64,000 nt of DNA, taken from Hydrogenophaga sp. GTDB lineage: Bacteria; Pseudomonadota; Gammaproteobacteria; Burkholderiales; Burkholderiaceae_C. The DNA is taken from positions 1 through 64,000 of the forward strand of contig NZ_JAABRQ010000012.1 in assembly GCF_011390835.1 (NCBI RefSeq), given 5' to 3'. Each line of letters opens with the position of its first letter. The first letter of the stretch is position 1. This document shows, one piece after another, positions 1 through 64,000 of the stretch. The notes under the pieces were generated by a model that saw only the letters and a program-made list of their open reading frames with translations, searched no databases and was not told the origin of the DNA. Position numbers and translations under genes: made by a program.

Positions 1-162
<162 letters not shown>

Positions 163-181
163 GCGCACGCTTTTTTCTGAA

Positions 182-214
182 GACAAGGGCACTCAAGGGT
201 GCCCTTGTCATTTC
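182..214 (+). terminator. Hairpin terminator downstream of gap
   Basis: A perfect 11-bp stem (182-192 paired with 199-209) with a 6-base loop is followed by ATTT. The U-tract is short, but the stem lies 20 bases after the gap stop codon and ahead of a gene-poor gap, as expected for an intrinsic terminator. Confidence 0.75.
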
Positions 215-278
215 TGGGCCGCAGCGGCGTCACGTTGTGCAGGGAGCGCAAGGCTTGTCCTGCGTCGGCGATTCAAAA

Positions 279-296
279 ATAGACCGACTGGTCTAT
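279..296. promoter_or_regulatory. TetR/NemR-type operator palindrome
   Basis: A perfect inverted repeat, ATAGACC-GACT-GGTCTAT, contains the half sites TAGACC-N4-GGTCTA known for the NemR branch of TetR regulators. Such sites usually lie just upstream of the tetR gene itself. Here the only following start codon, 12 bases on, opens an 18-codon frame, so the operator appears to have lost its regulator. Confidence 0.6.
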
Positions 297-307
297 CGGA
301 TGCGGTG

Positions 308-364
308 ATGAAACCTGCTGCCGAACACCCGGGCACCCGCGATCTCCGCCATGCATCGGCCTGA
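308..364 (+). pseudogene. Possible remnant of a TetR regulator start
   Basis: The ATG 12 bases after the operator opens an 18-residue frame beginning MKPAAEHPGTRD and ending at TGA. The start, with P-x-TR near residue 10, resembles the first residues of NemR/AcrR-like TetR proteins, in which a TRQ/TRD element opens helix 1. Nothing of the helix-turn-helix or ligand domain can be found downstream in any frame. I read it as a 5' stub left after a deletion. It is too short to prove, and a chance frame is the alternative. Confidence 0.3.
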
Positions 365-681
365 CATCCCTTTGTTCAACATGTGCCGCTCCTGCGGAGG
401 CCATGCGCGCCCGATCCGGGCGCACCCAGGGCGCTTACATCGTTGCACCGGCTCTGGTGGCATGGCTGGATGACGCCGCTGGAGCGCCGCATGTGCGTTT
501 TCTGATCCTGGCAGGCTATCGCTACAGCGATATGCGCTCGACTGCTTTGACATACGGGTTGCCACTGCCTGAGTCGGCACCCATATCGCATGCGGGAGGG
601 CCAGAGCCCGCTAACCGGTCTGCAGCGCCCGTCAACCTTCCATCATCGGTGTGACTTTTCAGACCTTCTTCCGCCAGAGGG

Positions 682-2682
682 ATGGTCCATGTGCTACACA
701 ACGTGTTACAAAACGTTATGTGTGTTGCAGCCCAAGGTATTTCCCGAGTCATCGCGCGCTTCGCCGCGGTGGCGTGCTTGGGCGTGCTCGGCTCGGCGGC
801 GGCGTGGGCGCAGACTTCGGGCGACGTCGAAAAGGCAGCCTCAGGCCTGTTGATCGGCCTGAAGCCAGGTGTCAACAAGGAGCTTGCGGACAACGCAGAC
901 CGCAGCCCGACCCGCGATCGGGTGCGTGCGCAAGCGCGTTGGAGCCGAGCTGCGCACGCCGGACAGACCGAGGCTATCCGAGTGGCTCGTGAAGCGGGTG
1001 TGTCCATCCGACGTTCCACCGCATCTGGCGATGCCCAGGTCCTGGGTCTGGAGCGCCCGCTCAAGGGCCAGGCGCTGAGTGACGCGATGCGCCGCCTGCG
1101 TCTGCACCCCGATGTGGCCTGGGTCGAGCCCGATGTGCTGGTACCGCGCCTGCAGGCGTTGCCGGTGGTCCCCAATGACACCAAGTTTGTGCAGCAATGG
1201 CACCTGCAAACACCCGATCCCACGCGACCCGCTGCGCTGAACCTGCCCGCCGCCTGGGCCCGCACCACTGGGACGCCGATTGCCGGTGCGCCGGTTGTGG
1301 TGGCGGTGGTAGACAGCGGGGTGCGCCTCGATCACCCGGACCTGGCCGGCAAGCTGTTGCCCGGGCGCGACCTGATCAGCGAGCTGGACATCGCCAACGA
1401 CGGCAACGGCCGTGACGACGATCCGAGTGACCCTGGCGACTGGGTCAGCGCCAGTGATCTGCACAAGCCGGTCTTTGCCGGTTGCAGCACCAGCGACAGC
1501 TCCTGGCATGGCACCTTCATCAGCGGCCAGATCGCCGCGGCGACCGACAACGCGTCGGCTGTCGCCGGTTTGAGTTGGGGCGCCCAGGTGTTGCCGGTGC
1601 GGGTCTCAGGCAAATGCGGCGCACGCCTGTCCGATCTGCTCGATGGCGTGCGCTGGGCCGCGGGTCTTCCGGTCGAAGGGCAGCCACTCAATCCCCATCC
1701 GGCCCGCGTCATCAACTTGAGCTTTGGTGGCGACGCGTTGTGTTCGCCTGCGTACCAGGAAACCATCGATGCCGCGACCGCAGCCGGTGCGCTGGTGGTC
1801 GTGGCCGCGGGCAATGGCGGCGGTGCGCTCAAGCGCCCGGCCGACTGCCAGCGCGTGCTGGCGGTCGCCTCTGTTCAGCGAGACGGCAGCAAGGCGTCCT
1901 ATTCCAGCTTCGGTGCCAACGTGGCCCTGTCGGCGCCAGGAGGTTCCTGGAGCAGCACGCCCCAGGACACCTTGATCACGTCGATCACCAACAGCGGGCT
2001 CAATGGCCCGGTCGATAACACCGTCGGCCTGAAGCAGGGCACCAGCTTTGCCGCGCCGCAAGCAGCCGGCGTGGCCAGTCTGATGCTGTCGGTGAACCCC
2101 GCGCTCACGCCTGAGCAGCTCATCGAGCGCATGAAGGTCGCCGCTCGCCCGCATGGCAACTTGGGCTTGCCCGCCTGTGGCCCCACCAGCTCGCAGGTCT
2201 GCCAATGCACCACCGACACCTGTGGCGCTGGTTTGCTGGACGCCGACCGAGCGGTCCAGCTTGCATCCGGCCCCGCCGCGATCATTGATGCGCTCGGCTC
2301 GGTATTGCCCGGCTCGTTGCTTACCTTGGACGGCCGCCGCAGCGCGGCCGCGCCCAGCGCTGTGGTCGTGAGCTATCGCTGGACGCAGCTGGCAGGTCCA
2401 CCGGTGGTCATCACCGCCGATGACCAGGCACTGGCCACAGTGCAACTGCCCACCGAAGAAGCGGAGTACAGGTTCCGCCTGAGTGTTACCGACAGTGACG
2501 GGCAGGTCGGCGAAAGTGAGTTTCGCGTGCTGGCCAGCCGGCAGAATGTGCTGGCAGGGGCAGCGATCGGTGGCGGCGGCGGCGCCAACAGCCTGCTGTG
2601 GGGTGCTGCGTTCTGGGCCTGGGTGCTGGGTCTTGGCCTGGCACAGTACCGGCAACGCCGACCCACCGTCGGCGCCGCCTGA
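682..2682 (+). CDS. Secreted S8 (subtilisin-family) serine peptidase with GlyGly-CTERM-like tail
   Basis: This is a subtilase made as an exported preproprotein. The signal peptide has arginines before a hydrophobic core and ends AWA|Q at about residue 43. A prodomain-like segment follows (about 50-160). The catalytic domain has Asp211 (VVDSG), His276 (SWHGT), the oxyanion Asn378 (AAGN) and Ser454 (GTSFAAP), so the triad is complete. Residues about 535-620 look like a PKD-type beta sandwich. The C-terminus has five glycines at about 630-634, a Trp-rich membrane segment and an Arg-containing end, the layout of GlyGly-CTERM sorting signals. The start is uncertain: an AGAGGG abuts the ATG at 682, while the in-frame ATG at 718 gives a cleaner signal peptide. 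It stands alone on its strand, and a rhombosortase-like gene is visible at the far end of the window. Confidence 0.9.
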   Translation: MVHVLHNVLQNVMCVAAQGISRVIARFAAVACLGVLGSAAAWAQTSGDVEKAASGLLIGLKPGVNKELADNADRSPTRDRVRAQARWSRAAHAGQTEAIRVAREAGVSIRRSTASGDAQVLGLERPLKGQALSDAMRRLRLHPDVAWVEPDVLVPRLQALPVVPNDTKFVQQWHLQTPDPTRPAALNLPAAWARTTGTPIAGAPVVVAVVDSGVRLDHPDLAGKLLPGRDLISELDIANDGNGRDDDPSDPGDWVSASDLHKPVFAGCSTSDSSWHGTFISGQIAAATDNASAVAGLSWGAQVLPVRVSGKCGARLSDLLDGVRWAAGLPVEGQPLNPHPARVINLSFGGDALCSPAYQETIDAATAAGALVVVAAGNGGGALKRPADCQRVLAVASVQRDGSKASYSSFGANVALSAPGGSWSSTPQDTLITSITNSGLNGPVDNTVGLKQGTSFAAPQAAGVASLMLSVNPALTPEQLIERMKVAARPHGNLGLPACGPTSSQVCQCTTDTCGAGLLDADRAVQLASGPAAIIDALGSVLPGSLLTLDGRRSAAAPSAVVVSYRWTQLAGPPVVITADDQALATVQLPTEEAEYRFRLSVTDSDGQVGESEFRVLASRQNVLAGAAIGGGGGANSLLWGAAFWAWVLGLGLAQYRQRRPTVGAA

Positions 2683-2697
2683 CGGGCCTGTGTGACC

Positions 2698-3462
2698 TCA
2701 GTTGCAGGGTTGCAGAGCTTTGCCCGCCAGCGGGGCTCCCAGTGCGGCCACAGCCCGCCGCTGCGCCGGTGTGATTGCCGGCAAACGGAGCGTGAAGTTG
2801 AGAGATTCGGCGCGCTCCTGGGCCACGCGCGCGGTGCGCACGCCGGTCCGCGCGACTTCCTGAAGGGCCTGCTGCGCCGAGGCGTCGCTCGAATAGGTGC
2901 CCAGCGCCAGGCCGGGACTGAGCCCACCCGAGACCTCGCGAAACGCCACCTTGAGCTCGCGTAGCTCGGCTTTTTTACGCTCAAGCTGCTCTTCGTTATC
3001 GTAGCGCCCCATGTAAACAATCCAGCGCCCGCCGCTGCGGCTCTCGTTCATCTGCCAGCTGCTGGCCGGTAGGCCTGCTAGGGTCAGCGCGGCACGTAGG
3101 CCATCGGCCTGGGCTTCGGTGAAGGCGCCAGCTTGCCAGCAGGTGCGGGCAGCCTCGGCGGCCTCGGTCACTGGCGGCGCTGGCACCGGCGCTGGAGGCG
3201 GGGCCACGGTCTCGGCAGGCTGTGCCGGTGTCGGCAGCTCGATCTCGCGTTCAGCTGCAGGAGCGTTGACCGGAGGCGATTCAGGCGCGATGTCGCGCGG
3301 TGTATTGAGCAGGCGTTGCGCTTCGGGCTTGATCTGCGCGTCCAGTCGCTGGGGCTCGCGCACTTGCGGCGGCGCGTAACCTATCGACGCCAGATAGCCT
3401 TGGCTCCAGGCGAAATATCCGGCATTGGCCAGCACCAGCAGCCAGATCGCCCACCTCAGCAT
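2698..3462 (-). CDS. SPOR-domain membrane protein
   Basis: A 254-residue protein with one N-terminal membrane segment (about 4-20), a proline/alanine-rich linker (about 70-105) and a C-terminal region (about 106-254) resembling SPOR repeats, with CWQAGAF opening and GRWIVYMG in the middle. SPOR domains bind glycan strands stripped of stem peptides, so a role at the division septum or in envelope maintenance is likely, with the C-terminus in the periplasm. Its ATG overlaps the end of birA by 7 bases, so the two are translated from one transcript. Pairing with birA is common in this group, as I remember it, but the two activities have no obvious link. Confidence 0.75.
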   Translation of the reverse strand: MLRWAIWLLVLANAGYFAWSQGYLASIGYAPPQVREPQRLDAQIKPEAQRLLNTPRDIAPESPPVNAPAAEREIELPTPAQPAETVAPPPAPVPAPPVTEAAEAARTCWQAGAFTEAQADGLRAALTLAGLPASSWQMNESRSGGRWIVYMGRYDNEEQLERKKAELRELKVAFREVSGGLSPGLALGTYSSDASAQQALQEVARTGVRTARVAQERAESLNFTLRLPAITPAQRRAVAALGAPLAGKALQPCN

Positions 3463-4268
3463 GGGCGCACGCTCACTTCCGAACTGCTTACGGCGCGCCA
3501 GCCGGCGTCGGTCTTCACTCGCAGCGCGCCGCTGGCGTCCACGCCGTCGGCCAGGCCCAAGCTGCCGTCAGACAAGGTCACCCGTTGCTGGAACAAGGCA
3601 TCGCGGGCCGCAAACCGACTGGCGAACGCCGTAAAACCGTCGGCCTGGAACCGCAGGATGTCGCGCACCAGCGCGGGCACGACCTGCTCCAGCGTTTCCC
3701 CGGCGGTCTGACCGACGCAGACCTCAGCCAGCCCTGCCGGCGCAATCGGGGCCGCCGAATCAGGGGAGGCCAGTGCCCGCACGGCCGCTGCATCAGGCCG
3801 GGCGATGTTGATGCCCATGCCGATCACCACGGTGCGGGGGCGATCAGGCCCTTCGCCCTGGCTCGCCGTTTCCACCAGGATGCCACCGAGCTTGCGCTGG
3901 TGTAGCCACAAATCGTTGGGCCACTTGAGCATCACGTCCGGGTGCAGGCTCTCGGCGAGGCTCACCCCCACCGCCAGCGACAGGCCCGACCAGCTCGACG
4001 GGGTCAGCGGCAGGGCCAGTGAAAACGTAAGGGACTGCCCTGGCTGGCTGTGCCAGGCCTTGCCCAATCGCCCGCGCCCGGCCGTCTGGACCTCGGCCGC
4101 CAGCAGCACCGGCTCCTGTTGTCCGGTGCGTGCGCGGCGCATCAACTCGCTGTTGGTCGAGTCCACGCTGGGCAGCACCTCCACGGTGAAACCAGGCAGT
4201 ACGGGTACAACCGCCTGCCAGACGGCCTCGACATGGCGGGTCAGCGAGTCGTGATGCGCCACCGTCAT
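3456..4268 (-). CDS. birA: Biotin--[acetyl-CoA-carboxylase] ligase
   Basis: This ligase activates biotin with ATP and attaches it to the carboxylase carrier protein (AccB). The biotinyl-AMP loop appears as GRGRLGKAW at about residue 63, and KWPNDLWL and KLGGILVE follow at about 118-135, all diagnostic of the BirA catalytic core. At 270 residues it lacks the N-terminal winged helix of the E. coli bifunctional repressor, so it should be an enzyme only. The small C-terminal domain is present. Its start overlaps the stop of the SET gene by 4 bases (ATGA), and it overlaps the SPOR gene downstream, giving a three-gene operon SET-birA-SPOR. Confidence 0.93.
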   Translation of the reverse strand: MTVAHHDSLTRHVEAVWQAVVPVLPGFTVEVLPSVDSTNSELMRRARTGQQEPVLLAAEVQTAGRGRLGKAWHSQPGQSLTFSLALPLTPSSWSGLSLAVGVSLAESLHPDVMLKWPNDLWLHQRKLGGILVETASQGEGPDRPRTVVIGMGINIARPDAAAVRALASPDSAAPIAPAGLAEVCVGQTAGETLEQVVPALVRDILRFQADGFTAFASRFAARDALFQQRVTLSDGSLGLADGVDASGALRVKTDAGWRAVSSSEVSVRPC

Positions 4269-4942
4269 GCGGCCTTCTTCTTGTCCTTGCGCTTGCCCTT
4301 GCCCTTATTACCCGGGCGGGCGTCCTTGTCCTGCGGTGCGAGCAGCGTGCCACGGCACTTCTTGGCGCCGCACCAGCAGGGGTACTGCTTGAGCAGCTTG
4401 CGCGTGTGGGGCTCGTCGATCACCAGACCGTAGTCGTAAAACAGTTCTTGGCCTGCCGGGATGTTCTTGCGAGCGCGGATGAACACTCGACCGTCTTCCA
4501 CCTCAGCTTCGCAGTTGGGCTTGCAGCTGTGGTTGATCCATCGCGAAGAGTTTCCGCCCACCTTGGCGTCGATCACATGGTCTTCGTCGACATGAAAATA
4601 GAAAGTGTGGTTCGGGTCGGTCGGGTCGTGCGGGTGGCGGCGTAGCGCCTCGTCCCAGGCGATCACCTCGCCCACGTACTCGATCAGCGTCTCGCCTTCA
4701 GCTAGGTCCACCAGCGCGTAGACGCCTTTGCCGTGCACGCCCGATCGGCGAGTCTGGATGCGGCGCCCGCCGGACGCTGTCGGCCCGGGCGCTGTCTGTG
4801 GAGGGGTATTAGCGAAACCGGCAGTTTTCTTCACGAAGGGAATTTTTGGTAAGGTTGTTTCATGCAGGTGTGCGCGAGTGTGCGCGTGCCCATGTGCGCG
4901 TGTACACGCGCGAGCCAACCGATTGTAGAGATGAAAAACCAA
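4265..4942 (-). CDS. SET-domain protein-lysine methyltransferase (start uncertain)
   Basis: A SET-domain protein expected to methylate lysine with S-adenosylmethionine. The SET start is seen as SGVHGKGVYA, the cofactor/active-site knot as NHSCKPNC and FYDYG, and a post-SET zinc cluster as CWCGAKKCRG. A lysine-rich tail ends the protein (KGKGKRKDKKKAA). The target is unknown. The N-terminus is a problem: the longest frame starts inside the first codons of divergent topB and reads through a GTGCGCG-rich tract giving HGHAHTRAH, which is unlikely to be real protein. ATGs at 4863 and 4893 are in another frame and stop quickly. A GTG at 4834 would leave the SET domain intact. Translation start, or a slipped repeat, remains open. 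Confidence 0.8.
   Translation of the reverse strand: MVFHLYNRLARACTRAHGHAHTRAHLHETTLPKIPFVKKTAGFANTPPQTAPGPTASGGRRIQTRRSGVHGKGVYALVDLAEGETLIEYVGEVIAWDEALRRHPHDPTDPNHTFYFHVDEDHVIDAKVGGNSSRWINHSCKPNCEAEVEDGRVFIRARKNIPAGQELFYDYGLVIDEPHTRKLLKQYPCWCGAKKCRGTLLAPQDKDARPGNKGKGKRKDKKKAA
4864..4912. repeat. GTGCGCG-rich alternating purine-pyrimidine tract with 16-bp palindrome
   Basis: The spacer between the divergent SET and topB genes contains repeated TGTGCGCG units and, at 4896-4911, the perfect palindrome GCGCGTGTACACGCGC. The tract is almost entirely alternating purine/pyrimidine, the type of sequence that can adopt Z-DNA or extrude a cruciform under negative supercoiling. Confidence 0.8.
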
Positions 4943-7891
4943 GGTTCAGCCAAAACGCTGGTGATTGCCGAGAAGCCCTCGGTGGCCCAGGACATCGTGC
5001 GCGCACTCACCCCGGTGGCGGGCAAGTTCGAGAAGCACGACGACCACTTCGAGAACGACCAGTACGTGGTCACCTCGGCGGTGGGTCATTTGGTGGAAAT
5101 CGCCGCGCCCGAAGAGTTCGACGTCAAGCGCGGCAAGTGGAGCTTTGCCCACCTGCCGGTGCTGCCGCCCTACTTTGATCTCAAGCCCATCGACAAGACC
5201 AAGTCACGCCTGTCGGCGGTGGTCAAGCAGGCCAAGCGCAAGGATGTGGGCCAACTCATCAATGCCTGCGACGCGGGCCGCGAAGGCGAGCTGATCTTCC
5301 GCCTGATCGAGCAGTACGCAGGCGGGCAGAAAAACGGCGCCTACCAGAGCCTGGGCAAGCCAGTGCGGCGCCTGTGGTTGCAGTCGATGACGCCAGCCGC
5401 GATCCGCGACGGCTTTGAGAACTTGAAGAGCGACGAGCAGATGCAGGGCCTGGCCGATGCGGCGCGCAGCCGCTCCGAAGCCGACTGGATGGTCGGCATC
5501 AACGGCACGCGCGCCATGACCGCCTTCAATTCGCGCGACGGCGGCTTCTTCCTGACCACCGTGGGCCGGGTGCAGACGCCCACCTTGTCCATCGTGGTCG
5601 AGCGCGAAGAAAAGATCCGCGCCCACCGAAGTCGCGACTACTGGGAGATCCACGGCAGTTTCCTGGCCGAAGCCGGCGAGTACCCGGGCAAGTGGTTCGA
5701 CCCCAATTTCAAGAAGCCTACCGGGGAGGATGCCGACGCCGAACAACGTGCCGACCGCGTCTGGAGTCAGCGCGAGGCGATGGCCATCGCCGAGGCGGTG
5801 CAGAGCAAGGCCTGCAGCGTCAAGGAAGAGAGCAAGCCCACCACACAGGCCAGTGGTCTGCTATACGACCTCACCAGCCTGCAGCGCGAAGCCAACGGCC
5901 GCTTCGGCTTCTCGGCCAAGACCACGCTGCAGCTCGCACAAAGCCTGTACGAGCGGCACAAGGCCCTGACCTACCCTCGAACCGATTCGCGCGCCCTGCC
6001 CGAAGACTACCTGCCCACGGTCAAGCAGACCTTCGAGATGCTGGCCGACAGCGGCATGAAACACCTGGCGCCCCACGCGCTCACCGCGCTCAACAACGGC
6101 TACATCCGCCCGAGCAAGCGCGTGTTCGACAACAGCAAGGTCAGCGATCACTTTGCCATCATTCCGACTCTGCAAGCGCCCAGCGGCCTGAGCGAGGCTG
6201 AGCAAAAGCTCTACGACCTGGTCGTTCGGCGCTTCCTGGCGGTGTTTTTTCCCAGCGCCGAGTTCCTGGTCACGACCCGCATCACGTCTGCCGTCGGTCA
6301 TCACTTCAAGACCGAAGGCAAGGTGCTGGTCAAGCCGGGCTGGATGGCGGTGTACGGCAAGGAAGCAGCGGAAGACGTGGCCGATGCCAAAGAAGGGGAC
6401 AAGGGTCAGAGCCTGGTGCCAGTGCGTGAAGGCGAGACGGTGCGTGCAGAGAGCGTCGAGCCCAAGGCGCTGAAAACCAAGCCGCCGGCGCGCTACTCTG
6501 AAGCCACCCTGCTCGGCGCCATGGAAGGCGCGGGCAAACTGGTGGATGACGACGAGCTGCGCGAAGCCATGCAGGAAAAAGGACTGGGCACACCTGCCAC
6601 CCGCGCGGCCACCATTGAAGGCCTGCTGACCGAGAAGTACATGCTGCGCGAAGGTCGCGAGATGATTCCGACGGCCAAGGCCTTCCAGCTCATGACGCTG
6701 TTGCGCGGCCTGAGCGTGGAGGAGCTCTGTAAGGCCGAGCTCACCGGTGAATGGGAGTACAAGCTGGCGCAGATGGAGCAAGGCAAGCTCAGCCGCGCTG
6801 CCTTCATGGCCGACATCGCCGCCATGACCGAACGCATGGTGAAAAAGGCCAAGGAATACGACCGCGACACCATCCCCGGCAACTACGCCACGCTGACCAC
6901 ACCCTGCCCCAATTGCGGTGGTGTGGTGAAAGAAAATTACCGGCGCTACAGCTGCGTGGGCAAAGACGGCGCCAGCGAGGGCTGCGGTTTCTCGTTCGGC
7001 AAGTCGCCGGCTGGCCGAACCTTTGAACCCGAAGAGGCGGAGCAGCTGCTGCGCGACAAAAAGATCGGCCCGCTCGAAGGCTTCCGCTCCAAGGCCGGCT
7101 GGCCCTTCGTGGCCGAGATCGTGATCAAGTTCAACGAGGAAGAGAAAAACTGGAAGCTCGAATTTGACTTCGGCGACGACAAGAAAAACGAAGAGAGCGG
7201 TGAGCTGGTGGATTTCGCTGGTGCAGAGTCGCTGGGGGCCTGTCCCAAGTGCGGCAGCCCGGTGTACGAACATGGCAGCAACTACGTCTGCAGCAAGACC
7301 GTGCCCACCGAGGCGCAGCCTACGCCGAGCTGCGATTTCAAGAGTGGCAAGATCATCCTGCAACAGCCGGTGGCGCGCGAGCAGATGAGTAAGCTGCTGG
7401 AAACCGGCAAGACGGACCTGCTGGACAAGTTCGTCTCCATGCGCACGCGCCGTGCCTTCAAGGCCTTCCTGGCCTGGGACAAGGAGGCCGGCAAGGTGAA
7501 CTTCGAGTTCGAGCCACGCACCAGCAAGTTCCCGCCGCGCAAGACCGCCGCGGGGGCGCCCGCCAGGACCGCCGCTGCGAAGAATGCCGCGCCCGCCAAA
7601 AAGGCGGCGGCCAAGAAAGCCACCGCCCCCAAGGCGCCTAAGGCCCCGCGCAAGACCACCGCGGCCACCGGCAAGCAGCCGAGCGCTGCGCTCATCGCAG
7701 TGATCGGCGAAGGCCTGGTGTCGCGCCCCGAAGTGACCAAGAAGCTCTGGGACTACATCAAGGCCAACGCATTGCAGGACACCGCTGACAAGCGCAAGAT
7801 CAACGCCGACGCCAAGCTGCAGGCCGTATTCGGCAAACCGCAGGTGACGATGTTCGAGATCGCCAAACTGATCGGACCGCACCTGAGCTAG
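4931..7891 (+). CDS. topB: DNA topoisomerase III with C-terminal SWIB domain
   Basis: A type IA topoisomerase of 986 residues that passes single DNA strands and is used in decatenation and recombination. The Toprim domain starts with LVIAEKPSVAQ and holds the metal motif DAGREGE. The catalytic tyrosine lies in TYPRTDS. After the four-domain core come cysteine clusters (CPNC...GCGF, CPKCGSP...CDFKSG) that bind zinc, then an Ala/Lys/Pro-rich linker (about 875-910). Last comes a SWIB/MDM2-like domain (about 915-986, ending MFEIAKLIGPHLS), a fold otherwise known from chromatin proteins and chlamydial topoisomerase I. The ATG at 4931 is chosen because the family N-terminus begins right after it; upstream codons fall in the low-complexity tract. 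Confidence 0.95.
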   Translation: MKNQGSAKTLVIAEKPSVAQDIVRALTPVAGKFEKHDDHFENDQYVVTSAVGHLVEIAAPEEFDVKRGKWSFAHLPVLPPYFDLKPIDKTKSRLSAVVKQAKRKDVGQLINACDAGREGELIFRLIEQYAGGQKNGAYQSLGKPVRRLWLQSMTPAAIRDGFENLKSDEQMQGLADAARSRSEADWMVGINGTRAMTAFNSRDGGFFLTTVGRVQTPTLSIVVEREEKIRAHRSRDYWEIHGSFLAEAGEYPGKWFDPNFKKPTGEDADAEQRADRVWSQREAMAIAEAVQSKACSVKEESKPTTQASGLLYDLTSLQREANGRFGFSAKTTLQLAQSLYERHKALTYPRTDSRALPEDYLPTVKQTFEMLADSGMKHLAPHALTALNNGYIRPSKRVFDNSKVSDHFAIIPTLQAPSGLSEAEQKLYDLVVRRFLAVFFPSAEFLVTTRITSAVGHHFKTEGKVLVKPGWMAVYGKEAAEDVADAKEGDKGQSLVPVREGETVRAESVEPKALKTKPPARYSEATLLGAMEGAGKLVDDDELREAMQEKGLGTPATRAATIEGLLTEKYMLREGREMIPTAKAFQLMTLLRGLSVEELCKAELTGEWEYKLAQMEQGKLSRAAFMADIAAMTERMVKKAKEYDRDTIPGNYATLTTPCPNCGGVVKENYRRYSCVGKDGASEGCGFSFGKSPAGRTFEPEEAEQLLRDKKIGPLEGFRSKAGWPFVAEIVIKFNEEEKNWKLEFDFGDDKKNEESGELVDFAGAESLGACPKCGSPVYEHGSNYVCSKTVPTEAQPTPSCDFKSGKIILQQPVAREQMSKLLETGKTDLLDKFVSMRTRRAFKAFLAWDKEAGKVNFEFEPRTSKFPPRKTAAGAPARTAAAKNAAPAKKAAAKKATAPKAPKAPRKTTAATGKQPSAALIAVIGEGLVSRPEVTKKLWDYIKANALQDTADKRKINADAKLQAVFGKPQVTMFEIAKLIGPHLS

Positions 7892-7939
7892 AGACCCCTG
7901 CGCTCCGCCGCTGCGCGGGTCGCTGCCTTGGAACAGGGA

Positions 7940-7963
7940 GGAACCGGTTTCTGCTCCGGTTCC
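7940..7963 (+). terminator. Hairpin downstream of topB, weak terminator candidate
   Basis: GGAACCGG (7940-7947) pairs with CCGGTTCC (7956-7963) across an 8-base loop, 48 bases after the topB stop. No U-run follows, so it may be a processing or pause hairpin rather than an intrinsic terminator. Confidence 0.35.
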
Positions 7964-8032
7964 GGGGCCGGACCGGCTCGGGGCGGCCGGGATCGATTTG
8001 TTCTTCGCATACTGTCTGACTGGAGTTGCTTT

Positions 8033-8683
8033 ATGAGCCTGAAACTGTATTTCGCCCCTGGCGCCTGTTCGTTCGTGCCGCATGCCATGCTGGAGATAGC
8101 TGGCGTGGCGTTCGAGCCCTCCATGGTCAAGCTGCACAAGGGCGAACAGCGCACGGCCGACTACTTGGCACTCAATCCGCGCGGCCAGGTGCCGGTGCTG
8201 GTCGACGGCGATGAAGTGATCACGCAGATCATCGCCATCTTGCTGCACCTCGACACCCGGCTGCCTAAGGCGCACATCCTGCCGGCCGATGGCGTGGCGC
8301 GCACGCGAGCGTTGTCTTTGCTGGCCTGGATGAACAACACGGTGCACCCGACCTTCACCCACTTCTTCATGCCGGAGAAGTTCAGTGACGACGAAGCAGC
8401 CAAAAAGGCGATCCGTGCGTTTGCTGTGCCGCGCTACCGGGAATGCTTGGAAGAGATTGAAGCCCTCGCCGCTCAGGCCTCGCCCTGGTTGTTCGGCGAG
8501 CGCCCGGGCGCGCTGGACGGCTATGCGCTCACGCTGTTGCGATGGGGTGGCTACGCCGGCATCGACCCCACCACCCTGCCTGCAACCTGGGGCCTCGTGC
8601 AGCGTTTCGCGGCACTGCCTGGTGTGGCCAAAGCGGTAGAACGGGAGCGCCTGGTCTTGAACGTGTACCAGTCCGCGGGCTGA
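8033..8683 (+). CDS. Glutathione S-transferase family protein
   Basis: A soluble 216-residue protein with the two GST domains. The thioredoxin-like N-terminal domain starts KLYFAPGACSFVPHAML, the beta-class pattern in which the Cys-Ser pair near residue 10 contacts glutathione. NPRGQVPVLVDGDEVITQ supplies the cis-proline and the glutathione-carboxylate site. The alpha-helical C-terminal domain follows from about residue 85. The ATG at 8033 is used because GGAG lies about 8 bases upstream and the family N-terminus begins there. The substrate cannot be predicted; detoxification or thiol-disulfide exchange is the general expectation. Confidence 0.88.
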   Translation: MSLKLYFAPGACSFVPHAMLEIAGVAFEPSMVKLHKGEQRTADYLALNPRGQVPVLVDGDEVITQIIAILLHLDTRLPKAHILPADGVARTRALSLLAWMNNTVHPTFTHFFMPEKFSDDEAAKKAIRAFAVPRYRECLEEIEALAAQASPWLFGERPGALDGYALTLLRWGGYAGIDPTTLPATWGLVQRFAALPGVAKAVERERLVLNVYQSAG

Positions 8684-8713
8684 ACGGTCGGCGCGGGCAG
8701 GTCGTTCAGTCCG

Positions 8714-10156
8714 TCAGTCCTCATCACCGCGCGGTGGAGAGAACCGCACCGACACCAGCAACCCGCGTTGCTGGAGGTGTTCGGGATGGGCGTCTTCCAT
8801 CTGCACCGTGGCGCCATGTTGCTGGGCGATTTCCTGCACGATGGCCAGGCCCAGCCCTGAACCGTCGACGTTGGTACCCAGCGCCCGGTAGAACGGCTGC
8901 ATCACCAGTTCCCGCTCGTTGGCCGGGATGCCGGGTCCGTTGTCTTCCACCTGCAGGATCTGCACGCCGCTGAATCGGTCCACCAGCACCCGCGCCGTGA
9001 CCACACCGCCGCGGCCGGCGTAGTGTATGGCGTTGTCCACCAGGTTGCGGACCATCTCCTGCAGCAGCGTTGGGTTGCCGTCGATGATGCAGGCCTCGGG
9101 CAGCTGCTCGGGACCGTCGTAGCCCAGGTCGATGCCATGTTCCATGGCGCGCGGCACCGAATCCTGCACCACCTGGGTGACCAGTTGCGCGAGGTCGATG
9201 CGCGCACTGGGCAGAGCGCGCCCGGTGGTTTCGGCCCGGGCCAGCGCCAGCAGCTGATTGACTGTGTGCGTGGCGCGTGTGCTGGAGCGGGCGATCTGCT
9301 GCAGTGAGCCGCGGATTTCGGCCGGGTCGGTCTCACGCTGGGCCAGTTCGGCCTGCATGCGCAGCCCGGCCAGCGGCGTCTTCAGCTGGTGGGCGGCATC
9401 GGCCAGGAAGCGCTTCTGGGTGGTGAGCGAAATTTTGAGCCGGGTCAGCAGGTCGTTGATGGAAGACACCAACGGAGCCACTTCTTGCGGAATAAAAGAC
9501 TCTTCGATCGGGCTCAGGTCGTCGGGCTTGCGGGCACGGATGCGTTGCTCCAGCTCGTTGAGCGGGCGGATGCCGCGCACCAGCGCTAACCACACCAGCA
9601 GCACCGCCAGCGGCAGGATGATGAACTGCGGCACCATCACACCTTTGATGATTTCGGTGGCGAGCGTCGAGCGTTTGCCCTTGGTCTCGGCCACCTGCAT
9701 CAACACCAGGCGCCGGGGGTCGCTGTGCCGCGCCAGCCAGGTGTAGGCGACGCGTACCTCGTCACCGCGCACCAGGTCATCGCGCATCAGCACGCGGCCG
9801 GGCTCGGGCGTTTCGTTGTCGCGCGGCAGAGGAAAGTCGGTCTCGCCGCTGATCAACTCGCCGCGCGGATCGACCAGCTGGTAGTACACCAGGTCGCTGT
9901 CGTCGGCACGCAGCAGGTCGCGTGCCTGGGGCGTGAGGTTGAAGCTCACCACGTCGTTGCGGGTGACCACGAATTGGGTGAGCGCCTGCAGGTTGAATTC
10001 CAGCGCGCGGTCAAAAGGCTTGCTCGCAATCCCCTGCGCCACAAACCAGGTTAAGGCCAGCGAGAGCGGCCAAAGCAGCAGCAGCGGCGTGAGCATCCAG
10101 TCCAGAATTTCTCCAAACAGGCTGCGCTGCTCGCGCTGGAACAGCCCGAATGACAT
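8714..10156 (-). CDS. Two-component sensor histidine kinase (2CSK_N/HAMP type)
   Basis: An inner-membrane kinase of 480 residues. One membrane segment follows the N-terminus (about 20-45), then a periplasmic domain (about 46-170) of the 2CSK_N type as in TctE/QseC-like kinases, a second membrane segment with PLAVLLVWLALV, a HAMP-like linker, the phospho-acceptor helix FLADAAHQLKTPLAGLR and an ATPase domain with N (NLVDNAIHYA), G1 (VEDNGPGIP) and G2 (GSGLGLAIV) boxes. The start at 10156 (MSFGLFQREQ) is chosen because upstream codons come from a repeat element. It lies downstream of its response regulator but separated by 295 bases that hold two inverted repeat copies. TctE-like members often control tricarboxylate uptake; the ligand here is unknown. 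Confidence 0.92.
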   Translation of the reverse strand: MSFGLFQREQRSLFGEILDWMLTPLLLLWPLSLALTWFVAQGIASKPFDRALEFNLQALTQFVVTRNDVVSFNLTPQARDLLRADDSDLVYYQLVDPRGELISGETDFPLPRDNETPEPGRVLMRDDLVRGDEVRVAYTWLARHSDPRRLVLMQVAETKGKRSTLATEIIKGVMVPQFIILPLAVLLVWLALVRGIRPLNELEQRIRARKPDDLSPIEESFIPQEVAPLVSSINDLLTRLKISLTTQKRFLADAAHQLKTPLAGLRMQAELAQRETDPAEIRGSLQQIARSSTRATHTVNQLLALARAETTGRALPSARIDLAQLVTQVVQDSVPRAMEHGIDLGYDGPEQLPEACIIDGNPTLLQEMVRNLVDNAIHYAGRGGVVTARVLVDRFSGVQILQVEDNGPGIPANERELVMQPFYRALGTNVDGSGLGLAIVQEIAQQHGATVQMEDAHPEHLQQRGLLVSVRFSPPRGDED

Positions 10157-10188
10157 CGGCCCGCTGCCCAGTGTTTCGGCGTCGGTAG

Positions 10189-10270
10189 GACTCCCCCCTG
10201 TACCGCCTTTTGCGTCACCCCCCCGGGGGGTCGGCGCACTGCGGCCCGGCCAAGCCGGTTCCGCTGCGCC
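10189..10270 (+). repeat. C/G-tract repeat element, copy A
   Basis: Core: C6 tract, CCGCCTTTTGCGTCA, C7-G6, then GCGGCCCGGCCAAGCCGG. It is the reverse complement of copies B, C and D. Unlike those three, it does not touch a stop codon. Confidence 0.75.
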
Positions 10271-10381
10271 ACTGTATGAACCGCCCTTCATTGGTCGACC
10301 AGAGCAGGTCGCCAGCGCCTAAAACAATGCGGCCTGCAACTGACTCTTCGGCGCGGAATGCGTGGTTCAGAAATCCCCTGG

Positions 10382-10451
10382 AAACGGCTTCGCCGGGCCA
10401 CAGGGATTGCCCCCCATTGGGGGGGTGACGCCGAAGGCGGCGCAGGGGGGG
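10382..10451 (-). repeat. C/G-tract repeat element, copy B
   Basis: Reads GCTTCGCCGGGCCACAGG, TTGCCCCCC, GGGGGGGTGACGCCGAAGG, CGGCGCAGGGGGGG on the plus strand. The G-tract directly abuts the TGA of the response regulator gene, with no base between. Confidence 0.8.
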
Positions 10452-11120
10452 TCAAATCTTCTCCAAACAGTAACCCAGTCCCCGCACCGTGGCGATGCGG
10501 ATCGGGCCCTTTTCGATCTTTTTGCGCAGGCGGTGGATGTAGACCTCGATCGCGTTGTTGCTCACCTCTTCGCCCCACTCGCACAGCCGCTCGACCAGCT
10601 GGTCTTTGCTGACCAGCCGACCGGCGCGCTGCAGCAAGACCTCCAGTAAGCCCAGCTCGCGCGCCGAGAGCTCCACCATCTTGCCGTCGATGGTGGCCAC
10701 CCGGCCCGCTTGGTCGTATTCCAGCGGACCGTGTTTGATCGTGTTGGTGCTGCCGCCCATGCCGCGGCGCGTGAGCGCCCGCACGCGGGCTTCCAGCTCC
10801 TGCAGCGAAAACGGCTTGGCCATGTAGTCGTCCGCGCCGTAGTCCAGTCCTTTGACGCGCTCCTCCACGCTGTCGGCAGCGGTCAGGATGAGCACCGGGA
10901 TCGACGATCCGCGCGCGCGCATGCGCTTGAGCACTTCGAGCCCATGCAGCTTGGGCAGGCCCAGGTCCAGGATCAGCAGATCAAATTCGTTGTTGGTCAT
11001 CAGCGCGGCATCGGCCTCACTGCCGCTGGCCACGTGGTCCACCGCGGCGCCGGCGGCGCGCAAGCCGCGCAGCAGGCCATCAGCCAGCACCTGGTCGTCT
11101 TCCGCAATGAGGATGCGCAT
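10452..11120 (-). CDS. OmpR-family response regulator
   Basis: A 222-residue regulator with an N-terminal receiver domain and a C-terminal winged helix. The receiver shows the acidic pocket EDD at residues 7-9, the phospho-acceptor Asp in LILDLGLPKLHG (about residue 51), the conserved Thr in LTAAD and Lys in MAKPF. The DNA-binding part has the recognition-helix segment NAIEVYIHRLRKKI and ends in the usual RTV-type hairpin (ATVRGLGYCLEKI). It is the first gene of the pair with the kinase at 8714-10156 and resembles TctD/QseB. Repeat copy B abuts its stop codon. Confidence 0.93.
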   Translation of the reverse strand: MRILIAEDDQVLADGLLRGLRAAGAAVDHVASGSEADAALMTNNEFDLLILDLGLPKLHGLEVLKRMRARGSSIPVLILTAADSVEERVKGLDYGADDYMAKPFSLQELEARVRALTRRGMGGSTNTIKHGPLEYDQAGRVATIDGKMVELSARELGLLEVLLQRAGRLVSKDQLVERLCEWGEEVSNNAIEVYIHRLRKKIEKGPIRIATVRGLGYCLEKI

Positions 11121-11226
11121 GCGTGTCTCCGATCGTTTTTTGCATTATGGCGAAAGCCGTACTGGGGGTGCGTGGCGACAAACCCGCATCAACCCAGCAT
11201 TGACGCGCTGTTCGCATCATCCTGAT

Positions 11227-11718
11227 TCAGCGCGCGCCATAGGCCTCCAGTCCCAACATCACGACGGTCGCCACATCGTCGCCCACCAGCGCGTGGAATT
11301 CATCTTGCGCCTGCGTCACCGCCTGGCGGAAGGCTTCCAGCCAGAGCAGCCCGGTGGCGGTGAAGACGATGCGGCGCGCACGCGCATCGTGCGGGTCGGC
11401 TTGGCGCTCCACCAGGCCCCAGGCCTCGCATTGCGTCACCAGGTCGCTCATGGCCTGTTTGCTCATGCCTGCTGCCTGCGCCAGTTCGGTCAGGCGCGAA
11501 CCGGACACCTGAAGGTGGCGCGTGATGTGCACATGGGCCGCCGCGATCTGGTCACGCGCTGCCAGATTGGACAACGCCAGCGGTACGTTGGGGTCGTGCG
11601 CCATCAGGTGCAGTACCCGCTCGTCAAAACGCCGCAAAGCCAGACCCATGAGCCTGCCCAGGTGGCTTTGTCGCCAGCGGTCGTCAGGAGTGGTCAGGTC
11701 GCGGTTGGTGGCGTTCAT
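11227..11718 (-). CDS. MarR-family transcriptional regulator
   Basis: A 163-residue winged-helix regulator. LTELAQAAGMSKQAMSDLV forms the recognition helix-turn-helix, and the beta-wing follows as LVERQADPHDARARRI, with the D-x-R signature of MarR proteins. Helices at both ends would form the dimer interface. The start at 11718 (MNATNRDL) is chosen over the longer frame because the upstream extension runs into the intergenic region shared with recA. It is divergent from recA, and no partner gene sits beside it, so the target genes and ligand are unknown. Confidence 0.88.
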   Translation of the reverse strand: MNATNRDLTTPDDRWRQSHLGRLMGLALRRFDERVLHLMAHDPNVPLALSNLAARDQIAAAHVHITRHLQVSGSRLTELAQAAGMSKQAMSDLVTQCEAWGLVERQADPHDARARRIVFTATGLLWLEAFRQAVTQAQDEFHALVGDDVATVVMLGLEAYGAR

Positions 11719-11841
11719 GGAAGTGGCCAGGTTGGCGGAGCGAAGCGGCGCAAGGGGGGATATCATATCGTCAAGGAAACTGACCAAAATACGGCTTGTC
11801 AGAAAAGTATCGCGCGATAAACTCCTGTTCAAGCATCCAGC

Positions 11842-11857
11842 CTGTACGCAAAAACAT
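11842..11857 (+). promoter_or_regulatory. LexA (SOS) box upstream of recA
   Basis: CTGT-ACGCAAAA-ACAT matches the CTGT-N8-ACAG core with one mismatch and lies 45 bases ahead of the recA start. Beta-proteobacterial LexA uses this core, so SOS control of recA is expected. Confidence 0.65.
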
Positions 11858-11901
11858 ATTCTGGAAGCGAATACCCACTCACACGAAAAGGAGCATTCAA
11901 T

Positions 11902-13014
<1,113 letters not shown>

Positions 13015-13087
13015 ACACAGCACACCACAGACAACGCGCCGCTTGAGGCGCGCCCTGGCGTGGTGTTGACCGTCTTCAAACGATCAG

Positions 13088-13537
13088 ATGGCTTTTGATC
13101 AACCCTCGCTCAAAGGGCGCGCCCTGCGCCTGCTCGGTCAGCGTGAACACTCGCGTGCCGAGCTGGAACGCAAGCTGCGCCAGCATGAGGCAGTGCCTGG
13201 CGAACTGGCGCGTGCGCTGGACGACTTGCAGGCCAAGGGCTTCATCAACGAACAGCGGGTACTGGAGTCGGTGGTGCACCGGCGCGCGCCACGCCTGGGC
13301 GCGATGCGGGTGCGGCAGGAACTGCAGGCCAAGGGTCTGGCGCCAGAAGCCATCGCTCAGGCTGTGGCCGATTTGCAAGCCAGCGAGGTGGAGCGCGCTC
13401 GCGAAGTCTGGCGAAAGAAGTTTGGTGAGCCGGCGGCAGACGCCCAGGGTCGCGCGAAACAGATGCGCTTTCTCGCGACCCGGGGGTTTGGTGCCGAGGC
13501 GATCCACCGGGTGGTCAAAGGCGGTGAAGAAGACTGA
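13088..13537 (+). CDS. recX: RecA regulator RecX
   Basis: A 149-residue all-helical protein that caps or destabilises RecA filaments. It opens LKGRALRLLGQREHSRAEL, the usual first RecX three-helix unit, and continues with DDLQAKGFINEQRV and further repeats, ending in RFLATRGFGAEAIHRVV, the standard closing element. Its place directly after recA supports the call. The gene ends in a convergent interval with argC that holds repeat copy C. Confidence 0.95.
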   Translation: MAFDQPSLKGRALRLLGQREHSRAELERKLRQHEAVPGELARALDDLQAKGFINEQRVLESVVHRRAPRLGAMRVRQELQAKGLAPEAIAQAVADLQASEVERAREVWRKKFGEPAADAQGRAKQMRFLATRGFGAEAIHRVVKGGEED

Positions 13538-13609
13538 GTGAGAGCGCGCTCAGAGCTCGCGTGAGCCATCCAGCGGTTCCTTAGCGCGGCGCTTTGACTC
13601 AAGGATGCC

Positions 13610-13681
13610 GTGGAGCGAGCTTTGCCGGACCACAGGCATTGCCCCCAGGGGGGCGACGTACCGCAGGTGCGGCAGGGGGAA
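13610..13681 (-). repeat. C/G-tract repeat element, copy C
   Basis: Same element as copies B and D: GCTTTGCCGGACCACAGG, TTGCCCCC, GGGGGGCGACGTACCGCAGG, TGCGGCAGGGGG on the plus strand. It is separated by two bases from the argC stop codon and fills the convergent gap between recX and argC. Confidence 0.75.
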
Positions 13682-14605
13682 TCACATCCCGAGCATCAAT
13701 TGCAAATTCTGTACCGCCGCGCCGCTGGCGCCCTTGCCCAGGTTGTCCAGGCGGGCGATCAGCACCGCCTGGCGGTGCGCTTCGTTGGCGAACACGCGCA
13801 GCTCCAGCTGGTTGGTGTCGTTGAGCGCAGTGGCGTCGAGCTTGCCGTCGGCGGTGGCGGGCTCTACCCGCACAAAGCCGCCCGCGGCGGCGCTGGCCGC
13901 GTAGTGGGCTACCAGCGCGTCGTGCAGGTCGCTGGCCTTGGGCTGGCCGGGCAAGTGGTCCAGATGCAGAGGCAGCTGCACCAGCATGCCCTGGCGGAAG
14001 TTGCCGACGGCGGGGATGAAGATCGGGCGGCGGGTCAGGCCGGTGCAGAACAGGATTTCAGGGATGTGTTTGTGCGCCAGTCCCAGTGCGTAGGCTTCGT
14101 GCAAGGGTGCCTCGCCTTTTTCGTACGCCTCGATCATGGTGCGCCCGCCGCCGGAATAGCCACTGACCGATGGCAGCGAGACCGGGAAATCGGTGGGCAG
14201 CAGGCCGGAATCCACCAGCGGGCGCAGCAGCGCGATGGCACCGGTGGCGTAGCAGCCGGGATTGCCCACCCGGTCGGCCGACACCACGGCGGCGCGCTGT
14301 TCGGCACAGAGCTCGGGAAAGCCGTAGACCCAGCCTGGCGCGCAGCGGTGGGCGGTGGAAGCGTCGATGATGCGGGGCTTGCGGCCGGGCAAGCCATCGA
14401 TCATGGCCACGGACTCAATGGCCGCGTCGTCGTGCAGGCACAAAATCACCAGATCGGCCTGCGCCATCAGCTCGCGCTTGGCCTCGGGGTCCTTGCGGCG
14501 CTCGGGCGCGATGCTCAGCAACTCAATGTCCGGCAGCATCTGCAGCCGTTCGCGAATCTGCAGGCCGGTGGTACCGGCCTCGCCATCTATGAAGAGTTTG
14601 GCCAT
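13682..14605 (-). CDS. argC: N-acetyl-gamma-glutamyl-phosphate reductase, short (type 2) form
   Basis: Third step of arginine synthesis: NADPH-dependent reduction of N-acetylglutamyl phosphate to the semialdehyde. At 307 residues it is the short form of the enzyme. It starts [15 protein letters not shown] (nucleotide-binding loop), has the catalytic cysteine in GNPGCYATG and the conserved [10 protein letters not shown] stretch. No other arg gene is adjacent, which is normal for dispersed arginine genes. The stop codon lies against repeat copy C. Only the distinction from other semialdehyde dehydrogenases is a family call, and the catalytic signature makes it firm. Confidence 0.95.
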
Positions 14606-14795
14606 GATCTGTCCGCCTTGTCAGTTCTGGTTCAGAGAATCACTCATATAATTATGCATTACGTTTCGCGCCGCCCCGCCCGATTTTGGTGCGTTGCAGC
14701 ATGATACATTCCGTCGGTAAAGCGCCCAGCGCGCTCTCGCGGCCTCCTTCGGGGCTGAATTCCGATCCTGTTCACCCTTCCCTGAGAGAGCCCTC

Positions 14796-15962
14796 ATGAA
14801 GATCCACGAGTACCAAGCCAAGGAAATCTTGCGCCAATTTGGTGTGCCAGTGCCGCGTGGCATTGCTGCGTTCACGGTGCAAGAAGCCGTCGAAGCCGCC
14901 CAGAAACTCGGAGGCCCGGTCTGGGTGGTGAAAGCGCAGATCCATGCTGGCGGCCGTGGCAAGGGCGGTGGCGTCAAGGTGGCCAAGTCAATCGACGACG
15001 TGAAGCGCCTGGCAGGCGAGATCCTGGGCATGCAGCTCAAGACCCATCAGACGGGCCCTGAGGGCCAGAAGGTGCGTCGCCTCTATATTGAAGACGGCGC
15101 CGACATCCAGAAAGAGTATTACGTCTCGGTGGTCACTGACCGCGCCACGCAGAAAGTGGCGTTCATTGCCTCCAGCGAGGGCGGCATGGACATCGAGGAA
15201 GTGGCGCACAGCACGCCCGAAAAGATCATCAAGGTGTTTGTGGACCCGCTGGTGGGTCTCACCGACGCCCAGGCCAAGGAAATTTCTGACGGCATCGGCA
15301 TGCCGGCGGGTTCCAGCGCGCAGACGATCGACATCCTGCAAAAGCTCTACAAGTGCTACATGGACACCGACGCGTCGCTGGTGGAGATCAACCCGCTGAA
15401 CCGCGATGGCAAGGGCAACGTGGTGGCACTCGACGCCAAGTTCAACTTCGACCCGAACGCGCTGTTCCGCCATCCCGATGTCGTGGCCTACCGCGATCTG
15501 GATGAGGAAGACGCAGCCGAGATAGAAGCCTCCAAGTTCGACCTGGCCTACATCTCACTGGACGGCAACATCGGCTGCCTGGTCAACGGCGCTGGCCTGG
15601 CCATGGCGACCATGGACACCATCAAGCTGTACGGCGCCGAGCCGGCCAACTTCCTGGATGTGGGCGGTGGCGCCACCCCGGAGAAGGTTACCGAAGCGTT
15701 CAAGATCATGCTCAAGAACGACAAGGTCAAGGCCATCATGGTGAATATCTTCGGCGGCATCATGAAGTGCGACACGATCGCCACCGGTGTGATCACCGCC
15801 TGTAAGGCGACCAACCTCAGCGTGCCGTTGGTGGTGCGCATGAAGGGCACCAACGAAGCCTTAGGCAAGAAGATGCTGGCCGAGTCTGGCCTGCCCATCA
15901 TCAGCGCCGACACCATGGCCGAGGCGGCCGAGAAGGTGGTCGCTGCGGTCAAAGCCGCCTAA
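14796..15962 (+). CDS. sucC: Succinate--CoA ligase, beta subunit
   Basis: The beta subunit of succinyl-CoA synthetase, which couples succinyl-CoA cleavage to nucleotide triphosphate formation in the TCA cycle. The 388-residue protein opens [20 protein letters not shown], has an ATP-grasp fold with [16 protein letters not shown] for nucleotide binding, LVEINPLN for metal, and [13 protein letters not shown] with [10 protein letters not shown] in the CoA-ligase-like domain. GAGAG precedes the ATG. sucD follows after 71 bases, giving the standard sucCD operon. Confidence 0.98.
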
Positions 15963-16033
15963 GGCGCCCAGAGCGGTTCAAAAATCTTGCGGGACAGACC
16001 TTCAGCGCTGTCCCCAACTGAATAAGGTCCAGC

Positions 16034-16927
16034 ATGTCGATCTACATCAATAAAGACACCAAAGTCATCACCCAGGGCATCACCGGCAAAACCGGTCAGT
16101 TCCACACGGAAAAGTGCCAGGAATACGCGAACGGCAAAAACTGCTTCGTCGCTGGCGTGAACCCCAAGAAGGCCGGCGAATCGATCTTCAACATCCCGAT
16201 CTACGCTTCGGTGAAAGAAGCCGCTGCCGAGACCGGCGCCACCGTGTCGGTGATCTATGTGCCTCCCGCTGGGGCTGCCGCCGCGATCTGGGAAGCGGTC
16301 GAGGCTGATCTCGATCTGGCGATCTGCATCACCGAAGGCATTCCGGTCAAGGACATGCTGATCGTGCGCAACAAGATGAAGGCCAAGGAAGCCGCTGGTG
16401 GCAAAAAGACCTTGCTGCTGGGCCCGAACTGCCCCGGCCTGATCACACCCGACGAGATCAAGATCGGCATCATGCCCGGCCATATCCACAAAAAAGGCCG
16501 TATCGGTGTCGTGTCCCGCTCAGGCACGTTGACCTACGAAGCCGTTGCACAGCTGACCGAAATCGGCCTGGGCCAGTCGAGTGCGGTGGGCATTGGTGGC
16601 GACCCCATCAACGGCCTAAAGCACATCGACGTGATGCAGGCTTTCAATGACGACCCCGACACCGATGCCGTGATCATGATCGGCGAGATCGGCGGCCCCG
16701 ATGAAGCCGAAGCAGCGGAATGGTGCAAAGCCAACATGAAGAAGCCCATCGTCGGCTTCATCGCCGGTGTCACGGCACCGGCCGGAAAGCGCATGGGCCA
16801 CGCCGGTGCGCTGATCAGCGGCGGCGCTGACACCGCCGACGCCAAGCTCGCCATCATGGAAGCCTGCGGTTTCAAGGTCACGCGCAACCCGTCCGAGATG
16901 GCCAAGCTGCTCAAAGCCCTGCTCTGA
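16034..16927 (+). CDS. sucD: Succinate--CoA ligase, alpha subunit
   Basis: The alpha subunit binds CoA and carries the phosphohistidine intermediate. The 297-residue protein shows the Rossmann loop QGITGKTGQFHT, the CoA-binding region GVNPKKAGES, IGVVSRSGTLTYEA, and the active-site histidine in MGHAGALISGG near residue 256. It is the second gene of sucCD and ends at a clear intrinsic terminator 24 bases after the stop. Confidence 0.98.
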   Translation: MSIYINKDTKVITQGITGKTGQFHTEKCQEYANGKNCFVAGVNPKKAGESIFNIPIYASVKEAAAETGATVSVIYVPPAGAAAAIWEAVEADLDLAICITEGIPVKDMLIVRNKMKAKEAAGGKKTLLLGPNCPGLITPDEIKIGIMPGHIHKKGRIGVVSRSGTLTYEAVAQLTEIGLGQSSAVGIGGDPINGLKHIDVMQAFNDDPDTDAVIMIGEIGGPDEAEAAEWCKANMKKPIVGFIAGVTAPAGKRMGHAGALISGGADTADAKLAIMEACGFKVTRNPSEMAKLLKALL

Positions 16928-16951
16928 GCCAGTTCGGCATTTTCTGAAAAA

Positions 16952-16977
16952 GGCAACGCTGGGGCGTTGCCTTTTTT
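16952..16977 (+). terminator. Intrinsic terminator of sucCD
   Basis: GGCAACGC (16952-16959) and GCGTTGCC (16964-16971) form a perfect 8-bp stem with a TGGG loop, followed by six Ts. Confidence 0.95.
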
Positions 16978-17116
16978 ATGGCCTTTGCTATGGCGGTCAC
17001 AAATCGTTACCACCCAGGGCCGTTGGGGCCCCGCCTGTCAAGGCGGTCTGACAGCGCATGTGGCCACCTCAGACAATCACCTTCCTGCGCGCAGTTCCGT
17101 CGATCTGGCGGGATCG

Positions 17117-19855
17117 GTGCGTGCCCGCATCGGCCCATTGTTCAAGAAGCGCTTTTTGTCCAGCAAGTCCTCCTCATCATTCAAACGCCGCCCAGCCTCC
17201 GCCTGGCGGCGCGATGCTGTGCTGGGCGCAGGCGTCTTGCTCGCGGTGCTTGTCTTGCACCTCGCCACCGATCTGCTGGGTGGTCTGGAGCGTCGGTTCT
17301 ACGACTTTGCCAGTCTGCGCAGCGATCGTGCGCCCAGCGATCGCATTGCCATCATCGCCATCGACGACCAGAGCATCGCCAACATCGGTCGCTGGCCCTG
17401 GCCGCGCGAGGTGCACGCCCAACTGATCGACAAGCTTGCGGACGCCGGCGCCAAGACGGTAGCGCACACCGCCTTGTTCCTGGAGCCCCAGGTAGCGCCC
17501 GGCATGGACAAGCTGCGCGAACTGCGGAGCCTGCTCGATGGCCGCTCGCCCGCCGCCTCTGATCTGAGTGACCTCGGTGACGTCTCGCGCCAGCAACTGC
17601 TGGGCTTCATCGCCGAGGCTGAGCGCGGCCTGGACCACGATGCCCGCCTGGCCAACAGCCTGAAGCAAGCCAACCGGGTTATCGTGCCGTCGGTATTCAC
17701 CCTCGGTGAGTCGCCTGGGCGCCCTGATCAGCCGCTGCCCCCGTTTGCACAGCGCAGCGTGCTGCCCCTTCCCAGCGGCACTGGCCTGCCCGCCTCGCAG
17801 TCGCAGCAACCCATTGAATCCATTGGCGAAGCCGCCCTCGCCGTTGCCCACCTCAACCAGGTGCCGGATCGAGACGGTGCAGTGCGCCAGGAAGCGCTAT
17901 TGCTCAACTTCGATGGTCAGACCGTTCCGTCCATGGCCCTGGCCGTCGCTGCACACAGCCTGAACCTCGGGCCTGCCGATGTGAGCGCGGTGCCCGGCGA
18001 GGGCATCACGCTGGGCAGGCTGCGCATCCCGACCGGTGACGATGGGCTGGTGCTGCCGCAGTTCTACCCCGACCAGGGCGGCCGCCCGGCGTTTGCGGTC
18101 GACGCGCTCTACGACGTGCTCTCGGGCAAGATCCCTGCCAGCAAATACGCCGACAAGGTGGTGCTCATTGGCGCCACCGCGGCGGGGGTGGGCACCTTGT
18201 TCAACACGCCGGTGTCACCGGCCATGTCGCCCGCGACCATGCTGGCGCACACCACCTCCAGCATCCTCAACGGCCATTTCATCGCTCGCCCCGCCTGGGC
18301 GGGTTTCGCCACGCTAGGGCTGCTGCTGGGGGTGGCGGGCTACGTGACCGCGGTGCTGCCCCGTCTCTCGGCCGCCACTGGTGCCTGGATCACGGGGCTG
18401 GGCTTTCTGGCCATATTGGGGCTGGAGTACGGCTTGCTTTCCCAGGCCTCGGTGTGGTTGCAGTCGGTGCTGCCCGCAGCCGCCCTGCTGGCCGGCCACT
18501 TGGCGCTGACCACGCGCCGATTCCTGGTGACCGAGGCCGGCAAGGTGCGCTCGGATGCCGAGTCGGCCGAAACCAATCGCATGATGGGCTTGGCGCTGCA
18601 AGGTCAGGGCCAGCTCGACATGGCGTTTGACCGCTTCCGGCGGGTACCCGCCAGCCCGGAGCTGGTGGACAACCTCAAGCACCTCGCGCTCGACTTCGAA
18701 CGCAAGCGCCAGTTCAACAAGGCGCATGCGGTCTACGAGCATCTGGGCCGCCTCGGTGGACAAGATGCCGATCTGCAGCAGCGCCTGAGCCGCGCGCAGC
18801 GCCTGTCCGAGACCGTCATCCTGGGCGGCGGTGCGTCCCACCCGGGCGGCACATTGCTGCTGACCGGCGGCGGCGTGGAGAAACCCATGCTCGGGCGCTA
18901 CCAGGTGGAAAAGGAGCTGGGCAAAGGTGCAATGGGTGTGGTCTACCAGGGCCGCGACCCCAAGATTGGCCGGGTGGTGGCGATCAAGACCCTGGCGCTG
19001 AGCAGCGAATTCGAAGGCCAGGAGTTGCAGGAGGCGCGCGAGCGCTTCTTCCGCGAGGCCGAGACCGCCGGGCGCCTGCAGCACCCCAACATCGTCACCA
19101 TTTTTGATGCTGGCGAAGAGCACGACCTGGCCTTCATCGCCATGGAATTTCTGCCTGGCCGCGATCTGGTGGAGCACACCCGGCCGGGCCACCTGCTGCC
19201 GCTGGCCACTGTGATCAACATCGGCGAGCAGGTGGCGCGTGCACTGGACTATGCCCACCAGCACCAGGTGGTGCACCGCGACATCAAGCCCGCCAACATC
19301 ATGTACGACCCCGCGTCCGAGGCGGTGAAGGTGACCGACTTCGGCATCGCCCGCATCACCGACGCCAGCAGGACCAAGACCGGCATGGTGCTTGGCACGC
19401 CCAGCTTCATGTCGCCCGAGCAACTCGCCGGCCAGAAGATCGAAGGCAGTTCCGACCTCTACTCGCTGGGCGTGACCCTGTTTCAGATGCTGACCGGCAC
19501 GCTGCCGTTGCGGGGAGATTCCATGGCCGCGCTGATGTACCAGATCGCCAACCAGCCCGCGCCCGACCTGCGCACCCTGCGCCCAGATTTGCCGTCAGCG
19601 CTCGCCGATATACTGGCGCAAGCGTTGTCCAAGTCGCCGCAGGCGCGTTTCGCGAACGGCAAGTCCATGGCAGATGCCCTGCGGGGTATTGCCCTGGCCC
19701 TGCCTCCCGAGCCATCCGCCGTGCCCACGCCGACCGTCGCCTCCGCTGAGACCATCACCGCCTACGAGACCACGCAGATCGAAGTGAACACCGCGCAGTC
19801 GTCGTTTGCCGCCACCGAGGCCGCCCATGAGGCTTATCCGCCTCTGGTCCGCTGA
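17117..19855 (+). CDS. CHASE2-domain Ser/Thr protein kinase
   Basis: A membrane receptor kinase of Hanks type, about 912 residues. After one N-terminal membrane segment (LGAGVLLAVLVLHLATDLL) comes an extracytoplasmic CHASE2 domain (IDDQSIANIGRWPWPRE), then three membrane segments around residues 395-470, a cytoplasmic helical/TPR-like stretch, and the kinase domain from about residue 591. Kinase residues are complete: GKGAMGVVY loop, Lys624 (VAIKTL), HRDIKPAN with Asp722, and Asp741 (DFGIA). The C-terminal tail is Pro/Thr-rich. The start is uncertain: the longest frame begins inside the sucD terminator. GTG at 17117 is given, TTG at 17138 (FKKRFLSSK) is as likely. It leads a five-gene signalling cluster. 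Confidence 0.92.
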   Translation: MRARIGPLFKKRFLSSKSSSSFKRRPASAWRRDAVLGAGVLLAVLVLHLATDLLGGLERRFYDFASLRSDRAPSDRIAIIAIDDQSIANIGRWPWPREVHAQLIDKLADAGAKTVAHTALFLEPQVAPGMDKLRELRSLLDGRSPAASDLSDLGDVSRQQLLGFIAEAERGLDHDARLANSLKQANRVIVPSVFTLGESPGRPDQPLPPFAQRSVLPLPSGTGLPASQSQQPIESIGEAALAVAHLNQVPDRDGAVRQEALLLNFDGQTVPSMALAVAAHSLNLGPADVSAVPGEGITLGRLRIPTGDDGLVLPQFYPDQGGRPAFAVDALYDVLSGKIPASKYADKVVLIGATAAGVGTLFNTPVSPAMSPATMLAHTTSSILNGHFIARPAWAGFATLGLLLGVAGYVTAVLPRLSAATGAWITGLGFLAILGLEYGLLSQASVWLQSVLPAAALLAGHLALTTRRFLVTEAGKVRSDAESAETNRMMGLALQGQGQLDMAFDRFRRVPASPELVDNLKHLALDFERKRQFNKAHAVYEHLGRLGGQDADLQQRLSRAQRLSETVILGGGASHPGGTLLLTGGGVEKPMLGRYQVEKELGKGAMGVVYQGRDPKIGRVVAIKTLALSSEFEGQELQEARERFFREAETAGRLQHPNIVTIFDAGEEHDLAFIAMEFLPGRDLVEHTRPGHLLPLATVINIGEQVARALDYAHQHQVVHRDIKPANIMYDPASEAVKVTDFGIARITDASRTKTGMVLGTPSFMSPEQLAGQKIEGSSDLYSLGVTLFQMLTGTLPLRGDSMAALMYQIANQPAPDLRTLRPDLPSALADILAQALSKSPQARFANGKSMADALRGIALALPPEPSAVPTPTVASAETITAYETTQIEVNTAQSSFAATEAAHEAYPPLVR

Positions 19856-19882
19856 GCACCTGACGCCTGCCACCCTAACCCG

Positions 19883-20671
19883 ATGATGAACTTCGAGTAC
19901 TTCAGCCTGACCGACCCCGGTCTGGTGCGCGACAACAACGAGGACTCGGTGGCCCTGGACCCGGACCATCAGGTGGCCGTTCTGGCCGATGGCATGGGCG
20001 GTTACAACGCGGGCGAAGTTGCCAGCGCAATGGCCACCACCTTCGTCAAGACCGAGCTTGGCCGCTGGATTTCGGAAGGCGGTTCCGAAGCGAGCGCACG
20101 CGAGGTGCGCCGGGCGATGGAGATCTGCATCGACAACGCCAACCGCTCCATCTTCAACGCCGCCAATTCCAACCCCTTGTACGCCGGCATGGGCACCACC
20201 CTGGTCATGGGCGTGTTCCAGGGTGCACGCACCTTGATCGGCCATGTGGGCGACTCGCGCTGCTACCGCCTGCGCCAGGGATCGCTGGTCCAGCTCACGC
20301 GCGACCACTCCCTGTTGCAAGAACAGATCGATGCCGGCCTGATTTCGCCCGAGCAGGCCCAGTACGCCACCCACAAAAATCTGGTCACGCGCGCCCTGGG
20401 CGTGGAAGACACGGTGTTGCTAGAAGTCAGCGAGTACCGGGCCGAAGAAGGCGACATTTACTTGCTTTGCTCCGATGGCCTGACCGATATGATGACCGAC
20501 GAGCGCATCGCCGCCATCCTCGTGACAGCGGGTACGCTGGAGGAAAAAAGTCGCGCTTTGGTCGACGCCGCGAATGACAGCGGAGGCCGCGACAATATTT
20601 CGGTGATACTTGCGCAAGCCCGGCCCAAACCGGCGCGCAGAGGGTTGCTGTCCCGCATGCTGGGCCAGTGA
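19883..20671 (+). CDS. PP2C-family Ser/Thr protein phosphatase (Stp1-like)
   Basis: A soluble metal-dependent phosphatase of 262 residues, expected to reverse phosphorylation by the adjacent kinase. Metal-binding acidic motifs appear in order: VRDNNEDS, VLADGMGGYNAGE, GHVGDSRCYRLR, LLCSDGLTDM and GGRDNISVI. It follows the kinase by 27 bases, and the FHA gene starts 44 bases after its stop. MetMet at 19883 leaves a one-codon choice of start. Kinase, phosphatase and phospho-threonine reader in a row make a self-contained phosphorelay likely. Confidence 0.95.
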   Translation: MMNFEYFSLTDPGLVRDNNEDSVALDPDHQVAVLADGMGGYNAGEVASAMATTFVKTELGRWISEGGSEASAREVRRAMEICIDNANRSIFNAANSNPLYAGMGTTLVMGVFQGARTLIGHVGDSRCYRLRQGSLVQLTRDHSLLQEQIDAGLISPEQAQYATHKNLVTRALGVEDTVLLEVSEYRAEEGDIYLLCSDGLTDMMTDERIAAILVTAGTLEEKSRALVDAANDSGGRDNISVILAQARPKPARRGLLSRMLGQ

Positions 20672-20715
20672 GTGGGTTTATCGAACGGGTTCTTCAGGTT
20701 CCACAGGAGTCGGCC

Positions 20716-21354
20716 ATGCCGAAAATGATCGTTTCCATTGACGGCGTCGTCATCAAGGAAGTGCAGCTCACCAAAGACCGCACCACGCTGGGTCGGCGGC
20801 CATACAACGACATCGTTATCGACAACCTGGCCGTCAGCGGCGAGCACGCGGTGATGCAGATGTCGGGCAATGACGTGACCCTGGAAGATCTCAACAGTAC
20901 CAACGGTACCTACGTCAACGGCAAGGCGATCAAGAAGCAGGCCTTGCAGAATGGCGACACCGTCGAGATCGGCAAATACAAGATCAAGTTTGTTCACGAG
21001 GGCACCTCAGACCACCATGAAAAGACCATGGTGATCAACTCTGGTGCCGTGGTGGGTGCGGCTGCCGCGCCGGCCGCGGCAGCCGCTTCGACCGCCACCG
21101 CTGCAATCAAGGTGCTGTCAGGCGCTGCGGCGGGCCGCGAGGTGCCGTTGGTCAAGGTGGTCACCACCATCGGCAAGCCTGGCGTGGCGGTCGCGGCCAT
21201 CACGCGGCGCCCCCATGGTTACGTGGTGGCCCTGGTGGAAGGTGCGACCAAACCCACGGTGAACGACAAGCCACTCGGCACCGAGGCGATCGAGCTGCGC
21301 GACGGCGACGTGATCGAGCTCGCCGGCACGCGCATGCAGTTCGTCCAGTCCTGA
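20716..21354 (+). CDS. FHA-domain protein, probably with a second degenerate FHA unit
   Basis: A 212-residue cytoplasmic protein. The N-terminal FHA domain (about 1-95) has the phosphothreonine-binding residues in LGRRPYNDIVI, VSGEHAVM and NSTNGTYVNG. An Ala-rich linker follows, then a second half (about 133-212) with a similar plan, IGKPG...AAITRR...PTVNDKPL, in which the Ser-x-x-His element is lost, so it may not bind phosphopeptide. The start is set at ATG 20716 because AGGAG lies 7 bases upstream. Its partner is probably the adjacent kinase or the cyclase downstream. Confidence 0.9.
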   Translation: MPKMIVSIDGVVIKEVQLTKDRTTLGRRPYNDIVIDNLAVSGEHAVMQMSGNDVTLEDLNSTNGTYVNGKAIKKQALQNGDTVEIGKYKIKFVHEGTSDHHEKTMVINSGAVVGAAAAPAAAAASTATAAIKVLSGAAAGREVPLVKVVTTIGKPGVAVAAITRRPHGYVVALVEGATKPTVNDKPLGTEAIELRDGDVIELAGTRMQFVQS

Positions 21355-21430
21355 GGGAAAGTCGGGTGAGCCCACCGGCTCGCCCGAACCTGAGGCGGCC
21401 GCGCCCGGCCGTGCGCGCCCCTTCCAAGTC

Positions 21431-23680
21431 ATGGCGGTCCTGAGGCAACACGGCGCGCGGATCGCCGTCACCCTGATCCCGCTCATCCTTGCCGTGCTGC
21501 ACGCCATAGGCTTGGCGCCCATGGGGGTGCTGCAGCGGCTGGATCACCTCATTTACGACACCCGTCTGCGGGCCACCATGCCCGCCACGCTAGACGAGCG
21601 GGTGGTGATCGTCGACATCGACGAAAAGAGCCTGGCTGAAGTCGGGCGCTGGCCTTGGTCGCGCGACCACATCGCCCAGCTGGTCGACACCTTGTTCGAT
21701 CAGCTGGGCATCGCCCTGCTGGGCTTTGACACCGTGTTTGCCGAGCCTGACAACAGCTCGGGGCTGCGCCAGCTGCAACGGCTCGCCCAAGGGGAGCTGG
21801 CAGAACAACCGGGGTTTGCCGCCGCGGTGCAATCCCTCGCGCCACAGCTCGATCACGACGCGCGCCTGGCGCGCGCGCTGCAGGGGCGGCCGGTGGTCCT
21901 GGGGTATTACTTCACCAGCGACCGAGAAGCCCACCGCAGCGGCACACTGCCCGAACCGGTGATGCAGGCCAGCGACCTGCAGGGCCGCAGCATCTTGGCC
22001 ACGCGCTGGGACGGCTTTGGCGCCAACATCGCCCCGCTGGTCGCCGCCGCGCCGCGCGCCGGCTTCTTCAATGCGATCACCGCGCCCGACGGCGTGGTGC
22101 GCTCCCTGCCGCTGCTGGCCGAGCACGACGGGCGTTATTACGAATCGCTGTCGCTCGCGATGTTTCGTCTGCTGCTGGGTTCGCCGACGGTGCAGCCTGG
22201 GTTTCCGGCCAACCGCCTGCTGCCGCGCAACTACCTGTCGCTTGAAAGCGTGCGGCTGGTGCAGGGCACGACCACGCTGGCCATACCCGTCGACGAGCGG
22301 CTCTCGGCGTTGATCCCGTTTCGTGGACCTGGGGGCCCGCAGGGGGGCTCGTTTACCTACGTGTCGGCCAGCGACGTGCTGGCCGGGCGGCTGGCGCGCG
22401 ACCAGCTGCGCAACAAGATCGTGCTCGTGGGCACCACCGCGCCGGGCCTGCTCGATCTGCGCGTGACCCCGGTGGGCGAAGCCTATCCCGGCGTGGAGAC
22501 CCACGCCAACCTGATCGCCAGCCTGCTCGACGGCGAACTGGTCAGCCAGCCCGATTACGCGCTCGGCTACGAGCTGGTGGTGCTGGTCGCCGCGGGCCTG
22601 ATGCTGGCACTGGTTTTGCCCCTCCTGAGCGCGTGGCGCGCCGTGGTGCTCAGTCTGGGTGTGGTGGCCGCTGTGGTGGGCCTGAACCTCTGGCTCTACC
22701 TCGGCCCGGGGCTGGTGCTGCCGCTGGCCAGCGCCCTGGTCATGATCGGTTTTGCGTTTGCACTCAACATGAGCTATGGCTACTTCGTGGAGAGCCGCGC
22801 CAAACGCGAGCTGGCCCAGCTCTTTGGCACCTACGTGCCGCCGGTGCTGGTCGAGGAGATGGTCAAAGACCCGGCCAGCTACAGCATGCAGGCCACCACG
22901 CGCGAACTCACCGTGATGTTCTGCGACATGCGCGGCTTCACCGCGCTTTCTGAAAGCATGGAGCCTGCCCAGTTGCAGGCCTTGCTCAACACCGTGTTCA
23001 GCCGCCTGACGCAGGTGATTCGCGAGCACCGCGGCACCATCGACAAATACATGGGCGACTGCGTCATGGCGTTCTGGGGTGCGCCGGTCGACATGCCCGA
23101 CCACGCGGCCCAAGCGGTGGCTGCGGCACTGGACATGGCGCGCGCCGTTGACGCACTCAACCGCGAGCACGCCGCCCAGGGCCTGCCCGCCATCGGTGTG
23201 GGCATCGGCCTGAATACCGGCGCCATGTGTGTGGGCGACATGGGCTCGGACGTGCGCCGCAGCTACACGGTGATTGGCGATGCGGTCAACCTCGCGTCCC
23301 GGCTCGAGGGCCTGTGCCGGGTTTACGGCGTGGACGTGATCGCTAGCGACAGCACCCGGGCCCAGGCCAGCGGCTGGGTGTGGCAGGAGCTCGACCGGGT
23401 GCGTGTCAAGGGCAAGGCCAGTAGCGTGACGGTTTACACGCCCTGGGGCGTCGGGCCCGATCTGCCCCCCGTGCAGGCCCAAGAAATGCAGCGCTGGAAC
23501 CAGGCTTTGCAGGCCTGGCGGTCGCAAGACTGGCCCACCTGCGAGGCAGTGCTCGCGCAGCTGCAGCGGCAGAACGAGAAAAAAGTCCTTTACCGCCTCT
23601 ATGCCCAGCGGGTAGCCTCCCTAAAGGTGCTGCCAATGGACCCTGCGTGGGACGGCACTACCACTTTTGAAACCAAGTAG
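21431..23680 (+). CDS. CHASE2-domain class III adenylate cyclase
   Basis: A 749-residue membrane cyclase. An N-terminal membrane segment precedes a large extracytoplasmic CHASE2 domain (IDEKSLAEVGRWPWSRD), then three membrane segments (about 375-450) and a cytoplasmic class III cyclase domain. Metal-binding aspartates are Asp499 in FCDMRGFT and Asp543 in DKYMGDCVMAFWGAP; VIGDAVNLASRLEG completes the site. The lysine and aspartate pattern fits ATP rather than GTP, so cAMP is the likely product. Its CHASE2 domain carries the same IGRWPW/VGRWPW signature as the kinase upstream. A cAMP phosphodiesterase follows directly. Confidence 0.93.
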   Translation: MAVLRQHGARIAVTLIPLILAVLHAIGLAPMGVLQRLDHLIYDTRLRATMPATLDERVVIVDIDEKSLAEVGRWPWSRDHIAQLVDTLFDQLGIALLGFDTVFAEPDNSSGLRQLQRLAQGELAEQPGFAAAVQSLAPQLDHDARLARALQGRPVVLGYYFTSDREAHRSGTLPEPVMQASDLQGRSILATRWDGFGANIAPLVAAAPRAGFFNAITAPDGVVRSLPLLAEHDGRYYESLSLAMFRLLLGSPTVQPGFPANRLLPRNYLSLESVRLVQGTTTLAIPVDERLSALIPFRGPGGPQGGSFTYVSASDVLAGRLARDQLRNKIVLVGTTAPGLLDLRVTPVGEAYPGVETHANLIASLLDGELVSQPDYALGYELVVLVAAGLMLALVLPLLSAWRAVVLSLGVVAAVVGLNLWLYLGPGLVLPLASALVMIGFAFALNMSYGYFVESRAKRELAQLFGTYVPPVLVEEMVKDPASYSMQATTRELTVMFCDMRGFTALSESMEPAQLQALLNTVFSRLTQVIREHRGTIDKYMGDCVMAFWGAPVDMPDHAAQAVAAALDMARAVDALNREHAAQGLPAIGVGIGLNTGAMCVGDMGSDVRRSYTVIGDAVNLASRLEGLCRVYGVDVIASDSTRAQASGWVWQELDRVRVKGKASSVTVYTPWGVGPDLPPVQAQEMQRWNQALQAWRSQDWPTCEAVLAQLQRQNEKKVLYRLYAQRVASLKVLPMDPAWDGTTTFETK

Positions 23681-23717
23681 GCAGACCCGGGTCCGCCTGC
23701 CAACCACCAGACCACCC

Positions 23718-24521
23718 ATGCGGGTTCGCGTACTCGGCTGTTCCGGCGCCATCGCCAAAGACTGCCGCACCACCTCGTTTCTCCTGGACGATGACGTGCT
23801 TGTCGACGCCGGCACCGGCGTCGGCGATCTCACGCTCGACGAGATGGCGCAGATCCACCATGTGCTGCTGACCCACTCGCACCTGGACCACGTGGCCGCG
23901 CTGCCGCTCATGCTCGACGCGGTCGCGGCGCGCCGGCTCACCGCCGGCGCCGAGCCGCTGCTGGTGCACGCCCTGCCCGGCACCATCGCCGCACTCAAGG
24001 CCCACGTGTTCAACAACCTGATATGGCCCGACTTCTCGGTCATCCCCAGCGCCGAGCGCCCGCTGATGCGCTTTGTGCCCATCGAGGTGGGTCAGGTGCT
24101 GCAGGTGGGCAGCCAGACGGTCGAGGTGCTGCCGGCGGTTCACACCGTGCCTGCGGTGGGCTATGCAGCGACAGGGACCACTGGCCACTGGGTGTTCACG
24201 GGTGACACCGAGCGCAACCCGGCGTTCTGGGCGCGCGTGAACCAGATGAACGTGGCCATGCTCGTGATCGAGACCGCCTTCAGCGACCGCGAGAGGGCCC
24301 TGGCCGCCCGCAGCCTGCACCTGGCACCCAGCGTGCTCGCCACCGAGCTTGACCACATCAACCGCGCCCACCACTACCCGATCTACATCACCCACACCAA
24401 GCCGGCCGAAACCGGCTTGATCATGGAAGAGATCGAGCGCTTCGATCAGACACCCAGCCGCCCCGGCGATTTGCGCCACGACATCCGCTGGCTCAGCGCT
24501 GGAATGCGCTTCGAGGTGTGA
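23718..24521 (+). CDS. Class II 3',5'-cyclic-AMP phosphodiesterase
   Basis: A 267-residue metallo-beta-lactamase-fold enzyme of the yeast PDE1/CpdP type that hydrolyses cAMP. The metal site THSHLDHV lies at about residue 56, and other ligands follow in AVHTVPAVGY, VFTGDTE and YITHTKPAE. ATG at 23718 is used because the family N-terminus MRVRVLGCSGAI begins there; the upstream codons are Arg/Pro-rich and poor. It sits 37 bases after the cyclase, so synthesis and breakdown of cAMP are encoded side by side. Its TGA is part of the first TGACA repeat of the pilin control region. Confidence 0.92.
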   Translation: MRVRVLGCSGAIAKDCRTTSFLLDDDVLVDAGTGVGDLTLDEMAQIHHVLLTHSHLDHVAALPLMLDAVAARRLTAGAEPLLVHALPGTIAALKAHVFNNLIWPDFSVIPSAERPLMRFVPIEVGQVLQVGSQTVEVLPAVHTVPAVGYAATGTTGHWVFTGDTERNPAFWARVNQMNVAMLVIETAFSDRERALAARSLHLAPSVLATELDHINRAHHYPIYITHTKPAETGLIMEEIERFDQTPSRPGDLRHDIRWLSAGMRFEV

Positions 24522-24594
24522 CAAAAGCTGTCGGCAACCGGCGAGCTGACAAAAATCGTCACCCCGGGCTGGGGCAACACGACACAAAACGTCA
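24519..24594. promoter_or_regulatory. Three TGACA-N-TGTC-type repeats, candidate enhancer sites for the pilin promoter
   Basis: TGACAAAAGCTGTCG (24519), TGACAAAAATCGTCA (24547) and CGACACAAAACGTCA (24580) lie 50-145 bases ahead of the sigma-54 promoter. Spaced inverted TGAC/GTCA half sites at this distance fit binding sites for an NtrC-class activator such as PilR. Confidence 0.55.
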
Positions 24595-24645
24595 CTCCTT
24601 GGCGGCAAAACGTGAAACAGAACACAAAAAACACCCCAGTTCAGG

Positions 24646-24662
24646 TTGGCACGGTCCCTGCT
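24646..24662 (+). promoter_or_regulatory. Sigma-54 promoter of the first pilin gene
   Basis: TTGGCACG-GTCC-CTGCT has the invariant GG and GC ten bases apart (48-49 and 60-61 of the 24600 block) and one change from the TTGGCAC-N5-TTGC consensus. It lies 54 bases ahead of the start codon, as for pilA in other bacteria. Confidence 0.85.
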
Positions 24663-24715
24663 GAATAGAACCCGTCAGTCAACCTGTTTCCCCAATCCCT
24701 CAAGGAGTTTTTCTC

Positions 24716-25300
24716 ATGAACATGAAGCGGTCCATGCAAAAAGGTTTCACCCTCATCGAACTGATGATCGTGGTGGCCATCATCGGTATCCTGGCTGCTG
24801 TGGCCCTGCCGGCTTACCAGGATTACACGGTGCGTGCTCGTGTGACGGAAGGCTTGTCGCTGGCCGGCGCGGCCAAGTTGGCAGTCGGCGAAAACAACGC
24901 CAACGGCAATGCTTTCGGCGCTGGTTACGGTGGCACTGTGGCGACCCGCTCCGTCGGCGCGACTGTTTGCGCTGCGGCTGGAGCTTGTACCTTGGCCGAG
25001 CTGAATACCGCCTTTGATGCTGGAGCGGCCGCTGGCGGTCTTGGTATTGGTATCGACCAGGAAACGGGCCATGTTTCCATTGGCTTCTTGCCCGCAGTGC
25101 AGCCTGTTGCCACCTCGCGCCTGGTCTTGAACGTTACGGCCAACGGTGCTGCTCTTGTTGGTGACGCGAACGGAAGCACGCCCGCAGCGGTCAACCTCCG
25201 CTGGGATTGCTACGCTGCAGGTGTGGCGACCCGTGCCACGCTCGCTGTGGCTGGTGGCCCGACCCTCCCGGTGCGCTTCGCTCCTGCTGAGTGCCGTTGA
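24716..25300 (+). CDS. pilA: Type IV pilin, major-pilin type, first tandem copy
   Basis: A 194-residue type IVa prepilin. The leader [10 protein letters not shown] is short and basic, and cleavage is expected after Gly10 before [20 protein letters not shown]; Glu5 of the mature protein is present. The globular head is Gly/Ala-rich, and a C-terminal Cys pair (WDCYAAG and PAEC) would form the D-loop disulfide. AAGGAG precedes the ATG and a sigma-54 promoter lies upstream. A hairpin terminator follows, so it is probably transcribed alone. The second pilin gene downstream is a close paralogue with the same head plan. Confidence 0.95.
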
Positions 25301-25322
25301 TCCAAGCAACTTGCACCCAATG

Positions 25323-25348
25323 AAAAAGAGCGCTTCGGCGCTCTTTTT
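25323..25348 (+). terminator. Intrinsic terminator of the first pilin gene
   Basis: An AAAAAGAGCGC/GCGCTCTTTTT stem with a TTCG tetraloop and built-in U-run starts 22 bases after the stop. Confidence 0.95.
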
Positions 25349-25444
25349 CATTGAGGTATGCAGACACTGGGTGAATTTCCCCCGGTACTCGCTTGATCTC
25401 TTGCCAACAGCTTTAAAAATGACGTGCTGAACTCTGCAGGTGAA

Positions 25445-25494
25445 GTGACAAGCATTGTCACCAAGTACCCAAGGCTCGTGAGATTTCTCACGAG
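25445..25494. promoter_or_regulatory. Two adjacent perfect palindromes ahead of the second pilin promoter
   Basis: GTGACA-AGCAT-TGTCAC (25445-25461) repeats the TGACA/TGTC motif seen ahead of the first pilin and is a candidate activator site. CTCGTGAGA-TT-TCTCACGAG (25475-25494) is a 9-bp perfect inverted repeat 17 bases ahead of the sigma-54 element and may bind a second regulator. Confidence 0.6.
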
Positions 25495-25511
25495 AATCTG
25501 CACATCCAGTA

Positions 25512-25527
25512 TGGCGCGTTCTTTGCT
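25512..25527 (+). promoter_or_regulatory. Sigma-54 promoter of the second pilin gene
   Basis: TGGCGCG-TTCT-TTGCT has GG and GC separated by exactly ten bases and a perfect -12 TTGCT; the -24 box deviates at one base from TGGCACG. It lies 65 bases ahead of the start codon used. Confidence 0.8.
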
Positions 25528-25591
25528 GTAAATCAGGTCTGCAGGCATGCAACTGCAGATCTCAGATCCATTTAAAAAGCAGGTACACAAA

Positions 25592-26170
25592 ATGAAGCAA
25601 ACATCACACAACGGCTTCACCTTGATCGAACTGATGATCGTGGTGGCCATCATTGGCATTTTGGCTGCGGTGGCTCTGCCTGCTTATCAGGACTACACCA
25701 TTAGGGCACGGGTAGTAGAGGGCATCACATTGGCCGGTGCCGCAAAAATCTCAGTCGTCGAAAACAACGCCGCGAGCAACGCATTTGGTGCTGAGTACGG
25801 GGGCACCGTCGCCACGCGCGCGGTGGGGGCAACAGTATGCGCGGCAGTGGGTGCCTGCACCGTTGCCGAGCTGAACACTGCTTTTGATGCTGGCTCAACG
25901 CTCGCTGGGGCTGGCATTGGTATTGATCAGGAGACAGGGCATATCTCAATCGGCTTCCTTCCCACAGTTCAGCCTGTCGCGACCTCACGTTTGGTCCTTA
26001 ACGTCACCGACAACGGTTTGGCACTCGCTGGCGACGCCGCAGGCAGTACGCCAGCGGCTGTAAATCTGCGCTGGGACTGCTACGCAGCTGGTGTACCCTC
26101 CCGTGCCACGCTCCCGGTGGCTGGAGGGCCTACTCTACCGGTTCGTTTTGCTCCGGCAGAATGCCGATAG
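25592..26170 (+). CDS. Type IV pilin, second tandem copy
   Basis: A 192-residue type IVa prepilin. The leader MKQTSHNG is cleaved before [20 protein letters not shown]. The head is nearly collinear with the first pilin, sharing the [35 protein letters not shown] and WDCYAAGV blocks, while third codon positions are less GC-rich. ATG at 25592 is used because the prepilin leader starts there; an upstream in-frame start would give an unusually long leader. The two copies could be alternative or mixed pilus subunits. A pilin accessory gene follows. Confidence 0.93.
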
Positions 26171-26324
26171 ATTGGCGTGCTCTCCCGAACTGAACAGGCA
26201 ATGTCGTCATCTCGCCTTGGCCTCTCTTGCTCGGTGATCCTTTGACGCCTCGGCAGACTCCCGTGTCTCAAGATCGGGATTGTGATGGGTACGAGCTAGG
26301 CGAATTGACACGAAAGGAGATGTC

Positions 26325-27098
26325 TTGATAAAGACGGGACGCATACGTTTCGCGCTGCGATGGGCATTCGGGCACTTCTTGGTCAGTGCCTTGGTGGTGT
26401 CCTTGGCCGCAATCTTGGTTTTTTTGATTTGGTACCCGTCCCCCTGGCGGGAGATGTTGGGCATCGGATCAATTTTTGCGCTGGTAGCCGTGGTGGACTT
26501 GGTGTGCGGGCCTATCTTGACCTTGGTGCTTGCGAGCCCAGTGAAATCGAGACGGGAACGATGGCTAGATTTGACGCTCGTGGCGCTCATCCAAATCGCT
26601 GCCTTGGGCTATGGCCTCTGGTCAGTGGCTTCAGCGCGTCCTGTTGTGCTGGTTTTTGAGGTTGATCGTTTGTTTGTCTTGACGGCCAACGAGGTGCAGA
26701 TGGAGTTACTTGGTCAAGCTCCCGAAGCGCTGAATCAACTCTCATGGGCTGGAGTCGCCCGAGTGGGACTTCGTGAAGCCACTTCGCCGCAAGAGTACCT
26801 GAGCAGTGTCGAGCTGTCGATCCAAGGGATCACTCAAGCCATGCGTCCAAACTGGTGGCGGCTCTATGACGGTGAAGTGAAATCCGCCATTCTCAAGAAG
26901 GCTAAACCGCTCATCACGCTGAAGGAAAAACGACCTTTACAGGCTGATGAGCTGCAGCGAGCGGTAAGAAAGACCGGACGAAGTGCTGAGAGCCTGTATT
27001 TCCTACCACTAACTTCTAGCAAGGAGATGGGATGGATAGCATTGCTCGATGCCTCTGGAGAAATCGTGGGGTACGCACCCGTGGATGGATTTGACTGA
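26325..27098 (+). CDS. TfpX/TfpZ-family type IV pilin accessory protein
   Basis: A 257-residue inner-membrane protein with at least three hydrophobic segments in the first half (about 12-35, 45-68 and 82-100), then a soluble second half. It resembles TfpX/TfpZ proteins, which are encoded directly after certain pilin genes and help assembly of that particular pilin. The start codon is TTG, supported by AAGGAG seven bases upstream. Its position after the second pilin, and its more AT-rich composition, suggest that this pilin and its helper travelled together. Confidence 0.85.
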   Translation: MIKTGRIRFALRWAFGHFLVSALVVSLAAILVFLIWYPSPWREMLGIGSIFALVAVVDLVCGPILTLVLASPVKSRRERWLDLTLVALIQIAALGYGLWSVASARPVVLVFEVDRLFVLTANEVQMELLGQAPEALNQLSWAGVARVGLREATSPQEYLSSVELSIQGITQAMRPNWWRLYDGEVKSAILKKAKPLITLKEKRPLQADELQRAVRKTGRSAESLYFLPLTSSKEMGWIALLDASGEIVGYAPVDGFD

Positions 27099-27165
27099 AA
27101 TTGGTACGAGTGTGACGGTCTACGGGAAGAAGCAGCTTCACGAAATGCAAGTCGGGAGCAACTTG

Positions 27166-27681
27166 TTATTCAACTCGAAACCGCCCGCTCTTGCCCCCGG
27201 CCTTCTCCACCAAGCGCACCCCGCCCATCACCATGCCCCGATCCACCGCCTTACACATGTCGTAGATGGTGAGCAAGGCCACCGAGACAGCGGACAAGGC
27301 TTCCATCTCCACACCGGTCTGGCCGGTGCATTCCGCCGTGGCGCGGCAAAGAACTTGGTTCGCGGAGGCGTCCACCTCAAACTCAATCGCCACCCGCGTC
27401 AGCGCGATCGGGTGGCACAGGGGTATGAGGTCGCTCGTCTTCTTGGCGGCCTGGATGCCGGCGATGCGGGCGATGCCCAGCACATCGCCTTTTTTTGCAG
27501 TGCCCTGCTGGATAAGCGTCAGCGTGGCGGGCAACATGGTGATGTGGCCTTCGGCAATCGCTACCCGGTGGGTGCTGGCTTTCGCCGACACGTCGACCAT
27601 GTGCGCCTGACCCTGCTGATCGAAGTGCGTCAAGGGGCTGTCTGGGGAGGGTTGGGCGTCGGTGTGGGCAGGGGCGGTCAT
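27166..27681 (-). CDS. moaC: Cyclic pyranopterin monophosphate synthase
   Basis: MoaC converts 3',8-cyclo-7,8-dihydro-GTP to cyclic pyranopterin monophosphate in molybdenum cofactor synthesis. The 171-residue protein has the usual [17 protein letters not shown] start, [23 protein letters not shown] and [10 protein letters not shown], the last holding the conserved Lys and Asp of the active site. The start at 27681 (MTAPAHTDA) gives the normal length; the much longer frame upstream is antisense to the protease gene. It ends convergently against tfpX. Confidence 0.97.
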
Positions 27682-27750
27682 GGCAGCGCTTTGCGCCGGC
27701 TTTACAGCCGGTGGGTGGAAACCTTGGGGTGAAGGCGGCATCATACGGGG

Positions 27751-29346
27751 ATGACCTTTTTGACAAGCCTTCGGCCTGCCTGGCCGCGGTGGTCTGGCCC
27801 CCTGTTGGTGCTGGCGCTGCTGAGCGCATCGGCCAGCCTCTCGGTGGCGCAGACCGGCCTGCCACCCGTGGGCGCGGGCGTGTCTGGCTTGCCCAGCCTG
27901 GGTGACGGCGCGGGCATGACGGTGGCCGAGGAACGGCGGCTGGGCGACCGCATTGCGCGCGACATTTACCGTGACCCGGACTACCTGGATGACCCAGTGC
28001 TGGTCGACTACCTGCAGTCGGTGTGGCAACCTTTGTTGGCTGCGGCCCGTACGCGCGGTGACGTGGCGCCCGAGCTGAGCGAGCGGTTGGCCTGGGAGCT
28101 GATGATTTCGCGCGACAAGCGCGTCAACGCGTTTGCCCTGCCGGGCGGCTACCTGGGCGTGAACCTGGGCTTGCTGGCCGTGACTGAGCGGCCCGAAGAG
28201 CTGGCCTCCGTGCTGGCGCACGAGCTCAGCCATGTCTCGCAACGCCACATCGCTCGCATGATCGCCACGCAGGACCGACTCGCACCATGGATGCTGGGCG
28301 CCATGATTCTGGGTGCACTGGCGGCACGCAGCAACGTCGACGTGGCCAATGCCGCCATTGCGGGCAGCCAGGCAGTCGCAGCGCAAAGCCAGCTCAATTT
28401 TTCGCGCGACATGGAGCGCGAGGCCGATCGCGTGGGTTTCGGGATGCTGACCGGCGCGGGTTTTGACGGCCGGGGATTTGTCAGTATGTTCGACAAGCTG
28501 CAGCAGGCCGGCCGCCTCAACGACGATGGGTCGTTCCCCTACTTGCGCAGCCACCCGTTGACCGGCGAGCGCATCGCCGACATGCGCGCACGGCTGCCGC
28601 TGGTGGGCGCTGCCCCCGTCCATGGCCCGCTGCGCCAGGGCGCTGCAGGCGGCGCTGGCCAGTTGGGACCATCCACGCAACTGCATGTGCTCATGGCAGC
28701 CCGCGCCCGCGTCCTGGCGGAAAACAGCCCCGACCGCTGGCGCGACTGGCAGCAAAACGGGTCTTCCGCCGCTGCCTCGCCGGGCGATCGTTACGCTGCC
28801 GCCTACGCCAGCCTGCGCTTGGGGCAACGCGCGCAGGCCCTGGCGCTGGCGCAGCGGCTGCGCGGTGAGGTGGAATTGAGCCAGCGGACCGCCGTGGATC
28901 AGCTCCAGCTTGAGATCCTGCTTTCGCCTGGTGCGCCACTGACCGCCGCTGAACTGACGCTGCGCGCTCAGCTGGGTGACAAGGCCTGGGCTGGTGGCTC
29001 GCGTGCGGGGATGCTGCTCGGTGCGCAGGCTGCGCTGGCCAGCGACCAGCCGCAGCGGGCCAGCGCGCGCTTGCTGGACTGGGTGGTGCAGCACCCGCGC
29101 GATGCCCTGGCCTGGCAGACCTTGGCGCGTGCCCAGCAGGTGCAAGGCCAGACGCTGCGCGCCGTGCGCGCCGAGGCCGAGTCCAGGGTGGCGCAGCGCG
29201 ATTACGCTGGTGCGCTCGATCGTTTCAAGGCCGCGCAGGCGCTGCCGGCGGTGCTGCGGGCGGCCGACCCGATCGAGCTGGCGATCGTGGACAGCCGTCG
29301 GCGCGAGGTGGAGGTGTTGCTGCGCGAGGCCGAGTCGGAGAAGTGA
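27751..29346 (+). CDS. M48-family metalloprotease with TPR region (BepA-like)
   Basis: A periplasmic zinc protease of 531 residues. The signal peptide spans about residues 1-34. The M48 domain has HELSH (about 154-158) and the third zinc ligand in [10 protein letters not shown]. The second half is Ala/Leu-rich helical repeat, as in BepA/YfgC, which checks assembly of outer-membrane proteins such as LptD. The gene is divergent from moaC with a 69-base spacer. An outer-membrane quality-control role is inferred from the architecture. Confidence 0.9.
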
Positions 29347-29358
29347 ACGGGCTCGCGC

Positions 29359-29709
29359 TCAGCGCGCGAACACCGCCTTGAGCCCTGCGTCCACCACCAG
29401 CATCAACACCGAATAAATCAGCGAACCGATCAACGCAGCCCAGAAGCCGGGCACCTGAAAACCGTCGAGCAGGCTTGCGGCGGCCCAGAACATCAGCGCG
29501 TTGATGACGAAAAGAAACAACCCCAGCGTGACCACGGTCACCGGCAGGGTGAGCACCACCAGTAGTGGGCGCACCAGGGTGTTGAGCAAGGCGATGACGG
29601 CTGCCGCGATCAGCGCCGCGCTGTAGCTCTGAATCTGCACGCCGGGATAGAGGTAAGCCACCAGCAGCAGTGCACTGGCTGCGAGCAACCATTTGGCAAT
29701 TAATTTCAT
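29359..29709 (-). CDS. Small four-helix membrane protein (phage holin superfamily IV / PF04020 type)
   Basis: A 116-residue inner-membrane protein with four hydrophobic segments (about 4-20, 29-48, 52-75 and 85-108). The segment LNTLVRPLLVVLTLPVTVVTLGLFLF is represented by its LVRPLL and LP-T---LG pattern, typical of this family. Despite the holin-related name, these proteins are ordinary chromosomal genes of unknown function. The start at 29709 (MKLIAKW) is chosen because the longer frame adds Arg/Pro-rich codons. TerC is encoded just upstream on the same strand, 49 bases away. Confidence 0.85.
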   Translation of the reverse strand: MKLIAKWLLAASALLLVAYLYPGVQIQSYSAALIAAAVIALLNTLVRPLLVVLTLPVTVVTLGLFLFVINALMFWAAASLLDGFQVPGFWAALIGSLIYSVLMLVVDAGLKAVFAR

Positions 29710-29758
29710 GGGGTCAGCATAGCACTGGGCGGTGATGACGCTGCCCGGTGCCAGGAGA

Positions 29759-30481
29759 TCACGCCGCCTCGGCGGGCGGCTGCCGGGCGGCCAGCGCTTT
29801 GCCGATGGCCAGCACCAGCAAGGCCCCTGCGATGGCCGCACCGTACTTCACCAGTGACGATTGCGGGATTTTGACCATCCACTGCCACTGGCTGGGGTCG
29901 GCGAAAACCGGGTCGGTTACCAGCATGCCGCCGGCGATCCAGCCCAGCAGCATGCCGCCGGCTACGATGATGAAGGGAAAACGCGCCATCAGCTTGATGA
30001 CGATCTGGCTGCCCGCCACGATGATGGGAATGGAAATCAGCAGGCCCAGCACGACCAGCAGGGTGGAGTGTTCGCCTGCGTTTTGCGCCGCGCCCGCGAT
30101 CGCGATCACGTTGTCCACGCTCATCACCAGGTCGGCGACGATGATGGTCTTGATGGCCGCCAGCAGCTTGTCGCTGCCAGCCACATTGCCGTGCTCTTCC
30201 GAGTCAGGCGCCAGCAGCTTCACGCCGATCCACACCAGCAGCAGCGCGCCGACAAACTTGAGGAAAGGCAGGTTGAGCAGCGTCATCGCAAACAGGATCA
30301 GCACCACCCGCAGGACGATGGCGCCCGCTGTGCCCCAGATGATCCCTTTGGTACGCTGTGCTGGCGGCAGCTTGCGGCAGGCCAGTGCAATCACCACCGC
30401 GTTGTCGCCACCCAGCAGGATGTCGATCACCACGATCTGGCCCAGCGCAACCCAGAAGGCCGCCGATGTCAGGAATTCCAT
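29759..30481 (-). CDS. TerC-family membrane protein (probable metal transporter)
   Basis: A 240-residue protein with about seven membrane segments. It has the TerC signatures DILLGGDNAVVIALACR near the N-terminus and VMSVDNVIAIAG mid-protein, in which Asp and Asn lie inside the membrane and are thought to bind a metal ion. Family members such as Alx are linked to manganese export, others to tellurite resistance or metalation of exported enzymes. The small PF04020 gene lies downstream. A folded leader may precede the start codon and is listed separately. Confidence 0.92.
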   Translation of the reverse strand: MEFLTSAAFWVALGQIVVIDILLGGDNAVVIALACRKLPPAQRTKGIIWGTAGAIVLRVVLILFAMTLLNLPFLKFVGALLLVWIGVKLLAPDSEEHGNVAGSDKLLAAIKTIIVADLVMSVDNVIAIAGAAQNAGEHSTLLVVLGLLISIPIIVAGSQIVIKLMARFPFIIVAGGMLLGWIAGGMLVTDPVFADPSQWQWMVKIPQSSLVKYGAAIAGALLVLAIGKALAARQPPAEAA

Positions 30482-30489
30482 AAACTTTT

Positions 30490-30575
30490 CAAGGTGGGGC
30501 GCACCGTGGGCACCGGTTCGGGCCCATGAGGATGGGGGTTGGGTGACCCGCCTTAGGCAGGTGGGACGGACCTTG
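30490..30575 (-). promoter_or_regulatory. Structured leader candidate ahead of terC
   Basis: On the minus strand CAAGGT and ACCTTG enclose about 75 bases that contain CCTGCC-TAA-GGCGGG and TGGGC...GCCCA hairpins; the outer stem ends 8 bases before the terC start. TerC genes are often under a manganese-sensing yybP-ykoY riboswitch, but I do not find its conserved loop sequences here. Confidence 0.35.
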
Positions 30576-30711
30576 TTGACCAGCTGGCCACTGGGTCACA
30601 GGATTGTATCGACGCCGACCTGTCGCCAGCTGTCAGTCCACTTGTTGCCAGCAGGGCATGCATCGACCGAGGGGATTGACCACGCACCCTGCTCTGTGGG
30701 CCCCGCTGGCT

Positions 30712-31143
30712 ATGATCGATCTCCCCATGGCCGGCATCCACATCACCGACATCGAAGCCGCGATCAACCACTGGCGCGCCCGCTCACCGTCCGCCGACGG
30801 GGGCGCGCTGGCGCCGCCTCTGCGCGCGCTGGCCGAGGTGTACGCCCTTTTGGTCTACCACGGCGAAACCGAGGCCGACGAAGCCACGCTGCCTGCGGAG
30901 GCAAAAGCCGCCTGGCAGGTCTGGTTCGACAGCACGCCCGACACACCCTGCATCGCGATCTGTTCCACCAGCCAGGGCGATGCCATGTGCAAAGGCTGCG
31001 GCCGCAGCTTCGACGAGGTGCAGCGCTGGACCGAGATGAGCCCGGGCGAGAAGCGCTCCACCTGGCGCCGCATCACGCTCGACGGCACAGCCTGGCGCTT
31101 CAACCGCTATGCCGAGCGGGCGTTGGAAAGCAAGGCGGGCTGA
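30712..31143 (+). CDS. DUF3717-DUF1289 fusion protein
   Basis: A 143-residue soluble protein with two small domains. The first (ITDIEAAINHWRARSP...ALAEVYALLVY) matches DUF3717. The second has TPCIAICS---GDAMCKGCGRSFDEV-RW, the DUF1289 pattern with four cysteines that may bind iron or zinc. Each is usually seen as a separate small protein. Function is unknown for both; DUF1289 proteins often accompany metal or Fe-S related genes. The start could also be ATG 30727 (MAGIHITD); neither has a strong Shine-Dalgarno. It is convergent with purB. Confidence 0.82.
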   Translation: MIDLPMAGIHITDIEAAINHWRARSPSADGGALAPPLRALAEVYALLVYHGETEADEATLPAEAKAAWQVWFDSTPDTPCIAICSTSQGDAMCKGCGRSFDEVQRWTEMSPGEKRSTWRRITLDGTAWRFNRYAERALESKAG

Positions 31144-31177
31144 CGCATCGCATGAGGGGAAGCCCCTCTCAGAACGC

Positions 31178-31248
31178 CGCGGATCTGGCTCCGCCAGTCC
31201 GCCAGCGTTGCCCCCCTGGGGGGGTGACGCCGCAGGCGGTGCGGGGGG
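31178..31248 (-). repeat. C/G-tract repeat element, copy D
   Basis: GCTCCGCCAGTCCGCCAGCG, TTGCCCCCC, GGGGGGGTGACGCCGCAGG, CGGTGCGGGGGG on the plus strand. Its G-tract directly abuts the purB stop codon, in a convergent interval as for copy C. Confidence 0.75.
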
Positions 31249-32802
<1,554 letters not shown>

Positions 32803-32821
32803 TCACCCATCACCCAAGTCC

Positions 32822-33436
32822 ATGAAACTGATTGGCGCCATCACCAGCCCCTACGTTCGCAAGGTGCGCATCGTCATGGCCGAAAAGAAGCTGGATTACC
32901 AGTTCCTGCCCGAGGACGTGTGGTCGGCGACCACCCAGATCGGCGCGTCCAACCCGCTGGGCAAGGTGCCCTGCCTGGTGATGGAAGGAGCCGAGGCGGT
33001 TTTTGACTCGCGCGTCATCGTCGAGTACCTCGACACCCTGTCCCCGGTGGGCAAGCTCATCCCGGGTCAGGGCCGCGAACGAGCCGAGGTCAAGACCTGG
33101 GAAGCGCTGGCCGACGGTGTGCTCGATGCCGCTATCCTCGCGCGCCTGGAAGCCACCTGGCCCGGCCGCGACGAGGGACAGCGTTCCCAGGCCTGGATCG
33201 ATCGCCAGCTGAGCAAGATCAACACGGCCTTGGCCGCCATGGCGCGTGGTCTGGGCGACAAGCCCTTTTGCTCCGGTGTGCATTTCAGCCTGTCCGACGT
33301 GGCTGTGGGCTGTGCCTTGGGCTACCTCGACTTCCGCTTTCCCCAGATCGACTGGCGCACGCCCCACCCCAACCTGACCAAACTCAGCGACAAGCTGGCC
33401 CTGCGGCAGAGCTTTATAGATTCTCGACCAGACTAG
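32822..33436 (+). CDS. Glutathione S-transferase family protein
   Basis: A 204-residue protein starting MKLIGAITSPYVRKVRIVMAEKKLDY (first residues only used here), in which the Ser-Pro-Tyr near residue 9 is the usual glutathione site. NPLGKVPCLVMEGAEAVFDS provides the cis-proline and gamma-glutamyl binding residues. An alpha-helical domain follows from about 85. ATG at 32822 is chosen because the fold begins there. It resembles YibF-type GSTs. Substrate unknown. A long hairpin follows its stop. Confidence 0.88.
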   Translation: MKLIGAITSPYVRKVRIVMAEKKLDYQFLPEDVWSATTQIGASNPLGKVPCLVMEGAEAVFDSRVIVEYLDTLSPVGKLIPGQGRERAEVKTWEALADGVLDAAILARLEATWPGRDEGQRSQAWIDRQLSKINTALAAMARGLGDKPFCSGVHFSLSDVAVGCALGYLDFRFPQIDWRTPHPNLTKLSDKLALRQSFIDSRPD

Positions 33437-33438
33437 GC

Positions 33439-33472
33439 ACACCCCCGCGCCACAGGCGCGGCGCGGGGGTGT
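33439..33472. terminator. Hairpin between convergent genes
   Basis: ACACCCCCGCGC (33439-33450) pairs perfectly with GCGCGGGGGTGT (33461-33472), a 12-bp stem with a 10-base loop. It lies between the convergent GST and NTF2-like genes and could stop transcription from both sides, although a U-run is lacking. Confidence 0.65.
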
Positions 33473-33474
33473 CG

Positions 33475-33921
33475 TCAGGTGACGGCGCGCTTTTTCAACC
33501 AGCGCATCAACCCCCCCACCACCGGCAGCTTCTCGTACAGCTCCTCGGCCGCATCCCAGTAGTCGCGGTGGTCGCTGATGTGGCCGTCTGGCGTGAGGGT
33601 GAGGTGTGAGCCGCCGCGGATCACCTGTGGGCTGACAGTGTCGAAACGCTTGAAGCGAAAGTGCATCTCCCACACCAGAAACAGCTGCGTGTCATCGACG
33701 ATGCGCCGCGTGACCACAAAACGCGGCTCATGCAGGCTCTCGAACATGTGCTCGAAGATGCGGGTGATGGCGGCGGTGCCGAAGACTTCGTTGAACGGAT
33801 CCTTGAAACGCGCGCCCTCGGTGTAGAGGGCGGCGAGTTGCGGCAGGCTGTGTGGCGTCAGGGTCTCGAACTGACGGGCGATCTGCTCGGCCGCAGCCCG
33901 GTGGTCGCGCGCTTCGCTCAT
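33475..33921 (-). CDS. NTF2-like (SnoaL-fold) protein
   Basis: A 148-residue protein of the cone-shaped NTF2/SnoaL fold: helix-rich start, FKDPFNEVFG, then beta strands such as TQLFLVWEMHFRF and ends DHRDYWDAAEELYEKLP, a typical closing element of the nuclear-transport-factor-2-like family. It is the last gene of an eight-gene operon read from 40.8 kb and overlaps the SDR stop/start by 4 bases. Members found next to photo-oxidative stress genes are presumed to bind a small lipid-like molecule, but nothing is proven. Confidence 0.85.
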   Translation of the reverse strand: MSEARDHRAAAEQIARQFETLTPHSLPQLAALYTEGARFKDPFNEVFGTAAITRIFEHMFESLHEPRFVVTRRIVDDTQLFLVWEMHFRFKRFDTVSPQVIRGGSHLTLTPDGHISDHRDYWDAAEELYEKLPVVGGLMRWLKKRAVT

Positions 33922-34814
33922 AAACCGGTGAAGCGGCGAACCGCCGGGAAGTAGGCCCGGTAGGGCAGCAGGCTGAGCAGTTTCATCACGCGGGTGAAAC
34001 GCTTGGGGTAGTGGATTTCAAACTCGCCCCGCGCCCAGCCGGCGATCATGTCTTGGGCTGCCTGCTCGGGGGTGATGAGCGCGGGCATGGTGAAGTTGTT
34101 TTGCGCCGTCAGCGGCGTTTGCACAAAGCCTGGGTGCACCACGCTCACGCCCACGCCCAGCGGCTCCAGGTCGAGGTAAAGGTTTTCCGCCAGGTTGGTG
34201 AGCGCCGCCTTGGTGGGTCCATACGCCAAGCTCTTGGGCAGGCCGCGGAAACCGGCCACACTGCTGATCAGGCTCACATGGCCGCGGCCGCGCGCGATCA
34301 GCGCGGGCAACACCGCGTCCATGACATGCAGTGCGCCGGTGTAGTTGATGGCCAGGTGCTGCTTCAGATCGGCCATGTCTATCTCGGTGGCGCGCATCTC
34401 GCGGTAGTGGCCGGCGCAGTACAGCACCAGATCCAGCGGGCCCTGGGCCAGGATGGCCTGCGCCGTGGCGCGGACCGCCTCGGCGTCGGTCACATCGAGC
34501 GGCCAGGCCTGAGGAGCGTTGCGAGGGTCTTGGTGGTTGCTACTGTGCTGTTCGACAAAACGATTCAAGGCCTCGGCGCCGCGCGCCGAAACCAGCACCT
34601 GCGCGCCGAGGGCGTGCAGGGCCGATGCCGTGGCCGCGCCGATGCCGCTGGAGGCGCCGATCAGCCACACCCGCTGGCCACGCCAGTCGGTGATTCGTGG
34701 GTTGAAGCTGGGCCACCAGGCACTGCCGCGCGTCGGCGCCGCCGCCATAGGAATCGCGGTGGGCTGGTCTGCGGCGAATTGGCGAGGTGCGGTCATGGGT
34801 GCATCCTCACACAT
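33918..34814 (-). CDS. Short-chain dehydrogenase/reductase
   Basis: A Rossmann-fold oxidoreductase of 298 residues. The cofactor loop is IGASSGIGAA (about 52-61), the catalytic triad Ser in SLISSVAG and Tyr-x3-Lys in YGPTKAAL. An extra N-terminal tail of about 45 residues is unusual and may be a wrong start, but it is in frame with the overlap to the DUF3833 gene. It sits in the light/oxidative-stress operon next to the DUF3833 lipoprotein, with which it overlaps by 8 bases. The substrate is unknown; a lipid-derived carbonyl is plausible from context. Confidence 0.9.
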   Translation of the reverse strand: MCEDAPMTAPRQFAADQPTAIPMAAAPTRGSAWWPSFNPRITDWRGQRVWLIGASSGIGAATASALHALGAQVLVSARGAEALNRFVEQHSSNHQDPRNAPQAWPLDVTDAEAVRATAQAILAQGPLDLVLYCAGHYREMRATEIDMADLKQHLAINYTGALHVMDAVLPALIARGRGHVSLISSVAGFRGLPKSLAYGPTKAALTNLAENLYLDLEPLGVGVSVVHPGFVQTPLTAQNNFTMPALITPEQAAQDMIAGWARGEFEIHYPKRFTRVMKLLSLLPYRAYFPAVRRFTGL

Positions 34815-35349
34815 GGCGCTTGACGAAGGTGAGTTGCACTTCGCCCAAGTAGATGCCGAACTTGCTCATCATGGCCTTGTTGAGCATGACGCGATCGTCC
34901 ATCAGGTACATCCAGTCGTCGAACTGCACCTCGTACACCTTGCCGTCGACCGGCAGCGACAGCGTGTAACCCCAGCGGAACGCATTGCCCGCAGTCTGGC
35001 CGAAGGCGGTGCCGACCACGTCGTCCGCGGTGCCGCTGTAGCGGCCTTCGCCGAGGTACTTCATGCGCCAGATGCGCTTTTGTTTCTCACCGTCCGAGTA
35101 GATGAAATCTTCATCGAGCACACCGTCGGCGCCATTCCAGCTGCAGTTCATCACCACGGTGAAGCGGCGCGCCACCGTGCCGGAGCGGTCCAGAAAGACG
35201 CCGTACGCGTCGAGCGTGCCGTTGAAGTACTGGCGCAGATCCAGTTCGGGTTTCTGACCGGCGTAGTCGGAGATCTGCGGGCCGGCACAACCGGTGAGGG
35301 CGGCTGCACCCGCCAGGCCGGCGCCGAGCAAGAGTCGTCGTTGCATCAT
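34807..35349 (-). CDS. DUF3833 lipoprotein
   Basis: A 180-residue lipoprotein with a short signal peptide ending in the lipobox LTGC at about residue 21, so it should be anchored in the outer membrane. The body has the DUF3833 features DLRQYFNGTLDAYGVFLDRSG and YWTLS-like strands, with VQFDDWMYLMDDRVMLNKA near the end; the two quoted stretches are at about residues 37 and 141. The family typically accompanies the SDR, chalcone-isomerase-like and methyltransferase genes found here. Function unknown; binding of a lipid product is a reasonable guess. Confidence 0.88.
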   Translation of the reverse strand: MMQRRLLLGAGLAGAAALTGCAGPQISDYAGQKPELDLRQYFNGTLDAYGVFLDRSGTVARRFTVVMNCSWNGADGVLDEDFIYSDGEKQKRIWRMKYLGEGRYSGTADDVVGTAFGQTAGNAFRWGYTLSLPVDGKVYEVQFDDWMYLMDDRVMLNKAMMSKFGIYLGEVQLTFVKRHV

Positions 35350-36707
35350 GAGGGGACTTTCAGGGAGGCAGAGAGAGGGCTGGCCGCGCGCTGTTCAGGG
35401 CGGATGACCAGGGTGTATAGGGCACCGCCCGCCAGCAGCTTGAGGGCGCAAGGCAGCAGGCAGTAGGCGAAGGTGAGGGTCCACAGGGCTTGCGCATCGC
35501 GCGCGCCAGGCGTGTAGCCAAACCAGGCCAGCAACGGCAGTGCGAGGCCGGCGGCGAGCGCCAGGTTGAGCTTGGCGGCGAAGCTCCACCAGCCGAAGTA
35601 GGCGCCTTCTCGCTGGCCACGCTCGCCGAGCCGACCGATCACGCCGGCCAGCATTGCGCCGGGCAAGGCCAGGTCGGTGCCGACCGCGATGCCCGAGAGC
35701 GCGCACACGATCAGGAACGGCACGATGTCACCCGTGCCCAGCGTGGCGGTCCACACGAACACCGCGACCGCCAGCGCCATGCCGGCCAGCCAGGTGCGCG
35801 CCAGCCCGAAGCGGCTCACCGCGCGCACCCACAACGGGATGGAGAGCGCAGCAAACAGAAAGTAGATCGCGAGGAAGGCCGGCTCCTGCGCGGGCGTGGC
35901 CTGCAGCCGGTCTTGCACAAAAAACAGCACCAGGGTCGCCGGTATGGCGCTGGCGGTGCCGTTGAGCACAAACACGGCCAGTAGCTTCTGGAATGCGGGC
36001 TGGCGCAGCGGCGACAACGAGGGCAGGGCAGTGGCCGAGGCGTCGGGCTTGTTAGCAGGATGGGTGTTCACGGGCCGCACTGAGCGACTCCAGGCCCACC
36101 AGCCCAGCGTGAGCAACACCGCAAAGGTGGACACCGTCACGCCCAGGCCCAGCGTGCCCGGCAGCACCGCGGCCACCAGCACGCCCACCAGCGCCAGCGC
36201 CTCGCGCCAAGCGACCACGCGGCTGCGCTGCGCCTCATTGCCGCCCAGCCGCGCGCCCCAGGCCTGGTGCGCCACGCTGACCACGCTGTAGGCGGTGTAG
36301 GTGACGGCCATGACCGCGCCGGCCCAGCCCAGCAGCGCGGCCATGCCGGCGGCCTGCACCGCGGCGGGCGGGAACAGCAGGCCCCACAGGCCCAGCGCCA
36401 GCACCACCGCCGAAACCGCCGCAGCGCCCAGCACCGCGCCGATCGAGCGCGCAAACAGGCGGTCGCACCAGCGGCCGATGATGGGGTCGAGCACGGCGTC
36501 GACCAGGCGCGCGCCCAGCAGCACGGCGCCCAGCGCGGCCAGCGGCGCAGCGAACTCGCGCGCATAGTGGTTGGGCAGGATGACGTAAAGCGGCAGCGCC
36601 ACAAAGGCCAGCGGCAGGCCGAGCAGGCCGTAGCCCAAGCCGTGGCGCCAGGCGCCCGCACCGATGAACCGGGCCGCTGGCTCGCTCACCGGTGCGGATG
36701 CGTTCAT
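35346..36707 (-). CDS. MFS transporter
   Basis: A 453-residue protein with about twelve membrane segments and a central cytoplasmic loop near residues 205-225 (SVRPVNTHPANKPD). The pattern DAVLDPIIGRWCDR in the loop after the second segment places it in the sugar/cation MFS group (GPH type). It overlaps the DUF3833 gene by 4 bases and the chalcone-isomerase-like gene by 4 bases, so all are co-translated. In this context it might move a lipid or pigment intermediate. No specific substrate can be read from the sequence. Confidence 0.88.
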   Translation of the reverse strand: MNASAPVSEPAARFIGAGAWRHGLGYGLLGLPLAFVALPLYVILPNHYAREFAAPLAALGAVLLGARLVDAVLDPIIGRWCDRLFARSIGAVLGAAAVSAVVLALGLWGLLFPPAAVQAAGMAALLGWAGAVMAVTYTAYSVVSVAHQAWGARLGGNEAQRSRVVAWREALALVGVLVAAVLPGTLGLGVTVSTFAVLLTLGWWAWSRSVRPVNTHPANKPDASATALPSLSPLRQPAFQKLLAVFVLNGTASAIPATLVLFFVQDRLQATPAQEPAFLAIYFLFAALSIPLWVRAVSRFGLARTWLAGMALAVAVFVWTATLGTGDIVPFLIVCALSGIAVGTDLALPGAMLAGVIGRLGERGQREGAYFGWWSFAAKLNLALAAGLALPLLAWFGYTPGARDAQALWTLTFAYCLLPCALKLLAGGALYTLVIRPEQRAASPLSASLKVPS

Positions 36708-37309
36708 GGCGCGCGCGCGCTCACGCGTTGCAGCAAGGTCTCGCGCATCGCGGGTTGCGAGGTTTTAGGCGAGAGCCAGATGCCGAAGAAGAGGCGCGAG
36801 AAGCGGTCGTCCGCCACCTCGCCCAGCAGGCGGTCATTCAGGTAGAAGGCGGCGCCCCGACCCGGCGTGTGCACGCCGGTGATGCGGTCGCCCTTCTTCA
36901 CATCGGGAAACAGCGCGCGCATGGCGGCCTGCCATTGGGTGGCCAGATCGGGCGCGATGGTTTCCAGATCGCGCATCTCGTCGATCGACCGTTTGGCGAT
37001 CTCGGCACCTTTGAAATTGCGCAGGTACTGCAGCTCCAGGGCAAATGGCTGCTGGCCGAATTGGGTGCTGTCAAAGCCGGGCGAGGCGAACAGGCGCGCG
37101 TCGTAGACCTCGAAACCCCAGACCCGCAGGCGCGCGTTGCCCACCACCTGCTTGCCTTGCAGCGCCTCAGTGAGCACCGGCTCGGGCGTGTTGGCGCGTG
37201 CGGGCAGGGCCAGCGCCAAGGCCGCCAGCGCCAGCAGGCTCGCGGCGGCGAGCGCGGTGAAAGGCGCGGCAGGACGGGCAACGATGAACGTTGTGCGGGC
37301 TCGGGTCAT
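36704..37309 (-). CDS. Chalcone-isomerase-like periplasmic protein
   Basis: A 201-residue exported protein. A signal peptide ends with PARA|N at about 40. The body resembles the chalcone-isomerase-like family (PF16036), with RVWGFEVYDARLFASPGF near the start and GAAFYLNDRLLGEV and RLFFGIWLSP near the end. Bacterial members have no known enzyme activity and may bind fatty acids. ATG at 37309 is preferred because AGGAG lies seven bases upstream. It is 20 bases downstream of the methyltransferase gene. Confidence 0.85.
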   Translation of the reverse strand: MTRARTTFIVARPAAPFTALAAASLLALAALALALPARANTPEPVLTEALQGKQVVGNARLRVWGFEVYDARLFASPGFDSTQFGQQPFALELQYLRNFKGAEIAKRSIDEMRDLETIAPDLATQWQAAMRALFPDVKKGDRITGVHTPGRGAAFYLNDRLLGEVADDRFSRLFFGIWLSPKTSQPAMRETLLQRVSARAP

Positions 37310-37329
37310 GTGGCTTCTCCTGAGGCAGT

Positions 37330-38601
37330 TCAACCTGGCTTGCGCAAGGTGAACTGCACAACATCGATGTTGCCTTCGGCAAAGGCGGCTTCGCAGTAGG
37401 CCAGGTAAAACTCCCAGATGCGCAGAAAACGCTGGTCGAAGCCGAGCTGCAACACGCGCTCCTGCTGCTGCAGGAAGGCATCGCGCCAGAGTTGAAGCGT
37501 GCGCGCGTAGTCAGGGCCAAAGGCAAACTGGTCGACCACCTGCAGACCGGCGCGCTCGGCTTCGGCGTGAAAGCGCGAGGGGCTGGGCAGGCAGCCACCG
37601 GGGAACACGTACTGCTGGATGAAATCGGTGCTCTTGAGGTAACGGTCAAACAGCGCGTCGTCGATCACGATGCTCTGGATGCAGGCCTGACCGCCGGGCT
37701 TGAGCAGCTTTTCCACCGCCTGGAAGTAGGTGGGCCAGTACGCCTGCCCCACGGCCTCGACCATTTCGATCGAGCAGATGGCGTCGAAGGGGCCGTCCTG
37801 GATGTCGCGATAGTCCTGCAAACGCAGGTCGGCTTGGTCGGTGACGCCGAGCTTGGCCATGCGCTGCTGCGCAAACGCCAGTTGTTCGGTGGAGAGCGTC
37901 ACGCCGGTCACGGTGGCGTCGAACTCGGTGGCGCCCAGCTCGGCCAGCGCACCCCAGCCGCAGCCGATCTCCAGCACACGGTCGCCCGCTTTCACGCCGG
38001 CCATGCGCAGCGCGCGCCGCACCTTGGCGCGCTGGGCGTCGCCCATGCTTTGCTCTGGTGTCTCGAACCAGGCCGACGAGTAGTTCATCGTGTCGTCCAG
38101 CCACAGCTCGTAGAAGGCGTTGCCCAGGTCGTAGTGGGCGTGGATGTTCTTGCGGCTATTGGTTTTTGAGTTGCGGTTGAGCAGGTGGCGCACGCGGTAG
38201 GCCAAGCGGCCCAGCCAGGAGCCGTAGACCATGTCTTCGATGTCGCGCCGGTTGGTGATGAAGAGGCGCAGCAGGTCGGTGAGGTCGGGCGTGTGCCAGT
38301 CGCGGGCAATGTAGGTTTCGGCAAAGCCGATGTCACCCGACTTCAGCGCCGCACTGCACACATTCCAGTTGTGCCAACTCATGCTGGCAGCCGGGCCCTG
38401 GCCGTCGCCGAAGCGCTGGATACTGCCATCGGGCAGTTGCAGCGTGAGGCTGCCGTGGCGCAGGCGCTGCAGCATCTGCAGGATGGTGCGCGCGGCGGCC
38501 GGTGCGTTGCGGGGCAGATCGAATCCAGCGGGGTGGCGTTGGGCGGTCGAAGAGGTCATGGGCTTGTGGGCAGGTCTGACGAAACGGATGAAAGAAGACA
38601 C
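37330..38601 (-). CDS. Cyclopropane-fatty-acyl-phospholipid synthase-family methyltransferase
   Basis: An S-adenosylmethionine methyltransferase of up to 423 residues. The SAM loop is VLEIGCGWGALAE, followed by TGVTLSTEQLAFA, with the CFA-type IVSIEMVEAV-like element (CSIEMVEAVGQAYW) and an SDFIQQYVFPGGCLPS-like end. These enzymes methylate or cyclopropanate unsaturated acyl chains in membranes; in light-induced clusters they may make methyl-branched or furan fatty-acid precursors. A GTG at 38601 directly follows the DUF1365 TGA (coupled start); ATG at 38559 is the alternative. It is mid-operon. Confidence 0.88.
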   Translation of the reverse strand: MSSFIRFVRPAHKPMTSSTAQRHPAGFDLPRNAPAAARTILQMLQRLRHGSLTLQLPDGSIQRFGDGQGPAASMSWHNWNVCSAALKSGDIGFAETYIARDWHTPDLTDLLRLFITNRRDIEDMVYGSWLGRLAYRVRHLLNRNSKTNSRKNIHAHYDLGNAFYELWLDDTMNYSSAWFETPEQSMGDAQRAKVRRALRMAGVKAGDRVLEIGCGWGALAELGATEFDATVTGVTLSTEQLAFAQQRMAKLGVTDQADLRLQDYRDIQDGPFDAICSIEMVEAVGQAYWPTYFQAVEKLLKPGGQACIQSIVIDDALFDRYLKSTDFIQQYVFPGGCLPSPSRFHAEAERAGLQVVDQFAFGPDYARTLQLWRDAFLQQQERVLQLGFDQRFLRIWEFYLAYCEAAFAEGNIDVVQFTLRKPG

Positions 38602-39429
38602 TCAGCGCATTTGCGCCGGGTCCGGGGCGTGGGCCGCGGTCACGAAATCGGCCGGCGGCGCGGGTTGGCGGAAAAACGGCGCCTTCTTGATCCACAGGTG
38701 CAGAGCCTGCCAGTGGATGCGGGCGATCACGCCGAAGGTCATGGCCGGGTAGCGAAAGAGCGCGCGCCGGGTGCTGCGCGCATCCAGCGGCAACAAGCTG
38801 CCGCTCACGCTGGTGTTGATGAGCACGTCTGACCCGTCCTGGTCGAAGTAGTCGATGCGCGCCACGGTGCGAGCCACGGCGTTGGCCGACGCATCGGCCT
38901 CGGTGCGCATGAAGACGAAGCGGTAGTGGCCGCGCACGGGACAGAACGGCGACACATGGAACACCTTGCTGGCGGTGCAGGGGACGCCGTAGTGTGGTGC
39001 GTCGAGCAGGTAGCAGTGGCGTTCACCAAAGGTGTTGTTGACTTCGGCCACCACCGCGCGCAGCGAGCCGTCGCTGCGGTGGCAATACCAGAAGCTCACC
39101 GGCCTGAAGCTGTAGCCCAGCACGCGCGGGTAGGTGTGCAGCCAGACTTCGCCCTGGGCATCGGTGACGCCATGCTGCTGCAGCAAGCCATCGATCCAGT
39201 CCAGACAGTCGCCGCGGCCGTCGCCGTGGTCGCGGTCGTGGAAGGCGAGCGTGGCTCGCCGGTTGCGCGCCAGGGCGCCATTGCCATGGGCCTTGAGGCT
39301 GCGCAGCGGCAGCATCAGGAAGTAGGTGGGGTAGGCAAACGCATGGTGGCGGGGGCGGTGCCGCGTGTGGCGCACTTGTCCAAAACCGATCTGTGCGACG
39401 GCTGGGGTGGGTGCCTGGCCCTGGGTCAA
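38602..39429 (-). CDS. DUF1365 family protein
   Basis: A 275-residue protein of the DUF1365 family. The start is typical, FGQVRHTRHRPRHHAFAYPTYF (residues 15-36, of which the VRH and HAFAYP elements are diagnostic), followed by YPRVLGYSFRPVSFWYCHR and HVSPFC. Members sit between an FAD oxidoreductase and a CFA-type methyltransferase, as here, and are presumed to act on the same lipid. TTG at 39429 overlaps the upstream stop as TTGA; a GTG at the VRH valine is the other option. The very long frame upstream is antisense-free but belongs to the oxidoreductase in another phase. Confidence 0.87.
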   Translation of the reverse strand: MTQGQAPTPAVAQIGFGQVRHTRHRPRHHAFAYPTYFLMLPLRSLKAHGNGALARNRRATLAFHDRDHGDGRGDCLDWIDGLLQQHGVTDAQGEVWLHTYPRVLGYSFRPVSFWYCHRSDGSLRAVVAEVNNTFGERHCYLLDAPHYGVPCTASKVFHVSPFCPVRGHYRFVFMRTEADASANAVARTVARIDYFDQDGSDVLINTSVSGSLLPLDARSTRRALFRYPAMTFGVIARIHWQALHLWIKKAPFFRQPAPPADFVTAAHAPDPAQMR

Positions 39430-40793
39430 GCAAATACCCCGGGCAAGGCGGCGCGGCGCGCGGTGGCGTCGTCCGTGGCACTGACCATGTGGTGCGTCTG
39501 CATCAGGTGGCGTGCGGCCTGCAGGCCCGACTTCAGGCCGTCTTCGTGGAAGCCGTAACCGGCCCAGGCGCCTGCAAACCAGGTGTGCTGGCGCCCTTGC
39601 AGCGCGGGCAACTGCGCTTGCGCGCGGATGGCAGCGAGGTCGAACACCGGGTGGGCGTATTCGTAGCGACCCACGACCTGATCGGGCGCGATCTCGCCCT
39701 GCGGGTTGAGCGAGACCACCACTGGCTGGGGCACCGGCAGGGGTTGCAGGCGATTGAGCAGGTAGTGCAGGCAGACCTGGGCGCTCTCGCGGTCGGCCGA
39801 GGGCGCGCGTTCGTAGTTCCAGGCGGCCCAGGCGCGCGGGTTGGCGGGCAGCACCGAAGCGTCGGTGTGCAGCACGGCCTGGTTGGGCTGGTAGCGAATG
39901 GCACCCAGCACGTCGCGCTCGGCGGCGGTGGCATCGTGACCCAGGATGTCCAGGGCCTGGTCGCTGTGGCAGGCCATGACGATGGCGTCGAAGCGCTCGA
40001 CCTGGCCGCGTGTGACGACGCGCACGCCCTGCTCGTCGCGCAGCACCTGCTGCACCGGCGTGTTCAGGCGCTTGTCGGCGATGTTCGCGGTGATCTTCTC
40101 CACATACTGTCGCGCGCCACCTGCCACCGTGTACCACTGCGGTCGGTTGGTGATCTGGATCAGGCCGTGGTTGTGGCAGAAGCGCACCATGGTGGCGACC
40201 GGGAAGGCCAGCATCTGGTCGGTTGGGCAGCTCCAGATGCAACCCATCATGGGCAGGAAATACCAGTCGCGGAATTCGTCGGAAAAGCGCTGTTGGCGCA
40301 GGAAATCGCCCAGGGGCTGCAGCAGCGGGCTGTCGGGACGCAGGTCAACGCCCTGCTGCGCCAGCCGGGAGGTGATGCGGTTGAAGCGCACGATGTCGGT
40401 CAGCATGCGCCAGAAGCGCGGGTTGGCCAGGTTTCCCCGCTGAGCGAACACGGTGGAGAGATCTGAGCCGCTCCATTCCAGCGCCTGCCCGCCGCGCCCG
40501 GCGCCCGGGGCCTTGACGGAGAACGACATGTCGGACTTGGCGATCGGCACGTCCAGGCGGTCGAACAGCGCAAGCAGGTTGGGGTAGGTGCGTTCGTTGA
40601 GCACCAGAAAGCCAGTGTCCACACCGAAGGTCACAGGCTGGCCCTGGGCGTCGGGCAACGTCATGTCCACCGTGTGGGTGTGGCCGCCGAAATAGTCGCC
40701 TGCCTCAAACAGGGTGATGTGGGCCAAGCCTTGCAGCGTGTGGGCCGCAGCCAGCCCGGCGATGCCGGAGCCGACGATGGCCACGCGGGGCAT
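39426..40793 (-). CDS. FAD-dependent oxidoreductase (amine-oxidase type, COG2907-like)
   Basis: A 455-residue flavoprotein. The dinucleotide loop IVGSGIAGLAAAHTL starts four residues in, and the second conserved stretch GGHTHTVD follows at about 43. Later GARQYVEKI and the C-terminal FAGAWAGYGFHEDGL close the FAD site. It resembles the predicted NAD/FAD-binding proteins that partner with DUF1365 and CFA-type enzymes, perhaps as a fatty-acyl desaturase-like or reductase activity. It leads the eight-gene minus-strand operon. ATG 40793 gives the normal N-terminus; ATG 40838 is possible. Confidence 0.88.
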   Translation of the reverse strand: MPRVAIVGSGIAGLAAAHTLQGLAHITLFEAGDYFGGHTHTVDMTLPDAQGQPVTFGVDTGFLVLNERTYPNLLALFDRLDVPIAKSDMSFSVKAPGAGRGGQALEWSGSDLSTVFAQRGNLANPRFWRMLTDIVRFNRITSRLAQQGVDLRPDSPLLQPLGDFLRQQRFSDEFRDWYFLPMMGCIWSCPTDQMLAFPVATMVRFCHNHGLIQITNRPQWYTVAGGARQYVEKITANIADKRLNTPVQQVLRDEQGVRVVTRGQVERFDAIVMACHSDQALDILGHDATAAERDVLGAIRYQPNQAVLHTDASVLPANPRAWAAWNYERAPSADRESAQVCLHYLLNRLQPLPVPQPVVVSLNPQGEIAPDQVVGRYEYAHPVFDLAAIRAQAQLPALQGRQHTWFAGAWAGYGFHEDGLKSGLQAARHLMQTHHMVSATDDATARRAALPGVFA

Positions 40794-41120
40794 CGAGTGA
40801 GTGGAGCCTGGGCTGGGCAGCTTGGGGTCTGCGTACATGCTCAGACCCGGGGGGCCGAGTGGCCCGAGATACAAAAGACTGCGAAGCGCCCCGACGCGAA
40901 CGAGGGAGGGAGGGAGGAGGAGGAGAAGCGCCCCGGGATTTCAGTCAGGCCCCGAAAGGCTTGAAGGCTTCGCAGTTCAAAAACGTTGTTGTCATGGAGA
41001 GCCGGTGGGGCAGAAAAGTTCCGAGGCAAATTGGTCATCATGGCCCTGAGTCGGCTGGGGGGAAACAAGAGTGGATCGTAGGATTATGCACCGAATAGTC
41101 TGATTGTGACTAATCAGTCA
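40794..41120. other. Promoter region of the lipid/oxidoreductase operon
   Basis: The 327 bases between the oxidoreductase start and the glutathione peroxidase stop hold a purine-rich tract (GGGAGGGAGGGAGGAGG, 40904-40920) and, at the far end, a nested palindrome listed separately. No gene was found; a 75-codon minus-strand frame has no recognisable features. Confidence 0.6.
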
Positions 41121-41127
41121 CTATTTG
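41093..41127. promoter_or_regulatory. Nested palindrome, candidate operator for the minus-strand operon
   Basis: GTGACT-AATC-AGTCAC (41106-41121) is a perfect 16-base palindrome. It is nested in a wider imperfect one, AATAGTCTGATT...AATCAG-TC-ACTATT. It lies upstream of the eight-gene operon and only 0.7 kb from a MerR/LitR regulator, so it is a candidate binding site for that regulator; it also overlaps the glutathione peroxidase stop. Confidence 0.5.
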
Positions 41128-41756
41128 GGCGAGATGATTTTTTCAATGTCCCTGATCAAACCAGGGTCATTGGGGTCCAGCGCGCTGGGGTAGCTGCGCA
41201 CGGTCGTGCCGTCCCGGGCGATCAGGTACTTGTGAAAATTCCAGCCCGGTCGTTCCCCGGTGCGCTGGGCCAGCTCTTGGTACAGCGGGTGGGCGTTGCG
41301 CCCCACTACCTGGATTTTGCTGAACATGGGGAATTGCACCCCGAAGGTGTTTTCGCAGAAGTCGGCAATCGCCGCGTTGCTGCCGGGCTCCTGGCGCCCG
41401 AAGTCGTTGGCGGGGAACCCCAGCACCACCAGCCCGCGCGCCTGGTACCGCTGGTGCAAGGCTTCCAGGCCTTTGTACTGGCCGGTGAAGCCGCAGTAGC
41501 TCGCGGTGTTGACCACCAGCACCGCGCGCCCGGCGTACTGACAAAGCGATTGCGGCTTTTCGTCTTGCAGGCGGGGCAGCGTGTGCTGCAGCAGCGTTGG
41601 GCAGGCGGTGCCCGGGGCGGCCGCGCCAGCCGGCTGGGCCTGTGCGCTTGGAACCAGCGCCAGCCCAGCCAGAGCCAGCAGCGCCGAGATCACGCCCCGG
41701 TGAGGGCGCAGGTGGCGAAGAGTCGAAAGTGTTGCTTGGACAAACCACGAAATCAT
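41121..41756 (-). CDS. Exported glutathione peroxidase
   Basis: A thiol peroxidase of 211 residues with a signal peptide (cleavage after about residue 41, SAQA|Q), hence periplasmic. The catalytic cysteine is in NTASYCGFTGQYKGLE, the GPx signature with Cys in place of selenocysteine; GFPANDFGRQEPG and WNFHKYLIARDG supply the Gln and Trp/Asn of the tetrad. It reduces hydroperoxides, probably with thioredoxin-like donors. It is divergent from the LitR-like regulator and transcribed toward the lipid operon. Confidence 0.93.
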   Translation of the reverse strand: MISWFVQATLSTLRHLRPHRGVISALLALAGLALVPSAQAQPAGAAAPGTACPTLLQHTLPRLQDEKPQSLCQYAGRAVLVVNTASYCGFTGQYKGLEALHQRYQARGLVVLGFPANDFGRQEPGSNAAIADFCENTFGVQFPMFSKIQVVGRNAHPLYQELAQRTGERPGWNFHKYLIARDGTTVRSYPSALDPNDPGLIRDIEKIISPK

Positions 41757-41799
41757 GAGGCGCGCTCCATAATAAAGAGAACGATTGAATCATTTGTCC

Positions 41800-42804
41800 A
41801 TGACAAGTTCAAGCCACGCCATCGCCGATGTGGAGCGGGATACCGGTCTGTCCAAAGACACCTTGCGGGTCTGGGAGCGGCGCTATGGCTTTCCCAATCC
41901 GACGCGCGATCCGGTCGGTGAGCGCCGCTACGACGACGACCAAGTGCTGCGCCTGCGCCACCTGCGGCGTCTCCTCGATGCCGGCTTTCGGGCCGGCCAG
42001 ATCGTACCGCTGCCGCTCGACGCATTGTTGTCCCTTCAGGCCGAGCCCACCAAGGGCGTTGACGAGCCGGCAGCCCGACCCGGCCGGCCGGTCGACGCCG
42101 CGTTGATGCGGGAGGCGCCGTCCCATGTAGCGCCCTGGATGGCGCTGCTGCGCCAGCACGACGCGCGCGGTCTGCGCACCGCCATGGAGCAATACCTGCT
42201 GACCCACGGTCTCGCGCGCCTGGTGCGCGATGGCATCACGCCGGTGAACGTGATGGTGGGTCAATCCTGGCTCGAGGGGCAGCTCGCCATCTTTGAGGAA
42301 CACCTGTATTCCGAGGTGGTGCAGCAAGTGCTGCGCCAGGCGCTTGCTCAGCTGGGCGCAGCCCGTCCTGCGGCGCCGCCGCGTGTTTTGCTCACCACGG
42401 TGCCCGGGGAGTCGCACAGCCTGGGCCTTCTCATGGCCGAGTGCGTGATGTCGCTGGAGGGTTGCGAAACCCTGGCGCTGGGCGTGCAGACACCGCTGAC
42501 CGAAATCGTCTCTGCCGCGCAGGCCTGTCGCGCCGATGTGGTGGCCCTGGGTTTCAGCGCGGCGCTCAATCCCCGCGACGTGCGGGCCGCGCTCACCCAA
42601 CTGCGCCGGCAGCTACCGTCCGAGCGAGACCTCTGGACCGGAGGCCAGTGCCCGGCCTTGATCGGCAACGGTCGAGGCCGAGGCGGTCTTCGCCTGGAAG
42701 GCCACTGGCACATGGCCCGGCTGGACGACATCCCGGTGGGCGTGGCGCGCTGGCGGAGCGGCGACCGGCAATACGAAGCCCCGGTCGCAGAACCCCAGAC
42801 ATGA
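41800..42804 (+). CDS. litR: MerR-family cobalamin-binding photoreceptor regulator (CarH/LitR type)
   Basis: A 334-residue regulator. The MerR winged helix (about 6-75) contains SKDTLRVWERRYGFPNP and ERRYDDDQVLRLRHLRRL. A four-helix B12-capping domain follows, with Trp157, Glu167 and His168 in the exact W-x9-EH spacing that marks adenosylcobalamin-sensing CarH/LitR proteins. The cobalamin domain has ESHSLG with His206 as probable lower ligand. Such regulators repress in the dark and release DNA when light breaks the Co-C bond. A TTG five codons upstream (41785) has the better Shine-Dalgarno (AAAGAGA). DUF2256 and the photolyase follow with overlapping starts. Confidence 0.92.
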   Translation: MTSSSHAIADVERDTGLSKDTLRVWERRYGFPNPTRDPVGERRYDDDQVLRLRHLRRLLDAGFRAGQIVPLPLDALLSLQAEPTKGVDEPAARPGRPVDAALMREAPSHVAPWMALLRQHDARGLRTAMEQYLLTHGLARLVRDGITPVNVMVGQSWLEGQLAIFEEHLYSEVVQQVLRQALAQLGAARPAAPPRVLLTTVPGESHSLGLLMAECVMSLEGCETLALGVQTPLTEIVSAAQACRADVVALGFSAALNPRDVRAALTQLRRQLPSERDLWTGGQCPALIGNGRGRGGLRLEGHWHMARLDDIPVGVARWRSGDRQYEAPVAEPQT

Positions 42805-42998
42805 AACCGCGTGGAGACGATCTTCAGCGGGGCGCGGCAGGCTTCAAGGGCAACAAAGCGGCGCTGCCGAGCAAACCCTGTCTGGTCTGCGGCCGTCCGA
42901 TGAGCTGGCGCAAGGCCTGGGCGCGCAACTGGGCGCAGGTGAAGTACTGCAGCGACCGCTGCCGGTCGCAAGCGCCCCGAAGCTCTGCGCCGGCATGA
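42801..42998 (+). CDS. DUF2256 small zinc-ribbon-like protein
   Basis: A 65-residue basic protein. CLVCGRPMSWRKAWARNW and KYCSDRC give the Cys-x2-Cys ... Cys-x3-Cys pattern of DUF2256. The family almost always sits next to FeS-type photolyases or cryptochromes, as here. The ATG overlaps the litR stop (ATGA) and the next gene's start overlaps its own stop, so translation is coupled through all three genes. Function unknown. Confidence 0.9.
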   Translation: MKPRGDDLQRGAAGFKGNKAALPSKPCLVCGRPMSWRKAWARNWAQVKYCSDRCRSQAPRSSAPA

Positions 42999-44563
42999 GC
43001 GAGCTGGCTTCGCGCGTGCGTCGCCTGGTGCTGGTGCTTGGCGACCAGCTCTGGCTCGGCAACCCGGCGCTGGCAGATGTCGATCCCGTGCAAGACCGGG
43101 TGCTGATGATCGAGGCTGCGGGCGAATCCACCGGCGTCTGGAGCCACCGCGCGCGCATCGCCGTGTTTCTCTCGGCGATGCGCCACTTCAGCGATGAGCT
43201 GCAACAAGCCGGCCTGCCGCTGACCTACCTTGCGCTGGACGAGTCTCGATGCGCCGCCGACACGCTGGCCGAGCGGTTAGCCTTGGCCATCGATGCGTTG
43301 CAGCCCCAAGCCCTGTGGGTCTGCGAGCCAGGCGAATGGCGACTGCAACAGGACATCGAAGCCGTGGCACAAGCAGCCGGTGTGCCGCTGACCTGGTGTG
43401 AAGACGTCCACTTTCTTTGCAGCCGTGCGAGCTTTGCCGACTGGGTGCGCGGCCGCAAGGAATGGCGCATGGAGCACTTCTACCGCGCGATGCGGCGCGA
43501 GCACCGCGTGCTCATGGCGGGCGATGAGCCGCTTGGAGGCCAATGGAACTTCGATACCGATAACCGCCGCGCCTACCCCAAGGCTGGTCCGGGTGCCATC
43601 CCCGAGCCGGCCCGGTTTGAACCCGACGACATCACCCAGGAGGTGATCGCGCTGGTGTGCGAACGTTTTCCCGATCACCCCGGATTACTCGATCACTTCG
43701 GCTGGCCCGTCACGCGTGCGCAAGGCCTGGCCGCACTGCACCACTTCATCGACGAACGCCTGCTCGGCTTTGGCCCCTATCAAGATGCGATGTGGAACGA
43801 CACGCCGTATGGCTGGCACTCGCTGCTGTCGGTGGCGCTCAACCTGCACCTGATCCACCCGCGCGAAGTCATCGACGCGGTGGAGGCAGCGCACCACCAG
43901 CGAGGTGCACAGGCGCTGCCGCTGGCCAGCGTCGAAGGCTTTGTCCGCCAGGTGCTGGGCTGGCGCGAGTTCATCCGCGGCGTGTACTGGCAGCAGATGC
44001 CGGGACTGAAAACCGCCAACCACTTTGGCCACACCCGCAAGCTGCCGCGCTGGTACTGGACTGGTGAGACCCAGATGGCTTGTCTTCGCGACACCATCAC
44101 CCAGACGCTGAAGCATGGCTACGCCCATCACATCCAGCGCCTGATGGTCACCGGTCAGTTTGCGCTGCTGGCGCAGATCGATCCGGCGCAGGTCGCCGAC
44201 TGGTATCTCGCGGTCTACGTGGACGCGATCGAATGGGTCGAGCTGCCCAACGTGGCCGGCATGGCGCTCTATGCCGATGGCGGACGCTTTACCAGCAAGC
44301 CCTACATCGCCAGCGGTCAGTACATTGCCCGCATGAGCAACCACTGCGCTGGCTGCCGCTACCAGCCCGCAGAACGCACCGGTTCCCAGGCCTGCCCGAT
44401 CACCACGCTGTACTGGTACTTCCTCGACCAGCACGAGGCCGAGCTAAAGGCCAACCCGCGCACCGCGCTCATGGTGCGCAACCTCACCCGCTTGGGGGAT
44501 GACGATCGTACTGCGCTGCGTGAACATGCACAGCAGGTACTGACTCGCATCGACGCGCTCTGA
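42995..44563 (+). CDS. phrB: FeS-type (6-4) photolyase / bacterial cryptochrome (PhrB-like)
   Basis: A 522-residue flavoprotein of the FeS-BCP group. The start LVLVLGDQLW and the N-terminal alpha/beta domain fit the lumazine-antenna branch. Four cysteines, 363, 451, 454 and 467, have the spacing x87-x2-x12 of the [4Fe-4S] ligands in Agrobacterium PhrB (350, 438, 441, 454). The C-terminal FAD domain has MSNHCAGC and the segment RFTSKPYIASGQYI. The expected role is light-driven repair of (6-4) photoproducts. It is third in the litR unit, coupled by a 4-base overlap. Confidence 0.95.
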   Translation: MSELASRVRRLVLVLGDQLWLGNPALADVDPVQDRVLMIEAAGESTGVWSHRARIAVFLSAMRHFSDELQQAGLPLTYLALDESRCAADTLAERLALAIDALQPQALWVCEPGEWRLQQDIEAVAQAAGVPLTWCEDVHFLCSRASFADWVRGRKEWRMEHFYRAMRREHRVLMAGDEPLGGQWNFDTDNRRAYPKAGPGAIPEPARFEPDDITQEVIALVCERFPDHPGLLDHFGWPVTRAQGLAALHHFIDERLLGFGPYQDAMWNDTPYGWHSLLSVALNLHLIHPREVIDAVEAAHHQRGAQALPLASVEGFVRQVLGWREFIRGVYWQQMPGLKTANHFGHTRKLPRWYWTGETQMACLRDTITQTLKHGYAHHIQRLMVTGQFALLAQIDPAQVADWYLAVYVDAIEWVELPNVAGMALYADGGRFTSKPYIASGQYIARMSNHCAGCRYQPAERTGSQACPITTLYWYFLDQHEAELKANPRTALMVRNLTRLGDDDRTALREHAQQVLTRIDAL

Positions 44564-44792
44564 GCGCAGGGGTTGCATTTCTTCACACACTCGGCCTTGC
44601 CTTCAACAGGTCTGGGGTCAATACTGGTTTGAAATAAATCACGGTTACCGATTCAACCGCTTGATCCAGGTGGACGCATTTAGGGGCGCGCAAGACGTCC
44701 CGCTGGGCCCACCTCGCAACAGAGGGGGAGCCCATGTTGATGACACGATCCCAAGGCTGGTGCAGCCGCTCCCCGACATCCAGGGGCGGCTG
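44564..44792 (+). promoter_or_regulatory. Upstream region of the Hcp/giant-protein operon with a leader frame
   Basis: The 229 bases after phrB contain a more AT-rich patch (TTTGAAATAAATCA, near 44630) that could hold the promoter. A strong Shine-Dalgarno, AGAGGGGGAG at 44721, precedes an ATG at 44734 that opens a 19-codon frame ending in TGATG. The TGA of this leader shares its A with the ATG of the next gene, an arrangement suited to translational coupling. Confidence 0.45.
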
Positions 44793-45419
44793 ATGCCCAT
44801 CTCGCCTGAGGTCCTGAAACTGCGCGAACTGGCCAAGAGCCAGCTCTTCGTGATGGACCTGCGTGAGACCGATGCGCCTGGCCTTCTAGCCGCCCAGCTC
44901 GGTGGACCCGACGCGAAACAGCCCGTGGTCTGGCGCGACGCCGAGAGCGAGCTACTGGTTTTCCCGGGCTCCACGGTGGTGAGGTTCGCGCCCGGGTTTG
45001 TGTTCGTCGAACTCGCTGTGCTCAGCGACCAGACGGGCGACGCGCGCCTGCTGTTCGCTTTCAAGATCGGCGCCTCACCCAACGAAGCTAGCCTCACCGC
45101 CGTCGCCGAAGACCGCCCGCGCGGCAACGCCGTGCTCGCCAAGCGCTGGGCCCAACCCGCCACCGAGCTGGTCTGGCACGCGCTGCTGCGCTGCGGCGAA
45201 GCCCTGCTGGCGCGCCGCCGCCTCAAATCGCCACAGCAGCTCGGTGGCGTCTACACGCTGGGTCGTGTGCTCAGCTTCATCACCACCGAACCGGTCACAA
45301 CCGAAGGCCTGCGCGGCTATTACGCCGAGGCAGCGCAGCGCGAGCAGCCGCTGGACCCGTCCATTCTCAACCGCCGTTTCCTGGGCAGCGTGCCGCTGCG
45401 CCGCACGACGAAACGCTGA
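44793..45419 (+). CDS. Unknown protein, first gene of the Hcp/giant operon
   Basis: A 208-residue soluble protein that I do not recognise. From the ATG at 44793 it starts MPISPEVLKLRELAKSQLFV, has a central beta-rich part (about 35-85, with WRDAESELLVFPGSTVVRFAPG at about 50) and a helical second half ending in a basic RRFLGSVPLRRTTKR. No signal peptide or membrane segment. The longer frame from a TTG at 44661 lacks a ribosome site. It is placed 27 bases ahead of the hcp gene and is the only gene of the operon not followed by a gap under 20 bases. An adaptor, chaperone or immunity role is possible; nothing proves it. Confidence 0.6.
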   Translation: MPISPEVLKLRELAKSQLFVMDLRETDAPGLLAAQLGGPDAKQPVVWRDAESELLVFPGSTVVRFAPGFVFVELAVLSDQTGDARLLFAFKIGASPNEASLTAVAEDRPRGNAVLAKRWAQPATELVWHALLRCGEALLARRRLKSPQQLGGVYTLGRVLSFITTEPVTTEGLRGYYAEAAQREQPLDPSILNRRFLGSVPLRRTTKR

Positions 45420-45446
45420 CCCCCGACCCACAGAAAGAGGTGCGCC

Positions 45447-45932
45447 ATGGCCGAATCGATCTCGCTCACGATCAGCAGCAACGGTGAAAACATCCCGGGC
45501 GACAGCACCGTGTCCAGCCTGGGCCGAGAGAACACGATCGAGGTGCTTTCTCTTGAGCAGACGCTTTTCAGGCCGTTTGATCGAGCGTCCCTGCGGGCGA
45601 CCGGACGGACGATTTATACCCCTTTGAAATTCAGCAAGCGCTTGGATCGAGCAACTCCCTCCTTGCGCCAATCACTGGCGCAAAACTCGGTGATGGTCGG
45701 GGAGTTTCGCTGGTTTCGACCGAACCCTGAAGATGGAAGCACCGAGCATGTGTTCACGTTGGGGTTCACCGGTAGTCGGGTGACAAAGAGCACGCTGCGA
45801 TTGCCGGATACCTTATCGACTGAAGCCAGCAACTTGCCACCCATGGAAGACATCGAGATGGTTCTGGGTTTCGTGTCCTTGGAGTGGGTTTCTGGAGATG
45901 TGTTTTTGCACAACAACGACGTGGACGCCTGA
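45447..45932 (+). CDS. hcp: Hcp-family type VI secretion tube protein (orphan)
   Basis: A 161-residue protein with the Hcp fold pattern: IEVLSLEQTLFRP, TGRTIYTPLKFSKRLDRATPSLRQSL, EFRWFRP and EHVFTLGF, then EDIEMVLGFVSLEW at the end. The middle element corresponds to the Hcp strand-turn with basic-Asp-(K/R)-(A/S)-TP, diagnostic of the family (PF05638). Hcp rings stack to form the inner tube of type VI secretion and also bind effectors in their lumen. AGAAAGAGGTG precedes the ATG. No sheath, baseplate or ClpV gene is visible here, so it is an orphan copy tied to the giant protein that follows after 11 bases. Confidence 0.85.
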   Translation: MAESISLTISSNGENIPGDSTVSSLGRENTIEVLSLEQTLFRPFDRASLRATGRTIYTPLKFSKRLDRATPSLRQSLAQNSVMVGEFRWFRPNPEDGSTEHVFTLGFTGSRVTKSTLRLPDTLSTEASNLPPMEDIEMVLGFVSLEWVSGDVFLHNNDVDA

Positions 45933-45943
45933 TCGTTGCCCCC

Positions 45944-48900
45944 ATGGCCGCCAGCTTCCCTACCGACGCACTAGACCCGCTTGTCCGGCGGATCGGCGAG
46001 GTGGCGGGCCTGTTCAGACCCGGGGCTGACGGTGCGATCGAGGTCAACGAGGACTTCTTCAAGGACCCCATCACCGAACTCGGCCGTGCGATTGCCGACC
46101 GCCAGGAATCCATCATCGAGCTGCTGGGCGAGCTCATGGGCCGCACCAGTGGCGAGGTCGTGGGCCTGCCGGCCGCAGGCGACGTCGATCAGTGGATTCC
46201 GATCCAGGGCCCTGATGGCGACACCGGGCTTTACCTCGTACTGTGCAGCAAGCTCGGGCGTCTGCACTTTGGCCTGGGCTGGCGATGGCGCGTCACCGCC
46301 GACGAGCTGGCGTCGTCGATGTGGGCTCACGTGCCGCTGCTCTCCACCGACGGCACCACCACCGCCGGCGGCACGCGGGTCGAGGTGGCCACGCGCGATG
46401 CGCCTTTGCGGCTGGCGGCCGATGTCAGCTTGCGTGATGGCTTTGGTACCGCGGGCCTTGCGTTTAGTGGCGTGCGCGGCAGCGTCAGCATCAGCGGCAT
46501 CAGCGAGCCGCCCAGCGTGGCACTGGTGCTGCTGGGGCTTCAGCTGCCCGGCGAAACCACGCCGCGTGACCGATCGCTCGCCGACCTGATCAACCTGCCC
46601 GGGTCGGCTTGGATCGAGACCGCGGTGGCCTTGTTCACCGCACAACTGAGCGCTGCGGCCGGCACGGACGATACCGCGTCGCGCAAGGTGCAGGCGGTGC
46701 TGGACCACCTGCTGCCCCTGCTGGGTATTTCGGCGCCCGCCGGGAGTCCGCGCTTGCGCTGGGAAGAGCTGCCCGCCCGCGGGGAGGCGGTATTCGACGA
46801 CTGGTTCCTGGCCTTGGTCAATACGCCGAACGCCATGCGGCGCTGGCTCGGCCACTGGCAGGGTCTGCTCAGCGAAGGCCTGGGCACGTCCATCCCGGCC
46901 GGCGTGGACATTGCGGTGAACGGCAACGGCACGCGCGCCGACCCCTGGCATGTGGGGCTCTCGGTGGGTGGCGTGGACACCGCCGCCACCGCTGCGGTGG
47001 ACAGCCCGGCCAGCGGCACCCGGCTGCTGTTCCTCGGTCTGCGCGTGGGCGCTACGCCGATCCCGCTGGCGGGCCCGCTGCGCTTGACGGTGGGCGGTGC
47101 GGCCGAGGTGGTGGCCATCCCGGTCGGCGGATCGGGTCAGGTGCGCGCGCTGCCTTCCTTGGCCATCGCCCTCAAGCTGCATGCCCAGACCGGCCCGCTG
47201 GTCTCGCACACCTTCGGCGCGGGCGATCCGCTGGCCGCGCTGGCGCAGCTCAGCGTGGGCTCGATCGAGGCCGGTCTGGGGCTGGACGCCGCAGGCAAGC
47301 CGGTGCCGCTGTTGCAGTTGCGCGAGGTGAGCTGTGCGCGCGGCAGCTGGCCGGTGCTCGACCTGTCCTCGGCCGACGCGGTGATCGATGGCCTGGGCGC
47401 GGTGGCGGGCAATGCCATCCAGCAACTGATCGAACAAGGCTTGGGCCTGCTGGACGGCGGCACCCACGCCGGGCGCCGCGTGGCGGCCCTGATGGGGCTG
47501 GTGCCGCCCAGCTCGCGAGCGGCGCCTGGCGCCTGGCCGGTGCCGCTGCTCACCGATGCGGCGCAGATCAGCGCGTTTCTCGGCGACCCGCTGGGCGCCA
47601 TCGGTCGCTACCACGCTCGCTGCCTGCTGGCCGATGTTGACGGCGTGCCAGGCTGGCGCCACCTGCTGAGTGAACTGGGTGAACTGCTGCGCAGCGCCGG
47701 CGGGCCGAGCCTGCCGTTGCGAGGCAGCGGCTCGGCGTCCGACCCGTGGCGCCTGTCGCTGGCGGCCACCGACGCGGGCGCGGTGGTGCTGCGGGCCGAC
47801 AGCGCCCTCGTAGGCGGCCGTCCACAGCTGCGGCTCGCGGCAGCGTTCGAGCCGCGCGCGCTGACGGTGGATGCGGTGCAGTTCTCCTTCGCCGCCCTGG
47901 CCGAGCTGCTGCACCTGGACCTGCCCGCGCCGGCCAACACTGGCGCGCCGCGCGCCACGTGGCTGTCTGGTCTGCGCGCCGAACTGCGCCTGCATGGCGA
48001 TCTGCAAACTCTGCCACTGGCTGATCTGCGCCTGAGCGCCGAAGCGCTCAGCGCGGCGATCGAATGGCGTCCAACCGAGGGCGTGGGCTGGCGCGTGGCG
48101 CTCACCGCGCCGGGCGCGCAGTGGAACGCCGCCAGCCGCGCCATCGCCCTGCCCGATCTGGTGCTTGACCGCGATGGCATCGCGGGCTGGACGCTCGACG
48201 CGCCCGACCTGGGCGGTGCGCTGGATAGCGCGCGCGGCGCCGTGTCGCGCGATGGTGTGGCCGAGTTGGTGCAGTACCTGCTCGGCCACTTGATGCTGGA
48301 GCATGGGGGGCCGATGGGCTTTGGGCTCTCGGCCTTGCTCGGTTTGTTGCCCGGCGATCCCGGCATCCGGTTGCCGGCGTGGCGCGGTGAGGCGGACGGC
48401 ATCGCCCTACCCGCCGACTTTCCGCGTCTGCAACCGGCCGACTGGGGTGCCTTCTTCGCCGATCCGCTGCCGGTGCTGCGCGGCCATGTGGCAGCCATCT
48501 TGTCCAACCCGCGTCATGCGCTGCCCTTGCTGCGCTGGCTGGGGTTGGCACTGCAAGGGCTGGCGCCCGCGCGCAGCCGCTTGGGTGAGCTGCTGACCTT
48601 CGAAGAGGCCTTGGGTGATCTCGGCGGCTTTCCGCATCCCGACGCGATTGAGACAGCCGCCTTTGGCGAAGCCTTGGCCAGTCCGACGGCCACCGACGAC
48701 GCGCCATTGGCCTTGCCCAGCCTGGAAGACCTGCCCTTCACCTTGTCCGGCCAGGGCAGTTACGAAGCCCCTTACGCCCTGGGCTTGCGTGCCAAGGGTG
48801 TGCGCAGTGTGCAGGCGCTGGTCTGGCTGGATCCAGACGGTCCGCCTGTGGGCGACGCGGTAGACCTGGCCATCGCCACGCTGGTGCCCGCACTGCGCGA

Positions 48901-51900
48901 CCTGGGCCTGCTCGGCAGCCGGCCGGCCGAGCAGCTTGCGCCGGTGCTTGATGTGCTGGCGCAGCTGGACGCGGGCATGGCCGATGCGCTCAGCGGTGTG
49001 CTGCCCGCGAGGCTGGGCAACGGGCTGCGCGCGCTGGAGGAGTTCCTGCGCACCAGCGACGGGCTGGTGCTCTCGGCCAGCCAGCTGCCGCCGGTGGCCA
49101 GCGGCTGGAGCCGACCTGCCCAGCCGCTCGCGGCCGATCATGTGCACGCGCTGGATCAGGCCGCGGTGGTGGCCGAAGTCCGGCGCCAGCTGCTGGTTTG
49201 GGATGCTGCGAACACCGGTCCGGTGCTGCTGCTGTGCGCGCCCTTTGCCGGCGCCGAGGCCTGGTCGACGGTGCAGACCGACCTGGGCGGCGCCCGCAGC
49301 GCCTTCAGCTTTCGCGTGGCCGGGGTGGCGCCCTTGGCGGTCAGCCTGGCCTCGCTGGACCCAGGCGCGCGCCTGATCGCCGCCGAGCTTTCGGCGTGGA
49401 ACGGGGCACCGGGTGTGGCGCCCGCTGCGCGGGCCGTGCCGCTGGACGCGCCGGCCGGCAGCAGCAGCCAGGCCGAGCAGGTGGTGCGCCTGCTGCAGCG
49501 CATCGCCCAGCTGCACCCGGGCCAGCGCGTCACGGTAGTTGCCCACTCGGCCAGCGGCTTGGCAGCGCGCGCCGCCGTGCAGCGCGCCGGGCTGGCGCCT
49601 CTGGTGCGCGGCCTCATCACGGTGGGCACGCCACACGTGGGCACGCCGCTGCCTTGGCTGGCCAATGCGCCGCTGGCCGAAGCGCTGTCGGCGCTGCAGC
49701 GCCTGCGCACCCGCCTGCCGTTGACCGGTGCGCTCGGCGAGGCGCTCGACGCCTTGTGGGGCTTCCTGCGCGAGCGCACGCCCGAGGGCCTGGCGATGGC
49801 TTGGCCCTCGCAGGCGTTTGCACCGGTGGGCGACGAAGCGCTGCCCGCCGGCGTGTCCGGCCATGCGGTGGCGTTGCGCTTGCCGACCGCCAGCCTGGCA
49901 TCGGCCCTGGCGAGCGCCGTCACCACACGGGCCACCCAGCTGCGCGCCGCGATGGCCGCGCGTGCGCCGGTGTCGCACCTTGGAGTTGGTCTGGCGCTGG
50001 CGCCCAGCGTGCGCGCTGCGGAGGGCGCGCTCAAGCTGCGCACCCATGCGCGGCTGGACATCGCCCGCGTGCGCATCGCTGCCGGAGATGCTGCGCGCGA
50101 ATTGCCAAGGCTGGCGTTGCAGGCCGAGATCTGGCGCGAAAGTGGCTGGCTGGTGGGCGACCCGGCGGCGCGCGTTCGGGTACGTCGCGCCGAGCTGGGC
50201 TGCGAAATCACAGAGGCGGGTATCGTGCCGAGGGTGCGGCTGACCGATGTGTCCGTCGACGGCGTGGAATTGCCGTTGGCCACACTGCGACGCCTGGCCA
50301 CGTCGGGCCCCTGGGTGCCCGACGACCTACTGGTGCCGGCCTTGGATGCGCTGCTCGCCGAGCTGACCACCGGGCCGGGGCTCGATCCGGGCGTGCTGGC
50401 GCTCGCGCGACTGCTCGCCAGTGTGGAGCTCACGCAGCTGCGGCAAGGCGGTGCAGACGACGACAGCGGTGGCTACGCCATCCACGGCGACGGCTGGGCC
50501 GCCATGCTGGCCGACGCGCCCGCCTGGTGGCAGCGTGTGCTGGCGGCCGCGCTGGTCGACGTGCCGCGGCGTGATGCGCTGGTGCAGCGCCTGCGTACCG
50601 TGCTCGGCCTGGCGGGCGATGACCTGTCTCGTCTGCTCATCTCCCAGGCCAGCGACGATCCCGCCTGGCAGGCGTTGCGCGCGTTGCTGCAGGCGGTGGG
50701 GCTGCTGGCGAGCGACGCGCGCGGCGCGGTGCCAGAGCTCGCCGCCTGGTTGGCCCTGCTGCGCGATCCGGTGGCCTGGGCCACGATCCGGCTGCGCCCG
50801 CTGCTGGCCGACGCCACCCGGCGCGGCGCGCTGCTGGGTCGTTTGCGCAACCTGCTGGGTGTGCGCGACTTGGGCAGCCCGGTGGTGGAACTGGCCCTGG
50901 GTGGCGGGGTGGCGGTGCGCGTCGAGGCGCTCGGGCAGGTGGCGCTGCGGCTGGACGGAGGGGCGTTTCGGCTCGGTGGCGCGCTCTCCGTCAGCGGCGA
51001 CATCGGCCTCAACCTCGCCAGCGGCAGCGCAGCGGTGGCGCTGCGCCTGCAGCCCGCGGCGGTGGCGACCGGTTTGCGCCTGTCGCTCGACCTGCCGGTG
51101 GGCGCGGCCGGCGCGCGCTGGGGCCTGGCGCTGGATTTCAGCGACGGAGCGCGTGGCGCGCCCTTTGCCGAATTACCGCTGGTGCCGCTGCCGGCCGACC
51201 TGCCGGCGCGCCTGGGGCAGCTGTTGCCGCGCTTTACCCTGACCACCCTGGCCACCAGTCTGCTCGACAACCTGCTGCTGCCCCGCGTGCCGCAGATCGC
51301 GCCGGTGCTCCAGGCCCTGGGTCTGGCCACGCCGGTCAGCGCGACCGAGCGCGCCCGGGTGCGCAATCTGGCGCGCGTTCTGGCCGACCCGCTGGGCTGG
51401 CTGCGCACGGGCGGCAATCTGTTCTCCCTCGCCGGCACCGGACCAGTCTTGGTTCCCGAGAACGTGGTGGCGCTGGTGCGCCAGCTGTTCGGCACTTTCG
51501 GCCTGACCGATGCGGCCGGCGATGTGAGCCTGCCGCTGAACCTGCGCCTGCGCATGGCCAGTGCGCCGCAGACTCGCCTGTCGCTGGCCACCACTGCCCC
51601 GATGGCCTTCGAGGGCGGCGTCACCCTGGCGGGCACTTTGGAGCTCGCCTGGTCACCGGCCGGCAGTCTGGGCGCTGGCGGCAGCCTGGCGCTGGGCGCA
51701 CCCCTGCCCGCCGGCAGCCCCTGGGGTCAACTGGTGGTGCAGGCCGGCGCGGTCGACGGCGCTTTTACTCTGTCCCTCGGCCCCGATGGCGCGCCGATCC
51801 GGCTGCTGCCGTTCGGCGGCTTCGACGCCGCCAGCGTGGGTGCCGCCGCCGAGCGCCTGTTGCCCACGCTGATCGACGGCGCCTTGCGCGCGCTCGCAGA

Positions 51901-54900
51901 CTCGGGCGACGCGGCGGTGGCGGCGTTCATCACCAACCTGCGTGCTGCGGCGGCCACGCTGCAGGTCGACAGCACCGCCCACCTTGACCGCGTGGCCCAC
52001 CACCCGGTCGAGTGGTTGCGCGATCGGTTCTCGGTGGTCAACGCCCCGGCCTCGCTGAACGCGGTGCTCAACCTGATCCCGGTGGCGGTTCGTGGCCCGT
52101 TCACCGTGCCGGCGGGCGCGCTGCGCTTCGAGCCGCCGGGCTCGCCGGTGTCGCTGTCGCTGGGTCAGTTCGGCGCGGGCGGTGGAGCAAACATCGGCGC
52201 GGCCGTCGAGCTCGATATTGACCTCGGACCGGTCACCCTCAGCGGCGCGCTGTCGGTAGGGCTGCTCGCAAGTGGCATCGAAACCCTCAACCTGGACCCG
52301 GTGGTGAACGTGATGTTCAACGCCGCTGTGGACCCGGGCGTGATCCAGCCCGGCGGCGTGTCCATCGAGCCCGCAATCGGCCTGGCCGTTGGCGCCAGCG
52401 GCGTGCAGCTCTGGCTCTACCCGATCGGCAACGTGGAAGGTTCGCCCGACTTCCGGCTCGACGTGCTCCCCGAGCTAGATTTCGGCGTCGACGACGGTGG
52501 CTCCATCGAAGACGCGCTGCTGGAGCTGGCGCGCCGCGTGCTGGTGCCGGTGGCGGTGGAAGCAGTGCTAGACAGCGACCCGGTCACCGGCTGGCTCAAC
52601 ACCTCGATCACCACCTCGCCCTTGGAGTCGCTGGTGCCCGGCACCGTTCTTGTGAGTGCTGGCCTGCTCGTGGTCGTCGAGCCGCCGGCGGGCAGCCGCA
52701 CGGCATACAACCTGGCGCCGCTCAGCAGCTTGGGCGACCCGGTGCGCCTGGTCGAGGGCCTGATCGGTGCCGTCTTCGATGCGATGGCCACAGCGTTTTC
52801 AGCTCTCCCCATCGTGGCCTTCGACGTGCCCGGCTCGGGCATCTTCCTGGCGCGCGACAACACAAGCCTGCCGCACCGCTTCGGCCTTCGTGTGGCGCTG
52901 CCCGAGCTGCGCCTGGGCGACGATCCGGAAATCATCATCCGCCTGGGTGGCGAGACCGACTGGATCGCGCCCGCTGGTGGCCCGGCCGGCGTGGTGCCCG
53001 GGCTGTCGCTGCTGCTGCTCACCGACGCCGGCGCTGGCTCCGGCGTGGCCACCCGCTTCGGCATCGAGCCGGTTATCGAGCTTGCCGGCGTGGGCATCGA
53101 CATCAGCGGCCGCGCCGACGAGCCGCTGTTCGATCTCAGCGGCTTCCAGCTCGGCGGGCTGGAATCGCTGCTGTACCTGAGGGTGCAGGTGCCGGCCAGC
53201 GGCTCGGCGCCTGTGGTGACGTTTGGTGCCTACGGCGACCTCGATGGCATCGCGATTCCGCTAGGCACCTCCAACAGCAACCCGGTAGCTGCCTCGCTCA
53301 TGAGCGGCAGCGGGGGCGAGAGTGCGCCGGTCAACCCGCGCTTCTCGGTGCGCGCGGCCTACGTCGAAGACTTCTGGCTGGAGCTGGGCGACACGCCCGG
53401 ACGCAACGAGGTGTGGTTCCCGATCCAGCGCACCTTCGGGCCGGTCAGCATCCAGCAGATCGGCATCCGCTGGATCGGTGGCGAAGATCTCAAAGGCGCC
53501 ATCCTGCTCGACGGGGGCGTGGCGCTGGCCGGCCTCGCGGTGGGAGTGGACGACCTGTCGCTCACCATTCCGCTGGCCCACATCGACGACCTGAGCAAAT
53601 GGGAGCTGGGCCTGCGCGGCCTGGCCGTGAGCTACGACGGCGGCGGCGTGCGCATCGGTGGCGGCCTGCTGCAGGTTGACGTGGGTCCAGGGCAGTTTCA
53701 GTACGACGGCTTTCTGCTGATCGAGGTCGGGGGCTACAGCTTCGTGGCGCTGGGCTCGTACGGGGTGATCAATGGCGAGCCCTCGCTCTTCGTGTTCGTG
53801 GTGATTAACGCCACGCTGGGCGGGCCACCCATGTTTTTTGTCACCGGACTGGCGGGTGGCTTCGGCTACAACCGCGGCCTGGTGGTGCCCGCCATCGATG
53901 GCCTGCCGCAGTTCCCGCTGATCGAGGCGATGGGAGAGTCGTCGGCGGTCACCGCCACGCCGATGGCGTTCCTGCAGCGCATGGGGCCTGCCGTGCCGAT
54001 GGAGCGCGGCAGCTACTGGTTCGCCGCCGGGGTGAACTTCACCTCGTTTGCGCTGGTGAAATCGCAGGCCTTGCTCTACGTGCTGCTCAACCGCGGCCTG
54101 GAGATCGGCCTGCTCGGCAAGAGCCAGTTCGAGCTGCCGCCAGCGGTGCCGCTGGTCAGCGTGGAGCTGGCGCTCAAGGCGCGCTTCTCCACCATCGAAG
54201 GCGTGGTGTCGGTGGAAGCGCGGCTCACCGACAACTCCTGGGTGCTCTCGCGCGACTGCCGGCTCACCGGAGGTTTTGCCTTCTTCCTCTGGTTCGACGG
54301 ACCCTACGCCGGCGACTTCGTCATCACCATCGGCGGCTACCACCCGCGCTACACGCCGCCCGCCCACTACCCCAGCGTGCCGCGCCTGGGCTTCAACTGG
54401 CGCGTCTCCAGCAGCATCTTCATCAAGGGCGAGGCCTATTTCGCGCTCACACCGCGCGAGGTCATGGCCGGTGGTCTGCTCGAAGCGGTGTACGACAGCG
54501 GCGACGTGCGCGCCTGGTTCCGCGCCTGGGCCAACATGTACATCCAGTGGCGGCCCTTCTTTTTCGAGGTCGAGATCGGGATTTCCATCGGCGTGGCGGT
54601 CGACACCTGGCTGGGCACGGTCAAGGTAGAAGTCGGCGCTTCGCTGATCGTCTGGGGTCCGGAGATCGGCGGTCGCGTCACGATCGACATCTGGATCATC
54701 AGCATCACCATCCCCTTCGGCGCTGCCCGCATCATTCCGCAACCGCCGATGTCCTGGGACCAGTTCCGCGCCTCGCTGCTGCCGCCCGAGGATGAGAAAT
54801 TGTTCGGCGGGCTGGTCGAGCGAGGCCTGGCCAGCGGCGATCCGGCCACCGGGCCCTGGGACCTGCTGCCTGAGTTCGTGCTGCGCACCGAGACCTTCCT

Positions 54901-56773
54901 CGGCGCCAGCGGCGTGCGCGTGGGCAACGGATCGACGGTCACCACCGGCCCGACGGAGACGCGGTCGATTGACGTCAAGCCCATGGACGTGACCGGCGTC
55001 GATAGCCTGCACCGCGTGCGCGTGCTGCAGATCGATGTCGACGTGACCGACCGCTTCCAGGTGCGCGAGGCCATTGGCGGCAACGTGCCGCGCGCGCTGT
55101 GGGATACCGAGAAAGCGCCCGGCAAGGAAGTGATTCCGGCCTATACCGGCCTGCGCCTGGTGGCCGAGATCGATCGCAACGCGCTCGATTCCACCGGCAG
55201 CGTTCCCTGGGCCACGCTGTTCGAGGAAGGCTCGACGCACCCGCTGCCGTTTGGCCGCGAGCTCGACCTGCGCGCCACCGTCCTGCTGGCCGCGCAGCAG
55301 GCGCTGGCGCTGGACGTGCGAGCCAGCCACAGCAGCGTGACCACCTGGCTGGCGCAGGACACGGTGTTGCACAGCGCGGCCTGGGCCGAGCGGCGCAACG
55401 CCACGCTGCAGGCGCTCGCTGCCGAGGGCGTGCGCGTGACGCCATCGAATCGCTCGGGCGACGTGATGCCGCGCGGCAGCTTCCGGCGCGCACGCCGCAA
55501 CGCGCCACCGCTGGTGCGCTCGCTGCACGAAGGCCTGGCAGCCGAGCCGGTGCTGTCAGTGCAGACCTCGTTGATACCGCCGCTGGCCGAGGCCACGCCG
55601 GTCAGGGTGCGCGCGCGTCCCGAACTGCGCGCGGTGATCCGCCAGCGCGTGGAGCCCACCAAGGCCGGCTCGGGCAGCGTGCGCACCACGGTCTCGTCCG
55701 AGCGCAAGGCGCTGCGGCTGAGCGCAAGCCAGATGGACACCCTGCGGGCGGGGCCCAGCCCTGGCGCCTCGGTGAAGCGCCAGGGGTCGGCCAATGAGGC
55801 GCGTGCCACGGGCCTGGCCATGGCCGCACCTACGGTGATGCGCGCATCCACCGCCACCCGGCGCGAGCGCGAGTGGCTCGACCAGATGGGCGCGGCCACC
55901 CTGGGCAAAGCCTTGCGCGACGGCAGCGCTGTCCGGCGCGATGCCGCGGCGCCCGGCGCGGTGCTCGATCCGGGCAGCACGCTGCGCTTTGAGCTGCCCA
56001 CGCGCAACGTCGACGGTGAGCCGCCGGTGCTGGTGCTCAGCGGTGACGCGGCGGCCCGTGTCACCGCGCTCGACCGCAGCGGTGCGCCGCGGCTGGATGT
56101 CGAAACCGTGGGCTCGACCAAACTGGCGATTCCGGTGGGCACGGCGATGCTCGCCGTGACCGGCCTTGGGCGTTCCAGCCAGCGGCCCAACGCGCCGGCG
56201 CTGGGGGCGGTGAGCCTGGGCGAGGCCACCGACGCCGTGCCGGTGGTGGGCTGGCAGGCGCACAACGAACTGGTGGCCCTGACCGACAACTGCCTGCTCG
56301 CGCGTGGTGCCTTGCTGCGCCTGGGGGCATCGGTAGCCGACTTGTCGCAGCGCGGCTGCGTGCTGGCGTCCACCGCGCTGGACCGGCAGTCCAGTCTGGA
56401 GACCTTGTTGCCGACCAGCATCCGCAGCCTGGCCGTGGTGCTCGACGAAGGCGCTGGCGAGCCCGGTTCCGACCTCGCCAGCTCGCTGGGCCTGTCGGTG
56501 CGCCACGGCGCCGTGTCCGAAGAGCCCACGCTGATCGTGGCTGGCGGTCGCACGGTGTTGCTCTACGAAGTGCTCAAGGTCGAGGCCCAGACGCCGTGGC
56601 TGGTGGTGGCGCTCGCACACACCGACGCCTGGAGCGTGGCCGGCGTGATGGGCTTTGCCGCGCCACCCTCGGTCTGGGAACCGCTGCTGGCCGAGGGCGA
56701 GCTCGACGCCCTGGTCGAAGACGGCCCGCTGTCGGCCAGCGGCAGCCTGCGCCTGCAATTCATTGAGAGCTGA
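45944..56773 (+). CDS. Giant protein (3609 aa) with DUF6603-like region and embedded lipase-like segment
   Basis: A very large, Ala/Leu/Gly-rich protein without signal peptide. The first 2500 residues are alternating helical and beta-strand modules; a motif (L/F)-x-D-P-(L/V) recurs near residues 548, 839, 1606 and 1813. At about 1090-1300 lies an alpha/beta-hydrolase-like segment with AHSASG (Ser1202 in the nucleophile elbow) and VGTPHVGTPL, as in lipases; the usual Gly before the elbow is Ala. At about 2550-2930 is a region matching DUF6603 as I know it, with FGYNRGLVVP, YWFAAGVNFTSF, GGFAFFLWFDGPYAGDFVITI and VWGPEIGGRV. The C-terminus is beta-rich with an Arg-rich stretch. ATG at 45944 is chosen because it lies just after the hcp stop. 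Function unknown; cargo or structural partner of Hcp is inferred from position only. Confidence 0.85.
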   Translation: MAASFPTDALDPLVRRIGEVAGLFRPGADGAIEVNEDFFKDPITELGRAIADRQESIIELLGELMGRTSGEVVGLPAAGDVDQWIPIQGPDGDTGLYLVLCSKLGRLHFGLGWRWRVTADELASSMWAHVPLLSTDGTTTAGGTRVEVATRDAPLRLAADVSLRDGFGTAGLAFSGVRGSVSISGISEPPSVALVLLGLQLPGETTPRDRSLADLINLPGSAWIETAVALFTAQLSAAAGTDDTASRKVQAVLDHLLPLLGISAPAGSPRLRWEELPARGEAVFDDWFLALVNTPNAMRRWLGHWQGLLSEGLGTSIPAGVDIAVNGNGTRADPWHVGLSVGGVDTAATAAVDSPASGTRLLFLGLRVGATPIPLAGPLRLTVGGAAEVVAIPVGGSGQVRALPSLAIALKLHAQTGPLVSHTFGAGDPLAALAQLSVGSIEAGLGLDAAGKPVPLLQLREVSCARGSWPVLDLSSADAVIDGLGAVAGNAIQQLIEQGLGLLDGGTHAGRRVAALMGLVPPSSRAAPGAWPVPLLTDAAQISAFLGDPLGAIGRYHARCLLADVDGVPGWRHLLSELGELLRSAGGPSLPLRGSGSASDPWRLSLAATDAGAVVLRADSALVGGRPQLRLAAAFEPRALTVDAVQFSFAALAELLHLDLPAPANTGAPRATWLSGLRAELRLHGDLQTLPLADLRLSAEALSAAIEWRPTEGVGWRVALTAPGAQWNAASRAIALPDLVLDRDGIAGWTLDAPDLGGALDSARGAVSRDGVAELVQYLLGHLMLEHGGPMGFGLSALLGLLPGDPGIRLPAWRGEADGIALPADFPRLQPADWGAFFADPLPVLRGHVAAILSNPRHALPLLRWLGLALQGLAPARSRLGELLTFEEALGDLGGFPHPDAIETAAFGEALASPTATDDAPLALPSLEDLPFTLSGQGSYEAPYALGLRAKGVRSVQALVWLDPDGPPVGDAVDLAIATLVPALRDLGLLGSRPAEQLAPVLDVLAQLDAGMADALSGVLPARLGNGLRALEEFLRTSDGLVLSASQLPPVASGWSRPAQPLAADHVHALDQAAVVAEVRRQLLVWDAANTGPVLLLCAPFAGAEAWSTVQTDLGGARSAFSFRVAGVAPLAVSLASLDPGARLIAAELSAWNGAPGVAPAARAVPLDAPAGSSSQAEQVVRLLQRIAQLHPGQRVTVVAHSASGLAARAAVQRAGLAPLVRGLITVGTPHVGTPLPWLANAPLAEALSALQRLRTRLPLTGALGEALDALWGFLRERTPEGLAMAWPSQAFAPVGDEALPAGVSGHAVALRLPTASLASALASAVTTRATQLRAAMAARAPVSHLGVGLALAPSVRAAEGALKLRTHARLDIARVRIAAGDAARELPRLALQAEIWRESGWLVGDPAARVRVRRAELGCEITEAGIVPRVRLTDVSVDGVELPLATLRRLATSGPWVPDDLLVPALDALLAELTTGPGLDPGVLALARLLASVELTQLRQGGADDDSGGYAIHGDGWAAMLADAPAWWQRVLAAALVDVPRRDALVQRLRTVLGLAGDDLSRLLISQASDDPAWQALRALLQAVGLLASDARGAVPELAAWLALLRDPVAWATIRLRPLLADATRRGALLGRLRNLLGVRDLGSPVVELALGGGVAVRVEALGQVALRLDGGAFRLGGALSVSGDIGLNLASGSAAVALRLQPAAVATGLRLSLDLPVGAAGARWGLALDFSDGARGAPFAELPLVPLPADLPARLGQLLPRFTLTTLATSLLDNLLLPRVPQIAPVLQALGLATPVSATERARVRNLARVLADPLGWLRTGGNLFSLAGTGPVLVPENVVALVRQLFGTFGLTDAAGDVSLPLNLRLRMASAPQTRLSLATTAPMAFEGGVTLAGTLELAWSPAGSLGAGGSLALGAPLPAGSPWGQLVVQAGAVDGAFTLSLGPDGAPIRLLPFGGFDAASVGAAAERLLPTLIDGALRALADSGDAAVAAFITNLRAAAATLQVDSTAHLDRVAHHPVEWLRDRFSVVNAPASLNAVLNLIPVAVRGPFTVPAGALRFEPPGSPVSLSLGQFGAGGGANIGAAVELDIDLGPVTLSGALSVGLLASGIETLNLDPVVNVMFNAAVDPGVIQPGGVSIEPAIGLAVGASGVQLWLYPIGNVEGSPDFRLDVLPELDFGVDDGGSIEDALLELARRVLVPVAVEAVLDSDPVTGWLNTSITTSPLESLVPGTVLVSAGLLVVVEPPAGSRTAYNLAPLSSLGDPVRLVEGLIGAVFDAMATAFSALPIVAFDVPGSGIFLARDNTSLPHRFGLRVALPELRLGDDPEIIIRLGGETDWIAPAGGPAGVVPGLSLLLLTDAGAGSGVATRFGIEPVIELAGVGIDISGRADEPLFDLSGFQLGGLESLLYLRVQVPASGSAPVVTFGAYGDLDGIAIPLGTSNSNPVAASLMSGSGGESAPVNPRFSVRAAYVEDFWLELGDTPGRNEVWFPIQRTFGPVSIQQIGIRWIGGEDLKGAILLDGGVALAGLAVGVDDLSLTIPLAHIDDLSKWELGLRGLAVSYDGGGVRIGGGLLQVDVGPGQFQYDGFLLIEVGGYSFVALGSYGVINGEPSLFVFVVINATLGGPPMFFVTGLAGGFGYNRGLVVPAIDGLPQFPLIEAMGESSAVTATPMAFLQRMGPAVPMERGSYWFAAGVNFTSFALVKSQALLYVLLNRGLEIGLLGKSQFELPPAVPLVSVELALKARFSTIEGVVSVEARLTDNSWVLSRDCRLTGGFAFFLWFDGPYAGDFVITIGGYHPRYTPPAHYPSVPRLGFNWRVSSSIFIKGEAYFALTPREVMAGGLLEAVYDSGDVRAWFRAWANMYIQWRPFFFEVEIGISIGVAVDTWLGTVKVEVGASLIVWGPEIGGRVTIDIWIISITIPFGAARIIPQPPMSWDQFRASLLPPEDEKLFGGLVERGLASGDPATGPWDLLPEFVLRTETFLGASGVRVGNGSTVTTGPTETRSIDVKPMDVTGVDSLHRVRVLQIDVDVTDRFQVREAIGGNVPRALWDTEKAPGKEVIPAYTGLRLVAEIDRNALDSTGSVPWATLFEEGSTHPLPFGRELDLRATVLLAAQQALALDVRASHSSVTTWLAQDTVLHSAAWAERRNATLQALAAEGVRVTPSNRSGDVMPRGSFRRARRNAPPLVRSLHEGLAAEPVLSVQTSLIPPLAEATPVRVRARPELRAVIRQRVEPTKAGSGSVRTTVSSERKALRLSASQMDTLRAGPSPGASVKRQGSANEARATGLAMAAPTVMRASTATRREREWLDQMGAATLGKALRDGSAVRRDAAAPGAVLDPGSTLRFELPTRNVDGEPPVLVLSGDAAARVTALDRSGAPRLDVETVGSTKLAIPVGTAMLAVTGLGRSSQRPNAPALGAVSLGEATDAVPVVGWQAHNELVALTDNCLLARGALLRLGASVADLSQRGCVLASTALDRQSSLETLLPTSIRSLAVVLDEGAGEPGSDLASSLGLSVRHGAVSEEPTLIVAGGRTVLLYEVLKVEAQTPWLVVALAHTDAWSVAGVMGFAAPPSVWEPLLAEGELDALVEDGPLSASGSLRLQFIES

Positions 56774-56781
56774 ACACCGCC

Positions 56782-58776
56782 ATGGCCACCTTGCCTACTC
56801 CCGAACGCGGCTCCGTCATCTTCCACGCTGCCTGCCGTCCGGCCCTGACCGCGGGCGACTACAAGCTGGAGGTCTCGCACACCATAGAAGGGCCAGGCGG
56901 TGCGCTGGACGCCGGCGCGTCCAAGCCGCTGCCGGGCCCGCGTGAGTTCCCGTTCAAGCTGCAAGCGCCGCGCTTTACGCTCGACCCGTCGATGATTCAC
57001 GCCGTCTTTCCGCCCACCAACGGCGTGGGCAGCTATGTGTCGCGCCTGCCCATGATCGTGCTGCGCCGGCGTACGCTGCCCTGGGAGCGCACGCTGGCAG
57101 CGGGCGACACCACTCCCTGGCTGGCGGTGCTGCTGCTGGAAAAGGGGGAGGCGACCACTCTCTCGCCCTGCACCGTGCGCGATGTGTTGGCCGGGGCCAC
57201 GGGCAAAACGTCGCCGCGCCTGAAATTGCCCGATGTGCCTGCCGCCGCACAGAGCCAGCCCTGCATGGGTCTGGAGCTGCCGCTTGGCCTGTTCCAGGAG
57301 ATCGCGCCTTTGCGTAGCGAGATCCCACTGCTGACCCATGTGCGCCAGGTCAACACCGATGACAAGGAGTTGCTGGGGCAGGACGAAGACGGCTGGTTCT
57401 CGGTGGTGGTGGGCAACCGCCTTCCCGAGCCGGGCAAGCAGTACGAAGCCTGTCTGGTCTCGCTCGAAGGCACGCAGGACTTCCTCCCGACGGAGGCCAG
57501 CACGCCGGTGCTCACCGCCGCCGATCTGCGTCGCACCCCGCTGGAAATCTACACCGAGGCACTCGCGACCATGCAGGGGCAGGTGCTGTTCAGCGAGCCC
57601 GACCTCACGCCGGAGGTGCAGAACCAGGTGCTGCTCGACCACATGGTGAGCACTGGCTCGGCCTACAAATGGTCGGGCGTGGCATCGAAGGCGTCGCCGC
57701 CGCTGGGGGCTCGCGCGGCAGCGGTCGCCGTCACGGCGCAGCCGCAGCCCAACGCCGTGGGCGCTGGCACCAGCGTGTCGGGCCACCGCATCGCCGCCTC
57801 GGGCGCATCCTGGACCGAGGTGCCGGTGTCCAAGGGCGTGGCCAAAGGCGTAGCCTCGGTGGGGGTGAAGCTGCTGGTGCCCAAGGTGCGGCTGTTTCTG
57901 CTCGCGCAATGGAGCTTCGAATGCCGCGAGGGCGGCGACTTCGAATCCATCATGCAGGCGCTGCCCAACAACGGCGGTGTGGCTATGCTGGGCATGCCGC
58001 CCTCGCTGGCACAGGCGTCGGGCAGCACCGGGGCGGCGGTGTGGCGCGCGGCCCTGGACACCGGCCATGTGCCGTTGCCGCACCTCACCCGCGACGGCGA
58101 GCAGACCCTGGCCTGGTACCGCGGGCCGCTCACGCCCGTGGGCGTGCGGCGCGAGACAGCAGGGCCGTACCACAGCGCCGATCAGGCGCGCCGGCTCGAC
58201 CCGGCCACCGGGCTGGAAAACCTGGGCTACGCGGCGGCGTTCGAAATCGGCCGCCTGATGGCCCTGGGCGACCCGCGCTTTGCGCTCGATCTGATGCAGT
58301 GGCGCCGTCGCTGGCGTCTGCGCCTCGACCAGGGCCTGCTCAACCGCATCCTGCGCGTGCGCATCCCCGGGCTGGACGCGTTTCTGGCCGAGCGCCTCGA
58401 TCCGCGTCACCTGTTGCAGCTGCCGCGTTTCCTGAGCCAGCTCAGCACCGACCGGCTCTCGGCGCTGATGCGTCAGGGCGATCTGGGCCTGCTGCGTGAC
58501 CCCACCGGCCTGAGCGCGGTGCGCGATCGCCTGCCTGGCTTCAACCCGGCGCAGGTGGCCGATGCCAAGGGCTTGTCGCTGGAGACCGCGCAGTCGCTGC
58601 TGGGCAGCCTGGCCCTGGGCGGCAGCGTGCTTGACGAAGTGGGCTTTGTGGAAACACCGGTGCTGGAGACCCGGCTCGATGTGTTGCTGGAGAACCCGAA
58701 CCTGCACTTTGGCCCGCAGCTGCAGACCTTCGACAACCAGCTGAGCAATCTGCTCGACCGCGGCCGAACGCGTTGA
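56782..58776 (+). CDS. Unknown 664-aa protein of the giant-protein operon
   Basis: A soluble protein starting eight bases after the giant's stop. The N-terminal third is beta-rich, with GDYKLEVSHTI, FTLDPSMIHAVFPPTNG and VLRRRTLPWER at about residues 23, 69 and 92; this looks like an immunoglobulin-like or jelly-roll fold but I cannot name the family. The middle has helix-rich DLTPEVQNQVLLDHMVSTG. The last part is helical (about 460-664), with WRRRWRLRLDQGLLNRIL and leucine-rich repeats of RLPGF type. No signal peptide, cysteine motif or catalytic signature is visible. Its tight link suggests it interacts with the giant protein. Confidence 0.75.
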   Translation: MATLPTPERGSVIFHAACRPALTAGDYKLEVSHTIEGPGGALDAGASKPLPGPREFPFKLQAPRFTLDPSMIHAVFPPTNGVGSYVSRLPMIVLRRRTLPWERTLAAGDTTPWLAVLLLEKGEATTLSPCTVRDVLAGATGKTSPRLKLPDVPAAAQSQPCMGLELPLGLFQEIAPLRSEIPLLTHVRQVNTDDKELLGQDEDGWFSVVVGNRLPEPGKQYEACLVSLEGTQDFLPTEASTPVLTAADLRRTPLEIYTEALATMQGQVLFSEPDLTPEVQNQVLLDHMVSTGSAYKWSGVASKASPPLGARAAAVAVTAQPQPNAVGAGTSVSGHRIAASGASWTEVPVSKGVAKGVASVGVKLLVPKVRLFLLAQWSFECREGGDFESIMQALPNNGGVAMLGMPPSLAQASGSTGAAVWRAALDTGHVPLPHLTRDGEQTLAWYRGPLTPVGVRRETAGPYHSADQARRLDPATGLENLGYAAAFEIGRLMALGDPRFALDLMQWRRRWRLRLDQGLLNRILRVRIPGLDAFLAERLDPRHLLQLPRFLSQLSTDRLSALMRQGDLGLLRDPTGLSAVRDRLPGFNPAQVADAKGLSLETAQSLLGSLALGGSVLDEVGFVETPVLETRLDVLLENPNLHFGPQLQTFDNQLSNLLDRGRTR

Positions 58777-58795
58777 GCACCGCCGGAGACACACC

Positions 58796-59845
58796 ATGGA
58801 CAACTGGCTCACCGCACCCCGATACCTGAGCGAACTGCGCAGCCCGCCCTCTACCCTCCTGGGTGCGGGCAACACCGCGCCGCCTTCGGTGGTCAACTTC
58901 CTGACCAGGCTGCGCCTGCTCTACGGCGTGCCGTTCAACCACCTGGTGCCCGACAGCCGCCTGCTGCCGCCTGAGTCGGTGCGCTTTTTTTACATCGACC
59001 GCAACTTCACAGACCGCCTGGTTGATGGCGCGCTCAGCGTGGGCAAAACCACGACGCGCGAGTTTTCTCATGCCCAGGCCAGCAACGCGGCGTTGCGCGC
59101 CCAGGTTGACGAAGAAGAGCGCAACCTGCGCTTGCAGTTGCGTACACCCGGCGCGCTGAAATTCACGGCGCCGCAGACCGCCGACCTCAGCGGCGTGCTG
59201 GTGCGTTCGCGCGCGGTCTCGGGCTGGCCAGGCCTGGAGGTCAAGGCGTACCGCAGCATCACCAGCGCGAGACCGGAAGGCGAGCGGCTGGACCTGCTGC
59301 GTATGGACCGCCTCGCGCCCGACGTGCTGCTGTGCATTTTCCAGGGCGTGCCGACCCGGGTCGACATGGAAGAGCCGCGTGAAGGCATCCAGTTCGGTGT
59401 CGATCTGATCGACGCCGATGGCAACGGCATCGTCGAGCCCAGCAGTGCCGCGCCCAGTGGCCTGCGGCTGAAGCTGCGCAAACTGAGCGGCACGCTGGCC
59501 GGCCAGCTGCTCGGGGCCACGGCCACCAACCTGCGGCCCACGCCCCAGACCGTGGTGGTACCGGTGCGGCGCGGCAATCGGCGCGTGCTGCATGTGCGCG
59601 CCTTGCAAGATACCCTAAGCAGCGCGCTGGCCGCCAGCGGCGACCCCGACGCCCAGCCGGGCACGCTCACCGCCGGCGAACTCGCGCTGCAGATGTTCCA
59701 GTTCCCGTTCCGGCAGCGCTTTGAAGGCAGCGGCGACGCGCGACGGGTTACCTCGCAGTACATCGACGCGGTACTCAAGGTGGCGGTGATCGCCAAGCCG
59801 CTGGAGCCCGACGAGGTGCTGGCCCTGTTCCCCCGAGTGCTCTGA
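58796..59845 (+). CDS. Unknown 349-aa protein of the giant-protein operon
   Basis: A soluble protein, start supported by GGAG eight bases upstream. The N-terminus has LTRLRLLYGVPFNHLVPD and LLPPESVRFFYIDRNFTDRLV (first 75 residues), patterned like a recognition or docking surface. A helical stretch with RAQVDEEERNLRLQLR follows, then a beta-rich half containing VLVRSRAVSGWPGLEVKAY and ending LEPDEVLALFPRVL. I cannot assign a family. It precedes the 1291-aa gene by seven bases. The mix of short conserved-looking blocks and no export signal fits a cytoplasmic assembly component. Confidence 0.75.
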   Translation: MDNWLTAPRYLSELRSPPSTLLGAGNTAPPSVVNFLTRLRLLYGVPFNHLVPDSRLLPPESVRFFYIDRNFTDRLVDGALSVGKTTTREFSHAQASNAALRAQVDEEERNLRLQLRTPGALKFTAPQTADLSGVLVRSRAVSGWPGLEVKAYRSITSARPEGERLDLLRMDRLAPDVLLCIFQGVPTRVDMEEPREGIQFGVDLIDADGNGIVEPSSAAPSGLRLKLRKLSGTLAGQLLGATATNLRPTPQTVVVPVRRGNRRVLHVRALQDTLSSALAASGDPDAQPGTLTAGELALQMFQFPFRQRFEGSGDARRVTSQYIDAVLKVAVIAKPLEPDEVLALFPRVL

Positions 59846-59852
59846 GGTCCTT

Positions 59853-62800
59853 ATGGCGACACGACTGTTTCAGACCGAACTACTGGCGCGCAACCTCACA
59901 CTGGCCCATGGCATCGTGCCCCGCGAGGTGTTGAACTGGGACAGCGGCGCCTGGCAGGGGCCCCGGGTGTTGGTGCCGATCATGGTCGAAGCCCTGGCAG
60001 TGTCGGTCGCCGACGCGGCCACTCGCGAATGGGCCGCGGTGGCGGTGGACCCGCTGGACCCCGAGGCAGCGCGCCCGGCACCGTTCGACACCGTCAAGGA
60101 CCGGCCGGCGGGTGTGCACCTGCACTGGGCCCTGCCCGACGCGCTCACCCGCGGCAAGCGCCAATCGGCCGACGAAGAGGTGCCGCTGGCGGCTTCCGTG
60201 CAGTCCAGCGTGGAGCAGCCCGAGCAGCGCGACCAGCGCCGCACCGAATTCAGCCGCACGCCCAACCGCTGGCTGGTGGTGCGCATGCGCGCGGGCGCCA
60301 CGCAGACCGCACCGCGCGAGGCAGCGGCCTGGGTGGTTTGCGGCGCGCTCGATCCGGCGCGGCGGCGGGCCGTGCCTCTGGCCGACTGGAGCGAAAACCG
60401 GGAGACCGCCGATTCAGCGGTGACCGCGATGGGCCCGGGCGATCCGACCTTTGCCGTCTACTACGACAACACGCGCAACCTGCTGGCGTTTCACGACCCG
60501 CTAAAAGACGTGGCCAGCGGACCGCTCAGTTACCTGGTCTGCGGCTGGTACGCACAGCTCGAAGACGATCCGCTTTACGCACCGGTTACCGAGCAGGCCT
60601 GGCTGGACTTGATCGAGAGTCTGGGCTGGTCGGTCAACGCGAGCGCTATCGAGCGGCTGCGCAAGGACGCACGGGCTGCCGCTCGCGCTGGCTTTCTGCC
60701 AAGTGCCGACCAGAATGACGAGACACGCGCCGGCGAAATCCAGCTCTTTGGCCCTGATCGCGACGGTGGCGACAAGCGCAGCGACGCGTCCTCGCTACTC
60801 TTGGGCACAGGGCCATCGCAGTTCACCAAGGACGCCGAGAAGCGCCAGATTAAGTCGCGTGCGGTGTACGCCCGCAAGCAGTTCTTCAGCCGGTTCTGGC
60901 CGCGCCAGATGCTGTGCCACGGTGCGTTGTTTGACGTCGCCTGGGGCGGGCGCGGCGGTGCTTTCGACAGCCCGGGTGCGGGCGTGCCGCCAGCGGGCTC
61001 GGTGGGACTGGCGGTGGGCAACACCGCGGCGCAAGCCCTGGCGGCGCTGTCGGCCAAGCAGTCGGGCGATGCATCGCTGGCGCGCCTGCTCGACGCGTTC
61101 GCCACCGGTGCGCTGTCCGACCTGTCCCAGTCCAGCGGCCTGGCGCGACTGGAGAGCCTGCTGCATGGCGAAGACTTTGCGTCTTCACCCGGTGGCTTTG
61201 TGGTGGACCAGATCGAGCAGGGAGACTTGTTTGCGCCGTCGGCAGGCTCCGAGACACCCGGCACCCGCGGCCAGACGGACAAAGGTCTGCTGAAAACCCA
61301 GGGCTCGGACACGCGTCAGCTCAAAGTGCAGCGCAGCTTCTTTCGCGCCGACGCCTCGCTCAGCGAACTGCGCGAACGCATGCAGAACCCCGGCAAGCGC
61401 CCGGGCGGTGCTGCGGGCCAGGCGCCTGCCGGGCGCCCTCGCACCACCGAAACCGTGCGCCGCGCCATGCCGCGCTGGTTCCAGCCGCGCGATCCGGTGC
61501 TGTTGCTCAGCCAGGCGCGGCGGGCCTACAAGCACGGAGAAGACCATGTGATCGACGGTGTGCTGGGTTGCCGCATCAGCGGCCAGACCGTCGACCAGGT
61601 CAGTGTGAATCCATGGCGAAGCAGCGAGACGGGGGATCGCAACGCCGCGCTGGTCGATGTGGTTGGTCGCGACCTGAGCACGCGCGACCTGCAGAGCGGC
61701 CAGATTCCAGCCGAATGCGGTGCGCTGTTTTTCGAGGCGCTGCTGCTCGATCCGACCACCGTGCCGGTGGCGCAGAACCTGATCGTGCAGCGCGCTCACC
61801 GCGTGCGCAGCTCGGCGCGCAGCGACGACCGGGTGGTGTCCGCCGCCATCGCAGGGCGTCGTTACCAGGTGGAGCAGACACTGCTCTATGTGGCCGCGGC
61901 CGATCCGCTGATCGACGCCCAGGCGCTGGCAGCCACCTCCAACCTGCGCGGCACCCGTCCGCACCCACTGGCGCTGCAGCTCTGGCGCCGGCCCTGGACC
62001 CCGATCGAGATGGACTGGGAGGTCGCCTGGTTCCCGTCGCCCGGCGCCGAGCGCGACTGGGCGCTGCAGCAGACCGACTTCGGACTGCGCGGCGATGTGC
62101 CACTGGGCACCGACGGTGAGCCGGCGCTGGTGCTGCGCGGGCGCAGCTTGCTCACGCCATCGGTGGCGCGCACGCTGGAGCGCCACCTCAAGCGCTTTCT
62201 GGAGGACGAGGACAGCGGCGAGCGCGACGAAGCCACACCCAGCGAAGAGGCCGACCTGGCGCGCGCCATGCGCGATTTCGCCAAGCTCGATGTGCTGGGC
62301 ACCTCGCTTTCGGGCTTGCACGACACCCTGATGGCGCGTCGCCCGGTGCCCGGGCTGGCCGGTGAACCGGCGCCCGACGCCTGGCTGCCGATCCCGGAGG
62401 CCCGTGCGCTGTGGCTGCTGCGGGCGGGCCACCTGCGCGTGCAGCGCGCGCGGGTGATCGACGCGTTTGGGCAGTTTCACGAATTGGCGCCCGCGGTGCT
62501 CGCCGCGCCGACGCGGGCCGAAGACCTGGTGAGCCGCGCCGGCCCCGCGTTTCTCGCCCTGCCGCCGCGCATCCAGGAGCCAGCTCGGCTGATGTTCCGT
62601 CTGCTCGACGCCAGCGCTGCACCCGGCGCCGAGGTGCGCGAAGCCACGCGCGAACGCTCCCCGGTCTGCGGCTGGATCGTGCCCGACCACCTGGATGAAG
62701 CGGTGGAGGTGTTTGACGCCCAGGGTCAGGCCAGCGGCCAGCTGCAGCCAGCCGACGACGGTCGCACGCTGGAATGGCAGGGCGTGCCCGGCGTGGCCGA

Positions 62801-63728
62801 TGCGCTGGGCGCACCGCCACAGCTGGCGCAGCCCCAGCTCGCCGGCTTTGTGCAGGGGCTGCTGGACCACGGCCTGCGCGACCGCGAGCGTCTGGCCTCA
62901 GAAGACCCACCAAGCGAGAGCGCGCTGTCTGCCCTGTTGCGCATGGTCGATGCCACGCTCTGGAGCACCGACCCGGTGGGACGGGCTGGTAGCGAACACC
63001 TGAGCCTGCTGGTGGGGCATCCGCTGGCGCTGGTGCGCGCTGAACTGCGGCTGGAGGTGCAGGACGGCGGCGTGACCGCCATCGTACAAGGCGCGTTGTA
63101 CGACGACGCGCGCGACGAACTGGAGCGCACGCCGCTTCCGGTTCGCCTGGGCGAGGTGCTGTCGCTCGACGACGGCCTGATGGGCTATTTCATCAACGAC
63201 GACTACAGTCGCTTCTATCCGATCCACGACTCGCTGGCGCCTCAGGCCTGGCCGATCGGCCCGGGTCAGGGCTTTCTGGGCTCGCTGGCTGGCGCGCCCA
63301 ACACCGCGGGCCGCGCGGTGCGCCACCCCTACATCGACCGCACGCCGCAGGTCTGGATCCGGCCCGGGCAGCGCGTGCGGCTCACCCTGGTGCTGGACCC
63401 TCGCGGTGCGGTGCACGCCACCTGCGGCTTCCTGCCGCGCAAGAAGATCGAGCTCATGCGCGAGCACGTGGCGCCGGCGCTGGAGGCGCTGAACTTCACT
63501 TTCCGCGTCGGCCCGGTGCTGGTGGATCCGGACACCATCCGCATGCCACTGCCGTCCGAGATCGCTGGGGGCTGGAGCTGGGTACGGCGCGTCAACGTGA
63601 CGACTTGGCAGGAAGATCCGGTGATCAAGGCCAGCCAGGACGCGTTGCTGCCCGACACGCCGGCCTTGCTCACCGAAGGCTGGCTCAAGCTCAGCGGCGC
63701 GCTGGTGACGCCACCCGACGAGCGCTGA
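59853..63728 (+). CDS. Unknown 1291-aa protein, last gene of the giant-protein operon
   Basis: A soluble protein without signal peptide. The start has VLNWDSGAWQGPRVLVPIMVEAL and RPAGVHLHWALPDALT (about 25 and 85), then FSRTPNRWLVVRM. A long helical, Arg/Ala-rich middle follows (about 280-560, with KLQVQRSFFRADASLSELRERMQ near 490). The second half alternates strands and loops, containing PVCGWIVPDHLDEAVEVFDAQG (about 938) and MGYFINDDYSRFYPIHDSLAP (about 1110), and closes with IRMPLPSEIAGGWSWVRR near 1228. No named family is recognised. Its length and last position suggest a large modular partner, possibly structural. Confidence 0.75.
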   Translation: MATRLFQTELLARNLTLAHGIVPREVLNWDSGAWQGPRVLVPIMVEALAVSVADAATREWAAVAVDPLDPEAARPAPFDTVKDRPAGVHLHWALPDALTRGKRQSADEEVPLAASVQSSVEQPEQRDQRRTEFSRTPNRWLVVRMRAGATQTAPREAAAWVVCGALDPARRRAVPLADWSENRETADSAVTAMGPGDPTFAVYYDNTRNLLAFHDPLKDVASGPLSYLVCGWYAQLEDDPLYAPVTEQAWLDLIESLGWSVNASAIERLRKDARAAARAGFLPSADQNDETRAGEIQLFGPDRDGGDKRSDASSLLLGTGPSQFTKDAEKRQIKSRAVYARKQFFSRFWPRQMLCHGALFDVAWGGRGGAFDSPGAGVPPAGSVGLAVGNTAAQALAALSAKQSGDASLARLLDAFATGALSDLSQSSGLARLESLLHGEDFASSPGGFVVDQIEQGDLFAPSAGSETPGTRGQTDKGLLKTQGSDTRQLKVQRSFFRADASLSELRERMQNPGKRPGGAAGQAPAGRPRTTETVRRAMPRWFQPRDPVLLLSQARRAYKHGEDHVIDGVLGCRISGQTVDQVSVNPWRSSETGDRNAALVDVVGRDLSTRDLQSGQIPAECGALFFEALLLDPTTVPVAQNLIVQRAHRVRSSARSDDRVVSAAIAGRRYQVEQTLLYVAAADPLIDAQALAATSNLRGTRPHPLALQLWRRPWTPIEMDWEVAWFPSPGAERDWALQQTDFGLRGDVPLGTDGEPALVLRGRSLLTPSVARTLERHLKRFLEDEDSGERDEATPSEEADLARAMRDFAKLDVLGTSLSGLHDTLMARRPVPGLAGEPAPDAWLPIPEARALWLLRAGHLRVQRARVIDAFGQFHELAPAVLAAPTRAEDLVSRAGPAFLALPPRIQEPARLMFRLLDASAAPGAEVREATRERSPVCGWIVPDHLDEAVEVFDAQGQASGQLQPADDGRTLEWQGVPGVADALGAPPQLAQPQLAGFVQGLLDHGLRDRERLASEDPPSESALSALLRMVDATLWSTDPVGRAGSEHLSLLVGHPLALVRAELRLEVQDGGVTAIVQGALYDDARDELERTPLPVRLGEVLSLDDGLMGYFINDDYSRFYPIHDSLAPQAWPIGPGQGFLGSLAGAPNTAGRAVRHPYIDRTPQVWIRPGQRVRLTLVLDPRGAVHATCGFLPRKKIELMREHVAPALEALNFTFRVGPVLVDPDTIRMPLPSEIAGGWSWVRRVNVTTWQEDPVIKASQDALLPDTPALLTEGWLKLSGALVTPPDER

Positions 63729-63762
63729 CTCGCGCTGGACCAAATCCACTTTCGCGCTTGCT

Positions 63763-64000
63763 TCAGGCCGCGCTGCCCGGTGGTTTGCTGGTCGTCCAGC
63801 GCCAGCCCGTTGGCGGCCAAGCTGTCACCAGGCCAAGCACCAATCCCCACATACCACCGGCCAGGTGGGCGGCCAGGACGACCGACATGTCGTTGCCTGG
63901 GTCCCAGACCACCGGTCGCGACCAGCCTTGTTCCAGGGCCAGCTTGGCCATAACGGCCAGCAGCAGCAAGCCACCCCAGCGGCGTGCCTTGGGCACACGA
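63763..64000 (-). CDS. Rhombosortase-like rhomboid protease, C-terminal part (partial)
   Basis: The window ends inside this gene, whose reading frame stays open to base 64000. The visible 78 codons give at least two membrane segments and AAHLAGGMWGLVLGLVTAW, the rhomboid helix-6 pattern His-x2-Gly-x3-Gly in which His is the catalytic base. The serine helix lies outside the window. The short size and sequence fit rhombosortase, the rhomboid branch that processes proteins with a GlyGly-CTERM tail. A tail of that kind is present on the subtilase at 682-2682. It is convergent with the giant operon, 34 bases away. Confidence 0.65.
   Translation of the reverse strand, partial: RVPKARRWGGLLLLAVMAKLALEQGWSRPVVWDPGNDMSVVLAAHLAGGMWGLVLGLVTAWPPTGWRWTTSKPPGSAA

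Follow-up and report, generated by a model that had tools for sequence, protein, structure and literature searches.

A conserved bacterial cassette of a giant DUF6603 protein and three constant partners, accompanied in Hydrogenophaga by an Hcp-family protein

The DNA analyzed here (the window, 64,000 nucleotides) opens contig C3 of a Hydrogenophaga genome of 3.67 Mb that is 99.3% complete. Positions 44793 to 63728 are occupied by six co-directional open reading frames (Table 1), which follow each other, from 5' to 3', with gaps of 27, 11, 8, 19, and 7 bases. The coordinates and sizes of these frames bear out the original prediction of six genes in the same direction with gaps of 7 to 27 bases; for P1, an alternative start at 44760, given by a simple gene caller, would yield 219 aa. 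The nearest named loci belong to Hydrogenophaga sp. IBVHS1 (L018) and to a Hydrogenophaga metagenome-assembled genome (MAG; L019), with 85% and 83% identity in the DUF6603 region, respectively.

Table 1. Genes of the operon and segments of the giant protein (positions in the window)
Feature	Position	Strand	Description
P1	44793..45419	+	208 aa; own family, cluster c1; 5' of the giant in type-A loci
Hcp-family protein (P2)	45447..45932	+	161 aa; accessory; PF05638
Giant	45944..56773	+	3609 aa; DUF6603 protein (PF20248)
Giant, tandem modules	46451..48865	+	residues 170-974; profile-profile self comparison
Giant, putative inserted alpha/beta-hydrolase domain	49211..49978	+	residues ~1090-1345, limits approximate; sub-cut-off Pfam matches and giant alignments
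Giant, second module array	50594..52363	+	residues 1551-2140; self comparison and model
Giant, DUF6603 core	53423..54781	+	long antiparallel beta meander in predicted structure
P4	56782..58776	+	664 aa; constant partner
P5	58796..59845	+	349 aa; constant partner
P6	59853..63728	+	1291 aa; constant partner; without known family

HMM searches with the six proteins recognized two of them. P2 matched the T6SS_HCP family PF05638 (E value of 6.9e-12, 46.2 bits, cut-off of 23.5), scored just under the cut-off of TIGR03344 (54.8 against 58.9 bits), and had as its best match in the PDB the solved Hcp 5urw (7e-29), from Myxococcus xanthus; the Hcp identity proposed earlier for this protein thus passed its test. 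The giant, previously described as DUF6603-like, proved to be a true member of PF20248, the match extending over residues 2494-2946 and profile positions 1-452 of 502 with an E value of 1.7e-142 and 476 bits (curated cut-off of 27). P1, P4, P5, and P6 gave no match in Pfam or NCBIfam at an E value of 1, in keeping with an undescribed-looking operon. Among 2290 scored candidates, 921 proteins, including the giant itself, matched its residues 2450-2960, and a literature search returned no paper naming DUF6603. One database protein of 2654 aa (P0186) joins histidine-kinase domains (Cache, HAMP, and HisKA by Pfam number) to DUF6603, and may be an assembly artefact.

The giant is built largely of repeated modules. 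In a profile-profile self comparison, the modules of the first array recur about every 265 residues, the best pairs reaching 94-98%, and those of the second array about every 210 residues, with a score of 90% for residues 1551-1750 against 1763-1958 and of just 25% for residues 1742-1920 against 1950-2140. A structure model of residues 1950-3000 (mean pLDDT of 77.5) begins with helices followed by approximately seven strands, block confidence there being 39-84, and continues into the DUF6603 region, which is predicted to form a long antiparallel beta meander with block pLDDT values of 72-88 up to residue 2589 and mostly above 90 in residues 2590-2870. Polar and apolar residues alternate along the strands with a score of 2.65, against 1.19 in shuffled strands (standard deviation of 0.15, maximum of 500 shuffles 1.63). 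The first Foldseek match of this model was apolipoprotein B-100 (9bde; E value of 3.5e-5) with a poor superposition (rmsd of 57 Å, TM score of 0.1), followed by barrels (SDBC/SlpA, FimD, and LptD).

Relatives of the operon were collected with a DUF6603 alignment from a set in which each species was represented by a single genome; the loci were found by two peptide patterns and the best 80 of 112 were taken, so that the sample leans to close relatives. Exclusion of 29 loci, whose giants fell short of 2,900 aa, were truncated or interrupted, or did not match as such, left 52 loci with giants above 2,900 aa (our own and 51 of the 80), one of which had no following genes. In the remaining 51 loci, P4, P5, and P6 each occupied the expected position in 50 cases, usually overlapping or with gaps of a few bases; in L074, P4 was apparently missed by our own simple gene caller. 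This gene order was found again in distant phyla, so the operon is not a chance arrangement: giant-P4-P5-P6 is one conserved cassette across many phyla, present in records named Proteobacteria, Actinobacteria, Bacteroidota, Acidobacteriota, Gemmatimonadota, and Myxococcota, nearly all of which label the core proteins as hypothetical or by DUF number. Shorter giants occur in Nostoc and in a Firmicutes MAG, and that of Moorena has 3201 aa. Nine additional loci, whose giants have other lengths, encode P4 and P5 as a single protein, suggesting that the two are in contact; in the model of one such natural fusion, P5 is predicted to be an Ig-like sandwich with a helical insert, and its PHROG matches, to an Rz-like spanin, are weak (0.005 and 0.024).

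The distribution of DUF6603 is patchy, with 6 of 369 genomes of the class and 21 of 399 of the family positive (our genome being in both samples), and 1 of 5 in the genus as grouped by the tool used. A quick tree of the giants mixes phyla, with Hahella nested within Bacteroidota and Variovorax next to a Holophagaceae MAG, which points to horizontal transfer.

Upstream of the giant, the loci fall into two types. Among the 48 with at least 1.5 kb of upstream sequence, 31 have a P1 homolog (type A), 15 have a gene of cluster c5 (type B), none has both, and L022 and L086 have neither. In 26 of 30 neighboring pairs of P1 and giant (including that of L023, a Solirubrobacterales MAG), the two genes overlap or lie within 4 bases. 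The c5 product, of which one member was scanned, is a class-3 lipase (PF01764 Lipase_3, 2e-31), and the type-B giants form one clade that also holds L021, L022, and L024, which have no type. Inspection by eye showed glycine-rich, collagen-like proteins upstream in type-B loci as well; one of them was scanned and had no Pfam match. A P7 protein of family c4 also belongs to these loci, and a large synthase lies downstream. In Hahella, this synthase comprises AMP-binding, DIP2-like, KS, AT, KR, ACP, and TE domains and adjoins an Asp_Arg_Hydrox gene; we read the AMP-binding domain of this polyketide synthase as probably FAAL-like (acyl-AMP-ligase-like). Of the 15 lipase loci, 10 were examined for relatives of the synthase, and 9 of these, all but L037, have one downstream; 3 of the 9 synthases are cut by the end of the stretch or contig. 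The large polyketide synthases linked to type-B giants are those of L132, L131, L135, L188, L189, L202, L203, L205, and L206, and a relative of the Asp/Arg hydroxylase adjoins the synthase in six loci (L131, L132, L189, L202, L203, and L205). The type-B cassette of Marinomonas rhodophyticola (L040) is broken into many frames, by frameshifts or sequencing errors. No relative of the synthase was seen in the 26 type-A stretches, which reach about 5-10 kb past P6 and include L086, where no P1 was called and which was placed by the tree. A type-A P7 of 1,084-1,755 aa is recognizable by sequence in 19 of these 26 (query included), and the one complete protein scanned had no Pfam match.

The two types also differ within the giant. 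At residues ~1175-1241, our giant has matches to PGAP1 (PF07819), Palm_thioest (PF02089), and Abhydrolase_1 (PF00561), all below cut-off, and its putative inserted alpha/beta-hydrolase domain has an intact nucleophile elbow, A-H-S1202-A-S-G. In alignments of the giants, this AHSxxG motif is intact in our protein and in those of L018, L019, L023, L029-L032, and L044, and most other type-A giants keep the segment but lack the serine; the segment was not seen in the aligned type-B giants. A histidine in an HxxxG-like setting follows the elbow in 7 of 8 aligned giants, and the acid residue was not picked out.

The original prediction had made Hcp a defining member of the system and had treated all six genes as one functional unit. 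The second proposal stood for giant-P4-P5-P6, which stay together, and was not supported for hcp, which was recognized in the cassette in 4 of the 48 loci whose upstream sequence covered 1.5 kb or more; a single query sequence was used at an E value of 1e-3, so that a remote tube-like protein could be missed. The synteny comparison found mostly what had been named as contrary evidence, related loci without a recognizable hcp (44 of 48). Three of the four hcp loci are from Hydrogenophaga (our own, L018, and L019) and the fourth is L023, where hcp precedes P1 instead of following it as in Hydrogenophaga; on the tree of the giants this distribution needs two changes, that is, two separate branches. 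The hcp gene of the window has a GC content of 0.56 and a GC3 of 0.70, against a GC3 of 0.83-0.87 in its operon neighbors (0.87 in the giant) and of 0.89-0.90 in hcp of L018, L019, and L023. Three of 26 Hcp homologs from the protein database come from records whose longest contig is identical in size to that of a giant or P4 homolog (P0126/P0164/P0015, 19719; P0151/P0166, 18365; P0133/P0024, 28919), suggesting that they share contigs. The Hcp tree, in which L023 sits on a long branch, was built with 12 of 30 Hcp loci fetched from the family (the others fell below the profile) and with 26 rows picked by likeness to the query; its clean split is weak evidence for that reason.

The search for a type VI secretion system (T6SS) elsewhere in the genome, also proposed originally, was carried out: a single PF05638 match was found, the present hcp, and neither TssC, TssK, nor TssF. 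TssC (PF05943, VipB), found in 2 of the 8 genomes searched, was not found in any of the four that carry hcp (our own, 99.3% complete, L018, and the MAGs L019 and L023). The same four genomes, which include these two MAGs of unknown completeness, gave no match to the baseplate proteins TssK (PF05936) and TssF (PF05947), and Hahella and a Rhizobacter MAG, both cassette-bearing, were positive for all three in the same searches. Seen in few loci, and in genomes where the tested T6SS genes were not found, Hcp is a lineage-specific accessory and not part of the cassette core. Our genome also contains a solitary phage tail sheath-like gene of 393 aa (G000:C4:53022-54203; L173:9022-10203; PF04984, 7.6e-22; PF17482), around which no phage-like genes were recognized by eye.

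As to the site of action, no signal peptide was seen on the core proteins, from N-termini read by eye and hydropathy windows, in agreement with what had been noted before, and the cassette is common to Actinobacteria and Gram-negatives. Membrane segments were seen in L030 and L031, at the N terminus of P1, where basic residues come next, and at the C terminus of P7. In 10 type-A loci, the region upstream also encodes, on the same strand, small hydrophobic proteins (hydropathy windows of 1.5-2.5). Of 81 giants or fragments, 41 reach windows above 1.9, as do 9 of 61 P5 proteins, so parts of the core itself may be membrane embedded. From these sequence features, we infer that the cassette proteins probably form a cytosolic complex at the inner membrane.

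Our current working hypothesis, to which we assign a probability of roughly 0.35, is that the cassette proteins form a lipid-carrying complex in the cytosol, associated with the membrane and equipped with a hydrolase that is either built in or attached. Lipid handling would be the favored activity given the recurrence of hydrolases in different guises, the probable lipid synthase, the beta meander, and the membrane tethering. The complex would sit at the cytosolic side of the cell membrane, with the giant as a long, mostly beta scaffold along whose sheet a lipid or another hydrophobic substrate would lie, in the manner of apolipoprotein B or of bridge-like lipid carriers. P4 and P5, sometimes fused, and P6 would be structural partners, and the hydrolase may load, trim, or release the lipid, whether it resides inside the giant (type A), next door as the class-3 lipase (type B), or possibly as the PhoD-like protein of one short-form locus. 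In type B, the dedicated synthase would make the lipid, and in Hydrogenophaga Hcp may contribute a ring that serves for docking or as a chaperone. Bolder, and in our judgment doubtful, is the wider picture of a pan-bacterial intracellular lipoprotein-like machine, with an apoB-like giant of 3,100-3,800 residues, an in-built or adjacent hydrolase, and three constant partners, moving between phyla as a cassette, acquiring a lipid-making polyketide synthase in one branch, and in Hydrogenophaga an Hcp ring recruited from secretion.

We consider it unlikely, though arguable, that the proteins instead form a giant cell-surface or extracellular complex (an adhesin, a matrix, or a fiber assembly) that leaves the cell by some unknown pathway, P7 and the collagen-like and fiber-like proteins lying outermost. 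The collagen-like proteins of type-B loci would suit such a complex, as would the Peptidase_S74 domain of P7 in L056 (3.4e-5), a sub-cut-off Asp-box match in the cut P7 of L067, and the Foldseek matches to S-layer and outer-membrane proteins. The core proteins, however, lack visible signal peptides, the membrane segments of P1 and P7 in L030/L031 fit a cytosolic complex, and the cassette is shared by Actinobacteria and Gram-negatives alike. Less plausible again is a scaffold for secondary metabolism or storage, in which the giant docks the synthase, lipase, and hydroxylase and binds no lipid itself: the tandem modules, the large partners in fixed order, and the frequent synthase linkage in type B agree with it, but type A has the same core and none of its stretches has a synthase.

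The idea that Hcp carries the giant, as rings exporting it or one of its domains, found no support and is now very improbable. A genuine Hcp family member does lie between P1 and the giant, and hcp stands within the cassette on two branches of the giant tree (one early gain followed by losses fits as well), but the gene is rare among the loci, the sheath and baseplate genes tested were not found in the four hcp genomes although control genomes were positive, and the only PF04984 gene of our genome is solitary and on contig C4 instead of C3, the other three hcp-bearing genomes having no PF04984 match. Equally improbable is a conflict or defense system, since the patchy occurrence within the genus and the mixing of phyla in the tree would suit one, but none of the six proteins matched PADLOC-DB 2.0.0 at an E value of 0.01 or showed a toxin or nuclease domain in Pfam, the core is constant, and no relative of P6 was found in phage records nor of DUF6603 in viral contigs.

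No known system tested fits the cassette. Pfam lists DUF6603 as a domain of unknown function and is silent on operon, partners, and mechanism. Apolipoprotein B-100, the first Foldseek match, resembles the giant in size and in the long beta meander predicted for it, but a PDB search found no sequence relation, the superposition is poor, and the giant differs in having no visible signal peptide, a putative inserted hydrolase, and the constant partners P4-P6. With VPS13 and ATG2 (repeating-beta-groove, or bridge-like, proteins) and with AsmA-like proteins, the giant would share tandem modules with predicted beta-sheet within one giant protein. AsmA-like proteins are anchored and periplasmic, whereas the cassette occurs also in Actinobacteria. 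The one module of the giant that was modeled, with helices and approximately seven strands, differs in the model from the repeating-beta-groove unit, given in PMC7613979 as five strands plus a loop. P2 is clearly a relative of Hcp/TssD of the T6SS, but it lies inside an unrelated operon in a genome where the tested sheath and baseplate genes were not found; an extracellular contractile injection system would have a phage-type sheath in the cluster, and the sole such gene is the solitary one on C4. As far as we know, it is unusual for a giant bacterial protein to keep the same partners from one phylum to the next; the present cassette occupies about 18 kb. Should it carry lipid, bacteria would possess an intracellular equivalent of the animal giant lipid carriers and of the eukaryotic bridge-like transporters. 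The Hydrogenophaga locus is also an example of Hcp being retained in genomes in which searches for TssC, TssK, and TssF gave no sign of a T6SS.

Further genes and forms accompany the cassette in places. A short form, in which a DUF6603 protein of ~1,120-1,210 aa adjoins a distant P4 relative, occurs in L175, G265, and G194 (cut), with E values for the P4 relative of 1.7e-12, 3.8e-11, and 1.1e-8, respectively; Pfam was run on one short-form locus, L175, and identified a PhoD-like gene there (2.4e-7). That locus (G506, 2889-18533) encodes the PhoD-like protein, a 1206-aa DUF6603 protein, the distant P4 relative of 1006 aa, and proteins of 1473 and 581 aa without Pfam match. The P7 protein of Hyalangium (L128:8611-10596) bears a Peptidase_S74 tail-fiber chaperone domain (3.4e-5). 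Three type-A loci (L183, L184, and L198) have, after P7, a protein of 343-360 aa with a conserved C terminus, and a protein of 403-409 aa lies further downstream in L180, L192, L193, and L197, on the opposite strand in L180.
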